A stretch of 59,854 bases of DNA from Rhodocyclaceae bacterium (GTDB taxonomy: Bacteria > Pseudomonadota > Gammaproteobacteria > Burkholderiales > Rhodocyclaceae), in NCBI GenBank assembly GCA_020445665.1, contig JAGRGD010000194.1, positions 1-59,854 of the forward strand, in the 5' to 3' direction. Position numbers and translations under genes: made by a program. Position 1 is the first letter of the stretch. Every line of letters starts with the position of its first letter. This document shows, piece after piece, positions 1-59,854 of the stretch. The notes under the pieces were generated by a model. That model had not been told where the DNA came from. It ran no database searches and saw only the letters and a program-made list of their open reading frames with translations.

Positions 1-1160
1 AGGAAGTCGCGCCGGGCTGGAAGCTGCGCGTGCTGCTGGCCCAGGCGCTGTTCGCCAACCCGGACATCCTGCTGCTCGATGAGCCGACCAACAACCTCGA
101 CATCAACACCATCCGCTGGCTCGAGAATGTGCTGAACGAGCGCAACAGCACGATGATCGTGATCTCCCACGACCGCCACTTCCTGAACCAGGTGTGCACC
201 CACATGGCCGACCTCGACTACGGTCGCATCCAGGTCTGGCCGGGCAACTGGGACGACTACATCGAGGCCTCGAGCCAGGCCCGTGAGCGCCAGGCGGCGG
301 CCAACCAGAAGGCCAAGGAGCGAGTCGCCGAGCTACAGGCCTTTGTCCGCCGCTTCTCGGCCAACAAGTCCAAGGCCCGTCAGGCCACGAGCCGGATGAA
401 GCAGATCGACAAGATCAAGATCGACGACTTCAAGCCTTCCAGCCGCCAGTACCCGTACATCCGCTTCGAGTACGACGACCGGGAGCGGCTGCACCGTCAG
501 GCGGTCGAGATCGAGAACCTCAGCTTCGGCTACGAGGCAGACGAGCTGCTGTTCAAGCAATTCAACTTCACTGCCGACGGGGGCGACAAGATCGCGGTGA
601 TCGGAGAGAACGGGGTCGGCAAGACGACGCTGATGAAGTTGCTGATGGGAGAGCTCGAGCCGCAGAAGGGCAGCATCAAGTGGGCCGACAAGGCCAAGCT
701 CGGCTATTACGCCCAGGACCACTCGGCCGAGTTCCAGGGCACCGAGACCCTCACCGACTGGGTGGCCGGCTATGTCCGCGCCGGCGGCTACGAGGGCGAC
801 GACGCCGAGACCCTGTTGCGCGGTACCCTGGGCCGCCTGCTCTTCAAGGGCGATGACGTGCGCAAGCCGGTCAATGTGATCTCCGGCGGGGAGCAGGGCC
901 GCATGCTGTTCGGCAAGCTGATGCTGTGGCGGCGCAATGTGCTGCTGATGGACGAGCCCACCAACCACCTGGACATGGAATCCATCGAGTCCCTCAACTC
1001 GGCCCTCGCCGAGTTCAACGGCACCCTGTTCTTCGTCTCCCACGACCGCGAGTTCGTCTCGTCGGTGGCGACACGCATCCTCGACATCCGCCAGGACCAC
1101 CAGGTCATCGACTATCGCGGTGGCTACGAGGAGTACCTCGCCAGCCAGGGCATCGAATAA
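1..1160 (+). CDS. ybiT: ABC-F family ATPase, YbiT-like (5' end outside window)
   Basis: Soluble ABC-F protein with two nucleotide-binding domains and no membrane part; this family acts on the ribosome (translation factor or antibiotic-protection type). The reading frame is open from base 3, so the N-terminus and the first Walker A are missing. Visible are the Walker B of domain 1 ([11 protein letters not shown]), an inter-domain linker rich in Lys/Arg/Gln (about residues 80-140 of the visible part), Walker A of domain 2 (GENGVGKTT), the signature ISGGEQGRM and the second Walker B ([11 protein letters not shown]). The [14 protein letters not shown]-type signature region and the [14 protein letters not shown] segment look most like YbiT rather than Uup or EttA. 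The gene is monocistronic as far as can be seen; a 99-base gap separates it from the pigment operon. The subfamily is inferred from remembered motifs. Confidence 0.85.
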
Positions 1161-1259
1161 GGCGACGCCGATTTCCCCTGCCGGTGGGCACGCCTTCGCG
1201 TTTGCGCGGCACAGCCACTAAAATGCGCGGCAACGGGATGGCCTGATCAGGCGGAACGC

Positions 1260-2576
1260 ATGGCATTCGATCGAGATGTAATCGTCATCGGCGGCGGGCC
1301 GGCAGGGTCCACCGCGGCCGCGCTGCTGGCCGAGAAGGGCCACCGGGTCACCCTGCTCGAAAAGGCACGCCACCCGCGTTTCCACATCGGCGAGTCCCTG
1401 CTGCCGGCCAACCTGCCGATCTTCGACCGGCTCGGGGTCGGCGACGAGATCCGCGCCCTCGGCATGGAGAAGCGGGGCGCGGAGTTTGTCTCTCCGTGGC
1501 ACGACCACCGGCAGATCTTCGAGTTTGCCGACGCCTGGGACAAATCGATGCCCCATGCCTATCAGGTCCGCCGTTCCGAGTTCGACGCGGTGCTGATCCG
1601 CAACGCCAGCCGGCTTGGTGCCGAGGTCATCGAGGGCTGCCGGGTGGTTGACGCGGATGTTTCCGGCGGTGTCGAGGGCGGGGTGTCGGTGACGGGTCGG
1701 CACGAGGACGGGCGGGAACAGATATGGCGAGCCCGCTTCCTGGTCGATGCCTCCGGGCGCGACACCTTCATGGCCAACCGGCTGAAATCGAAGCAGCGCA
1801 ACCCGAAGCACAACAGTTCGGCCATGTACGGTCACTTCCGCGGCGCGAAGCGTCTCGACGGGCGGAAGGAGGGTCACATCACGGTCTTCTGGTTCGACCA
1901 TGGCTGGTTCTGGTTCATCCCGCTGCGGGACGGCACCACCAGCGTCGGCGCGACGGTCTGGCCCTACTACCTGAAGCGGCGGAACAAACCGCTGCGTGAG
2001 TTCTTCCTCGACACCATCGCCCTGAGCCCGGCGCTCGGTGAGCGGCTGGCAGACGCAGAACTGGTCAATGAGGTGGAGGCCACCGGCAACTTCTCGTATC
2101 TCAACGATCACACCCACGGCGACAACTACCTGCTGCTGGGCGATGCGTTTGCGTTCATCGATCCGGTCTTTTCCTCCGGCGTGATGCTGGCGATGCAGGG
2201 CGGGGTCGGCGGCGCCGACGCCATCGATACCGTGCTGCGCGCGCCATCGCGGCGGCGCGCGGCCCTCGCCCGCTTCGACCGCATGGCCCGCCACGGCCCG
2301 CGCGAGTTCGCCTGGTTCATCTACCGCATCACCTCGCCGACCATGCGCGACCTGTTCATGGCGCCGCGCAACATGTTCCGCGTGCGCGAGGCGCTGCTGT
2401 CGGTGCTCGCCGGCGATATCTACGGCAAGACACCCATCTGGCATTCTTTGCGCGTCTTCAAGGTGATCTATTACCTGACGGCGCTGCGCTACCTGCCGCG
2501 CAGCTTTGCAGCCTGGCGTCGCCGCCGCGCCAACATCCGGCCCATGGACGACACCGGGCTGTCGGCAGGGACATGA
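1260..2576 (+). CDS. FAD-dependent oxidoreductase / flavin-dependent halogenase-like protein of the pigment cluster
   Basis: Flavoprotein of 438 residues. The Rossmann FAD motif GGGPAGST is at residues 11-18, followed by the family motif HIGESLLP. It carries the GWxWxIP motif (GWFWFIP) and the FxxPxxSxG motif (FIDPVFSSG) that mark flavin-dependent halogenases; Lys71 (MEKRGAEF) is a candidate for the catalytic lysine. Relatives occur in aryl-polyene and xanthomonadin loci, and Xanthomonas xanthomonadins are brominated, so aryl-ring halogenation is a reasonable inference. Reduction or oxidation of the polyene by a halogenase-fold enzyme is the alternative. It is the first gene of a five-gene plus-strand operon, preceded by an AGGCGGAA ribosome site and overlapping the next gene by ATGA. 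No flavin reductase is encoded nearby, so reduced flavin would have to come from elsewhere. Confidence 0.8.
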   Translation: MAFDRDVIVIGGGPAGSTAAALLAEKGHRVTLLEKARHPRFHIGESLLPANLPIFDRLGVGDEIRALGMEKRGAEFVSPWHDHRQIFEFADAWDKSMPHAYQVRRSEFDAVLIRNASRLGAEVIEGCRVVDADVSGGVEGGVSVTGRHEDGREQIWRARFLVDASGRDTFMANRLKSKQRNPKHNSSAMYGHFRGAKRLDGRKEGHITVFWFDHGWFWFIPLRDGTTSVGATVWPYYLKRRNKPLREFFLDTIALSPALGERLADAELVNEVEATGNFSYLNDHTHGDNYLLLGDAFAFIDPVFSSGVMLAMQGGVGGADAIDTVLRAPSRRRAALARFDRMARHGPREFAWFIYRITSPTMRDLFMAPRNMFRVREALLSVLAGDIYGKTPIWHSLRVFKVIYYLTALRYLPRSFAAWRRRRANIRPMDDTGLSAGT

Positions 2577-3571
2577 GCCGCACAATCGCTTCCCTCTCGC
2601 CGGTCGCCGCTGCCGCCAAGGATCCGTCGCTGCTCGGTGGGCTGGCCTTTGGCCGGGGCCACGACCACGCGCCGCACCTGATGCCGGTGCTGGCGCCCCA
2701 GCGGATCCCCGGGACGCCACTCGCGGTGTGCCTGTCGGCGGGCGGCGAACCTGTCGTTGCGGGCGAGCACGGGCGGGTGCGCTGGCGCGAGGCGGGCCCA
2801 CTGCTGTTCGGCGAGGTGCGCATCGACGAGGCCAGCTTCGGCGACGACCTGCCGTCACGCCTGATGGACGCGACCACCAGCGCCTACCAGGACATCTTCG
2901 CGACCCTGGACGCGCGGGGTTTCGACACCCTCGCGCGGGCCTGGAACTACCTGCCGGACATCAACCGCGAGACCCACGGACTGGAGCGCTACCGCCAGTT
3001 CAATGCCGGTCGGCAGGTGGCCTTTGCCGCCAGTGGACGTCCCCTGGTGGGCAATGTGCCGGCGGCCTGTGCGCTGGGCACCCGTGAGGGTCCGCTGTCG
3101 ATCGCCTTCCTCGCGGCCCGTGGCGACTTCCTGCCGCTCGAGAATCCGCGCCAGGTCAGCGCCTACCACTATCCGCGGGACTACGGCGAGCGTAGCCCGA
3201 CCTTCTCGCGCGCCGGCATCCTGCGCCTGCCGGGACGGGAGCTGCTGTTCGTCTCAGGCACCGCGGCGATCGTCGGCCACCGCTCCCTGCACCCGGACGA
3301 CGTGGTGGCCCAGACCCAGGAGACCCTCGCCAACCTGCGCTCGGTGGTGGCGGAAGCAGTGCAGGCATCGCCGAGCATGCCGGCGTCTCTCGAGGCGCTC
3401 GATTTCACGATCTACCTGCGCCGCGCCGGCGATCTCGAGACCGTGTGCTCGGTGATCACCGAGTCTCTCGGTGGCCTGCCCCGCTGCGTGGTCGTCGAGG
3501 CCGATGTGTGCCGCAGCGACCTGCTGGTGGAGATCGAGGCCACCGGCGAATCTGCCCTGGAGAGTGTCTAG
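2573..3571 (+). CDS. Chorismatase / pteridine-dependent dioxygenase-like protein (hydroxybenzoate synthase, XanB2-type)
   Basis: Predicted to convert chorismate to pyruvate plus a hydroxybenzoate, the aromatic starter unit. Established: the FkbO/Hyg5/XanB2 family has a RidA-like fold, and XanB2 of Xanthomonas makes 3- and 4-hydroxybenzoate for xanthomonadin. Here the protein is 332 residues and shows the family segments YHYPRDYGERSPTFSRA and GTAAIVGHRSLHPDDVVAQT followed by QETLANL. The start ATG overlaps the upstream stop by ATGA, so the two are translationally coupled. Its presence, and the absence of a tyrosine/histidine ammonia-lyase gene in the cluster, argues for a chorismate-derived head group. 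Product regiochemistry (3- or 4-hydroxy) cannot be read from the sequence alone. Confidence 0.85.
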   Translation: MSRTIASLSPVAAAAKDPSLLGGLAFGRGHDHAPHLMPVLAPQRIPGTPLAVCLSAGGEPVVAGEHGRVRWREAGPLLFGEVRIDEASFGDDLPSRLMDATTSAYQDIFATLDARGFDTLARAWNYLPDINRETHGLERYRQFNAGRQVAFAASGRPLVGNVPAACALGTREGPLSIAFLAARGDFLPLENPRQVSAYHYPRDYGERSPTFSRAGILRLPGRELLFVSGTAAIVGHRSLHPDDVVAQTQETLANLRSVVAEAVQASPSMPASLEALDFTIYLRRAGDLETVCSVITESLGGLPRCVVVEADVCRSDLLVEIEATGESALESV

Positions 3572-4410
3572 TGTTCTGCCAGCTGCGTTCTGTCTGCCTC
3601 GTACTGAGCCTGTGCCTGGCCTCGATGCCGGCCCTGGCCGGAGACCAGAAGCCCCTGTGGGAGTTCGGGCTCGGCGTCGGGGCGGTGAGTTTCCCCGACT
3701 ACCGGGGCTCCGACGAGCGCCAGACCTACCTCCTGCCGACGCCCTATGTGGTCTATCGGGGTGAGTTCCTGCGCTCCGACCGCAAGGGCCTGCGCGGCGT
3801 CTTCTTCGACAGCGAGCGTCTCGAGCTGAACCTCAGCCTGTCCGGATCGGTGCCGGTAGATAGCGACGGCAACAAGGCCCGCCGGGGCATGCCGGACCTG
3901 CGACCGACCGTCGAGTTCGGGCCCTCGCTCGACCTGACCCTGTGGCACAGCGACGACGGCCGACGTTCCCTCGACCTGCGCCTGCCCGTGCGGTGGGCCG
4001 TCCGTGTCGGGGGCAAGCCGCGCGACGTCGGGCTGGTCTTCAGCCCGCGCCTGAATCTGGACCTGTTCGATCCGGCCGGCTTCGAGGGCTGGAAGCTGGG
4101 CCTGCTGGCGGGGCCGATCTTCACCGACCGGCGCAACAACGCCTATTACTACGATGTGGCGCCCGAGTACGCCACCGCCGACCGACCGGCCTACGCCAGC
4201 GCCGGCGGTTACGCCGGCAGCCAGTTCGTGGTGGCGCTGTCGAAGCGATTCCCGCGGTTCTGGCTGGGCTTCTTCTCGCGCTACGACAGCCTCGGTGGCG
4301 CGGCTTTCGCCGACAGCCCGCTGGTGCAGAGCCGCCACATGTGGGCTGCCGGTGTCGCGATCTCCTGGATCATCGGCGAGTCGGCCACCCTGGTGGACGA
4401 TGCCGAGTGA
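3571..4410 (+). CDS. MipA/OmpV family outer membrane protein
   Basis: Predicted outer membrane beta-barrel of 279 residues with a cleavable signal peptide (hydrophobic core LVLSLCLASMPALA, cut before GDQ). The mature protein opens with FGLGVGAVSFPDYRGSD, the usual start of MipA/OmpV proteins. It then alternates aromatic and hydrophobic residues in strand-like blocks and includes SKRFPRFWLGFFSRYDSL. The start chosen is the GTG that shares a base with the preceding TAG stop; it is the only start that gives a clean signal peptide. Its place between the chorismatase and lipid-modifying enzymes suggests a role in anchoring or delivering the pigment at the outer membrane, but this is inference. It overlaps the next gene by 11 bases. 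Confidence 0.85.
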   Translation: MFCQLRSVCLVLSLCLASMPALAGDQKPLWEFGLGVGAVSFPDYRGSDERQTYLLPTPYVVYRGEFLRSDRKGLRGVFFDSERLELNLSLSGSVPVDSDGNKARRGMPDLRPTVEFGPSLDLTLWHSDDGRRSLDLRLPVRWAVRVGGKPRDVGLVFSPRLNLDLFDPAGFEGWKLGLLAGPIFTDRRNNAYYYDVAPEYATADRPAYASAGGYAGSQFVVALSKRFPRFWLGFFSRYDSLGGAAFADSPLVQSRHMWAAGVAISWIIGESATLVDDAE

Positions 4411-5215
4411 GGGTCTGGCCGGGCCGGGCCGTGCAGAGCGCGAGCGTGAGCGCCTGTCGCGCCCGCGGGAGTACCTGTGCCTGTACCTGGGGCTCGGCTT
4501 CCTGGGCCTCGAGTGCCTCGTCTGGCTGCCCTTCGCTGCCCTGCTCCACCTGCTGCTGCCGGCCGCGATCGGACAGCGGGTCGGACGGCGGGTGATCCGC
4601 TTCGGCTTCGCCCTCTACCTGCGCTGGCTGAGCCTGCTCGGGGCGTGCCGCTTCGATGTCTCGGCCCTGGACGGCCTGGCCGACGAGGGCCCGCTGATCA
4701 TCGCCCCCAACCACCCTTGTCTGCTCGACGCGGTGATGGTGATCGCCTGCCTGCCGAACGTGGCCTGCATCATGAAGGCCGGGCTGATGAACAACATCTT
4801 TCTCGGCGCCGCTGCCCGTCTGGCGGGCTACATCCGCAACGAACCGACCCTGGCGATGGTGCTCTCGTCGGTGACCGAGCTGGAGAAGGGTGGCCAGCTG
4901 CTGCTGTTTCCCGAAGGCACGCGGACCGTAAACGACCCGATCAACCCCTGCCTGCCGAGTGCCGCGATCATCTCGGGGCGCTCGGGGGTGCCGATCCAGA
5001 CCGTCCTGATCGAGACCGACTCGGCCTATCTCGCCAAGGGCTGGCCCCTGTTCCGCCGGCCGGACATGCCGATCCGCTACCGCCTGCGGCTCGGAGAGCG
5101 CTTCGCGCCGGACACCGATCACGAGGCCCTCACCCACCGGCTCGAGACCTATCTCGCCGGGGCGATGCGGGCCTCCGACATGAAACCACCGGCGGCGCCG
5201 GCGAGCCAGGCATGA
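4400..5215 (+). CDS. Lysophospholipid acyltransferase family protein (PlsC-like)
   Basis: Membrane-associated acyltransferase of 271 residues. It has an N-terminal hydrophobic segment (about residues 25-60), the catalytic HX4D motif in NHPCLLD and the substrate-binding FPEGTR motif. In pigment clusters of this type such enzymes are thought to transfer the polyene acyl chain or a fatty acid to a glycerolipid or sugar. The ATG start lies 11 bases inside the preceding gene; the reading frame remains open upstream, but the upstream frame belongs to the OmpV-like gene, so this start is favoured. It overlaps the glycosyltransferase gene by four bases. Confidence 0.87.
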   Translation: MPSEGLAGPGRAERERERLSRPREYLCLYLGLGFLGLECLVWLPFAALLHLLLPAAIGQRVGRRVIRFGFALYLRWLSLLGACRFDVSALDGLADEGPLIIAPNHPCLLDAVMVIACLPNVACIMKAGLMNNIFLGAAARLAGYIRNEPTLAMVLSSVTELEKGGQLLLFPEGTRTVNDPINPCLPSAAIISGRSGVPIQTVLIETDSAYLAKGWPLFRRPDMPIRYRLRLGERFAPDTDHEALTHRLETYLAGAMRASDMKPPAAPASQA

Positions 5216-5970
5216 ATCCGTCTGCCAGTCATCTGGTGCTGATCCCCAGTTTCAACCCGGGCGAGAAGGTGTTCGAGACGGTGGCGGAGGCGCGCGCCCG
5301 CTGGACACCGGTTTGGGTCGTCGTCGATGGCAGCACCGATGGCACCGGCGACCGCCTGGCGGCGCTGGCAGCCGGGGACGAGGGCTTGCGGGTGATCCGC
5401 CTGCCGGAGAATCGCGGCAAGGGCGCGGCGGTGCTTGCCGGCCTCGACGAAGCCGTCCGCTGCGGGTTCAGCCATGTCCTGACCATGGACTCCGACGGCC
5501 AGCACCCGGCGGCGCTGATCCCGGACTTCATGGCCGCTTCTGCGCAGGCGCCCGGCAGCATGATCCTCGGCAAGCCGGTGTTCGACGACAGCGCGCCAGC
5601 GATCCGCGTGCGCGGCCGGAAGATCTCCAACTGGTGGGCCAATCTCGAGACCCTTGGCGCCGGCATCGGGGATTCGCTGTACGGATTCCGCGTCTATCCG
5701 GTCGAGGCCCTGCGTCAGGTCATGCGTGGCCAGCGCTGGATGCGCCGCTTCGACTTCGACCCGGAGGCGGTCGTGCGCCTCGCGTGGCGGGGCGTTACAC
5801 CGGTCAACCTGCCGGCCCCGGTGCGCTACCTGCAGGCCGACGAGGGCGGTGTATCCCACTTCAACTACCTGCGCGACAACGTCCTGCTGACCTGGATGCA
5901 CATCCGCCTGATGGTCGGCTTCGGCCTGCGCCTGCCGTGGCTGCTGGCGCGGCGCCTACGCGCGCCCTGA
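5212..5970 (+). CDS. Family 2 glycosyltransferase
   Basis: GT-A fold glycosyltransferase of 252 residues. It begins with VLIPSFNPG, carries the sugar-nucleotide segment VVDGSTDGTG, and has the metal-binding DXD motif within TMDSDGQHP. The ENRGKGAAVLAG segment is typical of dolichol-phosphate-mannose-synthase-like GT2 proteins; there is one weak C-terminal hydrophobic stretch (MVGFGLRLPWLL). It probably glycosylates the pigment or its lipid anchor; the sugar is unknown. It is the last gene of the plus-strand operon and overlaps the convergent PAP2 gene by 15 bases, leaving no room for an ordinary intergenic terminator. Confidence 0.87.
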   Translation: MNPSASHLVLIPSFNPGEKVFETVAEARARWTPVWVVVDGSTDGTGDRLAALAAGDEGLRVIRLPENRGKGAAVLAGLDEAVRCGFSHVLTMDSDGQHPAALIPDFMAASAQAPGSMILGKPVFDDSAPAIRVRGRKISNWWANLETLGAGIGDSLYGFRVYPVEALRQVMRGQRWMRRFDFDPEAVVRLAWRGVTPVNLPAPVRYLQADEGGVSHFNYLRDNVLLTWMHIRLMVGFGLRLPWLLARRLRAP

Positions 5971-6612
5971 GTCGGCCCGGCGCTGCCAGGCGGCGAGCAG
6001 CGCGACGCCGGCAAGGCCCAGCGCGACGCCCGCCACGAGGTCGAGAAAGACGTGCTGACGGGTCGTGATCGTGGACAGGATGATGGCGATGCCCCAGGCC
6101 ATATTGACGCCCTTGGCGATGCGGCCCTCGCCCATCTGGCAAAGGATGCGGTGCAGCCACACGGCGGAGAAGGCGGCGGTGGCCACGTGGAGGGAGGGGC
6201 AGGCGTTGCCGGCCTTGTCGATGCCCTGCAGCACCGCCGAGCCGGGGAAGTCCTGCCAGTCGAGGGGGAAGCGGGGCACCGCGGTCGGCCAGAGCAGGAA
6301 GCAGGCGAGTCCGGCCAGGCACACACCGCCGATCACGATCCCGTAACGGTCCAGCTCACGCCGGTCGACAATCAGGCTCGGCGGCAGGCTCACATACACC
6401 CACAGGCTCAGGTAGGCGGGCAGTGACGCGGGCAGGAACGGGATCCAGTGATCGATCGCGGTCACCGGCATCTCCGTCACCGGCCACAGAGGGTGGTTGA
6501 GGAGATGGAAGTAGGCGACGAAGAAGGTCGTCATGAAGGCGGTGATGCCGACCGCCTTGAGGGGCAGCAGGGGCCGGACGCGATCCCACACGCGCAGGAT
6601 GGGTCCGGGCAC
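5956..6612 (-). CDS. PAP2-type integral membrane phosphatase family protein
   Basis: Polytopic membrane protein of 218 residues with about five or six hydrophobic segments. It has PAP2-like motifs: a conserved CPSLHVATA block (SxxH proton donor region) and, further on, TTRQHVFLDLVAG (the RxxxxxHxxxD region). The first PAP2 motif (KxxxxxxRP) is weak. Family members remove phosphate from lipid phosphates or transfer it, so it may act on the lipid carrier of the polyene. The start is a GTG five bases after the fabG-like stop; the reading frame stays open upstream but inside the neighbouring gene. It is the last gene of the minus-strand pigment operon. Confidence 0.78.
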   Translation of the reverse strand: MPGPILRVWDRVRPLLPLKAVGITAFMTTFFVAYFHLLNHPLWPVTEMPVTAIDHWIPFLPASLPAYLSLWVYVSLPPSLIVDRRELDRYGIVIGGVCLAGLACFLLWPTAVPRFPLDWQDFPGSAVLQGIDKAGNACPSLHVATAAFSAVWLHRILCQMGEGRIAKGVNMAWGIAIILSTITTRQHVFLDLVAGVALGLAGVALLAAWQRRADSGRA

Positions 6613-6617
6613 GGCTG

Positions 6618-7340
6618 CTACGCCATTCCGCCGTTGATCGAGATGACCTGGCCGCTGATGTAGGCGGCCTGCTCCGAGGCCAGAAAGCCGACCAGGTCCG
6701 CCACCTCTTCCGGTCGGCCGCTGCGTTTCATCGGCACCAGCTGAGCCATCTGCTTCGGGTCGAACTGGCCCTCGCTCATGGCGGTCTCGATGATGCCGGG
6801 CGCGACCGCGTTGACCGTGATGCCCCGCGCCGCCACCTCCAGGGAAAGGGCGCGGGTGGCCGCATGGAGGGCGCCCTTGGCGGCGGCGTAGTTCACCTGG
6901 CCGCGGTTGCCCATCACCGCGGCAACCGAGGTGATGCTGATGATGCGACCCCAGCGGGTGCGGATCATCGGCAGCAGCAGGGGCTGGGTGACCCGGTAGA
7001 AGCCGTTCAGGTTCACATCGACAACCCGTGACCACTGGGCTTCGCTCATGCCCGGAAAGACCGCGTCGTCGTGGATGCCGGCATTGTTCACCAGGACCTG
7101 GATCGGGCCGTCCTCGAGGAGCGCCGCGGTGGCCGCGGCACAGGCCTCGGCGTCGGCCAGGTCGAAGGCCAGCGCGCTGGCCGAACCGCCGCCTGCGCGG
7201 ATGACCTCGGCGAGGGCCTCGGCGCGGTCCCCATGGGAATTGGCATGCACCACCACCGAGAAGCCGTCGGCTGCCAGTCGCCGGCAGATCGCGGCACCGA
7301 TGCCGCCGCTGCCACCGGTCACGAGGGCGCGCCGGCTCAC
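6618..7340 (-). CDS. 3-ketoacyl-ACP reductase (FabG-like SDR) of the pigment cluster
   Basis: Classical short-chain dehydrogenase of 240 residues, predicted to reduce the beta-keto group of the growing polyene chain with NADPH (ApeQ-type role). Visible are the cofactor motif TGGSGGIG near the N-terminus, NNAG, the catalytic Ser in SITSVAAVMG, the YAAAK pair and the C-terminal ISGQVISINGG that is typical of FabG. The GTG start overlaps the upstream dehydratase stop (GTGA). It is one of three chain-processing genes grouped at the end of this operon, after the ketosynthase and chain-length factor. Confidence 0.9.
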   Translation of the reverse strand: MSRRALVTGGSGGIGAAICRRLAADGFSVVVHANSHGDRAEALAEVIRAGGGSASALAFDLADAEACAAATAALLEDGPIQVLVNNAGIHDDAVFPGMSEAQWSRVVDVNLNGFYRVTQPLLLPMIRTRWGRIISITSVAAVMGNRGQVNYAAAKGALHAATRALSLEVAARGITVNAVAPGIIETAMSEGQFDPKQMAQLVPMKRSGRPEEVADLVGFLASEQAAYISGQVISINGGMA

Positions 7341-7771
7341 GCTGCCACCTCGGCCCGCAGCACCACCGTGGCGCGGCCGCGCAGCAGGGGGACGTCCTCG
7401 GCGGCGACCTCGAAGGCGTACAGCACGGTCTGATCGTCGCCGGAGATCCGCTCGGCGCGCACCTGCAGGTCGGCGGCGACATCGAGCCGCCCGGCGAGCA
7501 GCTCGACGCCGCGCACGCTGGCGATATAGCCGAGCCGGGGCCGCCCGCCAGCCGGCGTCAGCATCGCGCCGTGGGCGGCCATGGCCTGGGCGGCATACTC
7601 GATGCCGGCGGCGATACCGAGCCGGCCGGCGTGGCGCAGGGGATTGCTGGGGTCCCGGTGGCTGGTGGCACGGCAGCGGATGAGGTCTCCATCGCAGGCC
7701 TCGACCTCGTCGAGCAGGCACATCTCCCCTCGGTGGGGCAGGTGGTCGCGCAGCCAGGCCTGGTCGTACAT
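7337..7771 (-). CDS. Hot-dog fold 3-hydroxyacyl-ACP dehydratase-like protein (ApeP-like)
   Basis: Single hot-dog domain of about 144 residues. The N-terminal LPHRGEMCLLDEV resembles the FabZ/FabA opening LPHRxPFLLVD, and the central helix is AGIEYAAQAMAAHGAML. It is predicted to dehydrate the 3-hydroxyacyl-ACP formed by the neighbouring reductase, giving a conjugated double bond on each cycle. The ATG start overlaps the upstream TGA in a TGATG arrangement; a GTG one codon earlier is equally possible. The assignment to the ApeP rather than the ApeI type rests on length and context, since a second shorter dehydratase is encoded at 15851-16150. Confidence 0.82.
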   Translation of the reverse strand: MYDQAWLRDHLPHRGEMCLLDEVEACDGDLIRCRATSHRDPSNPLRHAGRLGIAAGIEYAAQAMAAHGAMLTPAGGRPRLGYIASVRGVELLAGRLDVAADLQVRAERISGDDQTVLYAFEVAAEDVPLLRGRATVVLRAEVAA

Positions 7772-8577
7772 CACGTGGGAACTGCCGTGACCGAGAGAGA
7801 CAGGGACTCGTGGATCTCGAGCACGCAGTCGCCGCCAGCACCGATGGCGAGCGCACGCATCAGCGGCAATGCCCGGCCTGTCGGGGTGCCGAGGCGGATC
7901 GATTCGAGGGGTTCGGCGAGGGTCCCTGGCGCCGCGTTGTCAGTCAGGTGCGCCACCAGCCGCGCCACGGCCCGGTCGGTCCGGTGGCGCGCCAGGACCA
8001 GGCCGATACCGCAGGCGTCGAGCATCGGCCGGGCGGCGTTGAGGGGCGCCGGATACGGCACGTCGTGGCTGATGAGCAGCAGGCGCTCGCCGGCCTCCAG
8101 CGAGCTCGCCAGCTGGGCCAGGGCTTCGAGCAGACCCATCGCGAAGCTGCCGTCGAAGGCCGCGACGATGGCCGACGGGGCCATCGCGCCGGTGGCGATG
8201 CCCCAGTAGCCCGAGGCCGCGTTATTGACCGAGTTGTGGAAACGGATCGGCGAGATCAGGCGGTCGTCGGAGGCGAGGGTCTCGCAGATGGCGTGGCAGT
8301 TGGCGCCGTCGCCGCCTGCCGAGCAGAAGACCGTCGGCAGGGTTGAGGGGTCGGCGCCAGCGGCTTCGCAGGCGGCCAGGCCGGTGGCCAGGGCGAGGCG
8401 CACGACCGGCCCGACCCGACGCCGCTCGGCGGGGGGCAGGACGGTCAGCTTCGGCACCTCGGTGGCGGCCACGACCAGACGCGCCTCGCCCGCCAGCACG
8501 GGGCGTGCCGCCGCCCAGCCGGGCAAGCCCGGTCCGATCAGTGCGATGCCTTCGACCCAGGCGGCGAGTTCGCTCAT
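7771..8577 (-). CDS. Beta-ketoacyl synthase chain-length factor (ApeC-like)
   Basis: Protein of 268 residues resembling only the N-terminal half of a ketosynthase, as in the Pfam family Ketoacyl-synt_2. The usual active-site cysteine motif is replaced by RFHNSVNNAASGYW, so it should not condense by itself. Established: in aryl-polyene synthesis such a subunit forms a heterodimer with a full ketosynthase and sets chain length. The immediately upstream gene (8574-9770) is that ketosynthase, and the two overlap by ATGA, which favours equal production of both subunits. Confidence 0.85.
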   Translation of the reverse strand: MSELAAWVEGIALIGPGLPGWAAARPVLAGEARLVVAATEVPKLTVLPPAERRRVGPVVRLALATGLAACEAAGADPSTLPTVFCSAGGDGANCHAICETLASDDRLISPIRFHNSVNNAASGYWGIATGAMAPSAIVAAFDGSFAMGLLEALAQLASSLEAGERLLLISHDVPYPAPLNAARPMLDACGIGLVLARHRTDRAVARLVAHLTDNAAPGTLAEPLESIRLGTPTGRALPLMRALAIGAGGDCVLEIHESLSLSVTAVPT

Positions 8578-9770
8578 GGCGCGCTCCGGCTGAAGATCAG
8601 GCTGGCGTTGGTGCCGCCGAAGCCGAAGGAATTGGAGAGCACGTGGGTCAGGCTGCGCTCCCGCGCGTTGCTGGCGTAGTCGATGGCGATATCCGGGTCG
8701 GCCGTGCGCGTGCCCGCGCTGGCCGGGATGAAGCCGTCCTGCAGCGCGATCGCGGCGATCACCGCCTCGAGCCCGCCGGCGGCGCCGAGGGCGTGGCCGG
8801 TGTAGCCCTTGGTCGAATTGGCGGGTACGCGGCGACCGAACAGGTCCGCAACGGCGCGCCCTTCGGCGCTGTCGTTGCTCGGTGTGGCGGTGCCGTGCAG
8901 GTTGATGTAGTCGATCTGTCCGCTCTCGAGGCCGGCGCGGTCGAGGGCCGCCGCCATTGCGAGCCGCGCACCGTGGCCCTCCGGGTGGGGCGAGGACATG
9001 TGGTGGGCATCGCTCGATTCGCCATAGCCCGTCAGCAGCACCGTATCGCCGGGGGGCGAGGCCGGTGTCCGCTCGAGCAGCGCGAAGGCGGCCGCCTCGC
9101 CGATCGAGATGCCCCGCCGCCCGGCGTCGAAGGGCCGGCAGGGTTCGGGCGAGAGCAGCTCGAGGGAATTGAAGCCGTAGAGCGTCGTCAGGCAGAGGGA
9201 GTCCACCCCGCCGACGACGGCGGCGTCGATTACGCCCGTCTCGATCATCCGTGCCGCGGTGGCAAAGACCTTGGCGCTGGAAGAGCAGGCGGACGACACC
9301 GCCAGTGCCGGGCCTGCCAGCTGGCAGGCGTGGCGGACGAAGTCGCTGACCGAGGCGATGTTGTGGCTGCCCTGGTAGTCGAAGTCGGCAGGCAGCGCGC
9401 CGCTGGCCGGGTCGCGCCGCCGGTAGGCGTGCTCGGTGTTCAGGATGCCGGCAGTGCTGGTGCCGAGCAGGACGGCGACCCGGTGTGCACCGTAGCGACG
9501 CGCCGCGTCCGCCACCGCGTCGGCGAAGCCGTCCTGCCCGAGGGCCAGCTGGGCGAGGCGGTTGTTGCGGCAGTCGAAGCGGGACAGGGCGGGCGGCAGC
9601 GCCACCGCGTCGACGCCCGGTACCTCGCCGATCCAGCAGTCGAGGGTCGCGTCCTCGAAGCGGCAGGGCGCCAGGCCGCTGCGGCCGGCGCGCAGCGCGG
9701 CGCGGGTCGCGGCGAGGCCGGTCCCGATGCAACTGGCGGCCGTCAGGCGGGAGAGCAGGATGGGGGTCAC
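8574..9770 (-). CDS. Beta-ketoacyl-ACP synthase (ApeO-like condensing subunit)
   Basis: Thiolase-fold ketosynthase of 398 residues. The catalytic Cys162 lies in SSACSSSAKVF, His292 in NLHGTATPSND, and Lys321/His326 in STKGYTGHALGAAGG; the C-terminus has the glycine-rich NSFGFGGTNASL. All catalytic residues are present, in contrast to the partner chain-length factor directly downstream. It is predicted to extend the aryl starter with malonyl-ACP units. The start is GTG. It sits after a 51-base gap that follows the methyltransferase gene, so a secondary promoter could lie there, though none is obvious. Confidence 0.9.
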   Translation of the reverse strand: MTPILLSRLTAASCIGTGLAATRAALRAGRSGLAPCRFEDATLDCWIGEVPGVDAVALPPALSRFDCRNNRLAQLALGQDGFADAVADAARRYGAHRVAVLLGTSTAGILNTEHAYRRRDPASGALPADFDYQGSHNIASVSDFVRHACQLAGPALAVSSACSSSAKVFATAARMIETGVIDAAVVGGVDSLCLTTLYGFNSLELLSPEPCRPFDAGRRGISIGEAAAFALLERTPASPPGDTVLLTGYGESSDAHHMSSPHPEGHGARLAMAAALDRAGLESGQIDYINLHGTATPSNDSAEGRAVADLFGRRVPANSTKGYTGHALGAAGGLEAVIAAIALQDGFIPASAGTRTADPDIAIDYASNARERSLTHVLSNSFGFGGTNASLIFSRSAP

Positions 9771-9821
9771 GGGTGGTGTCGGGCAGATTCCGGCGTCGAT
9801 TCTAGCAAAGGCGTCGCCCCC

Positions 9822-10535
9822 TCAAGCGTGTCTGGCCACCAGCAGGACGTTGGCAAACGGTGTGCCCTCGCTCATGGCGTGGGTCTCGACGGCGAAGCCG
9901 AGCTGGTCGAGCATCACCAGCCAGTCGGGCAGCGAGCGGCCGTGCAGGGCCGGGAGGGCAAGCCCCCGCAGGCGGCAGACGAGACGGTCCACGGCCATCG
10001 TGTAGCGAAAGCGGCCACCGGCCCCGGCATCGCCGACCCGCAGCACCAGCTGGCCGGCCGGGCTCAGGGCACGCGCGACACGGGTCAGCAGGGCTTCCTG
10101 GCTGGCTGGCTCCAGGTAGTGCAGGACATCGAGAAGCAGGATCACGTCCGATGGGGGGAGCGCCGCGTCGCGCAGGTCCCACTGCTCGATCCGGGCTTCC
10201 GGCCAGCCGGCGATGGCGAGGCGCGCCAGCGCGACGTCGCGGGACATCAGTTCGACCCCGGTGTAGCTGGTCGGCCGGGGCGGTGGCGCTTCGAGGGGCC
10301 AATCACCGCGGGCATGGCGATCGACGGCCGCTGTGAGCCAGGCGGCGAGCAGGCCGGCGCCGCAGCCCAGGTCGAGGACGCGGGCGCGGTCGGGCAGCAT
10401 CGCCGGCGACAGGAGCGCGCGGAACATCGGATCGCCGGCGAGCTTGCCGCGGGCGAAGTAGCGGGCCATGAGCCCGGCAGCCTCGTAGCGGCGCGCGGCC
10501 TGGCGGGCGAGCTCCCGCACCCAGCGGCGGCTCAT
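9822..10535 (-). CDS. Class I SAM-dependent methyltransferase
   Basis: Rossmann-fold methyltransferase of 237 residues with motif I VLDLGCGAGLLA at about residues 53-64 and the motif IV region LLLDVLHYLEP. Aryl-polyene clusters commonly encode one methyltransferase that modifies the aromatic ring or a hydroxyl group; that is the most likely role here but the methyl acceptor cannot be deduced. The ATG start overlaps the upstream deacetylase stop by four bases. Confidence 0.83.
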   Translation of the reverse strand: MSRRWVRELARQAARRYEAAGLMARYFARGKLAGDPMFRALLSPAMLPDRARVLDLGCGAGLLAAWLTAAVDRHARGDWPLEAPPPRPTSYTGVELMSRDVALARLAIAGWPEARIEQWDLRDAALPPSDVILLLDVLHYLEPASQEALLTRVARALSPAGQLVLRVGDAGAGGRFRYTMAVDRLVCRLRGLALPALHGRSLPDWLVMLDQLGFAVETHAMSEGTPFANVLLVARHA

Positions 10536-11338
10536 GCGTGGGCCTCGGGCAGGCTCACGGCCTTGAGCCCCGCGGCATCGATGGCTTCGAGCAGGCGGGG
10601 CAGCACGGCGAGGATCACCGGCCGGCCGCTGGGGTCCCGGGCGGCGTGGCCGTCATGGAGCAGCAGGATGTCACCGGCGGCAAGGCCGTCGAGCAGGCGT
10701 GCCAGAACCTGCTCCGGGTCGCCCACCCGGGTATCGAAGCCGCGCCGCGTCCAGCTCGCCAGGTGCAGACCCTGGGCCGCCAGAACCGGCTCCAGGAACG
10801 GGTTGCGGAGGCCAGCCGGGGCGCGGAAGAAGCGGGGCGGCGTGCCCGACAGGCGGCCGAGGGTGGCCTGGGCGGCGGCGATCTCGCGGCGGAAGCCGGC
10901 CGGTCCCATCAGCGAGAAGCTGTGGCGGTGATGCTGGCTGTGGTTCTCGATGCTGTGGCCGCCGTGCACGATCTCGGCGATCAGCGCCGGCTCGGCCTCG
11001 GCCCGGCGGCCGATGCAGAAGAAGCTGGCGTGGGCGTCGTGGCGGGCGAGGATGTCGAGCACCTGCGGCGTCAGATCGGGGTCGGGGCCATCGTCGATCG
11101 TGATCGCCACCTCGCCGCGGGCCCGGGCGGCTGCGGGCAGGCGCAGCAGGTTCGGCCCCAGCAGACGGCTGCGCGGCCACAGGCCGGCGGCGGTCAGCGC
11201 CGCGTGATTGGCGACGAGCGCCATGAGCCAGGTGAGCCAGGCGGCGGGCCAGGCCAGCCAGGCAAGAGGCACCGCGAGGTGCACCGCGCCGGTCAGCAGC
11301 AGCAGCGGTGTCGGCTGCCAGGGCCTGGGGGGATTCAT
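10532..11338 (-). CDS. Polysaccharide deacetylase family protein (NodB domain) with N-terminal membrane segment
   Basis: Protein of 268 residues with two hydrophobic segments near the N-terminus, then a NodB-type domain. Motif 1 is TIDDGPDPD (two catalytic/metal aspartates), motif 2 is HSIENHSQHH (the HxxxH metal ligands), and motif 5-like LLLHDGH lies near the C-terminus. The fold usually removes N- or O-acetyl groups from polysaccharides in a metal-dependent way. In this cluster the substrate might be the glycosylated pigment or lipid anchor, which is inference. The start ATG overlaps the preceding alpha/beta-hydrolase stop (ATGA). Confidence 0.83.
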   Translation of the reverse strand: MNPPRPWQPTPLLLLTGAVHLAVPLAWLAWPAAWLTWLMALVANHAALTAAGLWPRSRLLGPNLLRLPAAARARGEVAITIDDGPDPDLTPQVLDILARHDAHASFFCIGRRAEAEPALIAEIVHGGHSIENHSQHHRHSFSLMGPAGFRREIAAAQATLGRLSGTPPRFFRAPAGLRNPFLEPVLAAQGLHLASWTRRGFDTRVGDPEQVLARLLDGLAAGDILLLHDGHAARDPSGRPVILAVLPRLLEAIDAAGLKAVSLPEAHA

Positions 11339-12003
11339 GCGGTCTCCCTGCGGGCGGTCAGCCATGCCCGCCACAGACAGGCCCAGGTGGGCCAGTCATG
11401 GCCGCCTGCAGCGGTCAGGACCCGCGATGGCGGCAGCGCCGCAGCCATCATCGCCTGGGAGGCGGCGAAGCGGTCGTCCTCGCCGTAGCCGAACCACAGG
11501 GGTGGCGCGCCCGCGCGGCCCAGGCCCTGCACCGCGCGCCAGGCGCGCAGTTCACCTTCGTCGTTGGCCAGCGTCGAGGCATCCCACCGGGCGATGCCCC
11601 CGGCCGCCGCGACGTGTGCGCTCAGGCTCCGGTTGCCCGGATAGGTGGCGAGGGTGAGCAATTCGTCGGCGCTGCCGGGGAAGGCGTCCTGGTGCAGCAG
11701 GGCCATCATCGCGCCGATCGAGATGCCGCCGAGAATCAGGTGGCGGTAGCCGGCCTCGCGCGCGGGGGCGATCACCTGGTCGTGAAGGGCAGGGACCAGG
11801 CGTCCGTCGGCGACCGCGGCCAGATCGGTGCGCAGCAGGCTGAGGTCGGCATCGAGCCCGGCGGCGGCGCAGTCGGTGGCAAGCCCGTGTTCGAGGAACT
11901 GTTGCGGCGCATCGTAGGCGCCGGCCAGCATCACCAGCAGGGTAGGCGCGCGGCGGGCCGGATCGCGGGGGAGCGCGAGGCGCTCCAGCTCAGGCGACGA
12001 CAT
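11335..12003 (-). CDS. Alpha/beta-hydrolase fold protein
   Basis: Protein of 222 residues with the nucleophile elbow GISIGAMMA (GxSxG) near residue 93, an acidic residue in a GYGEDDRF loop and a C-terminal GGHDWPTW histidine; together these make a plausible Ser-Asp-His triad. Family members are esterases, thioesterases or lipases; here it may release or transfer the polyene acyl chain. It lies between the MMPL exporter gene (overlap of 14 bases) and the deacetylase gene. No signal peptide is visible, so a cytoplasmic place is likely. Confidence 0.75.
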   Translation of the reverse strand: MSSPELERLALPRDPARRAPTLLVMLAGAYDAPQQFLEHGLATDCAAAGLDADLSLLRTDLAAVADGRLVPALHDQVIAPAREAGYRHLILGGISIGAMMALLHQDAFPGSADELLTLATYPGNRSLSAHVAAAGGIARWDASTLANDEGELRAWRAVQGLGRAGAPPLWFGYGEDDRFAASQAMMAAALPPSRVLTAAGGHDWPTWACLWRAWLTARRETA

Positions 12004-14335
12004 GGCGCGGGCGGGCGGCGAACATCGCCGAGAAGCACAGGGCGAGCATCGCGCCGGGGCCGACGATGACGCCGATGGCGTGCATGACCGGCACCGAGGA
12101 CAGGGCCAGCACGCCGAAGCCGCACAGGGTCGTCAGGTTGGCGATCAGCAGCGAGGCGAGGGTCTCCGGCTCGGGCAGACCCTCGGCCGGGTCGGCGGTG
12201 ACGAAGAACAGGGCGTAGTTCGAGCCGACGGCGCCGACCAGCAGCATGCCGACCAGGTGGAGCAGGGTCAGGTGCTCGCCGGACAGCACCACGGTGGCGG
12301 TGACCACCAGCACCGCCGCGGTCAGTGGCAGCACCAGGCGCAGCACCCGGGCCGGACTGCGCAGGGTCGCCAGCAGCACCACGACGATCGCCGCGACGCC
12401 GGCCAGGCCCGCGGTCCAGGCCTCGCGCAGATAGGTGGCGTACATGCGCTGGGACTCCTTCGCCAGGTCGATGAAGACGGTCTGGGGGACGTCGGCGGTG
12501 GCAACCGCCTGACCGATCCGCTCGGCGTCGAGGTCGCGCATGCCCTGGTCGCCGCGGGGGCTGGAGAGGGGGAGGAGTGCCCGCCAGTGGTCCCCCTGGC
12601 GGATCAGCATGGCCTCCAGACCCAGCCCGATGCCGGTGCCGGCCAGGGTCGCCGGGGAGAGCAGCGGGCGCTCGCGGGCGGCCTGGACATCCTCGATGAA
12701 GCCCTCGAGGCGTGCGGCCTTCAGCGGCAGGGTCTCGGTGGCCCGGGCGAGGCGCTGGCGTAGCTGGTCCGGTGCCGGCAGGGCGTCGCGGCGGCCCTGC
12801 TGGGTGCGCAGGCTGGGCAGCAGGCGGGCAGGGCTGTCGTAGGCGGCGATCTGTCCTTCCGCCTGCAGGCCCTCGAGGGTTGGCGCCAGGGCCTCGGCCT
12901 GCTGCAGGGCGTGCTCGGCGCTGCTCGCACTGGTGACGACCAGGAAGCGGGTGTCCGGCGCGCCCAGGTCGGCGCGGAGCATGGCATCGAGTTGCTGGGC
13001 AGCGAGCGGAATCGGACTCAGGGCCGACAGCTCGTGGTGCCACAGGGTGTCGCGTTGCTGCCACAGCAGGGTGGCGGCCGCGAGGGCCACCGCCACCGCG
13101 GGCCAGCGCAGGCGGGTCATCGCCAGGATCGGGCGCGACAGCCAGCGTCCGAGGGGCGCCACGTCGCGGGCACGAAAGCCCGCCGGGGTCAGGGCCGGCA
13201 ACACGAAGCGGGTGGTCAGGACCGCCGCGAGGAGGCCCGCCATCGAGTAGGTGCCGAGCTGGGCGAGCCCCGGGAAGCCCGACAGCAGCAGGGCGCCGAA
13301 GCCGCACAGGGAGGTGACGACGCCGAGGCGGATGGTGCGCCAGAAGGCATCCCGCGCCCGCGCCGCGCCCTGGACGAAGAAATAGATCGCGTAGTCGATG
13401 GCCTCGCCGATCAGCGTGATGCCGAAGCCGAGCGTGATGCCGTGCACCTCGCCGAAGGCCAGGCTGACGGCGAGAATGCCGGCCAGCGCGCCGGTCACCA
13501 CCGGGGCGAGGCCGAGGGCCAGTGCCGCGAGGGAGCGGTAAATGACGAGCAGCATCGTGATGATCAGGGCCGCGCCGATCATCGACAGGCGCGTGATCTC
13601 GCTGCGGATGGTCTCGCGGGCATCCACCGCGAAGACGCCCGGACCGGTCATCATCAGCGCCAGATCACGGGAGCCGTGACTCTCCCGCGCGACCACGAAG
13701 GCGTCGCGGATGGCGCCGATGGCGGTCTCCTGGCCGTCGGTGTCCGAGCCGGGCGCGCGGGTGGTGGCGAGCAGCAGGGCCCGCTCGCCGTCGGCCGAGG
13801 CCCAGACGCCGTCTCGTCGCGCGGGCTGGCTGCCACCGGTGAAGCTGTCCAGTACGGCGAGGGTTTCGGCGGTGGGGTCGCGGGCCAGCAGGGGCTTGAT
13901 CATCAGGCCGGCGGACGATGCCAGCAGATCCATGGTGTGGCTGATGGCGTGGTACAGGCCGGCGTCGCTGAAGTGCTCGGCATCCACCGCGGGACTGAGC
14001 AGGTAGCGGTTGTCGAAAACCCAGGCGCGGTCGGCCTCGGAGTGGCCCCTGGCGCCGTTGGTGACGGACAGGAAGCGGGGGTCCTGGCGCATCGCGCCGG
14101 TCATCGCGTTGGAGACGGCCGCCCGTTCGGCGGCAGTCCCGCCGCGGATGCCCACCAGCAGCAGGCGCGAGACCATGCCGTCGCGCAGCAGGTCCACCAG
14201 CAGGGCCTGCTCCTCGGTCGGCGAACTGGGCAGGAAGGCCGACAGGTCGGCCGTGAAGCGGGTGCGAAAGACGTTGCCGACACACAGGGCGACGACCAGC
14301 AGCCAGACCGCGATGAACAGGGCGCGGCGGCTCAT
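11990..14335 (-). CDS. MMPL/RND-family exporter
   Basis: Inner membrane protein of 781 residues built from two similar halves. Each half has one N-terminal transmembrane helix, a large periplasmic loop and a bundle of about five helices, about 12 segments in all. The first helix is FIAVWLLVVALCV and is followed by the loop start FRTRFTADLSAFLP. Proton-binding type segments include GITLIGEAIDYAIYFF and the second-half equivalent VGAVGSNYALFFV. Aryl-polyene and xanthomonadin clusters carry such a protein to move the lipid-linked pigment to the periplasm. It overlaps the LolA-like gene by four bases, which fits joint export. Confidence 0.87.
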   Translation of the reverse strand: MSRRALFIAVWLLVVALCVGNVFRTRFTADLSAFLPSSPTEEQALLVDLLRDGMVSRLLLVGIRGGTAAERAAVSNAMTGAMRQDPRFLSVTNGARGHSEADRAWVFDNRYLLSPAVDAEHFSDAGLYHAISHTMDLLASSAGLMIKPLLARDPTAETLAVLDSFTGGSQPARRDGVWASADGERALLLATTRAPGSDTDGQETAIGAIRDAFVVARESHGSRDLALMMTGPGVFAVDARETIRSEITRLSMIGAALIITMLLVIYRSLAALALGLAPVVTGALAGILAVSLAFGEVHGITLGFGITLIGEAIDYAIYFFVQGAARARDAFWRTIRLGVVTSLCGFGALLLSGFPGLAQLGTYSMAGLLAAVLTTRFVLPALTPAGFRARDVAPLGRWLSRPILAMTRLRWPAVAVALAAATLLWQQRDTLWHHELSALSPIPLAAQQLDAMLRADLGAPDTRFLVVTSASSAEHALQQAEALAPTLEGLQAEGQIAAYDSPARLLPSLRTQQGRRDALPAPDQLRQRLARATETLPLKAARLEGFIEDVQAARERPLLSPATLAGTGIGLGLEAMLIRQGDHWRALLPLSSPRGDQGMRDLDAERIGQAVATADVPQTVFIDLAKESQRMYATYLREAWTAGLAGVAAIVVVLLATLRSPARVLRLVLPLTAAVLVVTATVVLSGEHLTLLHLVGMLLVGAVGSNYALFFVTADPAEGLPEPETLASLLIANLTTLCGFGVLALSSVPVMHAIGVIVGPGAMLALCFSAMFAARPRHVVA

Positions 14336-14913
14336 GCGGGCGGGCCGGCGGCGGGGCGCAGGGTCATGACCGAGCGGTCGCCGTCACCCTGCAGGATCTC
14401 GATCGAGCGGATGTGGCCGCCCTCCCCCTCGATGTGGATGCGCAGGACCAGTTCGGCGAGGTGGCCGTCGTTGGGCAGGAGGTCGAGCGACCAGGCCTCC
14501 CGGTCGCCGGCGAGGGAGAGATGAAAGCGCCGCTCGAGGGTGGCCCTGTCACCCGCGAGGGTGCCGCGAATGCTGTCGATGAAGGCGGCGGCCTCGGGGT
14601 AGTCGCGCAGGCGCAGGTCGAGCTCGCGGCCGTCGCGGCGGATGCTCAGGTTGTCTCCGTCGAGGACCATGGTCTCGGGCTTGGGGCTGACCGTCTGGCG
14701 CTCGAGCCGGCCGGGTGGCGTGAAGCGCATGCGCCCGCTGGAGACCACCGGCTGGTCGAGGATCGCGAGGTACTTGCGCTCGACGAAGTCGACCGCGCCA
14801 CCCGATCGGTCGGCCAGGTGCTGCATCAGGAGGTCGAGGGTCCACGGTTCCGTTGCGTGGGCGGAACTCGCCAGCAGGGCGAGGAGCACAAGGCGGAGGC
14901 AGCGTCGGATCAT
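14332..14913 (-). CDS. LolA-like outer membrane lipoprotein carrier-related protein
   Basis: Periplasmic protein of 193 residues with a signal peptide (LRLVLLALLASSAHA, cut before TEP). The mature part matches the layout of LolA-like proteins in these clusters: a DFVERKYLAILDQPVVSSGR strand block and a PPGRLERQTVSPKPE block. LolA-type proteins carry acylated cargo through the periplasm, so with the MMPL exporter it probably shuttles the polyene lipid to the outer membrane. The start at the ATG overlapping the upstream stop (ATGA) is chosen because it gives a clean signal peptide; a longer frame is open upstream inside the acyltransferase gene. Confidence 0.82.
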   Translation of the reverse strand: MIRRCLRLVLLALLASSAHATEPWTLDLLMQHLADRSGGAVDFVERKYLAILDQPVVSSGRMRFTPPGRLERQTVSPKPETMVLDGDNLSIRRDGRELDLRLRDYPEAAAFIDSIRGTLAGDRATLERRFHLSLAGDREAWSLDLLPNDGHLAELVLRIHIEGEGGHIRSIEILQGDGDRSVMTLRPAAGPPA

Positions 14914-15848
14914 GTTGCCGTGGGCTCTGAGCGAGCCCAGAAATCGTAGAAGTTGAACCAGTTGTCGGGGGCGTCGCGGCAGCACCGCTCCAGTTCGCGA
15001 GCATACGCCAGCAGCGCGGTATCGACTGCCGCGGCACGGGCGCCGCGCTCGACCTGCGAGAAGTCGGCCAGCTCGACGAAGCGGATCCGGTAGCGGTTGC
15101 CGCCGAGGTACAGGCCGGCCATGAAGACGATCCGGTGGCGCAGCATCGCGGCCATCCGGAAGGCGCCGACGGGCAGGCGCGCGGTGTCGCCGAGGAGCGG
15201 CACCGACCGTGTTTCGTCGGCGTCGAGGCTGCGATCGGCGAGCAGGCCGACGAACTGGCCATCCTCGAGGGCGTCCCGCACCCGGAGCATGGTGTCCACC
15301 TGTCCGAGCGGGATGATCTCGGGCCGTGCCGCGGGGTTGATGGCCTCAAGGGTGGCTTTGATCTTGCGCGCGTTGTCCTCGAACATCGTCAGCGCGATGC
15401 GCAGCCCCGGGTGGCGGCGTCCGAGGGCGCGGACCACCTCGAAGCTCCCCAGGTGCGCGCCGAACAGCAAGGCGCCCTCGCCCCGCCCGAGCAGATCGTG
15501 CATCAGGGGCTCCCCCTCCACCTCGATGTCGAACAGGTCGAAGCGGTCGGCAAGAAGGTAGACCCGGTCGTGGATCGTCGAGGCGAAGGCGTGGACGTGG
15601 CGTGCGATGTCGGCGAGGCCGGGCTCGCGGCCGAGGGCGCGGCGCAGGTAGTCGCGGGAGGCCCGCCGGGCCTTCGGCGCGAAGGCCACGAAATAGGCGC
15701 TGATGCCGAGCAGCACGAGGCGCCCGACGGGGCGGCCGAAGGTGAGCGAGATCCAGGTCATCAGCCGCAGGGTTGCGAGGTTGCTGCGCTCCGGCTGGCG
15801 GACCCACGGGGTCTCGCGGGCCGTGTCGGTCGGCTCCGGGCGGGCCAC
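14910..15848 (-). CDS. LpxL/HtrB-type lysophospholipid acyltransferase family protein
   Basis: Acyltransferase of 312 residues with the HX4E motif in GAHLGSFEVV, as in lipid A late acyltransferases, and a hydrophobic N-terminal segment (RLVLLGISAYFVAF). Further family-like blocks are FVGLLADRSL and the C-terminal DNWFNFYDFW. It could join the aryl-polyene acyl group to its lipid anchor, while the PlsC-like enzyme of the plus operon does the other acylation. The start is a GTG two bases after the dehydratase stop. A genuine lipid A role is less likely, given the location inside the pigment operon. Confidence 0.85.
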   Translation of the reverse strand: MARPEPTDTARETPWVRQPERSNLATLRLMTWISLTFGRPVGRLVLLGISAYFVAFAPKARRASRDYLRRALGREPGLADIARHVHAFASTIHDRVYLLADRFDLFDIEVEGEPLMHDLLGRGEGALLFGAHLGSFEVVRALGRRHPGLRIALTMFEDNARKIKATLEAINPAARPEIIPLGQVDTMLRVRDALEDGQFVGLLADRSLDADETRSVPLLGDTARLPVGAFRMAAMLRHRIVFMAGLYLGGNRYRIRFVELADFSQVERGARAAAVDTALLAYARELERCCRDAPDNWFNFYDFWARSEPTAT

Positions 15849-15850
15849 GC

Positions 15851-16150
15851 TCAGGCCTCCAGCGGGCCGATCCTGCCGCTGGCGATGGTGCGCCCGCCGC
15901 AATCGATGCGGAACGCCCGCAGGCCGCCGGCGGCGGGGGGCGAGACGGTGAGATCCAGGTGCTCGTCGGGGCCCGCCGGCGACAGAAACTTGGCCGTGGC
16001 GACGCGCCATGGCCCGGCTTCACCGGCCTCGGCAAGGGTTTCGACGACCCGGTCGAGCAGCCAGGCCCCGGGCACCACCGGGTGGTCCGGGAAGTGGCCG
16101 GCGAAGACCGGGTGGTCGGCCGGCATCGAGATGCGCCGGTGGACCGTCAC
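15851..16150 (-). CDS. Short hot-dog 3-hydroxyacyl-ACP dehydratase (ApeI-like)
   Basis: Hot-dog domain of 99 residues with the FabZ/FabA core motif HPVFAGHFPDHPVVPG, in which the His and the following glycine-proline turn line the active site. It is predicted to form trans double bonds on the polyene chain, working with the longer dehydratase at 7337-7771. The GTG start overlaps the ligase stop (GTGA). Two dehydratases of different length are typical of aryl-polyene clusters, which supports the assignment. Confidence 0.85.
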   Translation of the reverse strand: MTVHRRISMPADHPVFAGHFPDHPVVPGAWLLDRVVETLAEAGEAGPWRVATAKFLSPAGPDEHLDLTVSPPAAGGLRAFRIDCGGRTIASGRIGPLEA

Positions 16151-17490
16151 GGCGCGGCCTCCCGGTGCTCGGACAGGAGCCTGTCGCAGACTTCCCGAGG
16201 CAGCTTGCCGGTGGCGTTGCGCGGCAGCTGGTCGAGGAGGATCAGCGGCCGCGGCAGGAACACCGGGTCGATGCGTTCGCGCAGGCCTGCGAGGACCTGC
16301 CGGGCGCTCATGCCGGGTGCCACTGCCAGGGCCGCAGGGCGGCCGATGTCGTCCGCCGGGGCTGTATCCGGCATGAAGAAGGCACCGTCACGAACCCCCT
16401 CGACGGCCAGCAGCTGGGCACTGAGATAGCCGACCGAGCTGCGCTTGCCGGCGACGTTGACCAGGTCACTGTTGCGGCCGCACAGGCGGAAGGCGCGGGG
16501 GCCGTCGATCGCGATCACGTCGGCCAGCGGCATGGGGGCTTCCACGTGCCCGCCGGAGGCCCAGCAGGCGTCGTCGCGCTGGCTCAGGCAGACATTCGGG
16601 AAGAGCCGCCACTGGGGTCCGTCGAGGGTGCGGCGGGTCGCCAGCTGGCTGGTCTCGGTGCTGCCGTAGATCTCGAGCAGGGGGCAGCCGAAGGCGGCTT
16701 CGGCGCGCCGCGCCAGGCCCACGTCGAGGGGGGCCGTCGCCGAGACGACGCGGTCTGCGGCCGGCACCGCCTGACCCGACTCGAGCAGGTTGCGGAGGTG
16801 GAAGGGCGTCGTGACGAGGAGGCGGGGTGCCGGCAGCGCGGCGAGGCGCTCGGTGATCTCGGTCGGGAAGAAGGGTCGCTCGGCAACCAGTTGCCCGCCA
16901 CACAGCAGGGGCATCAGCACCGTCGTCTCGAAGCCGTACATGTGCTGCGGTGGCACCGTGCCGAGCACCGCGAAGGGGGTGTCGGCGGCGAGGCCGAGCT
17001 CGCCCCGCTCGGCCCGGACGTTGGCGACCAGCTTGCCCCAGGTCTTGCGATGGGGTACCGGGTCGCCGGTCGAGCCCGAGGTGAACACCCAGGCGACCGG
17101 ATGGTCTGCCGGGATCGCCGGGATCGGCTCGTCGTCGGCAGGCGCCGGTGACTCATCGGGGAACATCAGCAGCGGCAGGTCGGTGGCGAGGCGCGGGTCG
17201 TCCGTGACCACGAAGGCGTCCTCGGCGAAGGCTTTGAGCTGGCTGGCGACCGTGGCATTGAAGGTGGAGGGCAAGAGGCCGGTGCGGCCGCTTGTGAGTC
17301 CGGCGGCGAGGGTCACCGCGAAGCGGTAGCGGTCGGCGCAGTGGGCCAGATAGTGCCGCCGACCCTCGGGCATCTGCGCGGCGAGTGCACGGGCATGGGC
17401 CATGAAGGCGTTGCGGCTGACCGGCTGGCCGTCGCGCCAGGCGACGAGGCTGTCGGGCAGCGGGTGCGAGAGCAACGGTATTGGTGGCAA
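16147..17490 (-). CDS. AMP-dependent acyl-ACP/CoA ligase (hydroxybenzoate-activating, ApeH/XanA2-like)
   Basis: ANL-family adenylating enzyme of about 447 residues. Core motifs are visible: A3-like FTSGSTGDPVPHRKTWGKL, A5-like EIYGSTETSQ, the RLCGRNSDLVNVAGKRSS hinge region and the C-terminal catalytic lysine in LPRNATGKLPRE. The enzyme is predicted to adenylate the hydroxybenzoate made by the chorismatase and load it onto an ACP; XanA2 of Xanthomonas does this with 3-hydroxybenzoate. The start is uncertain: no ATG or GTG fits, and the TTG at 17490 is chosen because it follows an AGG-containing region just after the upstream gene ends; a TTG at 17475 is the alternative. Confidence 0.85.
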   Translation of the reverse strand: MPPIPLLSHPLPDSLVAWRDGQPVSRNAFMAHARALAAQMPEGRRHYLAHCADRYRFAVTLAAGLTSGRTGLLPSTFNATVASQLKAFAEDAFVVTDDPRLATDLPLLMFPDESPAPADDEPIPAIPADHPVAWVFTSGSTGDPVPHRKTWGKLVANVRAERGELGLAADTPFAVLGTVPPQHMYGFETTVLMPLLCGGQLVAERPFFPTEITERLAALPAPRLLVTTPFHLRNLLESGQAVPAADRVVSATAPLDVGLARRAEAAFGCPLLEIYGSTETSQLATRRTLDGPQWRLFPNVCLSQRDDACWASGGHVEAPMPLADVIAIDGPRAFRLCGRNSDLVNVAGKRSSVGYLSAQLLAVEGVRDGAFFMPDTAPADDIGRPAALAVAPGMSARQVLAGLRERIDPVFLPRPLILLDQLPRNATGKLPREVCDRLLSEHREAAP

Positions 17491-17515
17491 GGGACGACCT
17501 GTTGGGCGTGTCGCG

Positions 17516-18199
17516 TCAGCGGGCGGTGAGGTTGGCGGGGGCCATGTCGCAGGCTTCCGCCGGCTTGACGCGCGGCGCCGCGACGGCGCGGATCGAAGCA
17601 ATCAGGCCGGTGCGATATTCCTGCGGCAGGCGCTGGCGGACGACGAACTCGGCCAGGAACATCGCCCCGATCAGGCCGGGCGTGAGGAGGTTGGCGAAGG
17701 CCGACCACCAGCCGATCGGTGCCAGGAGGAAGAGGCCCAGCGAGGTGGTGGCCATCGCGGCGAAGAACGCGGTCCACGCCACGGTTGCGCCGCGGGTGTA
17801 GTGCGCCAGCGCGGGCGGCAATGAACCATGCACCCGCTCGGCGAAGCCCGAGATCATCGGTACGGCGCCGTCGCCGAGGGTGCGCCCGAAGCCGATCGCC
17901 AGCAGCGTGAAGGTGCCGGCGTGCTGAATCAGGTAGATCCACGCGAAGTTGTCGGCGAGCAGGGCTCGCTGGCTCGCCAGCAACAGTGCCACGAGCAGCC
18001 AGGCGGTGAGGGCCAGGGTGCGTCGCCGGGCGCGCCAGGCCATGGCCAGGGCAACCGCCATGTACGGCCCCAGAGCCAGCAGGGCACCGGCCGTGCTGGG
18101 CCGGTCGGCGGCAGTCACGACATGGGACAGCCAGTAGTACAGGCCCGCCACCGCCACGATGGCGAGGACACGAAACGCCGTGGCGGGCCTCAGCTTCAT
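17516..18199 (-). CDS. COG4648-type integral membrane protein of aryl-polyene clusters
   Basis: Polytopic membrane protein of 227 residues with about six hydrophobic segments (first VLAIVAVAGLYYWLSHVV, later LGLFLLAPIGWWSAFANLL). It resembles the membrane protein COG4648 found in most aryl-polyene gene clusters; its biochemical role is unknown to me. The ATG start overlaps the ACP stop by ATGA. Its fixed place between an ACP and the ligase suggests a part in assembly at the inner membrane. Confidence 0.78.
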   Translation of the reverse strand: MKLRPATAFRVLAIVAVAGLYYWLSHVVTAADRPSTAGALLALGPYMAVALAMAWRARRRTLALTAWLLVALLLASQRALLADNFAWIYLIQHAGTFTLLAIGFGRTLGDGAVPMISGFAERVHGSLPPALAHYTRGATVAWTAFFAAMATTSLGLFLLAPIGWWSAFANLLTPGLIGAMFLAEFVVRQRLPQEYRTGLIASIRAVAAPRVKPAEACDMAPANLTAR

Positions 18200-18471
18200 T
18201 GGCTGCGGTGGGTCGCCACGTAGTCCGCGAGGCTCGCCAGCGAGGCGAAGATGCGGACGTTGTCCTCGTTGTCGGAGCGCAGCGTGAAGCCGTAGCGCTT
18301 CGACAGGACGAGGGCGACCTCCAGGATGTCGATGGAGTCCAGGCCCAGGCCATCGCCGTAGAGCGGTGCGTCGGGCTCGATTTCCTGGGCGGTGACGTCG
18401 AGGTTGAGGGCGCTGACGATCTGTTCGGCGACTTCCAGTCGCAGCGCGTCGGTGGCGGGGGTGTCGGTCAT
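18196..18471 (-). CDS. Acyl carrier protein (ApeE/F- or XanC-like)
   Basis: Small acidic four-helix ACP of 91 residues with the phosphopantetheine attachment motif GLGLDSIDILEV; Ser46 is the predicted attachment site. It should carry the aryl starter or the growing chain. The ATG at 18471 is chosen because it gives a normal-length ACP; the frame extends upstream to 18525 without likely ribosome site. It follows a 126-base gap that contains two back-to-back hairpins after the ketosynthase gene. Confidence 0.88.
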   Translation of the reverse strand: MTDTPATDALRLEVAEQIVSALNLDVTAQEIEPDAPLYGDGLGLDSIDILEVALVLSKRYGFTLRSDNEDNVRIFASLASLADYVATHRSQ

Positions 18472-18539
18472 GCTCTCTCGAACGGCAAGGCCGGCGGCAT
18501 CTTTAGCCTGCCGGGCAGCCTGCAAAATCAGTTGGTTGG

Positions 18540-18590
18540 GGCGGCGCCCATTTTATCGTCTGGCGCCGCCGGCAAGAAGTGGCGCTTGCC
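18540..18590 (-). repeat. Two adjacent hairpins between ketosynthase and ACP genes
   Basis: Two inverted repeats sit side by side. GGCGGCGCC at 18540-18548 pairs with GGCGCCGCC at 18562-18570 around a 13-base loop, and GGCAAG at 18571-18576 pairs with CTTGCC at 18585-18590. On the transcribed minus strand the smaller hairpin comes first. No T-run follows, so a simple Rho-independent terminator is unlikely; an mRNA-stability element, a partial terminator or a REP-like repeat are options. It is the only large gap in the first part of an otherwise overlapping operon. Confidence 0.6.
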
Positions 18591-18597
18591 ACGGACC

Positions 18598-19845
18598 CTA
18601 GACCGGGGCGTGGCGGAAAACCAGCACCGAGTTGGTGCCGCCGAAGGCGAAGGAGTTGGACATGCAGGCGCGCAGCGGGCGGCGGAGCCCGCTGTCGCGC
18701 ACATGGCCGACGCCCTCGCAGGCCGGGTCGACGGTGTCGAGGTGGGCGGTGGGCGGAATAGCACCCTGGCGCAGCGCCTCGACGCAGATCAGGGCTTCGG
18801 TCGCGCCGGTCGCGCCCATCAGGTGGCCGTGCATGGACTTGGTGGCGCTGACCGGCAGCTCGGCCGCGCGGTCGCCGTACAGGCGGCGGATCGCCTCGAC
18901 CTCGATCGGGTCGCCTTCGCGCGTGGCGGTGCCGTGGGCATTGACGTAGTCCACCTCGTCCGGCGACAGGCCGGCCAGCTCGAGGGCCTGGCTCATGGCG
19001 GCGTACTGGCCGTCGGGCGAGGGCTTGACCAGGTGGCTGGCGTCGCAGCTGCTGCCATAGCCGGCCAACTCGGCCAGGATCGTCGCGCCGCGGGCGCGGG
19101 CGTGCTCCCACTCCTCGAGGACCAGCGCCGCGGCGCCTTCGGCCAGCACCAGCCCGGCGCGGTCGGCGCTGAACGGTCGGCAGGCGGCCTCGGCGCCCCG
19201 CTTTCCGACCGGGGCCAGCACCCGCAGGGCCTCCCAGGCGCGCACCACCGCCAGCGACATCGGGCTGTCGGCGCCGCCGGTCAGGGCCACGTCGGTGCGG
19301 CCGTCGCGGATCGCCTGCCAGGCCTCGCCAATCGCCGCGGCCGCCGAGGCGCAGGCGATGGTGTAGGTCAGGCAGGGCCCGCCGAGCTTGAAATGGATCG
19401 CCAGGTGGGAGGCAGCCGCGTTGTTCATGCCGAGGATCAGCGACAGGGGCGGCACCCGCTCGCGTCCCTTCAGCAGCATCTCCCGGTAGCCCTGCTCGTA
19501 GGTCAGGGTGCCGGCCAGGGCGGTGCCCCAGTACATCGCCGCGCGGCGATCGGCGGTCTCGGGGATCGCCCGGCCCGACTGCTGCCAGGCCTGGCGACAG
19601 GCGGCGAAGCTCATCTGAGCGGAGCGGTCCATGGTCGCGGCCGCGCGCCCGACCTCGGCCTGGGCGTCGAAGCCGGGGCAATGGACCGCCGGCATCGACA
19701 TGGAAAGGTGGCCTTCGTCGGTCTGGTAGTGATAGACGGCCGACTCGCCGGCCATCAGGCGGGCGAAGAAGTCGGCAACGTCCGAGCCCCACGGGCTGAC
19801 GACACCGAGGCCGGTGACAGCGACGCGGCGGGGCGGCTGATTCAC
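18598..19845 (-). CDS. Beta-ketoacyl-ACP synthase II-like protein (second ketosynthase, ApeR-like)
   Basis: Ketosynthase of 415 residues with catalytic Cys165 in YTIACASAAAA, His304 in NAHGTATREGD, and Lys336/His341 in SATKSMHGHLMGATG; the C-terminal NSFAFGGTNSVL is also present. FabF-like length and a complete triad point to an active condensing enzyme, probably for the first condensation or an accessory extension step, as it has no chain-length factor next to it. The GTG start overlaps the ACP stop by GTGA. Confidence 0.9.
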   Translation of the reverse strand: MNQPPRRVAVTGLGVVSPWGSDVADFFARLMAGESAVYHYQTDEGHLSMSMPAVHCPGFDAQAEVGRAAATMDRSAQMSFAACRQAWQQSGRAIPETADRRAAMYWGTALAGTLTYEQGYREMLLKGRERVPPLSLILGMNNAAASHLAIHFKLGGPCLTYTIACASAAAAIGEAWQAIRDGRTDVALTGGADSPMSLAVVRAWEALRVLAPVGKRGAEAACRPFSADRAGLVLAEGAAALVLEEWEHARARGATILAELAGYGSSCDASHLVKPSPDGQYAAMSQALELAGLSPDEVDYVNAHGTATREGDPIEVEAIRRLYGDRAAELPVSATKSMHGHLMGATGATEALICVEALRQGAIPPTAHLDTVDPACEGVGHVRDSGLRRPLRACMSNSFAFGGTNSVLVFRHAPV

Positions 19846-20081
19846 GGAGCGGCGTCCGGCGCGAGCTTCTCGAGCTGGTCCATCAGTTCCTGGACCGTGG
19901 TGGGGGTGGGCAGGTCGTCGGGCAGCTTGACGCCGGTCTTCTCCTCGTACTCGAACATCACCTCGAGCAGCATCAGCGAATCGATGCCGATGTCTGCGAG
20001 GACGGCCTCCGGTACGACGGTTTCCGGGTCGATGTCGGAGTGGGAGCTGACGAAATCGCGAATCAGTTTCAGGGCGTCCAT
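19842..20081 (-). CDS. Acyl carrier protein, first gene of the minus-strand pigment operon
   Basis: ACP of 79 residues with the DSL motif in DIGIDSLMLLEV; Ser35 is the predicted phosphopantetheine site. It is the most upstream gene of the 17-gene minus operon, facing divergently the proV gene about 256 bases away. The two ACPs of the cluster differ clearly in sequence (this one is the shorter, with a long acidic third region), so they probably serve different steps, such as starter loading versus chain extension. Confidence 0.88.
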   Translation of the reverse strand: MDALKLIRDFVSSHSDIDPETVVPEAVLADIGIDSLMLLEVMFEYEEKTGVKLPDDLPTPTTVQELMDQLEKLAPDAAP

Positions 20082-20337
20082 GGAGCGGTCCGGGTGGGGA
20101 GATGTTGGCTGGCCGGTCGATATTCTGGCGGGGCAGCGAGACGCCCGATGGGCATGCGCAGCGCCAGCGCGCCGAGTATACCGCGTCGCCCCATCCTTGA
20201 TCCGTGTCTGCGATCGCGGAAGGAAAAGCCGTGTCAAGGGCAGATGAAGAATTTGTCCAAATACAATCGCGGTACAATTCGGGATTGGCGCGTCGTCCGA
20301 CGTGTCGGTAATCCAGGAGAGGGAGCCCCAGGACCGG

Positions 20338-21546
20338 ATGCAGCCAAAGCTGGTCGTAGAGAATCTGTACAAGGTGTTCGGGGATCGCCCCGAGCGAGCG
20401 ATGGCGCTGGTCGCCGAGGGTGTCGACAAGAACGAGATCTTCGAACGGACCGGCCAGACGCTTGGGGTGAACAACGCCAGCTTCGAGGTCTTCGAAGGCG
20501 AGATCTTCGTGGTGATGGGCCTGTCCGGGTCGGGTAAGTCGACCCTGGTGCGGCTGCTCAACCGGCTGATCGAGCCGACCGCCGGCCAGGTGCTGTTCGA
20601 CGGCACCGACATCGCATCGATGAGCGACGAGGCGCTGCGTGAGCTGCGCCGGCGCCAGATGAGCATGGTGTTCCAGTCCTTTGCGCTGATGCCGCACCTG
20701 ACGGTGCTCGACAACACCGCCTTCGGCCTGATGCTGGCGGGCGAGCAAGAGGGCGTGCGGCATGAGCGGGCCCAGGCTGCGCTGGCGCAGGTGGGCCTGG
20801 CCCAGTGGGCCAACAGCTACCCGGACGAGCTCTCCGGCGGCATGCAGCAGCGGGTCGGCCTGGCCCGCGCGCTGGCCTCCGACCCCGAGGTGCTGCTGAT
20901 GGACGAGGCCTTTTCGGCCCTCGATCCGCTGATCCGGACCGAAATGCAGGACGAGCTGGTCAAGCTGCAGGCGGCCCACCGGCGCACCATCATCTTCATC
21001 TCCCACGACCTCGACGAGGCGATCCGCATCGGCGACCGCATCGCGATCATGGAGGGGGGCAACGTGGTGCAGGTCGGCACGGCCGAGGAGATCCTGCGCA
21101 ATCCCGCCAACGACTATGTCCGCTCCTTCTTCCGCGGGGTCGATGCGACGCGGATCCTTTCGGCCCGCGACCTGGCGCGAAAGACCCAGGTCAACCTGAT
21201 CGATCATGCCGGCATGGGCGTGCGCAGTGCCCTCGAGCGGTTGCGCAAGCATGACCGCGATTTCGGCTACGTGGTCAGCCCCGACCAGACCCTGATGGGT
21301 GTGGTGTCGGTGGATTCCCTGGCCACCGCGTCGCGGGCCTCCCAATCGGCGAAGCTGCGCGACGCGTTCTTGCCGGACCTTCACCGGGTCGCCGCCGATG
21401 CCCCGATCAGCGAACTCTACGAGCCGCTCACCCAGCACCCGTACGGGCTGCCGGTGGTCGATGAGGCCGACCACTATCTGGGCACCGTGACGCGCAACAT
21501 GGTGCTCGAGTTCCTCCACCAGAACGGCACGGAGGCACAGCCATGA
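20338..21546 (+). CDS. proV: Glycine betaine/proline ABC transporter ATP-binding protein ProV
   Basis: ATPase subunit (402 residues) of an osmoprotectant importer. Walker A is [14 protein letters not shown], the signature [15 protein letters not shown], Walker [13 protein letters not shown] and the switch histidine is in FISHDLDEA. The C-terminal third (about residues 275-400) has the two-CBS arrangement typical of ProV/OpuAA, which senses ionic strength in relatives. The N-terminal [11 protein letters not shown] and [20 protein letters not shown] segments are characteristic of ProV. The ATG at 20338 with a close AGG ribosome site is preferred over a GTG at 20302 that lacks one. Confidence 0.93.
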
Positions 21547-22640
21547 GCGACCAGGATACCGCGGCCAATCCCTGGGCGGCACCGAGCGGTCCGGCCACCG
21601 ACGGGCCGGGGGAAGCGCCCGCCAGCGCGCCGGCCAACCCGTGGGGGGGGGGTGGCGAAGCGGCGCCCGATCCGGCCGGCGACTGGCTCGGCCAGGCCGC
21701 CCCGGCGGCCCCGGAGCCGGCCTTCGACCCGATGCATCCGTTCCGCGAGGCGTTGATTCCGCTCGATCGCTGGGTGGACAGCGGCCTGTCCTGGGTCGTC
21801 GACAACTTCCGTCCCGCGTTCCAGGCGGTGCGCGTACCGATCGACGCCACCCTCAATGGCATCGAGCAGGCCCTGCTGGCGACGCCGGCGTTCCTGATGA
21901 TCGCCCTGATCGCGCTCGTCGCGTGGCAGTTCGGCGGCCGGAGGCTGGCCATCGGCTCGGCTCTTTCGCTGGTGATGGTGGGCCTGATCGGCGCGTGGGA
22001 CGAGGCCATGGTGACCCTGGCGCTGGTTATCACCTCGGTGGCCTTCTGCCTCGTCATCGGTTTGCCGCTGGGCATCGCGATGGCGCGCAGCGACCGGCTC
22101 GAGGCGGGCATCCGACCGGCCCTCGACGCCATGCAGACGACGCCCGCCTTCGTGTACCTGGTGCCGGTGGTGATGCTCTTCGGCATCGGCAACGTGCCCG
22201 GCGTGGTGGTGACGATCGTCTTTGCGCTGCCGCCGCTGATCCGCCTGACCAACCTCGGCATCCGCCAGGTGCGACCGGACCTGATCGAGGCCTCGCGGGC
22301 CTTCGGCGCCTCGCCATGGCAGTTGCTGACCAAGGTCCAGCTGCCGCTGGCGATGCCGACGATCATGGCCGGCATCAACCAGACCCTGATGCTGGCCCTT
22401 TCGATGGTGGTGATCGCCTCGATGATCGCCGTGGGTGGCCTCGGCCAGATGGTGCTGCGCGGCATCGGCCGGCTGGACATGGGGCTGGCGACGATTGGCG
22501 GGGTCGGCATCGTGATCCTCGCCATCATGCTCGACCGAATCACCCAGGCCATGGCCAGCAGCGGCCGGGGTCGCGGCCGCTGGCTGGACAGCGGGCCGCT
22601 GGGGGCCCTGCGCCGGCAGTTCCGGCGCGGCGGCGACTGA
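21543..22640 (+). CDS. proW: Glycine betaine/proline ABC transporter permease ProW
   Basis: Permease of 365 residues, with a long cytoplasmic N-terminal tail rich in Pro, Ala and Gly (about residues 1-60) containing two NPW motifs and a DWL motif, as in Escherichia coli ProW. About seven transmembrane helices follow. The EAA-like loop that contacts ProV is [20 protein letters not shown], followed by [11 protein letters not shown]. It overlaps proV by four bases (ATGA). Confidence 0.93.
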
Positions 22641-22664
22641 ACATCACCGAGAGAGGAGAAGACG

Positions 22665-23672
22665 ATGGGATACAGGAACCTGATGGCCGCCGGAGCGGCC
22701 GCACTGACACTGGCCTTCGGGGCCGCGGCGGCGGGTGCCGCCGACATGCCGGGCAAGGGTGTCACGGTACAGCCGATCAAGAGCTCGATCGCCGAGGAGA
22801 CCTTCCAGACGATGCTGGTGATGCGTGGACTCGAGGCCCTCGGCTACGACGTCAAGGACATCAAGGAGATCGAATACGCCGCCGGCCACGTGGCGATCGG
22901 CAATGGCGACGCGACCTTCATGGCCGACCACTGGAACCCGCTGCACGTGGATTTCTACAAGAAGGCGGGCGGCGACGCCAAGCTGTATCGCGAGGGCACC
23001 TACTCGGCCGGCGCGCTGCAGGGCTACCTGATCGACAAGAAGACGGCCGACAAGTACGGCATCAAGGACGTCTCGCAGCTCAAGGACCCGAAGATCGCCA
23101 AGCTGTTCGACGCCGACGGTGACGGCAAGGCCGACCTGGCCGGCTGCAACCCGGGCTGGGGCTGTGAGAAGGTCATCGAGCACCACCTCGACGCCTACAA
23201 GCTGCGCGACAGCGTGACCCACAAGCAGGGTTCGTACGCCGCGATCATCGCTGACACCATCGCCCGCTATCGCCAGGGCGAGCCGGTCTTCTACTACACA
23301 TGGACGCCGTACTGGGTCAGCGGTGTGCTGGTGCCGAACAAGGACGTGACCTGGCTGCAGGTGCCGTTCTCGGCCCTGCCTGGCGAGCGCAAGGACGTGG
23401 ATACCGCGCTGCCCGACGGCGCCAACTACGGCTTCCAGGCCAACAACCAGCATATCGTCGCCAACCGGGCCTTTGCCGAGGCGAACCCGGCAGCGGCCAA
23501 GCTGTTCGCCGTGATGCGCCTGTCCAACAACGACATCAGCGCCCAGAACCTGCGCATGCGCGACGGTGAGAACAAGCCGGCCGACATCGCGCGCCACGTC
23601 GATGCCTGGATCCGCGGCCACCAGGATGTCTGGAACGGCTGGCTCGATCAGGCCAGGGCCGCCGCTCGCTGA
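22665..23672 (+). CDS. proX: Glycine betaine/proline ABC transporter substrate-binding protein ProX
   Basis: Periplasmic binding protein of 335 residues with a signal peptide ending GAAAAGA before ADMPGKG. The aromatic residues that form the betaine-binding cage in ProX proteins can be matched to Trp in [19 protein letters not shown] and YTWTPYW. The [13 protein letters not shown] segment is also characteristic of ProX. A strong GAGAGGAGAAG ribosome site precedes the ATG. It is the last gene of proVWX. Confidence 0.93.
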
Positions 23673-23720
23673 CCGCGGGGCCGCCCGCCTGCTGCGGCGC
23701 AGGGTGACAGCCGGGCAGGG

Positions 23721-24335
23721 GTGGGCGAGACTGGCGCGGTGAATGCCCCGACCCCCCATCGCGCATCGACCGGGCGGGCTGCCAGACTGGCAGTCCGCCT
23801 TCTTCATGCCTGCGGCTGGCGGCTCGACCTGCCCCCGCTGCCCGCCGACAAGCTGGTGCTGGTGTTCTACCCGCACACCTCGAACTGGGATTTCCCCCTC
23901 GGGCTGCTGGCCCGCTTCGGTTCCGGCTGGCCGGTGAGCTGGGTCGGCAAGCACACCCTCTTCCGCTGGCCCCTGCACAAGCTGATGGTTCGCCTGGGCG
24001 GGATTCCCGTGGACCGTGGCGCGGCCGGTGATTTCGTGGAGCGCATGGCGGACGAGTTTGCCCGCCGCGACCAGCTGGTGCTGGCGATCTCGCCGGAGGG
24101 CACGCGGCGCCACGTGGACGGGCTCAAGTCCGGCTTTCACCGGATCGCGCGCCGTGCCGGCGTGCCGGTGGCCCTCGGCTACATCGACTATGGCAGCCGG
24201 ACCCTGGGCATCGCCGACGTCATCACGGTATCGGACGACCCCGACAGCGACCTCGAACGGATGCGCCAGGCCTACGCCGGACGACGGGGCAAGCACCCGG
24301 CGCTCGCCGGTGAGTTCCGCTTCCGCCGGCGTTGA
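23721..24335 (+). CDS. 1-acyl-glycerol-3-phosphate acyltransferase-like protein
   Basis: Acyltransferase-like protein of up to 204 residues. The HX4D motif is HTSNWD, and the second motif is SPEGTRR (instead of FPEGTR), followed by GLKSGFHRIARRAGVPV. These features place it in the PlsC superfamily, in a subgroup with a YPHTSNWDF opening. The start is uncertain: GTG at 23721 or GTG at 23739. It is separated by 48 bases from proX and is probably not functionally linked to it. Confidence 0.8.
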   Translation: MGETGAVNAPTPHRASTGRAARLAVRLLHACGWRLDLPPLPADKLVLVFYPHTSNWDFPLGLLARFGSGWPVSWVGKHTLFRWPLHKLMVRLGGIPVDRGAAGDFVERMADEFARRDQLVLAISPEGTRRHVDGLKSGFHRIARRAGVPVALGYIDYGSRTLGIADVITVSDDPDSDLERMRQAYAGRRGKHPALAGEFRFRRR

Positions 24336-24358
24336 GCGCGGGCGGAGGGGCCCGAGGC

Positions 24359-24739
24359 CTATTGGGTGACGGATTCCGGTGAGGGTGGGGTTTCGGGCAG
24401 GGGCGGGGGTTCCGGGTGGCGCTGGCAGGCGCCCTGCTTCTCGAACCAGTACACGATGTTGCCGGCGATGACGATGCTGCCGGACACCACCGCGCTGGCT
24501 GCGGCGACCACGCCGGCGCCGGCCAGGATCGCTGCGCAGCCCTCACCACGACAGCCGACGAAGGCGCCTACCTGCTGCATCTCGAGGATCATCTCGCGCG
24601 CTTCGATGTGGCAGTCCTCGTCGTAGACCAGGGTGGTCCGGGGCACGAAGATGCAGCCCGAGAGCAGGCTGGCGGCGACCAGGGGGAGTGCCATCCGGCG
24701 TTGTACCGGTGGGCCGCGACGCAGATCCGTTCGTCTCAT
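24359..24739 (-). CDS. Small putative lipoprotein, function unknown
   Basis: Protein of 126 residues with a lipoprotein signal: a basic N-terminus, hydrophobic [12 protein letters not shown] and a lipobox cysteine at residue 29 (LLSGC). The mature part contains several cysteines ([16 protein letters not shown]), a glycine-rich hydrophobic stretch [20 protein letters not shown] that may insert in or span a membrane, and a proline-rich C-terminal tail ([14 protein letters not shown]). No family is recognised. It is convergent with the preceding acyltransferase gene and divergent from the chemotaxis transducer gene. Confidence 0.65.
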
Positions 24740-24822
24740 CGGTTCAAGTTTCCCTGGCGGAGCGCCGAGAAGGGAGAGAAGCCGCCCCGAGAGTCGGCCG
24801 CACCCATCATTGGAGAACAAAA

Positions 24823-25995
24823 ATGGAGAGACTCAGTATACGCAACGCCTTCATGGCGTTCGCGATCTTTGCCATCGCCCTCGAGGCGATCGTGCTGGTT
24901 CTGACGGGGGGCCTTGCCCACCTCGGTGAAGGGAACTTCCTGCCACTGGTCGAACTGGGCGGAACGGCCATCGTCATGCTCGCCGTGGCCTACGCCTTCG
25001 GGCGCCACTTCGCGCGCCGCACCGAGACCCTGGTCGGTGGCCTGCACCGCCTCGCCAAGGGGGATCTGACGTGCAAGCTCAACCTCACCGGGCGGGATGA
25101 CTTCGCCTGGCTGGGCTACGAGTACGACTCGGCCCGCAAGTCGCTGACCAAGCTGGTCCGCGAGCTGCTCGAGCTGTCGCAGCGGGTGTCGGAGTGTTCG
25201 CAGCAGCTCCGCAGCGATTCGACAACCATCTCCGGCAGCTCCCAGCAGCAGAGCGAGGCGGCCTCGACCATCGCGGCGGCGATCGAGGAGATGGCCGTCA
25301 GCGTCAGCCAGGTGGCCGACAACGCGCGCCAGGCCCGCGACTTTACCGATGAGGCGGGCGCAGCGACCGAAAAGGGCCGCTCGGTGATCGGCGGCGTGGT
25401 CGGCGAGGTGGGCAATATCGCCGAGGCGGTGCAGTCCTCGTCCACGGTGATCGAGGAGCTGGGCCGCAAGTCGGCCGAGATCCGCAGCATCGTCGGCGTG
25501 ATCGACGAACTGGCCGACCAGACCAACCTGCTGGCCCTCAATGCCGCCATCGAGGCGGCCCGGGCCGGCGAACAGGGGCGGGGTTTCGCGGTGGTCGCCG
25601 ACGAGGTGCGCAAGCTCGCCGAACGGACCGCGACCGCGACCCGAGAGATCGGGGACATGATCGCCGCCGTGGACAGTGGCAGCGAGCACGCCGTCAAGAG
25701 CATGCACGGCGGTGTCGAGAAGGTCGAGCGGGGCGTCCAGCTGGCCCGCGAGGCCGGCCAGACGATCGACGAGATCAACAGCCAGACGATGAAGGTGGTG
25801 TCCGCCGTGGGCGACATCACTGCGGCGATGGAGGAGCAGCGCAGCGCCACCGACCAGATCGCCCGCCACGTCGAGGAGATTGCGCGCATGGCCGAGCGCA
25901 ACAGCGAAGGCACCAGCCGCACGAGGGACACCGCCGAAACCCTGACCGGCCTGTCGGACGAACTGAAGCAGGCGGCTGGCCGCTTCGTGCTGTAG
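24823..25995 (+). CDS. Methyl-accepting chemotaxis protein without a periplasmic sensor domain
   Basis: Transducer of 390 residues. Two transmembrane segments lie at about residues 8-29 and 41-60, leaving a periplasmic loop of roughly ten residues. A HAMP-like region ([20 protein letters not shown]) follows, then a long signalling coiled coil with the highly conserved hairpin tip ([20 protein letters not shown] and [20 protein letters not shown]). The absence of a ligand-binding domain suggests it senses membrane state, energy or a cytosolic partner. A GGAG ribosome site precedes the ATG. No che genes are nearby. Confidence 0.9.
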
Positions 25996-26059
25996 GCGGC
26001 CGGGGCACTTTCCCGGGTGCTATCGTGGCGCTTTCGTCACGGAGCGCCGGAGGCCGGTC

Positions 26060-26530
26060 GTGAAAGCACTGTTGGGGCGAGTCGTCTTCACGTTGATCAC
26101 CGCGTTGGCGGGTCAGGCGGCAGCCGATGGCGGGGGCGGTTCCGAGCCCGCGCGAAACGAGCGCCGCAGTAGCGACGTCGAGCAGGCCCGCGAGGCGATC
26201 GAGCGGGGCGACTACCCGCGGGCGGCGGGGCTGCTAGAGCGCTACACCCGGCGGGAGCCGGAGGATGCCGACGCCTGGAACTGGCTCGGATTCTCGCGCC
26301 GCAAGGCCGGGGCCCTCGAGGCGGCCTTCGTGGCCTACCGGCGGGCCCTCGCGATCGACCCGTCCCACCGTGGCGCCCACGAGTACGTCGGGGAGGCCTT
26401 TCTTGCGGCGGGGGATTTCGCCAGTGCCGAAAAGCACCTGGCGGATCTGGCGGCGCTCTGCCCGGCGGGCTGCGAGCAGCGCGCCGACCTGGCCGCCGCC
26501 ATTGCACGCTACCGTGCCGGCCGACCGTGA
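26060..26530 (+). CDS. Exported tetratricopeptide-repeat protein
   Basis: Protein of 156 residues with an N-terminal signal peptide (VVFTLITALAGQAAA) and about three TPR units (AREAIERGDYPRAAGLLERY, AWNWLGFSRRKAGALEAAFVAYRRAL, AHEYVGEAFLAAGDFASAEKHLADL). Its partner is unknown. It sits just upstream of two spondin-domain genes, and TPR proteins often act as scaffolds, so it may belong to the same unit. The start is GTG, preceded by a GGAGG site. Confidence 0.75.
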   Translation: MKALLGRVVFTLITALAGQAAADGGGGSEPARNERRSSDVEQAREAIERGDYPRAAGLLERYTRREPEDADAWNWLGFSRRKAGALEAAFVAYRRALAIDPSHRGAHEYVGEAFLAAGDFASAEKHLADLAALCPAGCEQRADLAAAIARYRAGRP

Positions 26531-26627
26531 CACTTTTGTGATGCAATCGTAGCGGCCACCGGAGGATTCGACGGGGCCCGCTGCCCTAGCCTGTTCGCTC
26601 CTGAACACCGAACGAAGGAGCGACACG

Positions 26628-27350
26628 ATGCGACGCATCCGTTTCCTGGGGCTGGCCGCGGCCGCCCTGCTGACGCCGCTGGCGGCCCAGGCTGCCGAGA
26701 TCGAGGTGACCGTCACCAACCTGACCGGGGGCATCTACTTCACCCCCCTGCTCGTCGCCGCGCACCCGGCAGGCAGCCACCTGTTCCAGACGGGAGCGGC
26801 AGCATCGACCGCCCTGCAGGCGATGGCCGAAGGCGGCGACATCGCCGGCCTGGAGGCCGACGTGACCGCCGCGGGTGGGCAGCTCGTGGCCGATCCGGCG
26901 GGCGGCATCCTCGCCCCGGCGACGAGCAGCGGCGTCGCCATGCTCGACACCGGCGCGACCAACACCCATCTCTCGATCACGGCGATGCTGCTGCCGACCA
27001 ATGACGGCTTCGTCGGCCTCGATGGCTGGGAGATCCCGACCGAGCCCGGCACCTACACGCTGACCCTCAATGGCTACGACGCCGGCACCGAGGCGAATAC
27101 CGAACTGATGAATCCGGGCGCCGGTGGGGCACCCGGGGTGGCCGGCATTCCCGGCGATCCGAGCGGGCGCGCCGGCAGCGGCGGCAGCGGCGTTGTCGCT
27201 GCGTCGCCGAACGACGCCGAACCGAACGTGGTGCACATCCACCGCGGTCAGCTCGGCGACACCGACGCCAGTGGCGGCCTCAGCGACGTCGACAGCCGCA
27301 GCCACCGCTGGCTCAACCCGGTGGCCCGCGTGACGGTCGTCGTCAAGTGA
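26628..27350 (+). CDS. Spondin-domain exported protein
   Basis: Secreted or periplasmic protein of 240 residues with a signal peptide (LGLAAAALLTPLAAQA, cut before AEIEV). The mature part begins with IEVTVTNLTGGIYFTPLLVAAH and contains blocks TALQAMAEGGDIAGL, LSITAMLLPTNDGFVGLDGW and YDAGTEANTEL, which are characteristic of the bacterial spondin_N domain. A glycine-rich insertion (about residues 165-195) lies before the C-terminal VVHIHRGQLGDTDASGG. The function in bacteria is not established. A strong GAAGGAG ribosome site precedes the ATG. It is followed by a paralogue at 27359, which is a lipoprotein. Confidence 0.8.
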   Translation: MRRIRFLGLAAAALLTPLAAQAAEIEVTVTNLTGGIYFTPLLVAAHPAGSHLFQTGAAASTALQAMAEGGDIAGLEADVTAAGGQLVADPAGGILAPATSSGVAMLDTGATNTHLSITAMLLPTNDGFVGLDGWEIPTEPGTYTLTLNGYDAGTEANTELMNPGAGGAPGVAGIPGDPSGRAGSGGSGVVAASPNDAEPNVVHIHRGQLGDTDASGGLSDVDSRSHRWLNPVARVTVVVK

Positions 27351-27358
27351 GGTGCGCC

Positions 27359-28063
27359 ATGACGATCAAGACGAAATGGACCTGGCTCGCCGCCGCGGCG
27401 CTGCCGCTGCTGGCCGCCTGCGGCGGCAGTGGCGGTAGCGACGACGATCCGGTCGAGATGCACACCCTGCGGGTCACGGTCACGAACCTGACCGCCAACC
27501 AGCCGATGAGCCCGGTGCTGGTCTCGCTGCACCGGGGTGGCGAGGCGTGGCAGGCCGGCACCCCGGCGTCGGTGGCCCTTGAGCAGCTCGCCGAAGGCGG
27601 CGACGCCAGCGCGCTCGCGGCCGCGCTCGCGGCCTCCGGTGGCATCGTCGATGCCACGGGCAGCGCGCCGGTGGGACCGGGCGGGAGCGACAGCTTCGAA
27701 CTGAGCTATCCGGCCGCCGCCGACGCGACCCTGACCCTGGCGACGATGCTGGTCAACACCAACGACGCCTTCGCCGGTCTCGGTGGCCTGCCGGTGGGCG
27801 CGCTGGCGGTCGGCGCGAGCGAGCGGTTCGTGCTCGCCGCCTGGGACGCCGGCACCGAGGACAACAGCGAGGCGGCCGGAACCATCCCCGGACCGGCCGA
27901 TGGCGGCATCGGATTCGACGCGGCGCGGGACGACGCCCTCGATGCGGTGCGGGTCCATGCCGGAGTGGTCTCCCACGACGATGGTCTGGCCGGATCGACC
28001 CTCGGCAGTAAGTTTCGCTTCGACAACCCGGTCCTAAGGGTGACGGTGGAGCGCGTGCAGTAG
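27359..28063 (+). CDS. Spondin-domain lipoprotein (paralogue of the preceding gene)
   Basis: Protein of 234 residues with a lipoprotein signal peptide and lipobox LLAAC (Cys21). It carries the same spondin_N layout as the upstream protein: LRVTVTNLTANQPMSPVLVSLH, VALEQLAEGGDASAL, LTLATMLVNTNDAFAGLGGL, AWDAGTEDNSEAAG and a C-terminal VRVHAGVV. It is therefore a tandem duplicate that kept the domain and changed from a freely exported to a membrane-anchored form. The ATG at 27359 lies nine bases after the preceding stop, with an overlapping ribosome site. The upstream open frame to 27347 adds no recognisable sequence. Confidence 0.82.
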   Translation: MTIKTKWTWLAAAALPLLAACGGSGGSDDDPVEMHTLRVTVTNLTANQPMSPVLVSLHRGGEAWQAGTPASVALEQLAEGGDASALAAALAASGGIVDATGSAPVGPGGSDSFELSYPAAADATLTLATMLVNTNDAFAGLGGLPVGALAVGASERFVLAAWDAGTEDNSEAAGTIPGPADGGIGFDAARDDALDAVRVHAGVVSHDDGLAGSTLGSKFRFDNPVLRVTVERVQ

Positions 28064-28102
28064 GGCCGCGCCTGTCACGTCATGGAGACGGAAGCGAAGA
28101 CG

Positions 28103-28804
28103 ATGGCCGACATCCTGGTGGTCGAGGACGAGGCCGACATCGCCAACCTGGTGCGCCTGCACCTGGAGATGCTCGGCCATCGCGTCCTCTGTTGCGACAC
28201 CCTGGCCTATGCCCGGCGGGCCCTCGATGAGCGGGCCTGGGCCCTGGTGGTGCTCGACCTGTGCCTGCCGGACGGTGACGGGCTGGACTTCTGCCGCGCC
28301 CTGCGTGACACCGATGCGGCGCTGCCGGTCCTGATGCTGACGGCCCGCAGCACCGAGCACGACCGGGTCCGGGGCCTCGAGACCGGCGCCGACGACTACC
28401 TCGCCAAGCCTTTCGGCGTGCTGGAATTGCAGGCACGAATCCGCGCCTTGTTGCGGCGCGCCGCCCTGCTCGAGCCGGCGCCGCCGGCCGATGGCCCGTT
28501 CGAGGTCCCGCCCCTGCGGGTCGATCCGGCGCGTCGGGCGGCCAGTCGGGACGGGGTCGCCCTCGATCTGACCGCCACCGAGTTCGACCTGCTTTCCTTC
28601 CTGGCCCGCCAGCCCGGCGTCGTGTTCAGCCGCCAGCAACTGCTTTCGGAGGTCTGGGGCTATCACCACGCCGGCTATGAGCACACGGTGAACTCCCACA
28701 TCAACCGCCTCCGGGCGAAGATCGAGCAGGATCCGTCCCGCCCGCGGCTGATCCGCACCGTGTGGGGCGTCGGCTACAAGCTCGAAGCGGCGGAGGCGGC
28801 GTGA
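28103..28804 (+). CDS. OmpR/PhoB-family response regulator
   Basis: Response regulator of 233 residues. The receiver domain has the acidic pocket VVEDEAD, the phospho-acceptor Asp in VVLDLCLPDGDG, Thr in LMLTARS and Lys in YLAKPFG. The C-terminal winged helix (about residues 135-230) has the typical end HINRLRAKIE and IRTVWGVGYKLE. The ATG at 28103 is preferred because it has an upstream GAAG site, while the ATG at 28082 has none. It overlaps the histidine kinase gene by four bases. Confidence 0.92.
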   Translation: MADILVVEDEADIANLVRLHLEMLGHRVLCCDTLAYARRALDERAWALVVLDLCLPDGDGLDFCRALRDTDAALPVLMLTARSTEHDRVRGLETGADDYLAKPFGVLELQARIRALLRRAALLEPAPPADGPFEVPPLRVDPARRAASRDGVALDLTATEFDLLSFLARQPGVVFSRQQLLSEVWGYHHAGYEHTVNSHINRLRAKIEQDPSRPRLIRTVWGVGYKLEAAEAA

Positions 28805-30273
28805 AGGGCACGCTGTTTGGCCGCGTGGCGGTGGTGCTGACCGGGATGGTCGCGGTGCTGGCGGCGGTGATGCTGCACGTGGCCGGACAACGGGAGCGAT
28901 GGCACGCAGACCAGGTGCAGCAGACCCTGCACCGGGCCCTGGCGAGCCACATGGTCGATGACAACCCCCTGCTCCGCCATGGCGAGATCGCCGCGGCCTC
29001 CCTCGACAACGCCTTCCACGCCCTGATGCTGCTGGGCCCGGCCTTCGAGATCTACGCCACCGATCTCGACGGGCAGGTGCGGGCCTACTCGGCCGATCCG
29101 GGGCAGGTTCGCGAGATGCGCGTCGACCTGGCGCCGGTGCGCGATTTCCTGGCGGGCCGGCCGCTGCCCATCTATGGCACGGACCCCCGCGATCCGACAC
29201 GCCGCCAGGTGTTCTCGGCAGCGCCGATCCTGGACCCGGATGGCGCGCGGCGCGGCTACCTCTACGTGATCGTGGGTGGCAGCCGACAGAGCGCGGTGGA
29301 GCGCCAGCACGAGGCGGGCCTGTGGCAGGACCGGGCGCTGCTGTTCTCCCTTGGCGCGGTGGGGGTCGTGGCGCTGCTGTCGGGGCTGCTCTTCGCCCTT
29401 CTCACCCGCCCACTGGCGGCGCTCAACCGGGCGATGGCGGCCTTTCGCACGGGGGGCTTGTCCCGCGAGGCCATCGGGCGGCAGCTGCCTGGCTGGGCCA
29501 GCCGCGAGGTCGCCGAACTCCAGCAGGGTTTCGTCGGCCTGGCCGAGACCGTGGCGGACCAGCTCGACCAGATCCGCGCAAGCGAGACCGCGCGGCGGGA
29601 TCTGATCGCCCAGATCGCCCACGACCTGAAGACCCCGCTGGCGTCCCTGCAGGGCTATCTGGAGACCTGGCTGCTGCAGCACCCCGACGCGCCGGACCGG
29701 CAGCATGTGGAGGTGGCCCTGCGCAACGGTCGGCAGCTCCATCGGCTGGTCGAGCAACTGCTCGAGCTGGCGCGCCTCGAAGCCCGTCAGGAGCAGGCCG
29801 AGATCGAGCCGGTGGCGGTCCTCGAACTGGCCCACGACGTGGCCGCCCGTTTCGCGCTGGCCGCACGGCGGCGGGGTGTCCGGCTCGAGGTGACGGGTGA
29901 CGACGAGGTGCTGGCAGAGGCGGATATCGGCAAGCTGGAGCGCGTGCTGGTGAATCTGGTGGACAACGCCCTGGATCACACACCGGCGGGCGGCGAGGTG
30001 CGAATCGGGGTGCATTGCGAGGACGATGCCGTGCGCCTTGAGGTCCGGGACACCGGCTGCGGCATCGCAGCAGATCACCAGGCGCGCATCTTCGAGCCGC
30101 GCTACCGGGCTCGCGATGGGGGCGGCGGTAGTCCCCACCTGGGGCTGGGGCTGGCCATCGTCGAGCGCCTGCTGGCCCTGCACGGCAGCGCGATCCGGGT
30201 GGACAGTGCGCCGGGTCGCGGGGCGGCCTTCAGCTTCGGGCTGGCGCGGGTGGGCGAGGGATCGGGGGCCTAG
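28801..30273 (+). CDS. Sensor histidine kinase, partner of the preceding response regulator
   Basis: Membrane kinase of 490 residues: first transmembrane helix within the first 30 residues, a periplasmic sensor region (about 30-165), second helix (LFSLGAVGVVALLSGLLFALL), a HAMP linker, then the H-box IAHDLKTPLASLQG and the ATP-binding N box NLVDNALDH, G1 box DTGCGIA and G2 box HLGLGLAIVERLL. The periplasmic part includes VRAYSADPGQVREMRVDLAP and RRQVFSAAPI, which look like a PAS-like or unclassified sensor; the stimulus is unknown. The start GTG overlaps the regulator stop. Position directly after the spondin genes suggests a functional link, still inference. Confidence 0.92.
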   Translation: MKGTLFGRVAVVLTGMVAVLAAVMLHVAGQRERWHADQVQQTLHRALASHMVDDNPLLRHGEIAAASLDNAFHALMLLGPAFEIYATDLDGQVRAYSADPGQVREMRVDLAPVRDFLAGRPLPIYGTDPRDPTRRQVFSAAPILDPDGARRGYLYVIVGGSRQSAVERQHEAGLWQDRALLFSLGAVGVVALLSGLLFALLTRPLAALNRAMAAFRTGGLSREAIGRQLPGWASREVAELQQGFVGLAETVADQLDQIRASETARRDLIAQIAHDLKTPLASLQGYLETWLLQHPDAPDRQHVEVALRNGRQLHRLVEQLLELARLEARQEQAEIEPVAVLELAHDVAARFALAARRRGVRLEVTGDDEVLAEADIGKLERVLVNLVDNALDHTPAGGEVRIGVHCEDDAVRLEVRDTGCGIAADHQARIFEPRYRARDGGGGSPHLGLGLAIVERLLALHGSAIRVDSAPGRGAAFSFGLARVGEGSGA

Positions 30274-30791
30274 TTTCCCGCCTTGCTGCGTGCCTTGTCC
30301 ATGTGCGCCAGGGCCTGATCGAGGCCCGCCAGCGAGACCGGCAGGGTGATCTGGCGCTCCGGGTCGACAAAGTACGCGAACCGCAGCAGCTTGCCCGTCG
30401 TGAGTGTCTCCCGCAGGGAATCCGAGAGCCAGGCGCGAACTTCGCAGACCTTGTCATCGCAGGCGGAGATCGGCGCTCGCAGCGGTTCGTGATCATCGAC
30501 CTTCATGCCGGCGCCGGCTTGCCGGTAGGCAGTCGTGGGCAGGCGGAAGGTGAGCTGGGGAATGGCCTTGCCGGCCACGGTCTCGATGATGACTCCAAGG
30601 ACGACCTGCTTGCCTTCGGGGTCCGTCGCGACCTTCTGCAGCGCTGCGCACTGCCCGGACTTTGCGGGGCATTCCACACTCCAGCTGCCGTAGACCGCGG
30701 ACTGGCCCGACGGGACGCTCTCGGCCAGGACGGCCGCAGGTAGGGCGGCAACGCCCAGAACGAGCAGAACGGATCGGAAAATGGCGGGCAT
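30270..30791 (-). CDS. Invasion-associated locus B (IalB)-like exported protein
   Basis: Periplasmic protein of 173 residues with a signal peptide (VLLVLGVAALPAAVLA, cut before ESVPSG). The mature part starts YGSWSVECPAKSGQCAAL and contains ISACDDKVCEVRAWL, placing four cysteines so that two disulfides are likely, as in IalB-like proteins. The family function is not defined outside pathogens, where it is linked to cell association. The ATG start has an AAGGA site. It is convergent with the histidine kinase gene and overlaps it by four bases. Confidence 0.75.
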   Translation of the reverse strand: MPAIFRSVLLVLGVAALPAAVLAESVPSGQSAVYGSWSVECPAKSGQCAALQKVATDPEGKQVVLGVIIETVAGKAIPQLTFRLPTTAYRQAGAGMKVDDHEPLRAPISACDDKVCEVRAWLSDSLRETLTTGKLLRFAYFVDPERQITLPVSLAGLDQALAHMDKARSKAGN

Positions 30792-30863
30792 GGGCGAGTC
30801 CTTCGGTGCGGGTGTCCGGATTCTGCAGTGAGCCGGCCCCTTGAATCGGCGCAAGGGGGCGGC

Positions 30864-30914
30864 AAAAAACACCGCGGGATCCCGCAGGCTGGAAGCAGCC
30901 CCCGGGATCCCGCG
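30864..30914 (-). terminator. Rho-independent terminator downstream of the PEP-CTERM gene
   Basis: The 11-base arms GCGGGATCCCG at 30874-30884 and CGGGATCCCGC at 30903-30913 are reverse complements, with an inner GGCTG/CAGCC stem in the loop. On the minus strand the stem is followed within a few bases by a run of six T (A at 30864-30869). This is a good intrinsic terminator for the PEP-CTERM gene ending at 30933 and separates it from the IalB-like gene. Each arm is itself a near-palindrome containing GGATCC. Confidence 0.8.
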
Positions 30915-30932
30915 AGTGTAGTCCAGCAAGGC

Positions 30933-32201
30933 TCAGTGGAGCGTGCGACGGCGCCGACGCATGGCCGCCATGCCCAGCAGGGCCGTGGCCGTGATCAGCA
31001 TCATCGGCGGCTCGGGCACATCGCCGTTCTGATCCGGAATCGTGACGATCAGCGGATTCTGCGACATGTTGACCTGACCCGCGTCCGTGAATCTCAGGCC
31101 GGTGACGAAGGCCGTGGTATCGGTCGGATCGAGGCCGGCCGACTGCTCGATGCCGAGGATACGGAAGCGATCGACGCCGCCGGGGCCGAAGAGGTGCTCG
31201 ACGCCGCCGGTGAGGTCAATGCCGGAGTCGACCCAGTCGGTGCCGTTCCAGAGCCAGAGGTCGAAGAGGTTGTCGCCGATGCCGGTCGGCAGCAGCACGC
31301 TCGCGAAGTTCGGGCCACTGTTGACGATGTAGTCGTAGCCGATCGCGATGTCCGGATCGATGAAGACCTGCTGGTTGAGGTCCACGTTGAAGTCGAAGTC
31401 CCAGCCCGACTGGTTGATGACCGGCATCAGGGGGTTCGACGGCGTCGAACCGGGCAGGCCGCCACTGCGGATGGCGAAGGTCCACAGACCGGCCGGCCCG
31501 CCCGCGACGTTGGTGGTGTTCTTCAGGTCCAGCACGCTGGCTGTCTGCGAGCCGGGCAGGGTGAAGAAGTTCACGCCGTCGCCGGCGTCGAAGCCGGCCT
31601 GGGCCGGCGTGCCGCCGAAGCCGCCGGAGCCGCCGCTGGCGTCGCCGGTTGTCCACTCGAGGCGGTCGTAGCGGAACGTAATGTCGAAATCGCCGGAGGG
31701 CAGCGTGGCGCCGTTCTCGACCGTGCCGCTGCGGTCGGTCAGGATGACCTGGAAGTTATTGACCAGGTTGGTGTGCTGGGCGAAGTAGCCGACGTTGTTC
31801 CAGGTGACAACCACCTGCTGGGGGTTCGGCGTGGCCACGTACACCGCGCCGCAGGTGCCGCAGCGGGTATCCACGTCGCCCCAGAACGGCGCGATCATCG
31901 GGTTGCTCGATGCCGGGAACGACCGCGGGGTAAATGCACCGACCGAATCGTTGAAGGTGATGTTGCCGTTGTTGTTGATGAAGAAGGTCGAGTGGGTCTG
32001 ACCGAAGAAGTTGATGGTGAACGGCAGATCCAGTTCATTGGAAGAACCGTCGTCGTTCGGGTTCATGGCCAGTTCGCCAAAGTTGGCCGGGCCGCCGAAG
32101 CCACTGGCGAGCGGCACGGCGCTGGCCTGGAGCGGCATCATCAGGGCAGCGGCCGTCGCGAGACCAGCCAGGGCTGGCGCGAAGGAGAAGTCGGTACGCA
32201 T
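30933..32201 (-). CDS. PEP-CTERM protein with nidogen-like domain
   Basis: Exported protein of 422 residues with a signal peptide (cut after LQASA). The N-terminal domain has the nidogen-like pattern LPFTINFFGQTHSTFFINNN followed by NGNITFND, about residues 50-180, and includes CGTCG. The C-terminus ends in VPEPPMMLITATALLGMAAM followed by RRRRR, that is a VPEP motif, a transmembrane helix and a basic tail: a PEP-CTERM sorting signal. Such proteins are processed by an exosortase and linked with exopolysaccharide or floc formation in Rhodocyclales such as Zoogloea. No exosortase gene is in the window, so the system must be encoded elsewhere. It has an upstream sigma-54-like promoter and a downstream terminator, so it is a single-gene unit. 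Confidence 0.88.
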   Translation of the reverse strand: MRTDFSFAPALAGLATAAALMMPLQASAVPLASGFGGPANFGELAMNPNDDGSSNELDLPFTINFFGQTHSTFFINNNGNITFNDSVGAFTPRSFPASSNPMIAPFWGDVDTRCGTCGAVYVATPNPQQVVVTWNNVGYFAQHTNLVNNFQVILTDRSGTVENGATLPSGDFDITFRYDRLEWTTGDASGGSGGFGGTPAQAGFDAGDGVNFFTLPGSQTASVLDLKNTTNVAGGPAGLWTFAIRSGGLPGSTPSNPLMPVINQSGWDFDFNVDLNQQVFIDPDIAIGYDYIVNSGPNFASVLLPTGIGDNLFDLWLWNGTDWVDSGIDLTGGVEHLFGPGGVDRFRILGIEQSAGLDPTDTTAFVTGLRFTDAGQVNMSQNPLIVTIPDQNGDVPEPPMMLITATALLGMAAMRRRRRTLH

Positions 32202-32237
32202 TGTGGGTGCCTTTGGTTGTTAGTACGTCAGAGTATT

Positions 32238-32253
32238 AGCAAAATACGAACCA
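32238..32253 (-). promoter_or_regulatory. Sigma-54-type (-24/-12) promoter of the PEP-CTERM gene
   Basis: The minus strand reads TGGTTCGTATTTTGCT at 32253-32238, that is the invariant GG (-24) and GC (-12) exactly ten bases apart, and a match to the TGGnnnN5TTGC consensus. Transcription would start near 32227, about 26 bases before the ATG at 32201, with an AAAGG ribosome site in between. PEP-CTERM genes of related bacteria are known to be under RpoN with the PrsK/PrsR pair. No other clear promoter was seen in the 200-base gap, which is unusually AT-rich. Confidence 0.65.
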
Positions 32254-32401
32254 GCCCAAAAAACATACAAGAAACAGGCGGTTGGGAGTTTACGATTTCT
32301 AACAATTGCGGAAGTGTAAGAGTTTTCGACGCGGCTTGGCGAGGGCGATTCTTTCCGGCGCCGGCGCCGGTGCCGGCCGTGGCAGGTGGATCCGGGCGCG
32401 G

Positions 32402-32716
32402 TCAGCGAGGGTTGTCGGGCCAGGTGTAGCCGCCAAGGCGATAGGCCAGCAGGCTGATGGGCAGCGCGACCAGCAGAGCACTGGCCCACACCCAGCCGCG
32501 GTTCCGGCCGGGCTCGAGCCAGCCGCGCTGTTCGAGCATCGAGATCACGACCACGACCGTGCAGACGGCGCCGACGGCGGCAGCGAAGCAGATCCAGGTG
32601 CGGCGGTTCGCCTTGAGGACGGCGTGGCAGTGGGGGCAGGTCCAGCGCAAGGCGTTGGGGGATCGGCACCACTGGCGGAAGGTGATGGTCGGCCGCTGGC
32701 AGGCGGGGCAGTCCAT
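32402..32716 (-). CDS. Small zinc-ribbon membrane protein, function unknown
   Basis: Protein of 104 residues. The N-terminus has two CxxC pairs, MDCPACQRP and WTCPHCHAV, forming a likely zinc ribbon of about 30 residues. Two hydrophobic segments follow (WICFAAAVGAVCTVVVVISML and WVWASALLVALPISLLAY), so the protein is probably an inner membrane protein with the ribbon in the cytoplasm. It lies 14 bases after the phosphate-transporter partner gene and may be in its operon. No known family is recognised. Confidence 0.72.
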   Translation of the reverse strand: MDCPACQRPTITFRQWCRSPNALRWTCPHCHAVLKANRRTWICFAAAVGAVCTVVVVISMLEQRGWLEPGRNRGWVWASALLVALPISLLAYRLGGYTWPDNPR

Positions 32717-32730
32717 GTTGCGGGCGCGGG

Positions 32731-33372
32731 TCAGCCGATCTTCACGACGATGTCGTGGAGGGTGTTGGCACAGTGGGCCATGCGGTCGGCACCGTTGGAG
32801 AGGTGGCGGTAGATCTCGCGCCGCTTGAACATGTTGAGGTAGTCGTCGCCCTGGAACAGGTCGGCCAGGGCGCGGCGGTAGAGCTTCTCGACCCGCCGCT
32901 CCGCCTTGCGGGCCGCGTCGGCGTCGGCGGCGGCGTGGGCCGGGGTGGTGGCGAGCTGGTTGAAGCCCTTGGCGAGGAAGTTGGCGCCCTCGTTGAGGCG
33001 CTGGGCCATCTCGCGCATGAAGCCGTCCGGCGTGACGCCGAGGATGTCCATTTCGTTGACGGTGGTCTTGCAATAGTTGACCACCTCGTCCATGTCCATG
33101 ATCGCGCGGTAGATGTCCTCCCGGTCGATGGGGGTCGAGAAGGCCTCGTTGAGGATGTGGATGTTGCGCACCTTGATGGTGTCGGCGTCATGCTCGTCCT
33201 TGCGGATCTCCTTGCCGATGTCCGGGTCGCCGGTCTCCATGAAGCGGATCAGCAGGTCGGTGGTGTGGATCACCTGCCTGGACTGGTCTCCGAGCAGCGT
33301 GAAGAAGTCCGGCGCCTTCGGGAAGATCCGGTCGAGGACGCGGTGGACGATGGAGGACGGTTGCTTGGACAT
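32731..33372 (-). CDS. DUF47 / PhoU-like protein, Pit-associated regulator
   Basis: All-helical protein of 213 residues of the PhoU-like DUF47 family, which is typically paired with a Pit transporter. The N-terminal segment IFPKAPDFFTLLGDQSRQV and the block DIGKEIRKDEHDADTIKVR contain the conserved acidic and basic residues of PhoU-like metal-binding bundles; HILNEAFSTPIDREDIYRAI is a further family block. It probably regulates phosphate transport. The start ATG at 33372 is preferred over a longer open frame to 33426, which has no support. It is separated from the transporter gene by ten bases. Confidence 0.9.
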   Translation of the reverse strand: MSKQPSSIVHRVLDRIFPKAPDFFTLLGDQSRQVIHTTDLLIRFMETGDPDIGKEIRKDEHDADTIKVRNIHILNEAFSTPIDREDIYRAIMDMDEVVNYCKTTVNEMDILGVTPDGFMREMAQRLNEGANFLAKGFNQLATTPAHAAADADAARKAERRVEKLYRRALADLFQGDDYLNMFKRREIYRHLSNGADRMAHCANTLHDIVVKIG

Positions 33373-33382
33373 GGGGTGTTCC

Positions 33383-34420
33383 TCAGCTGAGGAGGCCCGA
33401 GAGGACCAGTTCGAGCAGGCCGCCAACCAGCGCAGCGGCGGGGATCGTGATGAGCCAGGTGGCGGCGATGTCGCGGGCCTTGCCCCAGCGTACGGCGCGG
33501 GCGCGCTCCGAGGCGCCGATGCCCATGATCGAGGTGGCGACGACGTGGGTGGTGGACACCGGCGCGCCGAGCATCGAGGCGGCGAACACCACCCCGCCCG
33601 AGGCCAGCTGGGAGTTCAGGGCATGCAGGGGGCGGACCCGGTAGATCGCGAAGCCGAGGGTGCGGACGATGCGCCAGCCGCCGGACATGGTGCCGAGCGT
33701 CATCGCGGTGGCGCAGGCCAGCATGACCCAGGTGGGGACTTCGAAGGTGTCGAGTCGGCCGCCGAGCACCAGGGCCAGGGTCAGGATGCCCATGCTCTTC
33801 TGGGCGTCGTTGGCGCCGTGGGAGAAGGCCAGGGCTGCCGCGGTCACATACTGGGCCTTGCGCAGGTGACGGTTGAGGGTCGGGCGGGCGGCGCGAAACA
33901 GCAGGCCGGCGAAGCGGTGCAGCAGGTAGCCGGCCCCGAAGCCGATGAGCGGCGACAGCACCAGCGCGAGGACCACCTTGGTGACCCCGGTCAGGCGCCC
34001 ATGGTTGAGCAGTTCACTGAAGCCCCACACCACGTGGTCCTGGCCGGCGGCCATGACCACCGCGCCGATCAGGCCACCGACCAGGGCGTGGGACGAGGAC
34101 GACGGGATGCCCTTCCACCAGGTCACCAGATTCCAGACGATGGCACCGGAGAGGCCGGCGAGTACGACGAGCAGGGAGAAGGCGGCAGGCAGATCCTCGA
34201 GATGGACGAACTTGCCGATGGTGTTCGCTACCGCGGTGCCGCCGAGGACCGGGCCGAGGAATTCGAAGATGCCGACGATGACCACCGCCTGAACCGGCTG
34301 CATCGCGCGTGACGCGATGACCGTGGCAACGATGTTGGCAGCATCGTGGAAGCCGTTGGTGTAGTCGAACAACAGGACGACGACGACTGCCATGACGACG
34401 AGTATCGTGAGCGCCTCCAT
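33383..34420 (-). CDS. pit: Inorganic phosphate transporter, PiT family
   Basis: Integral membrane protein of 345 residues with about ten hydrophobic segments. The two inverted halves have the family signatures LLFDYTNGFHDAANIVATVI and ALAFSHGANDAQKSMGILT (GANDVANA-like repeats). It is shorter than Escherichia coli PitA (about 499 residues), matching the single-unit PiT class that pairs with a DUF47 protein. Transport is phosphate-metal symport driven by the proton or sodium gradient. It is the first gene of the pit-DUF47 pair and begins with a well-placed ATG. Confidence 0.92.
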   Translation of the reverse strand: MEALTILVVMAVVVVLLFDYTNGFHDAANIVATVIASRAMQPVQAVVIVGIFEFLGPVLGGTAVANTIGKFVHLEDLPAAFSLLVVLAGLSGAIVWNLVTWWKGIPSSSSHALVGGLIGAVVMAAGQDHVVWGFSELLNHGRLTGVTKVVLALVLSPLIGFGAGYLLHRFAGLLFRAARPTLNRHLRKAQYVTAAALAFSHGANDAQKSMGILTLALVLGGRLDTFEVPTWVMLACATAMTLGTMSGGWRIVRTLGFAIYRVRPLHALNSQLASGGVVFAASMLGAPVSTTHVVATSIMGIGASERARAVRWGKARDIAATWLITIPAAALVGGLLELVLSGLLS

Positions 34421-34513
34421 CCCCTCCCCTGCTGTCAGAGCGGTCCGCGCGATTGGCGGCGCGGCGTATCGTTATCGTCATACGGTACCACGCGGGCACC
34501 GGCGGCCGGAGGC

Positions 34514-34858
34514 TCAATCGTCGGCGCGAATCGCGGCATCCCGCCGCTGTCGCAGCCCTTCCGGCATGGTCATGGTCTCCATGTCCCAGGATTCCATCTG
34601 CAGGACAGCGACCAGACAGCCCTCGAGTTCGGCGTGGGCGCGATCGATGCTTTCCATGATGCGTGCGTGGACGCCGAGGTCGGCCTCCCTCTCATCGCTG
34701 CATTCGCGCTGGTACTGGTAGAGCTGACGCAGCTCGAGGAGGGTGCGGGCCACCTGGGCGGGACAAACGCACTGGTAGATCATCGCTTCGTCGAGAATGC
34801 GCGTGAGCTGGTGCTTGCTCAGCGTCTCGTTCGGGCTGGCGGGCTTGGCGGGTGTCAT
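34514..34858 (-). CDS. Hypothetical protein, mostly helical, function unknown
   Basis: Protein of 114 residues, probably soluble and largely helical, with an N-terminal AKPASPNETLSKHQLTRILD and YQCVCPAQVARTLLELRQLY segment. It has three cysteines (QCVCPAQ, QRECSDE) and one in ELEGCLV. No family is recognised. It is divergent from the ROK kinase gene, whose start is 89 bases away. The ATG at 34858 is chosen because upstream residues are low-complexity and Arg/Pro-rich. Confidence 0.6.
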   Translation of the reverse strand: MTPAKPASPNETLSKHQLTRILDEAMIYQCVCPAQVARTLLELRQLYQYQRECSDEREADLGVHARIMESIDRAHAELEGCLVAVLQMESWDMETMTMPEGLRQRRDAAIRADD

Positions 34859-34946
34859 GCGAAGGATTACGGATGACGGATGCCCGGACTTTAGAGCGGC
34901 GCGCCTTGGCGGCACAATGGCTGTCGGGCTACGGGGAGAGCGGTCG

Positions 34947-35852
34947 ATGCGGATCGGGGTGGACCTGGGAGGGACCAAGATCGAGGCGATCGTCCTCGAC
35001 GGTGGCGGCGGCATCCGCTTTCGCGAGCGGGTCGCGACGCCGCAGGGGGACTACCGCGCCACGGTCGAGGCGGTGGCGACCCTGGTGGCCCGGGCCGAAG
35101 CGGCAGCGGGTGCTTCGTGCAGTGTCGGTATCGGTACGCCTGGCGCGCCATCGCGGGTGGACGGCCGGATCCGCAACGCCAACTCGACCTGCCTCAACGG
35201 CCAGGCCCTTCAGGACGATCTGCAGGCCCGCCTCGGGCGACCGGTGCGTATCGCCAACGACGCCAACTGCCTCGCCCTGTCCGAGGCGGTGGATGGCGCG
35301 GCGGCGGGGGCCGGGGTGGTCTTCGCGGTGATCCTCGGCACGGGTGTGGGCGGGGGCATTGCGGTGGGGCGGCGGGTGCTCGAGGGACCCAACGGCATCG
35401 CCGGCGAGTGGGGCCACAACCCCCTGCCCCTGCCCGGCCCCGACGACCTGCCCCTGCCCGCTTGCTATTGCGGCCGGCAGGGGTGTGTCGAAGCCTATCT
35501 CTCCGGTCCGGCGATGGGGCTCGATCATCGCGCCCATGGCGGTCGATCGGCCGATGCGCGCGACATCGCAGCCGGCGCAGCGCGAGGCGACGCGTCCTGC
35601 GAGGCAACGCTTGTCCGCTACGCGAGGCGGCTCGCGCGGGCACTGGGCAGTGTGATCAACATCCTCGATCCGGACGTGGTGGTGCTCGGTGGTGGCCTGT
35701 CGAACGTGGACGCGCTTTACACGATGGTGCCGGCCCTGTGGGGCCCCCATGTCTTCTCTGACCGGGTCGATACCCGGCTGGTCAGGAACCGCCATGGGGA
35801 TTCGTCCGGTGTGCGCGGCGCCGCCTGGTTGTGGGGGCCGGACGAGGGCTGA
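34947..35852 (+). CDS. ROK-family sugar kinase (fructokinase / N-acetylglucosamine kinase type)
   Basis: Cytosolic kinase of 301 residues. The ATP-binding motif is MRIGVDLGGTKIEAIVLDG; the sugar-binding acidic region is in the IANDANCLALSE block; and the ROK zinc motif is CYCGRQGCVEAYLSGPAM, with three Cys plus the adjacent His of WGHNP. A second glycine-rich block (LGTGVGGGIAVG) and the C-terminal VVVLGGGLSN complete the fold. The sugar is not certain: fructose or N-acetylglucosamine/mannosamine are likely. The ATG at 34947 has a GGGGAGAG ribosome site. It is convergent with priA, nine bases away. Confidence 0.85.
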   Translation: MRIGVDLGGTKIEAIVLDGGGGIRFRERVATPQGDYRATVEAVATLVARAEAAAGASCSVGIGTPGAPSRVDGRIRNANSTCLNGQALQDDLQARLGRPVRIANDANCLALSEAVDGAAAGAGVVFAVILGTGVGGGIAVGRRVLEGPNGIAGEWGHNPLPLPGPDDLPLPACYCGRQGCVEAYLSGPAMGLDHRAHGGRSADARDIAAGAARGDASCEATLVRYARRLARALGSVINILDPDVVVLGGGLSNVDALYTMVPALWGPHVFSDRVDTRLVRNRHGDSSGVRGAAWLWGPDEG

Positions 35853-35861
35853 GGGTCCGCC

Positions 35862-38033
35862 TCAGACGTCCAGCGGATCCACGTCGATGCGCCAGCGCAA
35901 CTGGCGGTTGGCCGGCAGGCGGTAGAGGGCGGCGACCCAGGCCTGCAGGAAGGTCTGGAGCGTGGGGCGCTGGAGCGCCTCCACCAGCAACTGGGCCCGC
36001 TCCCGTCGGGCGAGGCGGACCATCCGCATCGGCACCGGGTCGTAGATCTGCAGCGCCGGGTTGGCAAACGGCTGTGCCGCCTCGACCGCACGGCGAAGAA
36101 AATCCAGGGCATCGGCGATGGCCGGCGCATCGGCGCGCAGCATGGCCTGATAGGCGAAGGGTGGGAAACCCGCGCGACGTCGCTCGTCGAGAGCCAGCGC
36201 GCAGAAGCGCGGGAAGTCGTGGCGGACCAGGCAGGCAAAGAGGGGATTGTCCGGAAACTCGGTCTGGACCAGGACCTCGCCGGGCAGCTCGGCGCGCCCT
36301 GCCCGACCGCCGACCTGCATGAGCTGCTGGAAGAGGCGCTCCGGGGCGCGGAAGTCGGCGGCGTGGAGCGAGGCGTCGGCGCCGATTACACCGACCAGCG
36401 TCAGCCGCGGGAAGTCGTGCCCCTTGGCCATCATCTGGGTGCCGACCAGGATGTCCGCGTCGCCGGCGGCGATGCGCGCCAGCAAGGCCTCCCACTGGGG
36501 CCGTGAGCGCACCGCATCCCGGTCCAGTCGGAGCACGCGGGCATCCGGAAACAGTTCGCCGAGCCGCTCCTCGACCCGCTGGGTGCCGCGGCCGAAGGCG
36601 TGGATGTCCTGGTTGCCGCACTGAGGACAGGCACGCGGGATCGGCCCGTCGGTGCCACAGTGGTGGCAGCGCATGCGGCCCTCGGCCAGGTGCACGACGC
36701 GGTTGGCCGAGCAGTGGTCGCAGCCGCTGATCCAGCCGCAGGCGGGGCAGCTCAGCACCGGGGCATAGCCGCGCCGGTTGAGGAAGACCAGAGACTGCTC
36801 GCGGCGTTGCAGGCGCTGGCGGATGGCGTCGATCAGCTGCGGGCTGAGGCCCTGGTCGAGCTTGACCAGGCGGGTGTCGATACGCTGCACCGCCGGCAGA
36901 GACGCCGCCAGTGCCCGCTGGGCCAGGTCGATGCGGGTATAGCGGCCATCGAGGGCGTGCTGCCAACTCTCCAGGGAGGGGGTGGCGGAGCCCAGCACCA
37001 GCGGGACGTCCCGCTGGCGGGCCCGCCACACCGCCAGGTCGCGCGCCGAGTAGCGGACCCCTTCGAGCTGGGCGTAGGACGCGTCATGCTCCTCGTCGAC
37101 CAGAATCAGGCCGAGCCGCGGCATGGGCGTGAACACCGCGAGCCGCGTGCCAAGGACGATGTCGGCGGCGCCGGTCATGGCCTGGACGAAGCCGGCCGAG
37201 CGGGCCCCGTCCGACTGGGCCGAATGCAGGGCCACCACGGTCGCCGCCGGAAAACGCTGGCGTACCCGGGTCTCCAGCTGGGGTGTGAGGCCGATCTCCG
37301 GCACCAGGAACAAGACCTGGGTGCCGCGAGCGAGGTGCTGGCGCGCGAGCTGGAGGTAGATCTCGGTCTTGCCGCTACCGGTCACGCCATGGAGCAGCCA
37401 GCTGTGATAGCCAGGGCCTCCGGCGGCGATGGTGGCAAGCGCCGCGGCCTGACCGGCGGTGGGTGTTTGCTCGCCGGCACTGGCGGCCGGATCCCGTGCG
37501 GCCATGGGCGCGATCCACCCCCGGGCGAGCGCGTCGCTGATCGGCGCGGCCGAATCCAGATCGGCACGGAGGACGGAGCGGCGGGCGGGACCCCGGGTGA
37601 GGAGCCACTCGACGATGGCGCGGGGCTTTCTGGCGCGGTGCCCGGCGGCGACGGCGTCGCGGCCTTCAGCCGTGGCCTCGAGGAGCGGATCGGCCTCGCG
37701 ATCGTCGATGGCAGCGGCACGGCGCAGGCCAGGTGGCAGCGCCAGGTGGATCACCTCGCCGATGGGGGCGTGATAGTAGCGGGCGGTGAAGGCGACGAGC
37801 TCGAGCCAGTCGGCAGGCAGTGGCGGGACCTCGTCGAGCACCGAATCCACGGGCTTCAGGCGGTGGGCCTCGACATCGGCCCGGGCCACGAGGGAGACGA
37901 TGACGCCGTTCTGGAATCCCCGCCCGAACGGCACCCTTACGCAACGACCCACATCGGCTGTGGATGCTTTTTCCGCTATGTAATCAAAGGTTTGTGGCAG
38001 CGGAACGGGGAGCGCGACGCGGACGATGGGCAT
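35862..38033 (-). CDS. priA: Primosomal protein N' (replication restart helicase PriA)
   Basis: DNA helicase of 723 residues that restarts stalled forks. The N-terminal 3'-binding domain begins PIVRVALPVPLPQTFDYIAE. The helicase domain has Walker A VTGSGKTEIYLQL and DEEHD as motif II (LVDEEHDASY). Eight cysteines of the two zinc sites are in CPACGWISGCDHC and CHHCGTDGPIPRACPQCG. The C-terminal region (GRAGRAELPGEVLVQTE) holds motifs V and VI. Length is normal for the family. It starts with an ATG, preceded by a 428-base gap that it shares with hemE. Confidence 0.95.
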   Translation of the reverse strand: MPIVRVALPVPLPQTFDYIAEKASTADVGRCVRVPFGRGFQNGVIVSLVARADVEAHRLKPVDSVLDEVPPLPADWLELVAFTARYYHAPIGEVIHLALPPGLRRAAAIDDREADPLLEATAEGRDAVAAGHRARKPRAIVEWLLTRGPARRSVLRADLDSAAPISDALARGWIAPMAARDPAASAGEQTPTAGQAAALATIAAGGPGYHSWLLHGVTGSGKTEIYLQLARQHLARGTQVLFLVPEIGLTPQLETRVRQRFPAATVVALHSAQSDGARSAGFVQAMTGAADIVLGTRLAVFTPMPRLGLILVDEEHDASYAQLEGVRYSARDLAVWRARQRDVPLVLGSATPSLESWQHALDGRYTRIDLAQRALAASLPAVQRIDTRLVKLDQGLSPQLIDAIRQRLQRREQSLVFLNRRGYAPVLSCPACGWISGCDHCSANRVVHLAEGRMRCHHCGTDGPIPRACPQCGNQDIHAFGRGTQRVEERLGELFPDARVLRLDRDAVRSRPQWEALLARIAAGDADILVGTQMMAKGHDFPRLTLVGVIGADASLHAADFRAPERLFQQLMQVGGRAGRAELPGEVLVQTEFPDNPLFACLVRHDFPRFCALALDERRRAGFPPFAYQAMLRADAPAIADALDFLRRAVEAAQPFANPALQIYDPVPMRMVRLARRERAQLLVEALQRPTLQTFLQAWVAALYRLPANRQLRWRIDVDPLDV

Positions 38034-38461
38034 CTGGCTGGCGACGGGAATTGTAGAATATCAATGAATACAGTGGCTTGCGGGTAGTTCTTGATGCGAT
38101 ATCGGATAAAGGGAGTGCAATCGCGCGCAACAAAACCGTAATCGGGGATTCTCCACAGATCTTGTGGATAACTGTGTGGGAAAGCCTGGGCCAACCCGCT
38201 GTTTCCCTACCGATGGCGGGGAGGCTGGTGGGTTGCTCAAAAATTGTGCAGACAAAAAGTCTAAGAAAAACAGCAACTTAAAGTTGAAGTGTGGATGTCG
38301 GTCAAAAATCGTGGCGGAGGGGTGCCCGATCAGGCCGGTGTGCATAAGTCAACACCTTTTGGGCAGTTTTTTTCCTTGACGCGGTGCTGCCAGGTCTGTG
38401 CCGGTCACACGAAAAAGGCCGGTTGGAAACCGGCCCGTTTCGCGCTCGAGGCTGCGGCCCG
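38034..38461. other. priA-hemE intergenic region with DnaA-box-like sites
   Basis: This 428-base gap is markedly more AT-rich than its surroundings and has no convincing ORF. It contains TTCTCCACA at 38149-38157 (one mismatch to TTWTNCACA), TGTGGATAA at 38163-38171 (a perfect reverse-orientation DnaA box) and TGTGCATAA at 38339-38347 (also perfect). The first two are inverted around GATCT. Between 38236 and 38290 lies an AT-rich stretch with runs such as CAAAAATTGTGCAGACAAAA. The left part should also hold the priA promoter (hemE reads leftward into this gap), and the right part holds the hemE terminator. It could be an origin-like or DnaA-regulatory element. Confidence 0.55.
38412..38436 (-). 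terminator. Rho-independent terminator of hemE
   Basis: The arms GGCCGGTT at 38417-38424 and AACCGGCC at 38428-38435 form an eight-base perfect stem with a three-base loop. On the minus strand, downstream of hemE, the stem is followed by five T (A at 38412-38416). Strength and position, 26 bases after the hemE stop, suit a transcription terminator. Confidence 0.85.
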
Positions 38462-39532
38462 TCAGGCGCCGCCGCGGATCGTCCGACTGTGCGCATGCAC
38501 GGTGTCCACCAGCACCGAGACGTTCTCGGGCGGGGTGAACTGGGAGATGCCGTGGCCCAGGTTGAAGACGTGGCCGGGATGGTTGCCGAAGCTGTCGAGG
38601 ACGCGGCGCGCTTCTTCGGCGACTGCCTCCGGGGTGCCGAACAGCACCGCCGGATCGAGGTTGCCCTGCAGCGCGACCCGGTCGCCGACAAGGGCGCGGG
38701 CGGTGCCGATGTCCATGGTCCAGTCGAGCCCGACGGCGTCGTAGCCGGCGTTGGCGATGTCGTCCAGCCACAGGCCGCCGCCCTTGGTGAACACGATGCA
38801 CGGCACCTGCCGGCCGTCCCGTTCGCGGATCAGGCCTGCGGCGATCTGTTGCAGGTAGCGCAGGGAGAACTCCCGATAGGCGTTGTGAGACAGCACGCCG
38901 CCCCAGGAATCGAACACCATCACCGCCTGGGCGCCGGCCTCGATCTGGGCATTGAGGTAGGCGATGACCGACTGGGCCGTGACCTCGAGGATGCGGTGCA
39001 TCTGCTCCGGCTGCGAATACATCAGCGACTTCACCTTGCGGTAGTCGCTGGAACTGCCGCCTTCGACCATGTAGCAGGACAGGGTCCAGGGGCTGCCCGA
39101 GAAGCCGATCAGGGGCACCCGGCCATCGAGGGCGCGGCGGATCTCGCTGACCGCGTCCATCACGTACTGCAGCTCGCCGTGGGGATCCGGCACCGCCAGC
39201 TTCGCGATGTCGGCCGCATCCTTCAGCGGACGCTCGAACTTGGGGCCCTCGCCTTCGGCGAAATACAGGCCCAGACCCATCGCGTCGGGCACGGTGAGGA
39301 TGTCGGAGAACAGGATCGCGGCGTCGAGGTCGTAGCGCTCGAGGGGCTGCAGCGTGACCTCGCAGGCCATGGTCGGGCTCTTGCACAGCTGCAGGAAGCT
39401 GCCGGCGCGCTTGCGGGTGGCGCAGTATTCGGGCAGGTAGCGGCCTGCCTGACGCATCAGCCACAGGGGCGTGTATTCGGTGGGCTGGCGCATCAGGGCG
39501 CGCAGGAAGGTGTCGTTGCGAAGCTGGGTCAC
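38462..39532 (-). CDS. hemE: Uroporphyrinogen decarboxylase HemE
   Basis: Cytosolic enzyme of 356 residues that decarboxylates the four acetate side chains of uroporphyrinogen III to give coproporphyrinogen III in haem synthesis. The N-terminal signature [15 protein letters not shown] and the substrate-binding blocks [31 protein letters not shown] and FNLGHGI are intact. Length is normal. The start is GTG. The gene is transcribed leftward, with a terminator just beyond it. Confidence 0.95.
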
Positions 39533-39692
39533 GTGGGCATACCTGGTAGCCGGCCGCTACGGCCGAATCTTGGGATTATCGCGTTTTTCTGCGCAGGCCG
39601 CAGCCCGCGCGGGCACAAAGCATGACCCGGGTCTATGCAGGCATGGGCTGCCCTGGCGAGGCCGCCGCGCGACGGCCCGTTGATGCCCGGGC

Positions 39693-41231
39693 CTACTTGC
39701 GCCAGAAGGCGGGTGTCAGCACGACCAGCAGGGTGAAGATCTCGAGGCGGCCGAGCAGCATCGCCGCGGTGCACACCCAGGTGGCGAAATCGGACAGGAC
39801 CGAGTAGTTGGATGCCGGGCCGACGCCGGAGAGGCCGGGGCCGGTGTTGTTGAGGCAGGCGACGACGGCCGAGAAGGCGGTGACGAGCTCGACGCCGCTG
39901 GCCGAGAGGACCAGGGTCAGGGTGACGATGCTGACCATGTAGATGAACGAGAAGCCCAGCACCGCGTGCAGGATGTGGTCGGGGATCTGCTGGTCGCCCA
40001 TCCGGACGGGCAAGACCGCATTCGGGTGAATCGCGCGGGCGAGCTCCCGGTACACCTGTTTGTAGAGGATGATCGCGCGCATCAGCTTGATGCCGCCGCC
40101 GGTGGAGCCCGAACAGGCAATGAAGCTGCCCAGGAACAGGATCCAGATCTGGGCGAACATGGGCCAGAAGGTGTAGTCGGAGGTCGCGAAGCCGAGCGAG
40201 GTGGCGAGCGAGATCGAGTGGAAGGCCACATAGCGCAGCGTCTGCCAGAAATCACCGTAGGCGTTGTGGGGCACCAGGTAGACGGTGATCAGCAGGATGC
40301 TGGCGGCCAGCACGCCGAAATAGAAGGGCAGCTCCTTGTCGAAGCGGTAGGGTTTGACCGAGCGCTGGTAGAGCGCCATGAAGTGGGTGCCGTAGTTGAT
40401 GCCCGACAGCAGCGCAAAGCCCATCACCACCAGTTCGATGTCGAGGCTGTTGAAGTGGCCGATGCTGGCGTCCTTGCTCGAGAAGCCCCCCAGGCCCATG
40501 ATCGAGAAGGCATGCATCAGGGAGTCCCAGACGTCCATGCCGACCAGATGCAGGGACAGCCAGCAGGCCAGGGTGAACACCAGATAGACTAGCCACAGGC
40601 CCTTGGCGGTCTCGGCGATGCGGGGGGTCAGGCTGGCGTCCTTCATTGGCGTTGGCGTTTCCGCCTTGAAGATCTGGCGACCACCGATGCCGAGCAGCGG
40701 CAGGATCGCCACCACCAGCACGATGACGCCCATGCCGCCGATCCAGTGCATGAAGGTGCGCCAGAAATTGAGCGACAGGGGCAGGTCGTCGAGGCCTGAG
40801 AGGGCCGTCGCCCCGGTCGCGGTCAGCCCGGAGGTCGCCTCGAAGTAGGCGTCCGTGAAGCTCAGGTCCTCAATGTGGAAATAGAGGGGCAAGGCGCCGA
40901 AGATCGGCAGCACCATCCAGGTCAGGGCCACCAGCAGGAAGGCGTCGCGCGGCTTCAGGTCGCGGCGGTGGCGGCGGGTGGCCATCCACAGCAGCGCGCC
41001 GGTGGCCAGGGTGGCGGCGAGGGCCTCGTCGTAGGACAGGGTCGCGCCGTCTTTGAGGAACCAGGACACGCCCAGGGGCACCAGCATCAGCAGGCCGAAG
41101 AAGACGATGATGACCGCCAGCGGATTGAGTACCGGCGCCCACGAGCGGATGGGGCTTGGCGCGTTATCGTCGGGGCGGAGTGCAGTCGGCGCAGTGCTGG
41201 TGGCGGCGGGTGGCGTCATGGTGGGGCTCAT
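39693..41231 (-). CDS. trkH: TrkH-family potassium uptake channel subunit (first of two paralogues)
   Basis: Potassium-translocating subunit of 512 residues with four MPM-type units. The selectivity-filter-like regions include SGLTATGATALSGLD, GLGGFSSKDAS, SLATSLGFATSDYTF and LNNTGPGLSGVGP, and the C-terminal LGRLEIFTLLVVLTP is typical. It begins with an N-terminal low-complexity tail (TMTPPAATSTAPTA) absent from its neighbour. The start ATG overlaps the stop of the second trkH gene by ATGA, so it is the downstream member of a trkA-trkH-trkH operon. Confidence 0.9.
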   Translation of the reverse strand: MSPTMTPPAATSTAPTALRPDDNAPSPIRSWAPVLNPLAVIIVFFGLLMLVPLGVSWFLKDGATLSYDEALAATLATGALLWMATRRHRRDLKPRDAFLLVALTWMVLPIFGALPLYFHIEDLSFTDAYFEATSGLTATGATALSGLDDLPLSLNFWRTFMHWIGGMGVIVLVVAILPLLGIGGRQIFKAETPTPMKDASLTPRIAETAKGLWLVYLVFTLACWLSLHLVGMDVWDSLMHAFSIMGLGGFSSKDASIGHFNSLDIELVVMGFALLSGINYGTHFMALYQRSVKPYRFDKELPFYFGVLAASILLITVYLVPHNAYGDFWQTLRYVAFHSISLATSLGFATSDYTFWPMFAQIWILFLGSFIACSGSTGGGIKLMRAIILYKQVYRELARAIHPNAVLPVRMGDQQIPDHILHAVLGFSFIYMVSIVTLTLVLSASGVELVTAFSAVVACLNNTGPGLSGVGPASNYSVLSDFATWVCTAAMLLGRLEIFTLLVVLTPAFWRK

Positions 41232-42700
41232 TTTCGCCAGAAGTAGGGGCTGAGCACCACCAGCAGGGTGAAGATCTCGAGCCGGCCGAGCAGCATGGCG
41301 AAGGTGCAGATCCAGGTCTGGAAGTCGTTGAGGATCGCATAGGTGGTGGCCGGACCGACCTCGCCGAGGCCGGGGCCTGTGTTGTTGACGCAGGCCACGA
41401 CGGCGGAAAAGGCGGTGATCGGGTCGAGGCCGGAGAGCACCATCACGAGGGTCAGGCTGACCAGCACCACCATGTACATGAAGGCAAACGCCAGCACCGC
41501 GAAGAGGATCGGGCTTTGCACCGCGTCGCTGCCGAACTTGACCGGCGACACCGCGGCCGGGTGCAGCGAGCGCTTCAGCTCGCGGAAAACCTGTTTGTAC
41601 AGGATCATCGCCCGCATCATCTTGATGCCGCCGCCGGTCGAGCCGGCGCAGGTGACGAAGCTGCACAGGAACAGCAGCCACAACGGTGCGAAGACCGGCC
41701 ACAGGGTGTAGTCGGTGTTGGCGAAGCCGGTGGTGGTGGCGATCGAGACGGTGTTGAAAGCCGCGAAGCGCAGGGCCTGGGCGAAGCTCGGATAGGTGCC
41801 GGTGGCGAACAGGTAGCAGGCCATCGCGAAGACGCTGGTCACCATCACGACGACGTACCAGCGGACTTCCGGATCCCTGCGATAGGGCTTCAGGCTCTGC
41901 TCGCGGATGGCCATGAAGTGGGTCGCGAAATTGAGGCCGGCCAGCGCCATGAAGGCGATCGTGACCCCTTCTACGGTGGGCGAATCCCAGTAGGCAAAGC
42001 TCTGGTCGTGGGTTGAGAAGCCGCCCAGGCCCATGGTCGTGAACATGTGCACGACCGAGTCGTCCCAGCTCATGCCCGCCCAGTGCAGGGCGAACACGCA
42101 GGCCAGGCTGATCAGGCCATACACGGCCCACAGGCCCTTGGCGGTCTGGGCCATGCGAGGCGTGAGTTTGGAGTCCTTCATCGGGCCGGGGGCTTCCGCC
42201 TTGAAGAGCTGGCGACCGCCGACGCCGAGCAGGGGCAGCACGGCCACCGCCAGCACGATCAGGCCCATGCCGCCGAGCCACACCAGCAGCATGCGCCAGA
42301 AGTTGATCGAGTACGGCAGTGCGTCGAGGCCCGAGATCACCGTGGCGCCGGTGGTGGTGAGTCCCGACACCGCTTCGAAGTAGGCGTCGGTGAAGCTCAT
42401 GCCGGGCAGGTACAGCCACAGGGGCAGCGCCGCCGCGGCCGGCAGCACGGTCCAGGTCAGGACCACCAGCAGGAAGCCGTCGCGGGTCGTCAGCTCGCGG
42501 CTGTGGTGGCGGCTCAGCCACCACAGGAAGATGCCGGTGCCGACCGTCAGCGCGAAGGCCTCGTCGAACACGGCCTCGGCCGCTTCATGGCGCCACCAGG
42601 AAATGCCGATCGGGGCCAGCATGGTGAGGCCGAAGATGCCGACGATCAGCGACAGGACGCGGGCGATCGAGAGCAGGTGATTGAGGCGCCCGATATGCAC
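41228..42700 (-). CDS. trkH: TrkH-family potassium uptake channel subunit (second paralogue)
   Basis: Paralogue of 490 residues, similar to the downstream copy over its whole length but clearly diverged. Filter-like regions include SGLTTTGATVISGLDALPY, GLGGFSTHDQSF, SIATTTGFANTDYTL and VNNTGPGLGEVGP, and the C-terminus is LGRLEIFTLLVVLSPYFWRK. The start is a GTG eight bases after the trkA stop. A tandem duplication of trkH next to trkA is unusual; the two proteins may differ in affinity or ion, or act together. Confidence 0.9.
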   Translation of the reverse strand: MHIGRLNHLLSIARVLSLIVGIFGLTMLAPIGISWWRHEAAEAVFDEAFALTVGTGIFLWWLSRHHSRELTTRDGFLLVVLTWTVLPAAAALPLWLYLPGMSFTDAYFEAVSGLTTTGATVISGLDALPYSINFWRMLLVWLGGMGLIVLAVAVLPLLGVGGRQLFKAEAPGPMKDSKLTPRMAQTAKGLWAVYGLISLACVFALHWAGMSWDDSVVHMFTTMGLGGFSTHDQSFAYWDSPTVEGVTIAFMALAGLNFATHFMAIREQSLKPYRRDPEVRWYVVVMVTSVFAMACYLFATGTYPSFAQALRFAAFNTVSIATTTGFANTDYTLWPVFAPLWLLFLCSFVTCAGSTGGGIKMMRAMILYKQVFRELKRSLHPAAVSPVKFGSDAVQSPILFAVLAFAFMYMVVLVSLTLVMVLSGLDPITAFSAVVACVNNTGPGLGEVGPATTYAILNDFQTWICTFAMLLGRLEIFTLLVVLSPYFWRK

Positions 42701-42708
42701 GGCGAGAC

Positions 42709-44139
42709 TCAGAAGAAGCCGAATCCGACCTGGAAGAGCTTCTCGACCTTGGCCACCTGCTTCTTCGAGACACAGAAGACGATGACGTGGTCTTCCGATT
42801 CGATCACCGTGTCGTGGTGGGCGATCAGGACGTGGCGCTCGGTCTGCACCAGGGGCTGGCCGTCCCGGTGGGTCAGGCGCTGCTGGCCGGTCTCGCGGAC
42901 GATGGCGCCGATCGTCACGCCGTGGGGAAGGTCGATCTCGTCAACCCGGCGCCCAACCACCTTGGAGGTCTTGCGATCACCGTGGGCCACCACCTCGAGG
43001 GCCTCGGCGGCACCGCGGCGCAGGCTATGCACGGCGGCCACGTCACCGCGCCGCACGTGGGCCAGCAGGGTGCCGATCGAGGTCTGGGCGGGCGAGATCG
43101 CGATGTCGATGCGCCCGCCGTCCTGCACCAGGTCCACGTAGCTCTTGCGGTTGATCAGTGCCAGTGTGCGGCGCGCCCCCATCCGCTTGGCCAGGGACGC
43201 GGCCATGATGTTGTCTTCCTCGTCGTTGGTCAGCGCGAGGAACATGTCCATGTCCTCGATGTTCTCGCCGGCGAGCAGGTCCTCGTCGGTGGCGTCGCCG
43301 TGGAGCACGAGGGTGTGCTTGAGGTTGACCGCGAGGAAGCCGGTGCGGGTCTGTTCGCGCTCCAGCACCTTGACCTCGTAGCGGTCCTCGATCGAGCGCG
43401 CGAGGCGGTAGCCGATGTTGCCGCCGCCGGCGATCATGATGCGGCGGATCGGGTTCTCGAGCCGGCGCAGTTCGCGCATGACCTCGCGGATCTGCGCGGT
43501 GGGCGCGAGACAGAACACTTCGTCGCCGTGTTCGATGACGGTGTTGCCGCTCGGGATGATCGGATGTTCCTGGCGGTAGATGGCCGCAATGCGGGCCTCG
43601 ACCAGGGGCTTGTGCTTGCGCAGCTCGGAGATCGGCAGGCCGACCAGCGGGCCGCCCTCGAAGGCGCGCACCGCGACGAGGCTGAGCTGGCCGCTGGCGA
43701 ACTCGAGCACCTGTAGCGCGGTGGGGAAGCGGATCAGCTTGCCGATGTAGTCGGTGACGATCTGCTCCGGGCAGATCGAGAAATCGACGGCGAAATTGCT
43801 TTCGGAGAGCAGTTCCGGGTGCTCGACGTAGTCGGCCGAGCGCAGGCGGGCGATGCGGGTCGGCAGGTTGAAGACCGACTTGGCGATCTTGCAGGCGCAG
43901 AGGTTGATCTGGTCCGACTGGGTGACCGCGATCAGCAGGTCGGCATCCTCGGCGCCGGCCTGGCGCAGCACCGAGGGCGAGGCCGCGTTGCCCACGACGG
44001 AGCGCAGGTCGTGCTTGTTCTGCATGGTCTGCAGCAGCACCGGGTCGGTGTCGACGACGGTGATGTCGTTGGCCTCGGACACGAGGTTTTCGGCCACTGA
44101 AGAGCCGACCTGGCCGGCTCCGAGAATGATGATCTTCAC
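42709..44139 (-). CDS. trkA: Trk potassium uptake regulatory subunit TrkA
   Basis: Cytoplasmic regulator of 476 residues with two RCK (KTN) domains. The first nucleotide-binding motif is IILGAGQVGSSVAENL, the second MIAGGGNIGYRLARSIE; each is followed by a TrkA_C domain. The protein gates TrkH in response to NAD(H) or ATP/ADP. It is the first gene of trkA-trkH-trkH. A 109-base gap lies between its start and the end of ntrX. Confidence 0.93.
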   Translation of the reverse strand: MKIIILGAGQVGSSVAENLVSEANDITVVDTDPVLLQTMQNKHDLRSVVGNAASPSVLRQAGAEDADLLIAVTQSDQINLCACKIAKSVFNLPTRIARLRSADYVEHPELLSESNFAVDFSICPEQIVTDYIGKLIRFPTALQVLEFASGQLSLVAVRAFEGGPLVGLPISELRKHKPLVEARIAAIYRQEHPIIPSGNTVIEHGDEVFCLAPTAQIREVMRELRRLENPIRRIMIAGGGNIGYRLARSIEDRYEVKVLEREQTRTGFLAVNLKHTLVLHGDATDEDLLAGENIEDMDMFLALTNDEEDNIMAASLAKRMGARRTLALINRKSYVDLVQDGGRIDIAISPAQTSIGTLLAHVRRGDVAAVHSLRRGAAEALEVVAHGDRKTSKVVGRRVDEIDLPHGVTIGAIVRETGQQRLTHRDGQPLVQTERHVLIAHHDTVIESEDHVIVFCVSKKQVAKVEKLFQVGFGFF

Positions 44140-44248
44140 GCTGGGCCTGTGATTGGGCGCGGAATCCGGATTCTACGCCCACCCGGCGGCCGCATCCACA
44201 GAAATTGTGCAATGCAGCAAAGTGCGCCCTGCAGCATCCGCCTCCCGA

Positions 44249-45496
44249 TCAGTCCTCGCTCTTGCGGTTGCCGTGCAGGCCGAGCTGCTTGAGCTTGCGG
44301 TAGAGGTGGGTGCGCTCGACGCCGGTCTTCTCCGCGAGCCGGGTCATGTTGCCGCCTTCGAGGCGCAGGTGGTGGCGGAAATACAGGCGCTCGAACTCCT
44401 CGCGGGCCTCCCTCAGCGGGAGGTCGAGGGAGAGGGGGTTACCGTTGTCGGCGGACTGGGTCTCGGAGAGCAGTGCGCTGGCGTCGTCGGTGCCGATCTC
44501 CTGGTCGAGGCTGGCCATCGCGAGTGACTTGACGGTGGCGCGCAGCTCCGGGTAGCCGCCCGGCCAGGTGTGGGTGCGGAGCATGTTCAGCACGCCGCTC
44601 GAGAAGCGGCGCATCGGCACCTCGCCGGACTCGATCAGCTGCTGCAGGATGAGGCCGGCCAGTTCCGGGATGTCATCCTTGATCTCGGGCAGGCCGGGCA
44701 GCGGCAGCGTGGTGTCGAACAGGCGGTCGACCAGGCCCAGGTCCCAACCCTCGGACAGGAAGTCCTCGCGGCTGCCCTCGGTGGCCACCACCAGGTGCAG
44801 GTTGTAGCGCTCGAGGCGGTCGAACAGAAAACCCAGATTGACGCGCTGATGACGGTTCAGCCGGCTGAGCTCTGGTACGAAGACGGTGCCACCGTTCACC
44901 GCGCCGAGACGCTCACCGTCGAGGGGGTCGAGGGAGGCGGACAGGTCGAACCAGGCGCCGCTGGCGCTTGGCACGCTGCGGGCGGCCAGTTCGGCAAGGC
45001 TGCCCGGGCCGACCTTGAGCAGCAGCGAGCGGGAGCCCTCGGTCAGCTGGTTGAGGCGGCGGCGCAGATCGCGCAGGGCCAGCGAGCGGGTCAGCGCGGC
45101 CAGCGTCGGGTGGCGCGGTGTCGCGGGCATGGCCCGGTGGGCGAGGCCGCGCTTGACCGCGGCGAGCAGCTTCTGCAGCGCAATCGGCTTCTCGAGGAAG
45201 TCGAGGGCGCCGATGCGGGTCGCCTCAACCGCGCTGTCGATGGTGCCGTGGCCCGACATCATGATCACCGGCATCTTCAGCTGGCCGTTGGCCGACCATT
45301 CCTTCAACAGCGAGATCCCGTCGGAGTCGGGCATCCAGATGTCCAGCAGGACGAGGTCGGGGCACAGCTCGTTGCGGATCTTGCGCGCCGCGCCCGCGTT
45401 CTCGGCGAGGAGCACATCGTGGCCTTCGTCCCGCAGGATTTCCGAGAGCAGTTCCCGGATGCCAACCTCGTCGTCGACGATCAGAATCTTTGACAT
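44249..45496 (-). CDS. ntrX: NtrX-like response regulator with degenerate AAA+ domain
   Basis: Regulator of 415 residues. The receiver is complete (VDDE pocket, Asp52 in LLDIWMPDSDG, Lys in FLEKPI). The central region is where NtrX proteins have a sigma-54 activator domain, but the Walker A site is replaced by KVGPGSLAELAARSVP and no GAFTGA loop is present. It should therefore neither hydrolyse ATP nor activate sigma-54. The C-terminal Fis-type helix-turn-helix (NMTRLAEKTGVERTHLYRKL) is intact. It is four bases from ntrY. It probably works as a direct DNA-binding repressor or activator, perhaps of redox or potassium genes, which is inference. Confidence 0.85.
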   Translation of the reverse strand: MSKILIVDDEVGIRELLSEILRDEGHDVLLAENAGAARKIRNELCPDLVLLDIWMPDSDGISLLKEWSANGQLKMPVIMMSGHGTIDSAVEATRIGALDFLEKPIALQKLLAAVKRGLAHRAMPATPRHPTLAALTRSLALRDLRRRLNQLTEGSRSLLLKVGPGSLAELAARSVPSASGAWFDLSASLDPLDGERLGAVNGGTVFVPELSRLNRHQRVNLGFLFDRLERYNLHLVVATEGSREDFLSEGWDLGLVDRLFDTTLPLPGLPEIKDDIPELAGLILQQLIESGEVPMRRFSSGVLNMLRTHTWPGGYPELRATVKSLAMASLDQEIGTDDASALLSETQSADNGNPLSLDLPLREAREEFERLYFRHHLRLEGGNMTRLAEKTGVERTHLYRKLKQLGLHGNRKSED

Positions 45497-45499
45497 TGT

Positions 45500-47644
45500 C
45501 TAGCCTGTTTCCGTGTTTCTCTCGGTACGCAGCCGGACCCGGATCTCGGCGCCGCCTGCCTCCCGATTGGTGATGCGTATGTCGCCCCCGTGCTCGTCGA
45601 CGATCTTCTTGACGATGGCCAGTCCCAGACCCGAGCCATGGGGCCGGGTGGTGAAATAGGGCTCGAAGGCCCGTGGCAGCACATCGGCCGGGAACCCCGG
45701 CCCGTTGTCCCGGACCTGGAGTGCCACGCGGCTGCCCGAGCGGCGGGTGGTCAGTTCGATGCTGGCGCCCGCTTCGCCCTGCTCCATGGATGTGGCGGCA
45801 TCCTCCGCATTCTGCAGCAGGTTGTGGATCACCTGGCGCAACTGTCCGGCGTCGCCGAGGACCGGTGGCAGATCCTGTTCGAGTTCGGCACGGACGCGCA
45901 CGGGCGAGGCCTCGTAGAGGGCGGCGACCTCGCGTACGAGCTGGTTCAGGTCGAGAGGGGAGAGCACCGGAGCTGGCAGTTTCGCATAGTCGCGAAACGC
46001 ATTCACGAGGTTCTTCATGGCCTCGACCTGGGTCACGATGGTGCGGCAGGAGCGCTCGAGCATCGCGCGGCGGTCCTCATCCAGGTGGCTGGCGAGCTTG
46101 TGCTCGAGGCGTTCGGCAGAGAGCTGGATTGGCGTGAGCGGATTCTTGATCTCGTGGGCGACCCGGCGGGCGACCTCGGCCCAGGCTGCGGTGCGCTGGG
46201 CTGAGATGAGGTGCGAGATGTCGTCAAACACCACCACGGTCCCACCGCCCGAGCCCTCGGGTAGCCTGGAGCCGTGAACCAGCAGGGTCTGAGGCAGGCC
46301 GTGCTCGCTGGTGAGCTCGATCTGGGAGTTCCAGTCCGCCTCGCTCTCCGCGAAGCCCTTGAGCACCGCATCGCGAAACTCGGGGTGGCGCGGCCACTGG
46401 GCCAGCTCCACCGATTCCATCCCGACCAGTTCGTCGGCGAGGATACTGGTGGCACCGGCGTTGGCAGCGCGCAGCGTGCCGTTCGGATCGAAGGCCAGCA
46501 CGCCGGTGGAGAGGTTCGCGAGCACGCTCTCCAGGTAGGCACGGGCGCCCTCCACTGCCATCCGGTTTCGCTCGGCCTGGCTGCGGGCCTCATCGAGCTG
46601 GCGCGTCATCTGGCTGAAGCTCTGGGTCAGCACACCGAGCTCGTCGTGGGCGGGCAAGGCGCGGCGGGGGGAGAAGTCGCCCTGGGCGACCGCCTGGGTG
46701 CCTTCGGCCAGCAGGCGCAGGGGCGCGGTCAGGCGACGGGCGAGAACCAGGGCGATGGCCATGGATGCAAAGAGGGCCAGCAGCAGGGTCAGTGTCAGCG
46801 TCAGCGTGAAGATCTGCTTGAGCCCCTGGCGGCCAAGGGACAGCTGCTGGTAGTCCTGGAAGGCCACCTGGACGTTGTCGGCGTGGCGGGCGATACGGTC
46901 GGGGACGGCCTGGGTCACCTGCATGAAGACCGGGTCGGCCAGGATCTGGCGCATCGGCAGCGCCACAATCACCCGCAGTCGCAGGCCGCCGTTGCCCACG
47001 CTCTCGATGGTGCGCATGCCCTGCTGGTCGCGGAGGCCGCGCAGTGTGATGGCATCGGGTATCTCGGGTGGCACGACTTCAGCCGTCGGGTCGACATCGG
47101 CCGACGACACCGCGAGCAGCTGGCGGGACGCGGTGAAGACGGTTGCCTGATCGGCGGCGATCTCTTCCCGCAGGCGGTTGAGGCGACCCAGATGCAGGCC
47201 GCTGCTGTCGGCCAGGGAGAGTGCGGCGATGTTGGCCTTGTCTTCGAGCTGTTCGAGCAGATAGTCGAAGCTGCTCTGGCCGAGGGCCAGGCCACCCTCA
47301 AGGGCGGAGTCCACCCGCACGTCGAACCACGACTCGATCGTTCGTACCGCGAACTGCATCGACACCGCGTAGATCAGGGCGCCCGGAATGATGGCCATGG
47401 CGGCGAACATGGCGACCAGGCGCAGCTTGAGGCGAGAGCCGAAGAGGGAAGACTGGTGTTCGCGCCACAGCTTGCGAAGCTGATAGAGGACCATGCCGCC
47501 GAGGCTGACCACGAGCACCCCGTTGGCCGCCAGCAGCAGCGGGTAGTTGCGCGCGAAAAGCGAGGTATTGGCGCTGGCTGATGCGAGCAGGAAGAGCAGC
47601 AGCCCGGCAATCGTCGCGGCGCCGGCGAGGAGCGCCGTCTTCAT
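45500..47644 (-). CDS. ntrY: NtrY-like sensor histidine kinase
   Basis: Membrane kinase of 714 residues. Three or four N-terminal hydrophobic segments (about residues 1-115), a large periplasmic loop (to about 295), another helix (TLTLTLLLALFASMAIALVL), then HAMP, PAS (YLESVLANLSTGVLAFDPNG), the H-box VAHEIKNPLTPIQLSAERL and an ATP-binding domain with NLLQNAEDA and GSGLGLAIVKKIVDEHGG. The layout matches NtrY. The start ATG overlaps the DUF4390 gene stop (ATGA). It phosphorylates the NtrX-like regulator encoded next to it. Confidence 0.92.
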   Translation of the reverse strand: MKTALLAGAATIAGLLLFLLASASANTSLFARNYPLLLAANGVLVVSLGGMVLYQLRKLWREHQSSLFGSRLKLRLVAMFAAMAIIPGALIYAVSMQFAVRTIESWFDVRVDSALEGGLALGQSSFDYLLEQLEDKANIAALSLADSSGLHLGRLNRLREEIAADQATVFTASRQLLAVSSADVDPTAEVVPPEIPDAITLRGLRDQQGMRTIESVGNGGLRLRVIVALPMRQILADPVFMQVTQAVPDRIARHADNVQVAFQDYQQLSLGRQGLKQIFTLTLTLTLLLALFASMAIALVLARRLTAPLRLLAEGTQAVAQGDFSPRRALPAHDELGVLTQSFSQMTRQLDEARSQAERNRMAVEGARAYLESVLANLSTGVLAFDPNGTLRAANAGATSILADELVGMESVELAQWPRHPEFRDAVLKGFAESEADWNSQIELTSEHGLPQTLLVHGSRLPEGSGGGTVVVFDDISHLISAQRTAAWAEVARRVAHEIKNPLTPIQLSAERLEHKLASHLDEDRRAMLERSCRTIVTQVEAMKNLVNAFRDYAKLPAPVLSPLDLNQLVREVAALYEASPVRVRAELEQDLPPVLGDAGQLRQVIHNLLQNAEDAATSMEQGEAGASIELTTRRSGSRVALQVRDNGPGFPADVLPRAFEPYFTTRPHGSGLGLAIVKKIVDEHGGDIRITNREAGGAEIRVRLRTERNTETG

Positions 47645-48204
47645 GGGATCGGTCGCGCGGTGGCCAGGAAGGTCCACTGCAGCCAGTCGGTATCCAGGTT
47701 CCAGTCGCTGCTCCCCAGGGCGCTGACCTGGAAGGGCTTGGGCAGGTGCGAGGTGTCGAGCCGGAAGCGGATGGCTGCGTCGAAGGATCGGCCGGGCTGG
47801 AGCTTCTTGCGGGGCAGGATGACCCATTCGCGCACCCGGCGCAGGGGAGCGAGGGCTTCGTCGAGGGAGTCGTAGGCCTGCTGGGTGTCGCCTTCGGCGA
47901 GCTGGTAACTGCGCGTCAGCGGGTGGTAGGACAGGCGGTAGGTGCGTTTGCGGCGGACCAGGCGTTCATCGAACCAGTACCAGCGGTCGCGACTGATCTC
48001 GACCTCGAAGACGAGGGTCAGGACGACGCCACGCTGGACGGCATCTTCGAGCCGGTCATTGAGGTCGAACAGCACGTCGGCCTCAAGCACGTAGGCGTCG
48101 TCTGCGGGCTGGATCGCGGCGTAGCCGAAGCGGGCATCCTCGGCCAGAGCGGGGGCGCTGGCCAGCGCCACGGCGACCAGCAGCGCGCTGATTGTGCCGC
48201 GCAT
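47641..48204 (-). CDS. DUF4390 domain protein
   Basis: Exported protein of 187 residues with a signal peptide (ISALLVAVALASAPALA). The mature part shows the DUF4390 pattern: YVLEADVLFDLNDRLEDAVQ, RGVVLTLVFEVEISRDRWYW and RLSYHPLTRSYQL. It is a conserved companion of ntrY in betaproteobacteria and probably acts on the periplasmic side of the kinase; its biochemical role is unknown. The start ATG at 48204, five bases after the rsmB stop, is preferred because it gives the signal peptide. Confidence 0.85.
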   Translation of the reverse strand: MRGTISALLVAVALASAPALAEDARFGYAAIQPADDAYVLEADVLFDLNDRLEDAVQRGVVLTLVFEVEISRDRWYWFDERLVRRKRTYRLSYHPLTRSYQLAEGDTQQAYDSLDEALAPLRRVREWVILPRKKLQPGRSFDAAIRFRLDTSHLPKPFQVSALGSSDWNLDTDWLQWTFLATARPIP

Positions 48205-48208
48205 GGCG

Positions 48209-49534
48209 TCAGTCAGCCTTCTTGAACAAAGCGTAGAAAAAGCCGTCATGGTCGGCACAGGGTAGCAGTTGTTGCTCCGGCAATCCGTCAAGGGATATTA
48301 CGCGGGCATCGGCGTGGCCGGCGCAGAACTGCTGGACTTGCGCCGAGTTCTCCTCCTCGAAAACCGAGCAGGTCGCGTAGAGCATTTTGCCACCCGGCCG
48401 CAGGGTCTGCCAAAGGCGATCCAGGATCTCGGCTTGCTGACTGGCGAAGCCGGCCACATCTTCTTCGCGGCGAAGCCACTTGATGTCGGGGTGGCGTCTG
48501 ACGACGCCGCTGGCCGAGCACGGCACATCGGCCAGAATGCGGTCGAACGGGATGCCGTCCCACCAGTGCGCGAGGTCACGGCAGTCCGCCACCTGAAGCC
48601 GGGCATCGAGGCCGAGGCGTTCGAGGTTGTCGCGGACGCGGTCGGTGCGCTCGGGGTCGAGCTCGAGGGCGACCAGGTCCACGTCGGCGGTTTCGAGGAT
48701 GTGGGCGGTCTTGCCGCCGGGCGCGCTGCAGGCGTCAAGGACGCGCTGCCCCGGGGCGAGATCGAGCCAGCCGGCTGCACGCTGGGCGCCCGGATCCTGG
48801 ACCGAGCAATCGCCTTCGGCAAATCCCGGGATGCGGCCGACCGGAACGGGCCGATCCAGGCACAGGGCGCCGCTGCCGTGCTTGCGGGCGCCGATGCCGG
48901 CGGCCTCGAGGCGGGCGAGAAGGAGGTCGGCTGCGACATGGCGCGGGTTCGCCCGCAGCGCCATGGGGGGCGGATGATTGGCGGCGTCGACCACGGTCTG
49001 CCATCGGTCCGGGTAGCGGGCACGCAGGCGCTCGAGCCACCAGGTCGGGTGGCGAAAGCGAGCCTCCTCGTCGGAGTTGATCTCCGCCTGAAGCGCTGCG
49101 TGGCGGCGAACGAGATTGCGGAGCACCCCATTGACCATGCCCCGGAGTCTGCCCCCGAGCAGTTCGCCCGAGGCGGTGACAGCCTGGTCGACCACGGTGT
49201 GCGCCTGCTCCGGGCGTTGATCGAGGCGGGTGGCGGCGACCAGCAGCAAGCCGTGGATCGGCGGGGGCGGCAGGCTGCGAAGCAGGGGCGCGAGGAGCGC
49301 TTCGCCGTAGCCCCAGGCGCGCAGGGTGGTGTAGGTCAGGTCCTGGATGGCGCCTCGCTGGGGGGCGCTGAGTTCAGGCGTCTCCTGCCACAGACGGGCA
49401 AGGGGTCGGGTCAGGTTCTGGCCCTCAAGCACTGCAGCGACGAGACCTGCTGCATGGTAGAGCGCCAGGGCGAGGCTGTCTGCCGGGAGCCGGGGGGCGC
49501 GTTGTCGGGCGCGGGGCTTCGATGGCGCGTTCAT
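48209..49534 (-). CDS. rsmB: 16S rRNA (cytosine-C5) methyltransferase RsmB
   Basis: SAM-dependent enzyme of 441 residues that methylates C967 of 16S rRNA (E. coli numbering). The N-terminal NusB-like helical domain (about residues 1-165) is followed by a Rossmann domain with the SAM motif DACSAPGGKT, the catalytic motif IV cysteine in DVPCSASGVVRRHPDIKW and the motif VI cysteine in YATCSVFEEENS. It starts the rsmB-DUF4390-ntrY-ntrX-trkA-trkH order typical of betaproteobacteria. The ATG at 49534 was chosen over a longer low-complexity extension. Confidence 0.93.
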   Translation of the reverse strand: MNAPSKPRARQRAPRLPADSLALALYHAAGLVAAVLEGQNLTRPLARLWQETPELSAPQRGAIQDLTYTTLRAWGYGEALLAPLLRSLPPPPIHGLLLVAATRLDQRPEQAHTVVDQAVTASGELLGGRLRGMVNGVLRNLVRRHAALQAEINSDEEARFRHPTWWLERLRARYPDRWQTVVDAANHPPPMALRANPRHVAADLLLARLEAAGIGARKHGSGALCLDRPVPVGRIPGFAEGDCSVQDPGAQRAAGWLDLAPGQRVLDACSAPGGKTAHILETADVDLVALELDPERTDRVRDNLERLGLDARLQVADCRDLAHWWDGIPFDRILADVPCSASGVVRRHPDIKWLRREEDVAGFASQQAEILDRLWQTLRPGGKMLYATCSVFEEENSAQVQQFCAGHADARVISLDGLPEQQLLPCADHDGFFYALFKKAD

Positions 49535-49610
49535 GAAGGCATCCGGGGTCTTGTGGGGCACCCGGGCTGGCGGCAGCGCGGCCGGCCGTGGCGGGTGGGG
49601 CCGGCTGCGG

Positions 49611-50480
49611 TCAGCGACCAATCAGCTGGCGAATGTAGTTCGGCAAAGCGGCGATGGCGTGGTGGGTCTCTCCATTGTAGTACTGGAGATGCTCGATTCC
49701 GCGGGCGTGGATGCGGGCATCCACTTCGTGGGCCGACACCGAGCCCGGATCGAGTTGGTCCGAGGCCATCGCGATTCCCCACAGCGTGCCGTAGAGCGGA
49801 ATGTGCACGAACATGGGCGTGACGTGGCGGAAGACCCGCGCGAGATCCTGCACGTGGCCACGGACCCGTTCGGGCTGAAAGAACGGGGAGCCGATGTGCA
49901 GGGTCATCGCGCCCTGGGCTGTCAGCAGGGCCTTGCAGTCGGCAAAGTAGCGCTCGGAATACAGTTCGGCGGCCGGGCCGATCGGATCCGTCAGGTCGAG
50001 CACGATCAGGTCGAAGGATTCGCCCCTGGCGGGCGCGGTCTCGCGCACATAGGCCAGGCCGTCGGCGACATGGAGCTCGAGCCGCGGGTCGTCGAGGGCG
50101 CCGCGGTGGATGCTGGCGAGGTGGTCGCGGGCGATGTCGATGACCTTGCCGTCCAGCTCGACGAGGACGACCCGTTCGATGCTGGGGTGCTTGAAGATCT
50201 CTTCGATCGACCCGCCGTCACCGCCACCGATGACCAGGGCCGTCCGGGGTGCCGGGTGGGTGATGGCGGCGGGGTGGATGATGTTCTCGTGGTAGAAGAA
50301 CTCGTCCCGCTCGGAGGTCATGAAGTAGCCGTCGAGGCGAAACAGGGTGCCAAGGAGAGGGCTCTGCCAGACCTCGTACTGTTGGTACGGTGTCTCGCCG
50401 GCCTCGATGAGGTGGCCTCCGAAAAAGAAAAACCCTGCTTGTTCGTGCAGGGCTTCGTCGATGCGCTGACTGGATTCCAT
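49611..50480 (-). CDS. speE: Spermidine synthase SpeE
   Basis: Aminopropyltransferase of 289 residues transferring the propylamine of decarboxylated SAM to putrescine. The nucleotide-binding motif is VIGGGDGGSIEEIFKH, with the acidic VVLVELDGKVIDIA following and VLDLTDPIGPA as the catalytic-Asp region. The N-terminal QYEVWQSPLLGTLFRLDGYF is typical. It is two bases from speD and likely co-transcribed with it. Confidence 0.93.
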   Translation of the reverse strand: MESSQRIDEALHEQAGFFFFGGHLIEAGETPYQQYEVWQSPLLGTLFRLDGYFMTSERDEFFYHENIIHPAAITHPAPRTALVIGGGDGGSIEEIFKHPSIERVVLVELDGKVIDIARDHLASIHRGALDDPRLELHVADGLAYVRETAPARGESFDLIVLDLTDPIGPAAELYSERYFADCKALLTAQGAMTLHIGSPFFQPERVRGHVQDLARVFRHVTPMFVHIPLYGTLWGIAMASDQLDPGSVSAHEVDARIHARGIEHLQYYNGETHHAIAALPNYIRQLIGR

Positions 50481-50482
50481 GC

Positions 50483-50869
50483 TCAGGCAGCCTCGAGAAT
50501 CTTGCCTCTCACCACCTCGTGATCCACGGTTTCGATCGGTGCGAGGGCTTCCAGAATCCGCCGATAGACCTGGCGGGCCAGGTCGCCATTGTCGCGACTG
50601 AAATTGCAGACATAGACGTCCAGTGTCACGTTTCCGGTCTCGGGCCAGGTGTGGATGGCGAGATGGGATTCGGCGAGGACGACCGTGCCGGTGACGCCTG
50701 CCTTGGCGCCGTCATCGTGGGCGAACTGGTAGAAGTAGCTGCCAAGGGGGGTCAGGCCGGCCGTGGCGCACTCGTCGACACACAGGCGCTCAAGGGTCTC
50801 GCGATCGAGCAGTAGCTCGTCGCGACACTGACAGCGGTAGAGGTCCGCAATCAGGTGAAGACCGTTCAT
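50483..50869 (-). CDS. speD: S-adenosylmethionine decarboxylase proenzyme SpeD
   Basis: Small prokaryotic-type SAM decarboxylase of 128 residues; it self-cleaves between Glu and Ser in the LAESHLAIHTWPE motif and produces the pyruvoyl group. The pocket residues are in the MNGLHLIADLYRC and NFSRDNGDLARQVY blocks. It supplies decarboxylated SAM to the next gene, speE. The start ATG at 50869 is chosen because an AGGAG site precedes it, rather than the ATG at 50884. A TGCTATAAT promoter lies upstream. Confidence 0.93.
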   Translation of the reverse strand: MNGLHLIADLYRCQCRDELLLDRETLERLCVDECATAGLTPLGSYFYQFAHDDGAKAGVTGTVVLAESHLAIHTWPETGNVTLDVYVCNFSRDNGDLARQVYRRILEALAPIETVDHEVVRGKILEAA

Positions 50870-50908
50870 CGGCGCGCTCCTCATTTAAGCGTAATACGAA
50901 AGGGCGAG

Positions 50909-50917
50909 ATTATAGCA
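50909..50917 (-). promoter_or_regulatory. Extended -10 promoter of speD-speE
   Basis: The minus strand reads TGCTATAAT, a consensus TATAAT with the extended TGn upstream. The start would be near 50902, about 33 bases before the chosen speD start. No good TTGACA is placed 17 bases upstream, which fits an extended -10 promoter. A parS site lies about 70 bases further upstream. Confidence 0.65.
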
Positions 50918-50985
50918 GTTAGTTTCGTGCAAACGTGGTTTGCTTTCAGTGACTTGGGCTGGTTTTGCTGTGACCGCTTCTCCTG

Positions 50986-51001
50986 TGTTTCACGTGAAAC
51001 A
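50986..51001. other. parS site (ParB-binding, perfect palindrome)
   Basis: The 16-base palindrome TGTTTCACGTGAAACA matches the bacterial chromosomal parS consensus exactly. parS sites cluster near the replication origin and nucleate ParB for origin segregation and SMC loading. This one lies upstream of the speD promoter, about 5.3 kb from dnaA. parA and parB are not in the window. Confidence 0.93.
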
Positions 51002-51095
51002 CGGCTGGCCTCATGTGCCGGCGGTGATGACTTGCGTGGCTATCCCGTGCGGCCCTTCGCCGTGCGCCGAGCGTTATGGCCTATTAACCAAGCAA

Positions 51096-51318
51096 GCAAA
51101 CAGGCGACGATCGCGGGCAGGTCTTCCTGCCCCTTCAAGGGCGAGGGCGGGAATTCGCAAGGCGCCGCCTTGCGCAGCCAGCGCGGATCGCCTTTGGAAA
51201 GCCGGCAGTGGACGGGCTGGGGTGGGGATGGGGCAAGGCGCGTGACTCAACCCCATCCCCCTACTGTCCTCCCCCTTAAAGGGGGAGGGAGGCCTGCCCG
51301 CGATCGTTGCCTGTTTGC
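51096..51318. repeat. Imperfect inverted repeat / possible MITE-like intergenic element
   Basis: The arms 51096-51146 and 51268-51318 are reverse complements over about 51 bases with only some six mismatches; GCAAACAGGC and ATCGCGGGCAGG are shared exactly. Within the spacer are GGGGATGGGG and CCCCATCCCC, an inner inverted pair around 51225-51260. Arm ends also carry the CTTAAAGG-type hairpin. No ORF is convincing inside. It may be an inactive transposable element or a repetitive extragenic element, and a transcript would fold into a long stem. Confidence 0.75.
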
Positions 51319-51437
51319 CTCCCGCCCTAGTAACAGGCACCGGGGTGCGGCCACTTGAAGTGGCGGAGGGTGCGGAGTGGTCTGGGCTCTGGCCCTCGGC
51401 GGAGGCGCCCCTCTCGTTTGCTGTGGCCGGCGCCCGA

Positions 51438-52226
51438 TCAGATCAGGTCGGAGGCCAGTTTAAGAATCAGCACGCAGACCACGAAGAGGAACACCTTTCG
51501 GACGAATCCGCTGCCGTGCTTGAGCGCGAGCCGGCTGCCGACCACGGCGCCAGATAGATTGGCGGCGGCCATCAGCCCGGCGGCAAGCCAGAGTACGGAA
51601 CCGTGAGCGGCGAAAAACAGGATAGCGGCGAGGTTCGTGGCGACGTTGACCAGCTTGGCCATGGCGGACGCCCGCAGGAAATCCATGCCCAGGAAGCGGA
51701 TGAAGGCAAAGATCAGGAAGCTGCCTGTGCCGGGGCCGAAGAACCCGTCGTAGAAGCCGATCAGTGCTCCCGCACCGATCGCGATTCGCCGCTGGCTGGA
51801 GGTAGTGAGGCCGGTCTCCCGCTGGAGAGATCCGAAGTCCTTCTTTGCGAAGGTATAGATAGCCACTGCGATGAGCAATAGAAGCACAAGCGGGCGAAGG
51901 GCATCCGGGGGAAGCAGGGCGACGGATCGCGCGCCGAGCCAGGATGCGATGAAGGCTGCCACGATAGCGGGCCACGCCAGGCGCCAGTCGATGTCGATGC
52001 GGCGAGCGTATTGCCAGGCGGCGGAACTCGTTCCCACGACGCTTGCCAGTTTGTTGGTGCCGAAGATGACGGCGGGTGCGGTGTTTGGGAAGGCGCTGAA
52101 GAGCAGGGGGATCTGCACCAGGCCGCCACCTCCAACGACGGCATCGACGAGGCCAGCGAAGAATGCGCCCATCGCGATGATGAGCAGGAGGGTGGTGTCG
52201 AGGGCCGGGAGGGTGAGTTCAGGCAT
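51438..52226 (-). CDS. TSUP (TauE/SafE) family membrane transporter
   Basis: Membrane protein of 262 residues with about eight helices. It belongs to the sulfite exporter TauE/SafE family: the first half has GAFFAGLVDAVVGGGGLVQIP and GTNKLASVVGTSSAAW; the second has GFYDGFFGPGTGSFLIFAF and KLVNVATNLAAI. The substrate may be a sulfur oxyanion or sulfonate. A parS site lies only five bases upstream of the ATG, in the place of the ribosome site. Confidence 0.88.
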   Translation of the reverse strand: MPELTLPALDTTLLLIIAMGAFFAGLVDAVVGGGGLVQIPLLFSAFPNTAPAVIFGTNKLASVVGTSSAAWQYARRIDIDWRLAWPAIVAAFIASWLGARSVALLPPDALRPLVLLLLIAVAIYTFAKKDFGSLQRETGLTTSSQRRIAIGAGALIGFYDGFFGPGTGSFLIFAFIRFLGMDFLRASAMAKLVNVATNLAAILFFAAHGSVLWLAAGLMAAANLSGAVVGSRLALKHGSGFVRKVFLFVVCVLILKLASDLI

Positions 52227-52231
52227 GGTGA

Positions 52232-52247
52232 TGTTTCACGTGGAACA
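52232..52247. other. Second parS site (one-base variant)
   Basis: The sequence TGTTTCACGTGGAACA matches the parS consensus TGTTNCACGTGAAACA when read on the minus strand. It lies 1.2 kb from the perfect parS at 50986 and close to mnmE and dnaA. It ends five bases upstream of the TSUP start codon, so ParB binding could repress that gene. Two sites of this kind so close to dnaA are strong evidence of an origin-proximal segregation region. Confidence 0.9.
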
Positions 52248-52298
52248 CGTCTGCTCGAGGCTGCAGGGTAGCGTGTGCGCTGCGGTCGACCTGGCTGC

Positions 52299-53645
52299 CT
52301 ACTTGCCAATGCAGAACCGGGAGAAGATCTCACCGAGCAAGTCGTCCGCCGAGAATTCGCCCGTGATCTCGCTGAGGGACTCGTGGGCAAGCCGCAGTTC
52401 CTCGGCCATCAACTCCAGGGCCTCAGGGCTCTCCATCGCCCGCCCGAGATGCGCCAACGCAGACGCGAGCGCGTCAAGATGCCGCTTGCGAGCGAGGATC
52501 ACGTCTTCTCCGTGGCTGTGCCAGCCTGCGATCCGGAGCAACTCGGCACGCAGTAATTCGACGCCACCTCCGGATTTCGCCGACAGCGCGATCCGCACAG
52601 CCTGCTCACTGCCCGACCGACTCGGCACCTCTCCAACCAGATCGATCTTGTTCCTCACGACCACCCGGGGAATCCCGTCGGGCAGTTGCGCGTCGATGCG
52701 CAGCTCCTCTTCCCCGGGCTCCGTCTGACGCGCATCGACCAGGCGCAGGATCACGTCGGCCCGCCGTACCTCCTGCCATGCGCGTTCGATCCCGATCCGC
52801 TCGACCACGTCATCGGTGTCGCGCAGGCCGGCCGTGTCGATGATGTGCAGCGGGATGCCCTCGATGTGGACCAGCTCCCGCAGCGCATCCCGGGTGGTGC
52901 CGGCCACCTCGGTCACAATGGCGCGCTCTTCGCCGGCGAGCTGGTTCAACAGGCTGGATTTGCCGACGTTCGGCTGACCCACCAGCACCACCGACAGGCC
53001 ACTACGCAACAGCTTGCCCTGTTGCGCCCGGTCGAGCATCCCGCTCAGCGCAGTCCAAAGTGCGGTGGTTCGCTCGAAGGCCTTGGCGGACTGCAGGAAG
53101 TCCAACTCCTCTTCGGGGAAATCGAGCGTCGCCTCGACCAGCATCCGCAGGTCGATCATGGCCTCCCGCAGTTCGCCTACTTCCCGTGAGAAGGTGCCGG
53201 AGAGGGAGCGCACCGCCGACCGCGCCGCCGCTTCCGACGAGGCTTCGATCAGGTCTGCGACCGCCTCCGCCTGGGCCAGGTCGAGGCGATCATTGAGGAA
53301 AGCCCGCTGGGTGAACTCGCCGGGGCCGGCGAGGCGCGCACCCAATTCGACGCACCGGGCGAGCAACATCTGCATCACCACCGGGCCACCGTGGCCCTGT
53401 AGCTCGATCACATCCTCGCCGGTGAAGGAGCGGGGCGCAGGAAAGTAGAGCAGGATGCCCTCGTCGATCTCGCTGCCGTCGGCAGCGAGGAAGGGCACAA
53501 AGTGGGCATGGCGCGCCCTGGGCTCAATTCCGCTGATCTGCTGCGCAAAAACAAAAAGGGATGGCCCGGAGATCCGGACCACCCCTATCCCGCCACGGCC
53601 CGGGGCCGTGGCGATGGCCGCGATGGCCTCAGGCTTTCTTGCCAC
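52299..53645 (-). CDS. mnmE: tRNA modification GTPase MnmE
   Basis: Protein of 448 residues that, with MnmG, modifies uridine-34 of certain tRNAs. The N-terminal formyl-THF-binding domain begins [20 protein letters not shown]. The G domain has G1 [10 protein letters not shown]2 GTTRD, G3 DTAG and G4 NKID. The C-terminus is the usual FCIGK with its catalytic-type cysteine. The start is GTG, overlapping the yidC stop by 17 bases; no better start is available and the resulting length fits the family. MnmG is not in the window. Confidence 0.93.
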
Positions 53646-55272
53646 CCTCGATCATCCGGGTGATCTGCCACTGCTGGGCAATGGACAGCAGGTTATTAAC
53701 AACCCAGTACAGCACCAGGCCGGACGGGAACCACAGGAACATGAAGGTGAACACGATCGGCATCGCCATCATGATCTTGGCCTGCATCGGATCGGGTGGG
53801 GTCGGGTTCAGCTTGGTCTGCACCAGCATCGACACGCCCATGATGATCGGCAGGATGAAGTACGGATCCTTGGATGAGAGATCCTGGATCCACCCCAGCC
53901 ATGGTGCGTGGCGCATCTCGACGCTACCCAGCAGCACCCAGTAGAGGGCGATGAACACCGGGATCTGGACGAGGATCGGCAGGCAGCCACCCAGCGGGTT
54001 GATCTTCTCCCGCCGGTACATCTCCATCATCTCCTGCTGCAGCTTGGCCTTGTCGTCGCCGTACTGCTCCTTCATGCGCTGCAGGCGCGGGCCCAGCGTG
54101 CGCATCTTTGCCATCGACTTGTAGCTTGCGGCAGAGAGCGGGAAGAACAGCGCCTTGATGACGAGGGTGACGAGAATGATCGCCCAGCCCCAGTTGCCGG
54201 TGAGGCCATGGAACCATTCCAGCAACCAGAACACGGGCGAGGCGATCACGGTCAGCCAGCCATAATCGACCACCAGATCCAGCCCCGGCGCAATCTCCTT
54301 GAGGTTGTCCTGCTCCTGCGGGCCCGCATACATTGGGACGCTGAGGCTACCGGACTGGCCACTGTCGATGTTGCCCAGCGGCAGGATTACGCCGGCCGAG
54401 AAGAGGTTGTTCCCGACCTTGCGGGCGATGAACTCGCGCTCGGCGCCGGGCGCTGGCAGCCATGCGCCGACGAAGTAATGCTGGACCATCGCGATCCAGC
54501 CGTCGCTGGCCTTGCGATTGAACTTGGCGCTACCGTCGGCGATGTCCTCGAAGTGGATCTTCTGGTACTTCTCGGCGTCGGTGTAGACGGCCGGCCCGGT
54601 GAAGGTGGAGACGCCCATGGCCTGGACGGATTCGGCGGGCTCGCCGTCGCGGGTGAACTGGAAGTAGGCGAAGGGCGAGATGGCCTCGCCCGATTCATTC
54701 AGGACCTCGTAGCGGGTATCGACCTCGTAGCTGCCGCGACGGAAGGTGAGGATCTTGCTGACGGTGATGCCGGCTGGCGCCTCGGCAGCCTGAAGGCGGA
54801 GGCTCAGTTCATCCTGGCCCGCGGCCAGTGCCTGGTCGCCGTCGGGCAAAGTGAAGCGGGTCTTGTGGTTGGGCATGCCCTCGCCGATCAGGCCGGTCTG
54901 CGCCACATAGACGTGGGGCTTGGCGCGGTCGAACAGCACCAGGCTCTCCTGGCCTTCGAAGGTCTTCTTGTGATCCTTCAGTTCGAGGTGCACCAGGCTG
55001 CCCCCCTCAGCCGAGACCTCGGCTACCACCAGATCAGTCTCGACCCGGATGCTCGGTGCGCCGCTGGGGATGACATCGGCGGTAGGGGTTGCGGCCGGGG
55101 CACCCGACAGCGACGTTGTCGGCGCATCGGCCTGCGCGGCGCCACCGGATACGGCGGCGGCAACGGCGGGGGCGGGCGCCGGCGGGGGCGCGTTGTGCTT
55201 GATCCACGCGTCGTACAGCATGAACAGCGCGAAGAAGAAGACGAGGGCAGGTATCAGGCGACGGTTGTCCAT
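53629..55272 (-). CDS. yidC: Membrane protein insertase YidC
   Basis: Inner membrane insertase of 547 residues. It has a first helix ([20 protein letters not shown]), a Pro/Ala-rich stretch, a large periplasmic domain (about residues 90-330) and five C-terminal helices with the conserved loop [20 protein letters not shown] and [20 protein letters not shown]. The arrangement is normal for Gram-negative YidC. It is downstream of yidD and upstream of mnmE, as in many bacteria. Confidence 0.95.
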
Positions 55273-55306
55273 CGGGTCGATCGCTCAGCGTTGGTGGGTA
55301 AGGGCA

Positions 55307-55516
55307 TCAAGGCACGGGGTCGTAGCCGCCGCGACAAAACGGGTGGCAGCGACCGATCCGTTTGATGGCGAGCCAGCCGCCACGCAGCGCGCCGTGGCGC
55401 TCAACGGCCTCGATGGCATATTCGGAACAGCTTGGATGATAGCGGCAGTTGTTACCCAGCATCGGGCTGATCGCGTAGCGGTAGCCTTTGAACAGGGCAA
55501 CGAGAATCTGCTTCAT
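55307..55516 (-). CDS. yidD: Membrane protein insertion efficiency factor YidD
   Basis: Small protein of 69 residues with the characteristic cysteine-rich core [20 protein letters not shown] and the end [17 protein letters not shown]. It helps YidC-dependent insertion. The ATG start overlaps the rnpA stop by four bases (ATGA). Confidence 0.95.
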
Positions 55517-55884
55517 GCGCGTACCTTGCCAAGCAGATGTTCCAGTTCTTCGCGAAGGGCCCGACGGGTCGCTTCACGGGGGGCGGCGCTCAGTCGCACG
55601 ACTATGTCGCAGCGCGGCAGCGTGGCTCGCCGAAGACGGAAGGTCTCGCGCGCAAGCCGCTTGATGAGGTTGCGCAACACCGCCCGACGGGCGAGCTTCT
55701 TTGCCACCACGAGGCCGAGCCGCGCGGTGTCGAGCCCCGACGGGCGAACGTGGAGCGTGAAGTAACGGCCACGAATCGCGCGCCGAAAAGCAAAAACGGA
55801 TGAATACTCATCCGTTTTGCGTAAGCGGAATTCGGCGGAAAACCGGCTCCGCCCGGCATTGTCGGACCCTGCCGGTTCGGGCAC
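55513..55884 (-). CDS. rnpA: Ribonuclease P protein component RnpA
   Basis: Protein subunit of RNase P of 123 residues. The basic RNR-type motif is [19 protein letters not shown], and the start of the fold is [17 protein letters not shown]. The GTG start two bases after the rpmH stop is chosen; it gives a normal length. It sits in the rpmH-rnpA-yidD-yidC-mnmE order conserved near many origins. Confidence 0.92.
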
Positions 55885-55886
55885 CT

Positions 55887-56021
55887 TCAGACCGACAGGC
55901 GGTGCCGGCCCTTGGCGCGACGAGCGGCGAGCACCTTGCGGCCGCCGCGGGTGCGCGAGCGGACCAGGAAGCCGTGGGTGCGCTTGCGGCGCACGACGGA
56001 GGGTTGGTAAGTACGTTTCAT
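55887..56021 (-). CDS. rpmH: 50S ribosomal protein L34
   Basis: Small basic protein of 44 residues with the standard L34 sequence start [20 protein letters not shown] and the end [11 protein letters not shown]. It is too short for most ORF callers. It is the first gene of the leftward rpmH-rnpA-yidD-yidC-mnmE block and has a consensus promoter. Confidence 0.97.
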
Positions 56022-56053
56022 GATGGTCTGCGGCGTTGGATACAGAACCCTCG

Positions 56054-56082
56054 ATTAGATTCGATAATGCCCTGTTTGTCAA
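56054..56082 (-). promoter_or_regulatory. Sigma-70 promoter of rpmH
   Basis: On the minus strand TTGACA (56082-56077) is followed after exactly 17 bases by TCTAAT (56059-56054). This is a near-ideal housekeeping promoter. Transcription would start about 25-30 bases upstream of the rpmH ATG at 56021, and it is divergent from dnaA. Confidence 0.88.
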
Positions 56083-56102
56083 TCATATTTTAACGACTTG
56101 CT

Positions 56103-56111
56103 TGTGGATAA
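56103..56111. other. DnaA box in the rpmH-dnaA gap
   Basis: TGTGGATAA is a perfect DnaA box in reverse orientation. It lies in an AT-rich part of the 258-base gap between rpmH and dnaA and about 17 bases before a TACAAT (56128-56133) that could be the dnaA -10 box. It may take part in dnaA autoregulation or in the origin. Only this one perfect box was seen in the gap, fewer than expected for a full oriC. Confidence 0.7.
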
Positions 56112-56279
56112 CTTGCCCCCGAGGGGGTACAATCTGCCTTCGTTCCGGTGGGCCGCAAGGCTCGAGGCATTCGCCGGCAACGCCAATACCTATGAAGGAG
56201 ACACCCACACCTCGCGGCGCCACGTGCCAGGGGCGGGCTTTCTCCCACCCTGCGTCCCCTCTGCACCGTTGAAGAGCCC

Positions 56280-57737
56280 GTGAGCCAAGATTTCTGGTCC
56301 TTTTGCCTCGTCAAGCTTGAACAGGAACTGCCCACCCAGCAGTTCAAGACCTGGATCAAGCCGATGCTGGCCGAAGACGTCGATGGCGAGCCGCCCGGCC
56401 TGCGCCTGGTGGTGCCCAACCAGTTCTTCCTGACCTTCGTGCGCGACCGCTACCTGCGGCGCATTGCCGAACTGTCGTCCGAGTTTTTCGGCGCCGAGCG
56501 CGCGTTCGAACTCAAGGCTCGCCCCGGCGCGGCCGCGACGCCGACCATTCCGCCGCTGACGGCACCGAAGCCGGTCAAGCCGCTCAACGGCTCGGCGCAG
56601 GCGGCCGAGCAGGCCCCCGAGCAGGCCGAGCCGGCGGCCGACCCCAACGACGCGCCGCCGCCCAAACCGCTGCGCCGTCCGTCGGCAAAGGCGGCCGCGT
56701 CCGGCACCGCCTACGACAAGACCCGCCTCAACGCCGAATTCACCTTCGACAACCTCGTCACCGGCCGCGCCAACGACCTGGCCCGGGCGGCGGCGATACA
56801 GGTGGCCCAGAACCCGGGCGCCTCGTACAACCCGCTGTTCGTCTATGGCGGCGTTGGCCTCGGCAAGACCCACCTGATCCACGCCCTCGGTAACGAGATC
56901 CACCGCCAGAACCCGCGGGCGATCATCCGCTACGTGCACGCCGAGGACTACTACGCCGACGTGGTGCGCGCCTACCAGCAGAAGAGCTTCGACGTCTTCA
57001 AGCGCTACTACCGTTCGCTGGATCTGCTGCTGATCGACGACATCCAGTTCTTCAACAACAAGAACCGGACCCAGGAAGAGTTCTTCCACGCCTTCAACGC
57101 CCTGACCGAGGCCAAGAAGCAGGTGGTGATCACCTGCGACACCTACCCGAAGGACATCCAGGGCCTGGAAGACCGCCTCATCTCGCGCCTCGACTGGGGC
57201 CTGACGGTGCAGATCGAGCCGCCCGAGCTGGAAATGCGGGTGGCGATCTTGAAGAAGAAGGCCGAGGCCGACCGCATCGCGTTGTCGGACGACGTGGCCT
57301 TCCTGATCGCCAAGAACCTGCGCTCCAACGTGCGCGAGCTCGAGGGCGCCCTCAAGAAGGTGCTGGCCTTTGCCCGCTTCCACGGCCACGAGATCACCCT
57401 CGAGGTGGCCAAGGAGGCCCTCAAGGACCTCCTCAACGCCCACAACCGGCAGCTCACCATCGAGCACATCCAGAAGACCGTGGCCGACTACTACAAGATC
57501 AAGATCGCCGACATGCACTCCAAGAAGCGCACCCGGGCCATCGCCCGGCCGCGCCAGGTGGCGATGGCGCTGGCCAAGGACATCACGCCCATGAGCCTGC
57601 CGGCCATCGGCGAGGCCTTCGGTGGCCGCGACCACACCACCGTGCTGCATGCCTGCCGAACGATTGCCGACCTGCGGCTCAACGATCCTCAGCTCAACCA
57701 TGACCTGCACGTGCTGACGCAGGTCCTGCGCGGCTGA
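56280..57737 (+). CDS. dnaA: Chromosomal replication initiator protein DnaA
   Basis: Initiator of 485 residues. Domain I (about residues 1-85) begins QDFWSFCLVKLEQELPTQQF, domain II is a Pro/Ala-rich linker (about 85-150), domain III has Walker A GGVGLGKTHL and Walker B LLLIDDIQFF, and domain IV has the DnaA-box-binding signature GGRDHTTVLHACRTI. The start is GTG with a weak GAAGAG site. The gene is divergent from rpmH and followed by dnaN and gyrB, the usual order near oriC. Confidence 0.97.
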   Translation: MSQDFWSFCLVKLEQELPTQQFKTWIKPMLAEDVDGEPPGLRLVVPNQFFLTFVRDRYLRRIAELSSEFFGAERAFELKARPGAAATPTIPPLTAPKPVKPLNGSAQAAEQAPEQAEPAADPNDAPPPKPLRRPSAKAAASGTAYDKTRLNAEFTFDNLVTGRANDLARAAAIQVAQNPGASYNPLFVYGGVGLGKTHLIHALGNEIHRQNPRAIIRYVHAEDYYADVVRAYQQKSFDVFKRYYRSLDLLLIDDIQFFNNKNRTQEEFFHAFNALTEAKKQVVITCDTYPKDIQGLEDRLISRLDWGLTVQIEPPELEMRVAILKKKAEADRIALSDDVAFLIAKNLRSNVRELEGALKKVLAFARFHGHEITLEVAKEALKDLLNAHNRQLTIEHIQKTVADYYKIKIADMHSKKRTRAIARPRQVAMALAKDITPMSLPAIGEAFGGRDHTTVLHACRTIADLRLNDPQLNHDLHVLTQVLRG

Positions 57738-57785
57738 TCCACACACCGACAACCACATACACAACAAGAGCGGAGAACGTCCCCG

Positions 57786-58892
57786 ATGCTTCTTCTCAAC
57801 ACCACCCGAGACGCACTGCTTGGCCCGCTGCAATCCGTGGCGGGTATCGTCGAAAAACGGCACACGCTGCCGATCCTCTCCAACGTGCTGATCGAGAAGC
57901 AGGGTGATTCCCTCACCATGCTGGCCACCGATATCGAGATCCAGATCAAGACCACCACCACCGGCGCCGGTGGCGGTGAGGACGTGGCCATCACCGTCGG
58001 CGCGCGCAAGCTGCAGGACATCCTGCGGGCCCTGCCCGACGCGGCCGAGATCGCCCTGACGCTCGACGACAAGCGCCTCACGGTCAAGGCCGGCCGCAGC
58101 CGCTTCCAGCTCCAGACCCTGCCCGCCGCCGACTACCCGCGCCTGTCGCCGCCGGCCGACGAGGCCACCTGCATCACCGTGCCGCAGAAGATCTTCAAGC
58201 GCCAGCTCGCCCAGGTGAGCTACGCCATGGCCCAGCAGGACATCCGCTACTACCTCAACGGCCTTCTGATGCTGGTGAGCGGCACCAAGCTGCGCATGGT
58301 CACCACCGACGGCCACCGCCTGGCGTTCTCCGAGACCGACCTCGAAGGCGAGTTCCCCTCCGCCGAGGTCATCCTGCCGCGCAAGACGGTGCTCGAACTG
58401 GCCCGTCAGCTGGACGACACCGAGGAGCCCCTCGAGATCACCCTGGCCGGTAACCAGGTCGTGTTCCGCTTCGGCACCATCGAGCTGATCTCCAAGCTCA
58501 TCGACGGCAAGTTCCCGGACTACGAGCGGGTCATCCCGCAGCACCACCCCAAGCAGCTGGCCTTTGCCCGCCAGCCGCTGCAGTCCGCCCTGCAGCGCGC
58601 CGCCATCCTCACCAACGACAAGTTCCGCGGTGTGCGCCTGGTGCTCGCCGCCGGCAGCCTCAAGATCATCTCCACCAACGCCGAGCAGGAAGAGGCCCAG
58701 GAAGAGCTGGAGATCGACTACGACGGCGAGGGCCTCGACATCGGCTTCAACGTCACCTACCTGCTGGACGTGCTCGGCAACGTCTCGTCCGACGAAGTGG
58801 TGGTGCACCTCAACGACTCCAACTCCTCGGCCCTGATCACCGTGGCCGACATGCCGGGCTTCAAGTACGTGGTGATGCCGATGCGCATCTGA
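57786..58892 (+). CDS. dnaN: DNA polymerase III sliding clamp (beta subunit) DnaN
   Basis: Clamp protein of 368 residues in three repeated domains. Recognisable segments include the N-terminal LSNVLIEKQGDSLTMLATDI, SYAMAQQDIRYYLNGLLMLV and the C-terminal ADMPGFKYVVMPMRI. The 48-base gap after dnaA carries a degenerate DnaA box (TGATCCACA at 57736-57744). A CGGAG ribosome site precedes the ATG. Confidence 0.97.
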   Translation: MLLLNTTRDALLGPLQSVAGIVEKRHTLPILSNVLIEKQGDSLTMLATDIEIQIKTTTTGAGGGEDVAITVGARKLQDILRALPDAAEIALTLDDKRLTVKAGRSRFQLQTLPAADYPRLSPPADEATCITVPQKIFKRQLAQVSYAMAQQDIRYYLNGLLMLVSGTKLRMVTTDGHRLAFSETDLEGEFPSAEVILPRKTVLELARQLDDTEEPLEITLAGNQVVFRFGTIELISKLIDGKFPDYERVIPQHHPKQLAFARQPLQSALQRAAILTNDKFRGVRLVLAAGSLKIISTNAEQEEAQEELEIDYDGEGLDIGFNVTYLLDVLGNVSSDEVVVHLNDSNSSALITVADMPGFKYVVMPMRI

Positions 58893-58994
58893 CGCGCGCC
58901 CGCCGCGTCCTGCAGGCGGCCGCCAGCCGGCGTGCCGCCTGCCGCTCTTTGACCGATTCCGGGGCCTCGCCGGCCCCCCAGACCGAGATTCCCG

Positions 58995-59854
58995 ATGTCC
59001 GAACAAGACAAGCCGCAGATCAGTTACGACGAAGACAGCATCCAGCAGCTCGAAGGCCTCGAGGCGGTGCGCAAGCGCCCAGGCATGTACATCGGCGACA
59101 CCTCCGATGGCACCGGCCTGCACCACATGGTGTTCGAGGTGGTGGATAACGCCATCGACGAGGCCCTGGCCGGCCACTGCGACGACATCGTCGTCACCAT
59201 CCATACGGACAACTCCATATCCGTCTCGGACAACGGCCGCGGCATCCCGGTGGGCGTCAAGATGGACGACAAGCACGAGCCCAAGCGCTCGGCGGCCGAG
59301 ATCGTCATGTGCGTGCTGCACGCCGGCGGCAAGTTCAACCAGAACAGCTACAAGGTCTCCGGCGGCCTGCACGGCGTGGGCGTGTCGTGCGTGAACGCGC
59401 TCTCCAAGTGGCTGCGCCTCACCATCCGCCGTGACGGCCGGAAGTACTTCATGGAGTTCCAGCACGGCAAGCCAGCCGACCGCGTCATCGAAGTGGTGAA
59501 TGGCGTCGAGGTCTCTCCCATGAAGGTGGTGGGCGAGTCCGCCAGGAACGGCACCGAGCTGCACTTCCTGGCCGACGAGGAAATCTTCGGCCACGTGGAG
59601 TTCCACTACGAGATCCTCGCCAAGCGCCTGCGCGAACTCTCCTTCCTGAACAACGGCGTGCGCATCCGCCTGGTGGACCAGCGCAACAACAAGGAAGAAG
59701 ACTTCGCCTTTGCCGGCGGCGTGCGCGGCTTCGTGGACTACATCAACCGCGCCAAGACCGTGCTGCACCCCACGGTGTTCTACTCGGAAGGCACGGCCAA
59801 AACCTCCAACGGCACCGACCACGACATCGAGGTGAGCGTGGAGGTGGCGATGCA
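58995..59854 (+). CDS. gyrB: DNA gyrase subunit B (3' end outside window)
   Basis: The first 286 residues of GyrB are visible. The ATPase domain has the GHKL motifs VVDNAIDEA (N box), DNGRGIP (G1), and [15 protein letters not shown] (G2), and the signature RPGMYIGDT at the N-terminus. The TOPRIM and tail domains are beyond the window. It follows dnaN by 102 bases. Confidence 0.97.

What the first reader, a model, noticed from the sequence alone, without database searches (positions are those of the whole stretch)
1260..20081. Hybrid aryl-polyene / xanthomonadin-type pigment cluster built on a chorismate-derived starter
The sequence shows a complete polyene synthase set (two KS, one chain-length factor, KR, two dehydratases, two ACPs, an AMP-ligase), plus a chorismatase of XanB2 type and no tyrosine- or histidine-ammonia lyase. 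Established work: XanB2 makes 3-/4-hydroxybenzoate and XanA2 loads it onto an ACP in Xanthomonas. Inference: this organism makes a hydroxybenzoate-started polyene, lipid-anchored and exported by the MMPL/LolA-like pair, close to xanthomonadin rather than to the E. coli aryl polyene.
Basis: partly seen in the sequence, partly recalled or inferred. Interest (0 to 1): 0.75.

Follow-up and report, generated by a model that had tools for sequence, protein, structure and literature searches.

The report
Arcuflavin/xanthomonadin-type yellow pigment gene cluster
This is an ordinary-looking set of genes for a yellow membrane pigment built on a ring made from chorismate, of the kind already known from Azoarcus and Xanthomonas; only a few accessory genes in it still lack a tested role.

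Summary
Window 1260-20081 carries two convergent gene runs, 22 genes: a halogenase-like protein, a chorismatase, two ketosynthases, a chain-length-factor-like protein, a ketoreductase, two dehydratases, two ACPs, an AMP-ligase, acyltransferases, a glycosyltransferase and an MMPL/LolA pair. No aromatic ammonia lyase was found in the genome. By predicted function and order, 19 genes match the arc loci of Azoarcus sp. BH72, whose product arcuflavin is a published 3-hydroxybenzoate-started polyene. The block is syntenic in four congeners. The chorismatase keeps the catalytic Glu and two of three residues printed for 3-hydroxybenzoate formers. Two additions. No DarB (dialkylresorcinol) gene was found in this 93.65%-complete genome, unlike Azoarcus and one congener, so the product probably lacks that half. 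The unassigned arcO gene encodes an alpha/beta-hydrolase fold with an invariant Ser-Asp-His set, a candidate release or transfer enzyme. Verdict: new member of a known kind.

The parts
1260..2576 (+). arcA-like flavin-dependent halogenase-like protein (438 aa)
   Evidence: PF04820 105 bits; GGGPAG at 11 and WFWFIP at 216; that these are halogenase motifs is recalled
2573..3571 (+). arcB/xanB2-like chorismatase (332 aa)
   Evidence: PF21168 124 bits; TIGR04444 209 bits, below its 325 cut-off; FkbO/Hyg5 in PDB, best E 4.7e-42
3570..4410 (+). arcC-like MipA outer-membrane protein (start approximate)
   Evidence: PF06629 144 bits
4400..5215 (+). arcD-like glycerol/lysophospholipid acyltransferase (start approximate)
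   Evidence: PF01553; 33% over 132 residues to E. coli ApeD
5212..5970 (+). arcE-like GT2 glycosyltransferase
   Evidence: PF00535; 42% to E. coli ApeJ
5956..6612 (-). PAP2 superfamily membrane protein (start approximate); not in the Azoarcus arc list
   Evidence: PF14378, PF01569; PSLH and RQHVFLD; in place in 4 congeners
6618..7340 (-). arcH-like ketoreductase
   Evidence: NF004200 366 bits, over cut-off; 48% to ApeQ
7337..7774 (-). arcI-like dehydratase (assigned weakly)
   Evidence: no Pfam or NCBIfam hit; 27% to ApeP, E 4e-4 in an 18-protein set; synteny
7771..8574 (-). arcJ-like N-terminal ketosynthase / chain-length-factor-like protein
   Evidence: PF13723; only PDB matches 7f28_A and 6qsp_B, partner chains of the best matches of the KS below; S115 in 42/42 and its only Gln, Q154, in 41/42 rows
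8574..9770 (-). arcK-like ketosynthase, Cys-His-His present
   Evidence: NF006618 544 bits, over cut-off; best PDB matches 6qsp_A and 7f28_B; 42% to ApeO
9822..10535 (-). arcM-like SAM methyltransferase (candidate O-methylation of the ring)
   Evidence: PF13489
10532..11374 (-). arcN-like polysaccharide-deacetylase family protein
   Evidence: PF01522 91 bits; DDG and HSIENH
11335..12003 (-). arcO-like alpha/beta-hydrolase with S95, D177, H202
   Evidence: no family hit; the three residues 14 of 14; model pLDDT 94.5; Foldseek matches to esterases, lipases, a thioesterase domain
11990..14335 (-). arcP-like MMPL transporter
   Evidence: PF03176; 25% to ApeM
14332..14922 (-). arcQ-like LolA-like carrier (start approximate)
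   Evidence: PF19574; 27% to ApeL
14910..15857 (-). arcR-like LpxL-type acyltransferase (start approximate)
   Evidence: PF03279; 29% to E. coli ApeJ
15851..16150 (-). arcS-like hotdog dehydratase
   Evidence: PF07977 21 bits, under its cut-off of 23; 33% to ApeI
16147..17520 (-). arcT-like AMP-ligase (hydroxybenzoate:ACP ligase; start approximate)
   Evidence: PF00501 78 bits; TSGSTG and TGK; 27% to ApeH
17516..18199 (-). arcU/ApeG-like membrane protein
   Evidence: no Pfam hit; 26% over 88 residues to ApeG, E 4e-6
18196..18471 (-). arcV-like ACP
   Evidence: NF006617 134 bits, over cut-off; 47% to ApeE
18598..19845 (-). second ketosynthase, FabF-like, Cys-His-His present
   Evidence: NCBIfam fabF 386 bits, under its cut-off of 494; 34% to ApeR
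19842..20081 (-). second ACP (79 aa)
   Evidence: several ACP models, all under their cut-offs; 33% to ApeF; DSL site

Best explanation
The block makes a xanthomonadin/arcuflavin-type aryl polyene. The chorismatase converts chorismate mainly to 3-hydroxybenzoate. The AMP-ligase loads it on an ACP. The KS:CLF-like pair 8574-9770 / 7771-8574, helped by the FabF-like second KS and second ACP, adds malonyl units; the ketoreductase and the two dehydratases turn each unit into a double bond. The methyltransferase O-methylates the ring. The halogenase-like protein may halogenate it, or do something else: arcuflavin is not halogenated although its cluster has arcA. The alpha/beta-hydrolase ArcO probably releases the finished chain from ACP or hands it on. 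GT2, the two acyltransferases, the deacetylase and PAP2 build or attach a (glyco)lipid anchor. MMPL, LolA-like and MipA proteins bring the product to the outer membrane. Shown here: gene content, motifs, synteny, co-occurrence, the predicted ArcO fold, no DarB match. Inferred: every reaction, the product, anchor and export. As no DarB was found, the polyene is probably not esterified to a dialkylresorcinol as in Azoarcus.
For: 19 genes match the Azoarcus arc loci by predicted function and order; mutants, ArcB and ArcT assays and feeding are in PMC3949708. Chorismatase G229, C313, E320 align with Hyg5 G240, C327, E334; PMC7170507 names the equivalents of the Gly and Cys as Hyg5-type residues and the Glu as catalytic. 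KS and CLF-like proteins hit partner chains of 6qsp and 7f28 best. Co-occurrence 13 of 13. Synteny in congeners and, in part, in 80 named loci. No PF00221 match. A DarB query gives only FabH-level matches in the own genome, against 56-65% identity in G003, G018, G031, G059.
Against: The chorismatase scores below the TIGR04444 cut-off (209 of 325 bits) and has Ala at the third Hyg5-type position (A167), so its product split is not predictable; PMC3949708 says sequence alone does not tell. It changes fast: 51-55% in three congeners where arcA is 75-77%. Dehydratase assignments are weak. No Xanthomonas sequence was compared; Azoarcus BH72 was compared by its printed gene table only. The genome is 93.65% complete, so dar genes or an ammonia lyase could lie in the missing part.
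Confidence: 0.9

Rival explanations
1. Full arcuflavin: the same polyene esterified to a dialkylresorcinol made by darA/darB elsewhere in the genome, missed because the assembly is incomplete.
For: Congener G003 has a 56% DarB match. StlD/DarB-family genes, over the NF005293 cut-off in 4 of 4 tested, stand in Azonexus, Dechloromonas, Uliginosibacterium and Variovorax genomes that hold a chorismatase locus.
Against: The own genome shows only FabH (C225) and one more KS III (C265), which lies beside NeuB- and NeuD-like and weakly LuxC/E-like genes. Congeners G001, G002, G004 and G005 also lack a strong DarB match.
Confidence: 0.08
2. E. coli-type aryl polyene started from 4-hydroxybenzoate made by UbiC, the chorismatase serving something else.
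For: UbiC family PF04345 is present in the own genome; 14 of 18 E. coli ape proteins have a match in the block; ArcT of Azoarcus also accepts benzoates substituted in position 4 (PMC3949708).
Against: The chorismatase is the second gene of the run and occurs with the CLF-like gene in 13 of 13 genomes. ApeA, B, K and N have no match in the block, and arcA, B, C, M, N, O and PAP2 none among the ape proteins. A fluorinated 4-HBA was not incorporated in Azoarcus (data not shown there).
Confidence: 0.06
3. The chorismatase mainly supplies 4-HBA for ubiquinone, as described for Xanthomonas XanB2, with pigment as a side use.
For: XanB2 is described as making both 3-HBA and 4-HBA, the latter for coenzyme Q8 (PMC3949708).
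Against: The own genome has UbiC, as do 10 of 13 chorismatase-bearing genomes (35 of 48 of the others), so ubiquinone does not need it there.
Confidence: 0.03

Closest known systems
Arcuflavin loci arcA-L and arcM-X (+dar) of Azoarcus sp. BH72 (PMC3949708)
   Same: arcA-E, arcH-K and arcM-V correspond by predicted function and order
   Different: one contiguous block here, two unlinked loci in BH72; no gene of the predicted function of arcF, G, L, W or X in the block; PAP2, second KS and second ACP at the ends; no DarB match in the genome
Xanthomonadin cluster of Xanthomonas and the xanthomonadin-like cluster of Lysobacter enzymogenes (PMC3691225)
   Same: XanB2-type chorismatase, KS with half-CLF, KR, two DH, ACP, AT, LolA-like gene, exporters (passages)
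   Different: not compared by sequence here; Lysobacter has no halogenase gene; xanthomonadin I is dibrominated, here unknown
E. coli CFT073 aryl polyene cluster apeA-R (PMC8253772)
   Same: 14 of 18 ape proteins match 15 of 22 block proteins; ApeJ matches ArcE and ArcR
   Different: no chorismatase, halogenase-like, MipA or deacetylase gene; starter described as 4-HBA from UbiC; E. coli has thioesterase ApeK and DUF3261 protein ApeN
Flexirubin clusters of Bacteroidetes
   Same: flexirubin LolA2 and FlxB models score, below their cut-offs
   Different: flexirubin starts from tyrosine by an ammonia lyase (recalled); none found here

Membership tests
Arcuflavin/xanthomonadin-type aryl polyene cluster | XanB2-type chorismatase within the polyene cluster | tested here: met
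   PF21168 and Hyg5/FkbO homology with the catalytic Glu; which chorismatase type it is was not settled
Arcuflavin/xanthomonadin-type aryl polyene cluster | KS paired with a protein like the N-terminal half of a CLF | tested here: met
Arcuflavin/xanthomonadin-type aryl polyene cluster | AMP-ligase, ACP, KR, two DH, exporter and LolA-like gene in the cluster | tested here: met
   the two DH rest on weak matches and place
Arcuflavin/xanthomonadin-type aryl polyene cluster | 3-HBA is formed and incorporated | not testable with these tools
   residues only: G229, C313, E320 present, A167 in place of a Hyg5-type Gly
Arcuflavin proper (polyene-dialkylresorcinol hybrid) | darA/darB in the genome | tested here: not met
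   DarB query: FabH-level matches only, genome 93.65% complete; DarA was not searched
Brominated xanthomonadin proper | halogenated product | not testable with these tools
   halogenase-like gene with both motifs; arcuflavin has the gene yet is unbrominated
E. coli-type aryl polyene (APE_Ec) | ape gene set without chorismatase, with ApeK and ApeN | tested here: not met
Flexirubin type | tyrosine ammonia lyase starter supply (recalled) | tested here: not met
   no PF00221 match in the own genome
CH-II (Hyg5) chorismatase | Gly, Gly, Cys at Nat-Hyg5 164, 231, 318 | tested here: inconclusive
   two of three present, positions mapped by offset; no source I read gives the CH-III signature

The most novel reading that the evidence does not exclude
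Arc clusters without dar genes make their own lipid-anchored xanthomonadin, in which ArcO, an alpha/beta-hydrolase without an assigned role in the Azoarcus table, is the release or transfer enzyme in place of the thioesterase ApeK of E. coli, and the PAP2 protein finishes the lipid anchor.
Probability: 0.25. Interest if true: 0.35.

Novelty: new member of a known kind. Interest (0 to 1): 0.2.

Why it matters
It settles the likely pigment class of a Rhodocyclaceae lineage, shows that the arc block is kept in 5 of 6 genomes of the genus examined (own included), and names two untested genes (arcO, PAP2) for the unsolved release and anchoring steps. It does not open a new kind of pathway.

Tried and rejected
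Displacement of the chorismatase by horizontal transfer: it is 51-55% identical to that of three congeners, where the other block genes are 54-84%. Trees of arcB and arcA were built for 48 of the 84 sequences given; those without arcA, arcB and arcE matches over 70% of the query were dropped. The genus is one clade in both (95/92 and 100/100), so the gene is inherited with the rest and changes faster than arcA. Rejected.

Extra KS III (C265) as DarB: rejected by its neighbours. An ammonia lyase elsewhere in the genome: none found. Joined arc loci as a novelty: rejected, an arcP match lies inside the fetched stretch of 24 of 80 named chorismatase loci.

The preprint on the aryl polyene lipid structure (10.1101/2020.12.19.423268) is not held, so the anchor chemistry is left open.

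Errors of mine: the arcD query was in a wrong frame, so its arcD entries are void (corrected); protein 4 (window:5208-5967, meant as arcE) was out of frame and its 'no family' is void; arcE rests.
Full report
Observation. The window is contig C89 of a 4.79 Mb, 341-contig genome, 93.65% complete. Its kin are Rhodocyclaceae by record title: L024, 'MAG: Rhodocyclaceae bacterium isolate HKST-UBA162', lies on a contig as long as contig 135 of congener G005 (131,869 bases) and is very probably the same. ORFs, codon-position GC and profile searches resolve two convergent gene runs between 1260 and 20081: arcA-E on +, and on - second ACP, second KS, arcV, U, T, S, R, Q, P, O, N, M, K, J, I, H, PAP2, 22 genes in all. 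That each run is one operon is inferred from overlapping or closely spaced genes. Gene names follow the Azoarcus table by predicted function and order, not by a sequence test against BH72.

Motifs. Both KS have Cys, His, His. ACPs have DSI and DSL. The AMP-ligase has TSGSTG and TGK. The halogenase-like protein has GGGPAG and WFWFIP. The deacetylase has DDG and HSIENH. PAP2 has PSLH and RQHVFLD. The CLF-like protein matches only an N-terminal ketosynthase domain (PF13723); S115 is conserved in 42 of 42 rows and Q154 in 41 of 42. These may be the Ser and Gln studied in Lysobacter ORF16 (S120, Q166; PMC3691225 passages), but the spacing differs (39 against 46 residues), so I do not claim it. Its only PDB matches, 7f28_A and 6qsp_B, are partner chains of the best matches of the KS. 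That these entries are ApeO-ApeC complexes is recalled; PMC8358021 (passages) describes such structures.

Chorismatase. It aligns to Hyg5 and FkbO with G229, C313 and E320 at Hyg5 G240, C327 and E334; FkbO has Ala at the first two. [quoted passage not shown] By offset, the first Gly corresponds to A167, Ala in 12 of 13 aligned sequences. So a 3-HBA former is likely and a 3-/4-HBA mixture possible. UbiC is present in the own genome and in 10 of 13 chorismatase-bearing genomes, against 35 of 48 of the rest.

Context elsewhere. G001 and G003 have all 22 genes in the same order; G005 has them over L024 and L154 together; G002 up to the end of its contig, at arcM. G004, same genus and listed as 100% complete, lacks both chorismatase and CLF-like gene. 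Of 61 genomes 15 match the chorismatase at E <= 0.001, 13 of them at E <= 1e-50; 20 match the CLF-like gene at E <= 0.001, 15 at E <= 1e-50. At the stricter cut the 13 all lie among the 15; the other two are G035 (partial chorismatase match at a contig end) and G046 (none). Fisher P is 1.6e-11, or 3.7e-8 outside the genus; kinship is not removed by this test. Within these, tblastn at E <= 1e-6 finds arcE in 68, arcA in 53, arcK in 42, arcP in 24, PAP2 in 8 (L024 included) of 80. Many loci are cut short, and a few hits may be paralogues.

End product. Azonexus DarB (NF005293 586 bits, over cut-off; resorcinol_DarB 483 bits, under cut-off) finds only FabH-level similarity in the own genome, but 56-65% identity in G003, G018 (one in-frame stop), G031 and G059, all four with the chorismatase. 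Two further genomes, G043 and G049, have 38% matches and no chorismatase. DarA was not searched. Thus the own genome probably makes a polyene without the dialkylresorcinol half, while one congener may make the hybrid; G003 is 80% complete with 4% contamination, so even that is not certain.

ArcO. The Azoarcus table gives it no function. No Pfam or NCBIfam hit. A 14-row alignment has S95 (in GISIG), D177 and H202 invariant. AlphaFold2 gives pLDDT 94.5 and pTM 0.92. Foldseek finds esterases, monoglyceride lipases, ferulic acid esterases and the SulM thioesterase domain at E 4e-8 to 2e-7, TM about 0.6, rmsd 6-11 A, identity under 20%; the profile finds alpha/beta-hydrolases by sequence, best E 2e-6. 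The fold is well supported; a role in release or transfer is inference.

Comparison with E. coli. 14 of 18 CFT073 ape proteins are matched by 15 of 22 block proteins at E <= 0.01 in that 18-protein set; the weakest, arcI-ApeP, is 4e-4. ApeJ matches both ArcE (42%) and ArcR (29%). The second KS is nearer to FabF (best PDB match 278 bits) than to 7f27 (214) or 4ewg (210); PMC8358021 treats 4EWG as an ApeR homologue, that 7f27 is ApeR is recalled.

Literature seen: PMC3949708 parts 1-4 of 5; PMC8253772, PMC3691225, PMC7170507 and PMC8358021 by passages; of PMC9177418 one reference-list entry; search listings. No listed title or abstract start names this lineage or ArcO; that is no proof that nothing is in print.

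Verdict. Observation confirmed; interpretation right in its core and wrong in some arguments; an ordinary, well-formed member of a published cluster type.

Noticed in passing
window 56280-59854: dnaA, dnaN and a following gene with an HATPase domain (gyrB by place): the window holds the presumed origin region, about 36 kb from the pigment block. In Azoarcus BH72 the two arc loci have locus numbers azo0253-0264 and azo3910-3921, so they may flank its origin too.
   Followed up: no
window 2573-3571: The chorismatase is, with arcM, among the most divergent genes of the block between the window and congeners G001, G002 and G005 (51-55%), though inherited with the rest by tree.
   Followed up: yes
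window 5956-6612: PAP2 protein at the end of the long run, in place in four congeners and matched in 8 of 80 named chorismatase loci; not in the Azoarcus arc table.
   Followed up: partly
G033 contig 13 (L016, L023): Two different chorismatase genes on one 41 kb contig of a relative, one at each end.
   Followed up: no
L106 (own contig C265), 1974-14375: Gene cluster with NeuB- and NeuD-like proteins (under the NCBIfam cut-offs), weakly LuxC/LuxE-like proteins, an AMP-ligase, a KS III and an SDR: perhaps a nonulosonic-acid-type surface sugar cluster.
   Followed up: partly
window 26628-30273: A spondin_N-domain protein, a second one only weakly so, then a response regulator and a histidine kinase.
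   Followed up: no
L052: A MAG contig titled Bordetella parapertussis carries this pigment-type cluster; the title is probably a wrong label.
   Followed up: no
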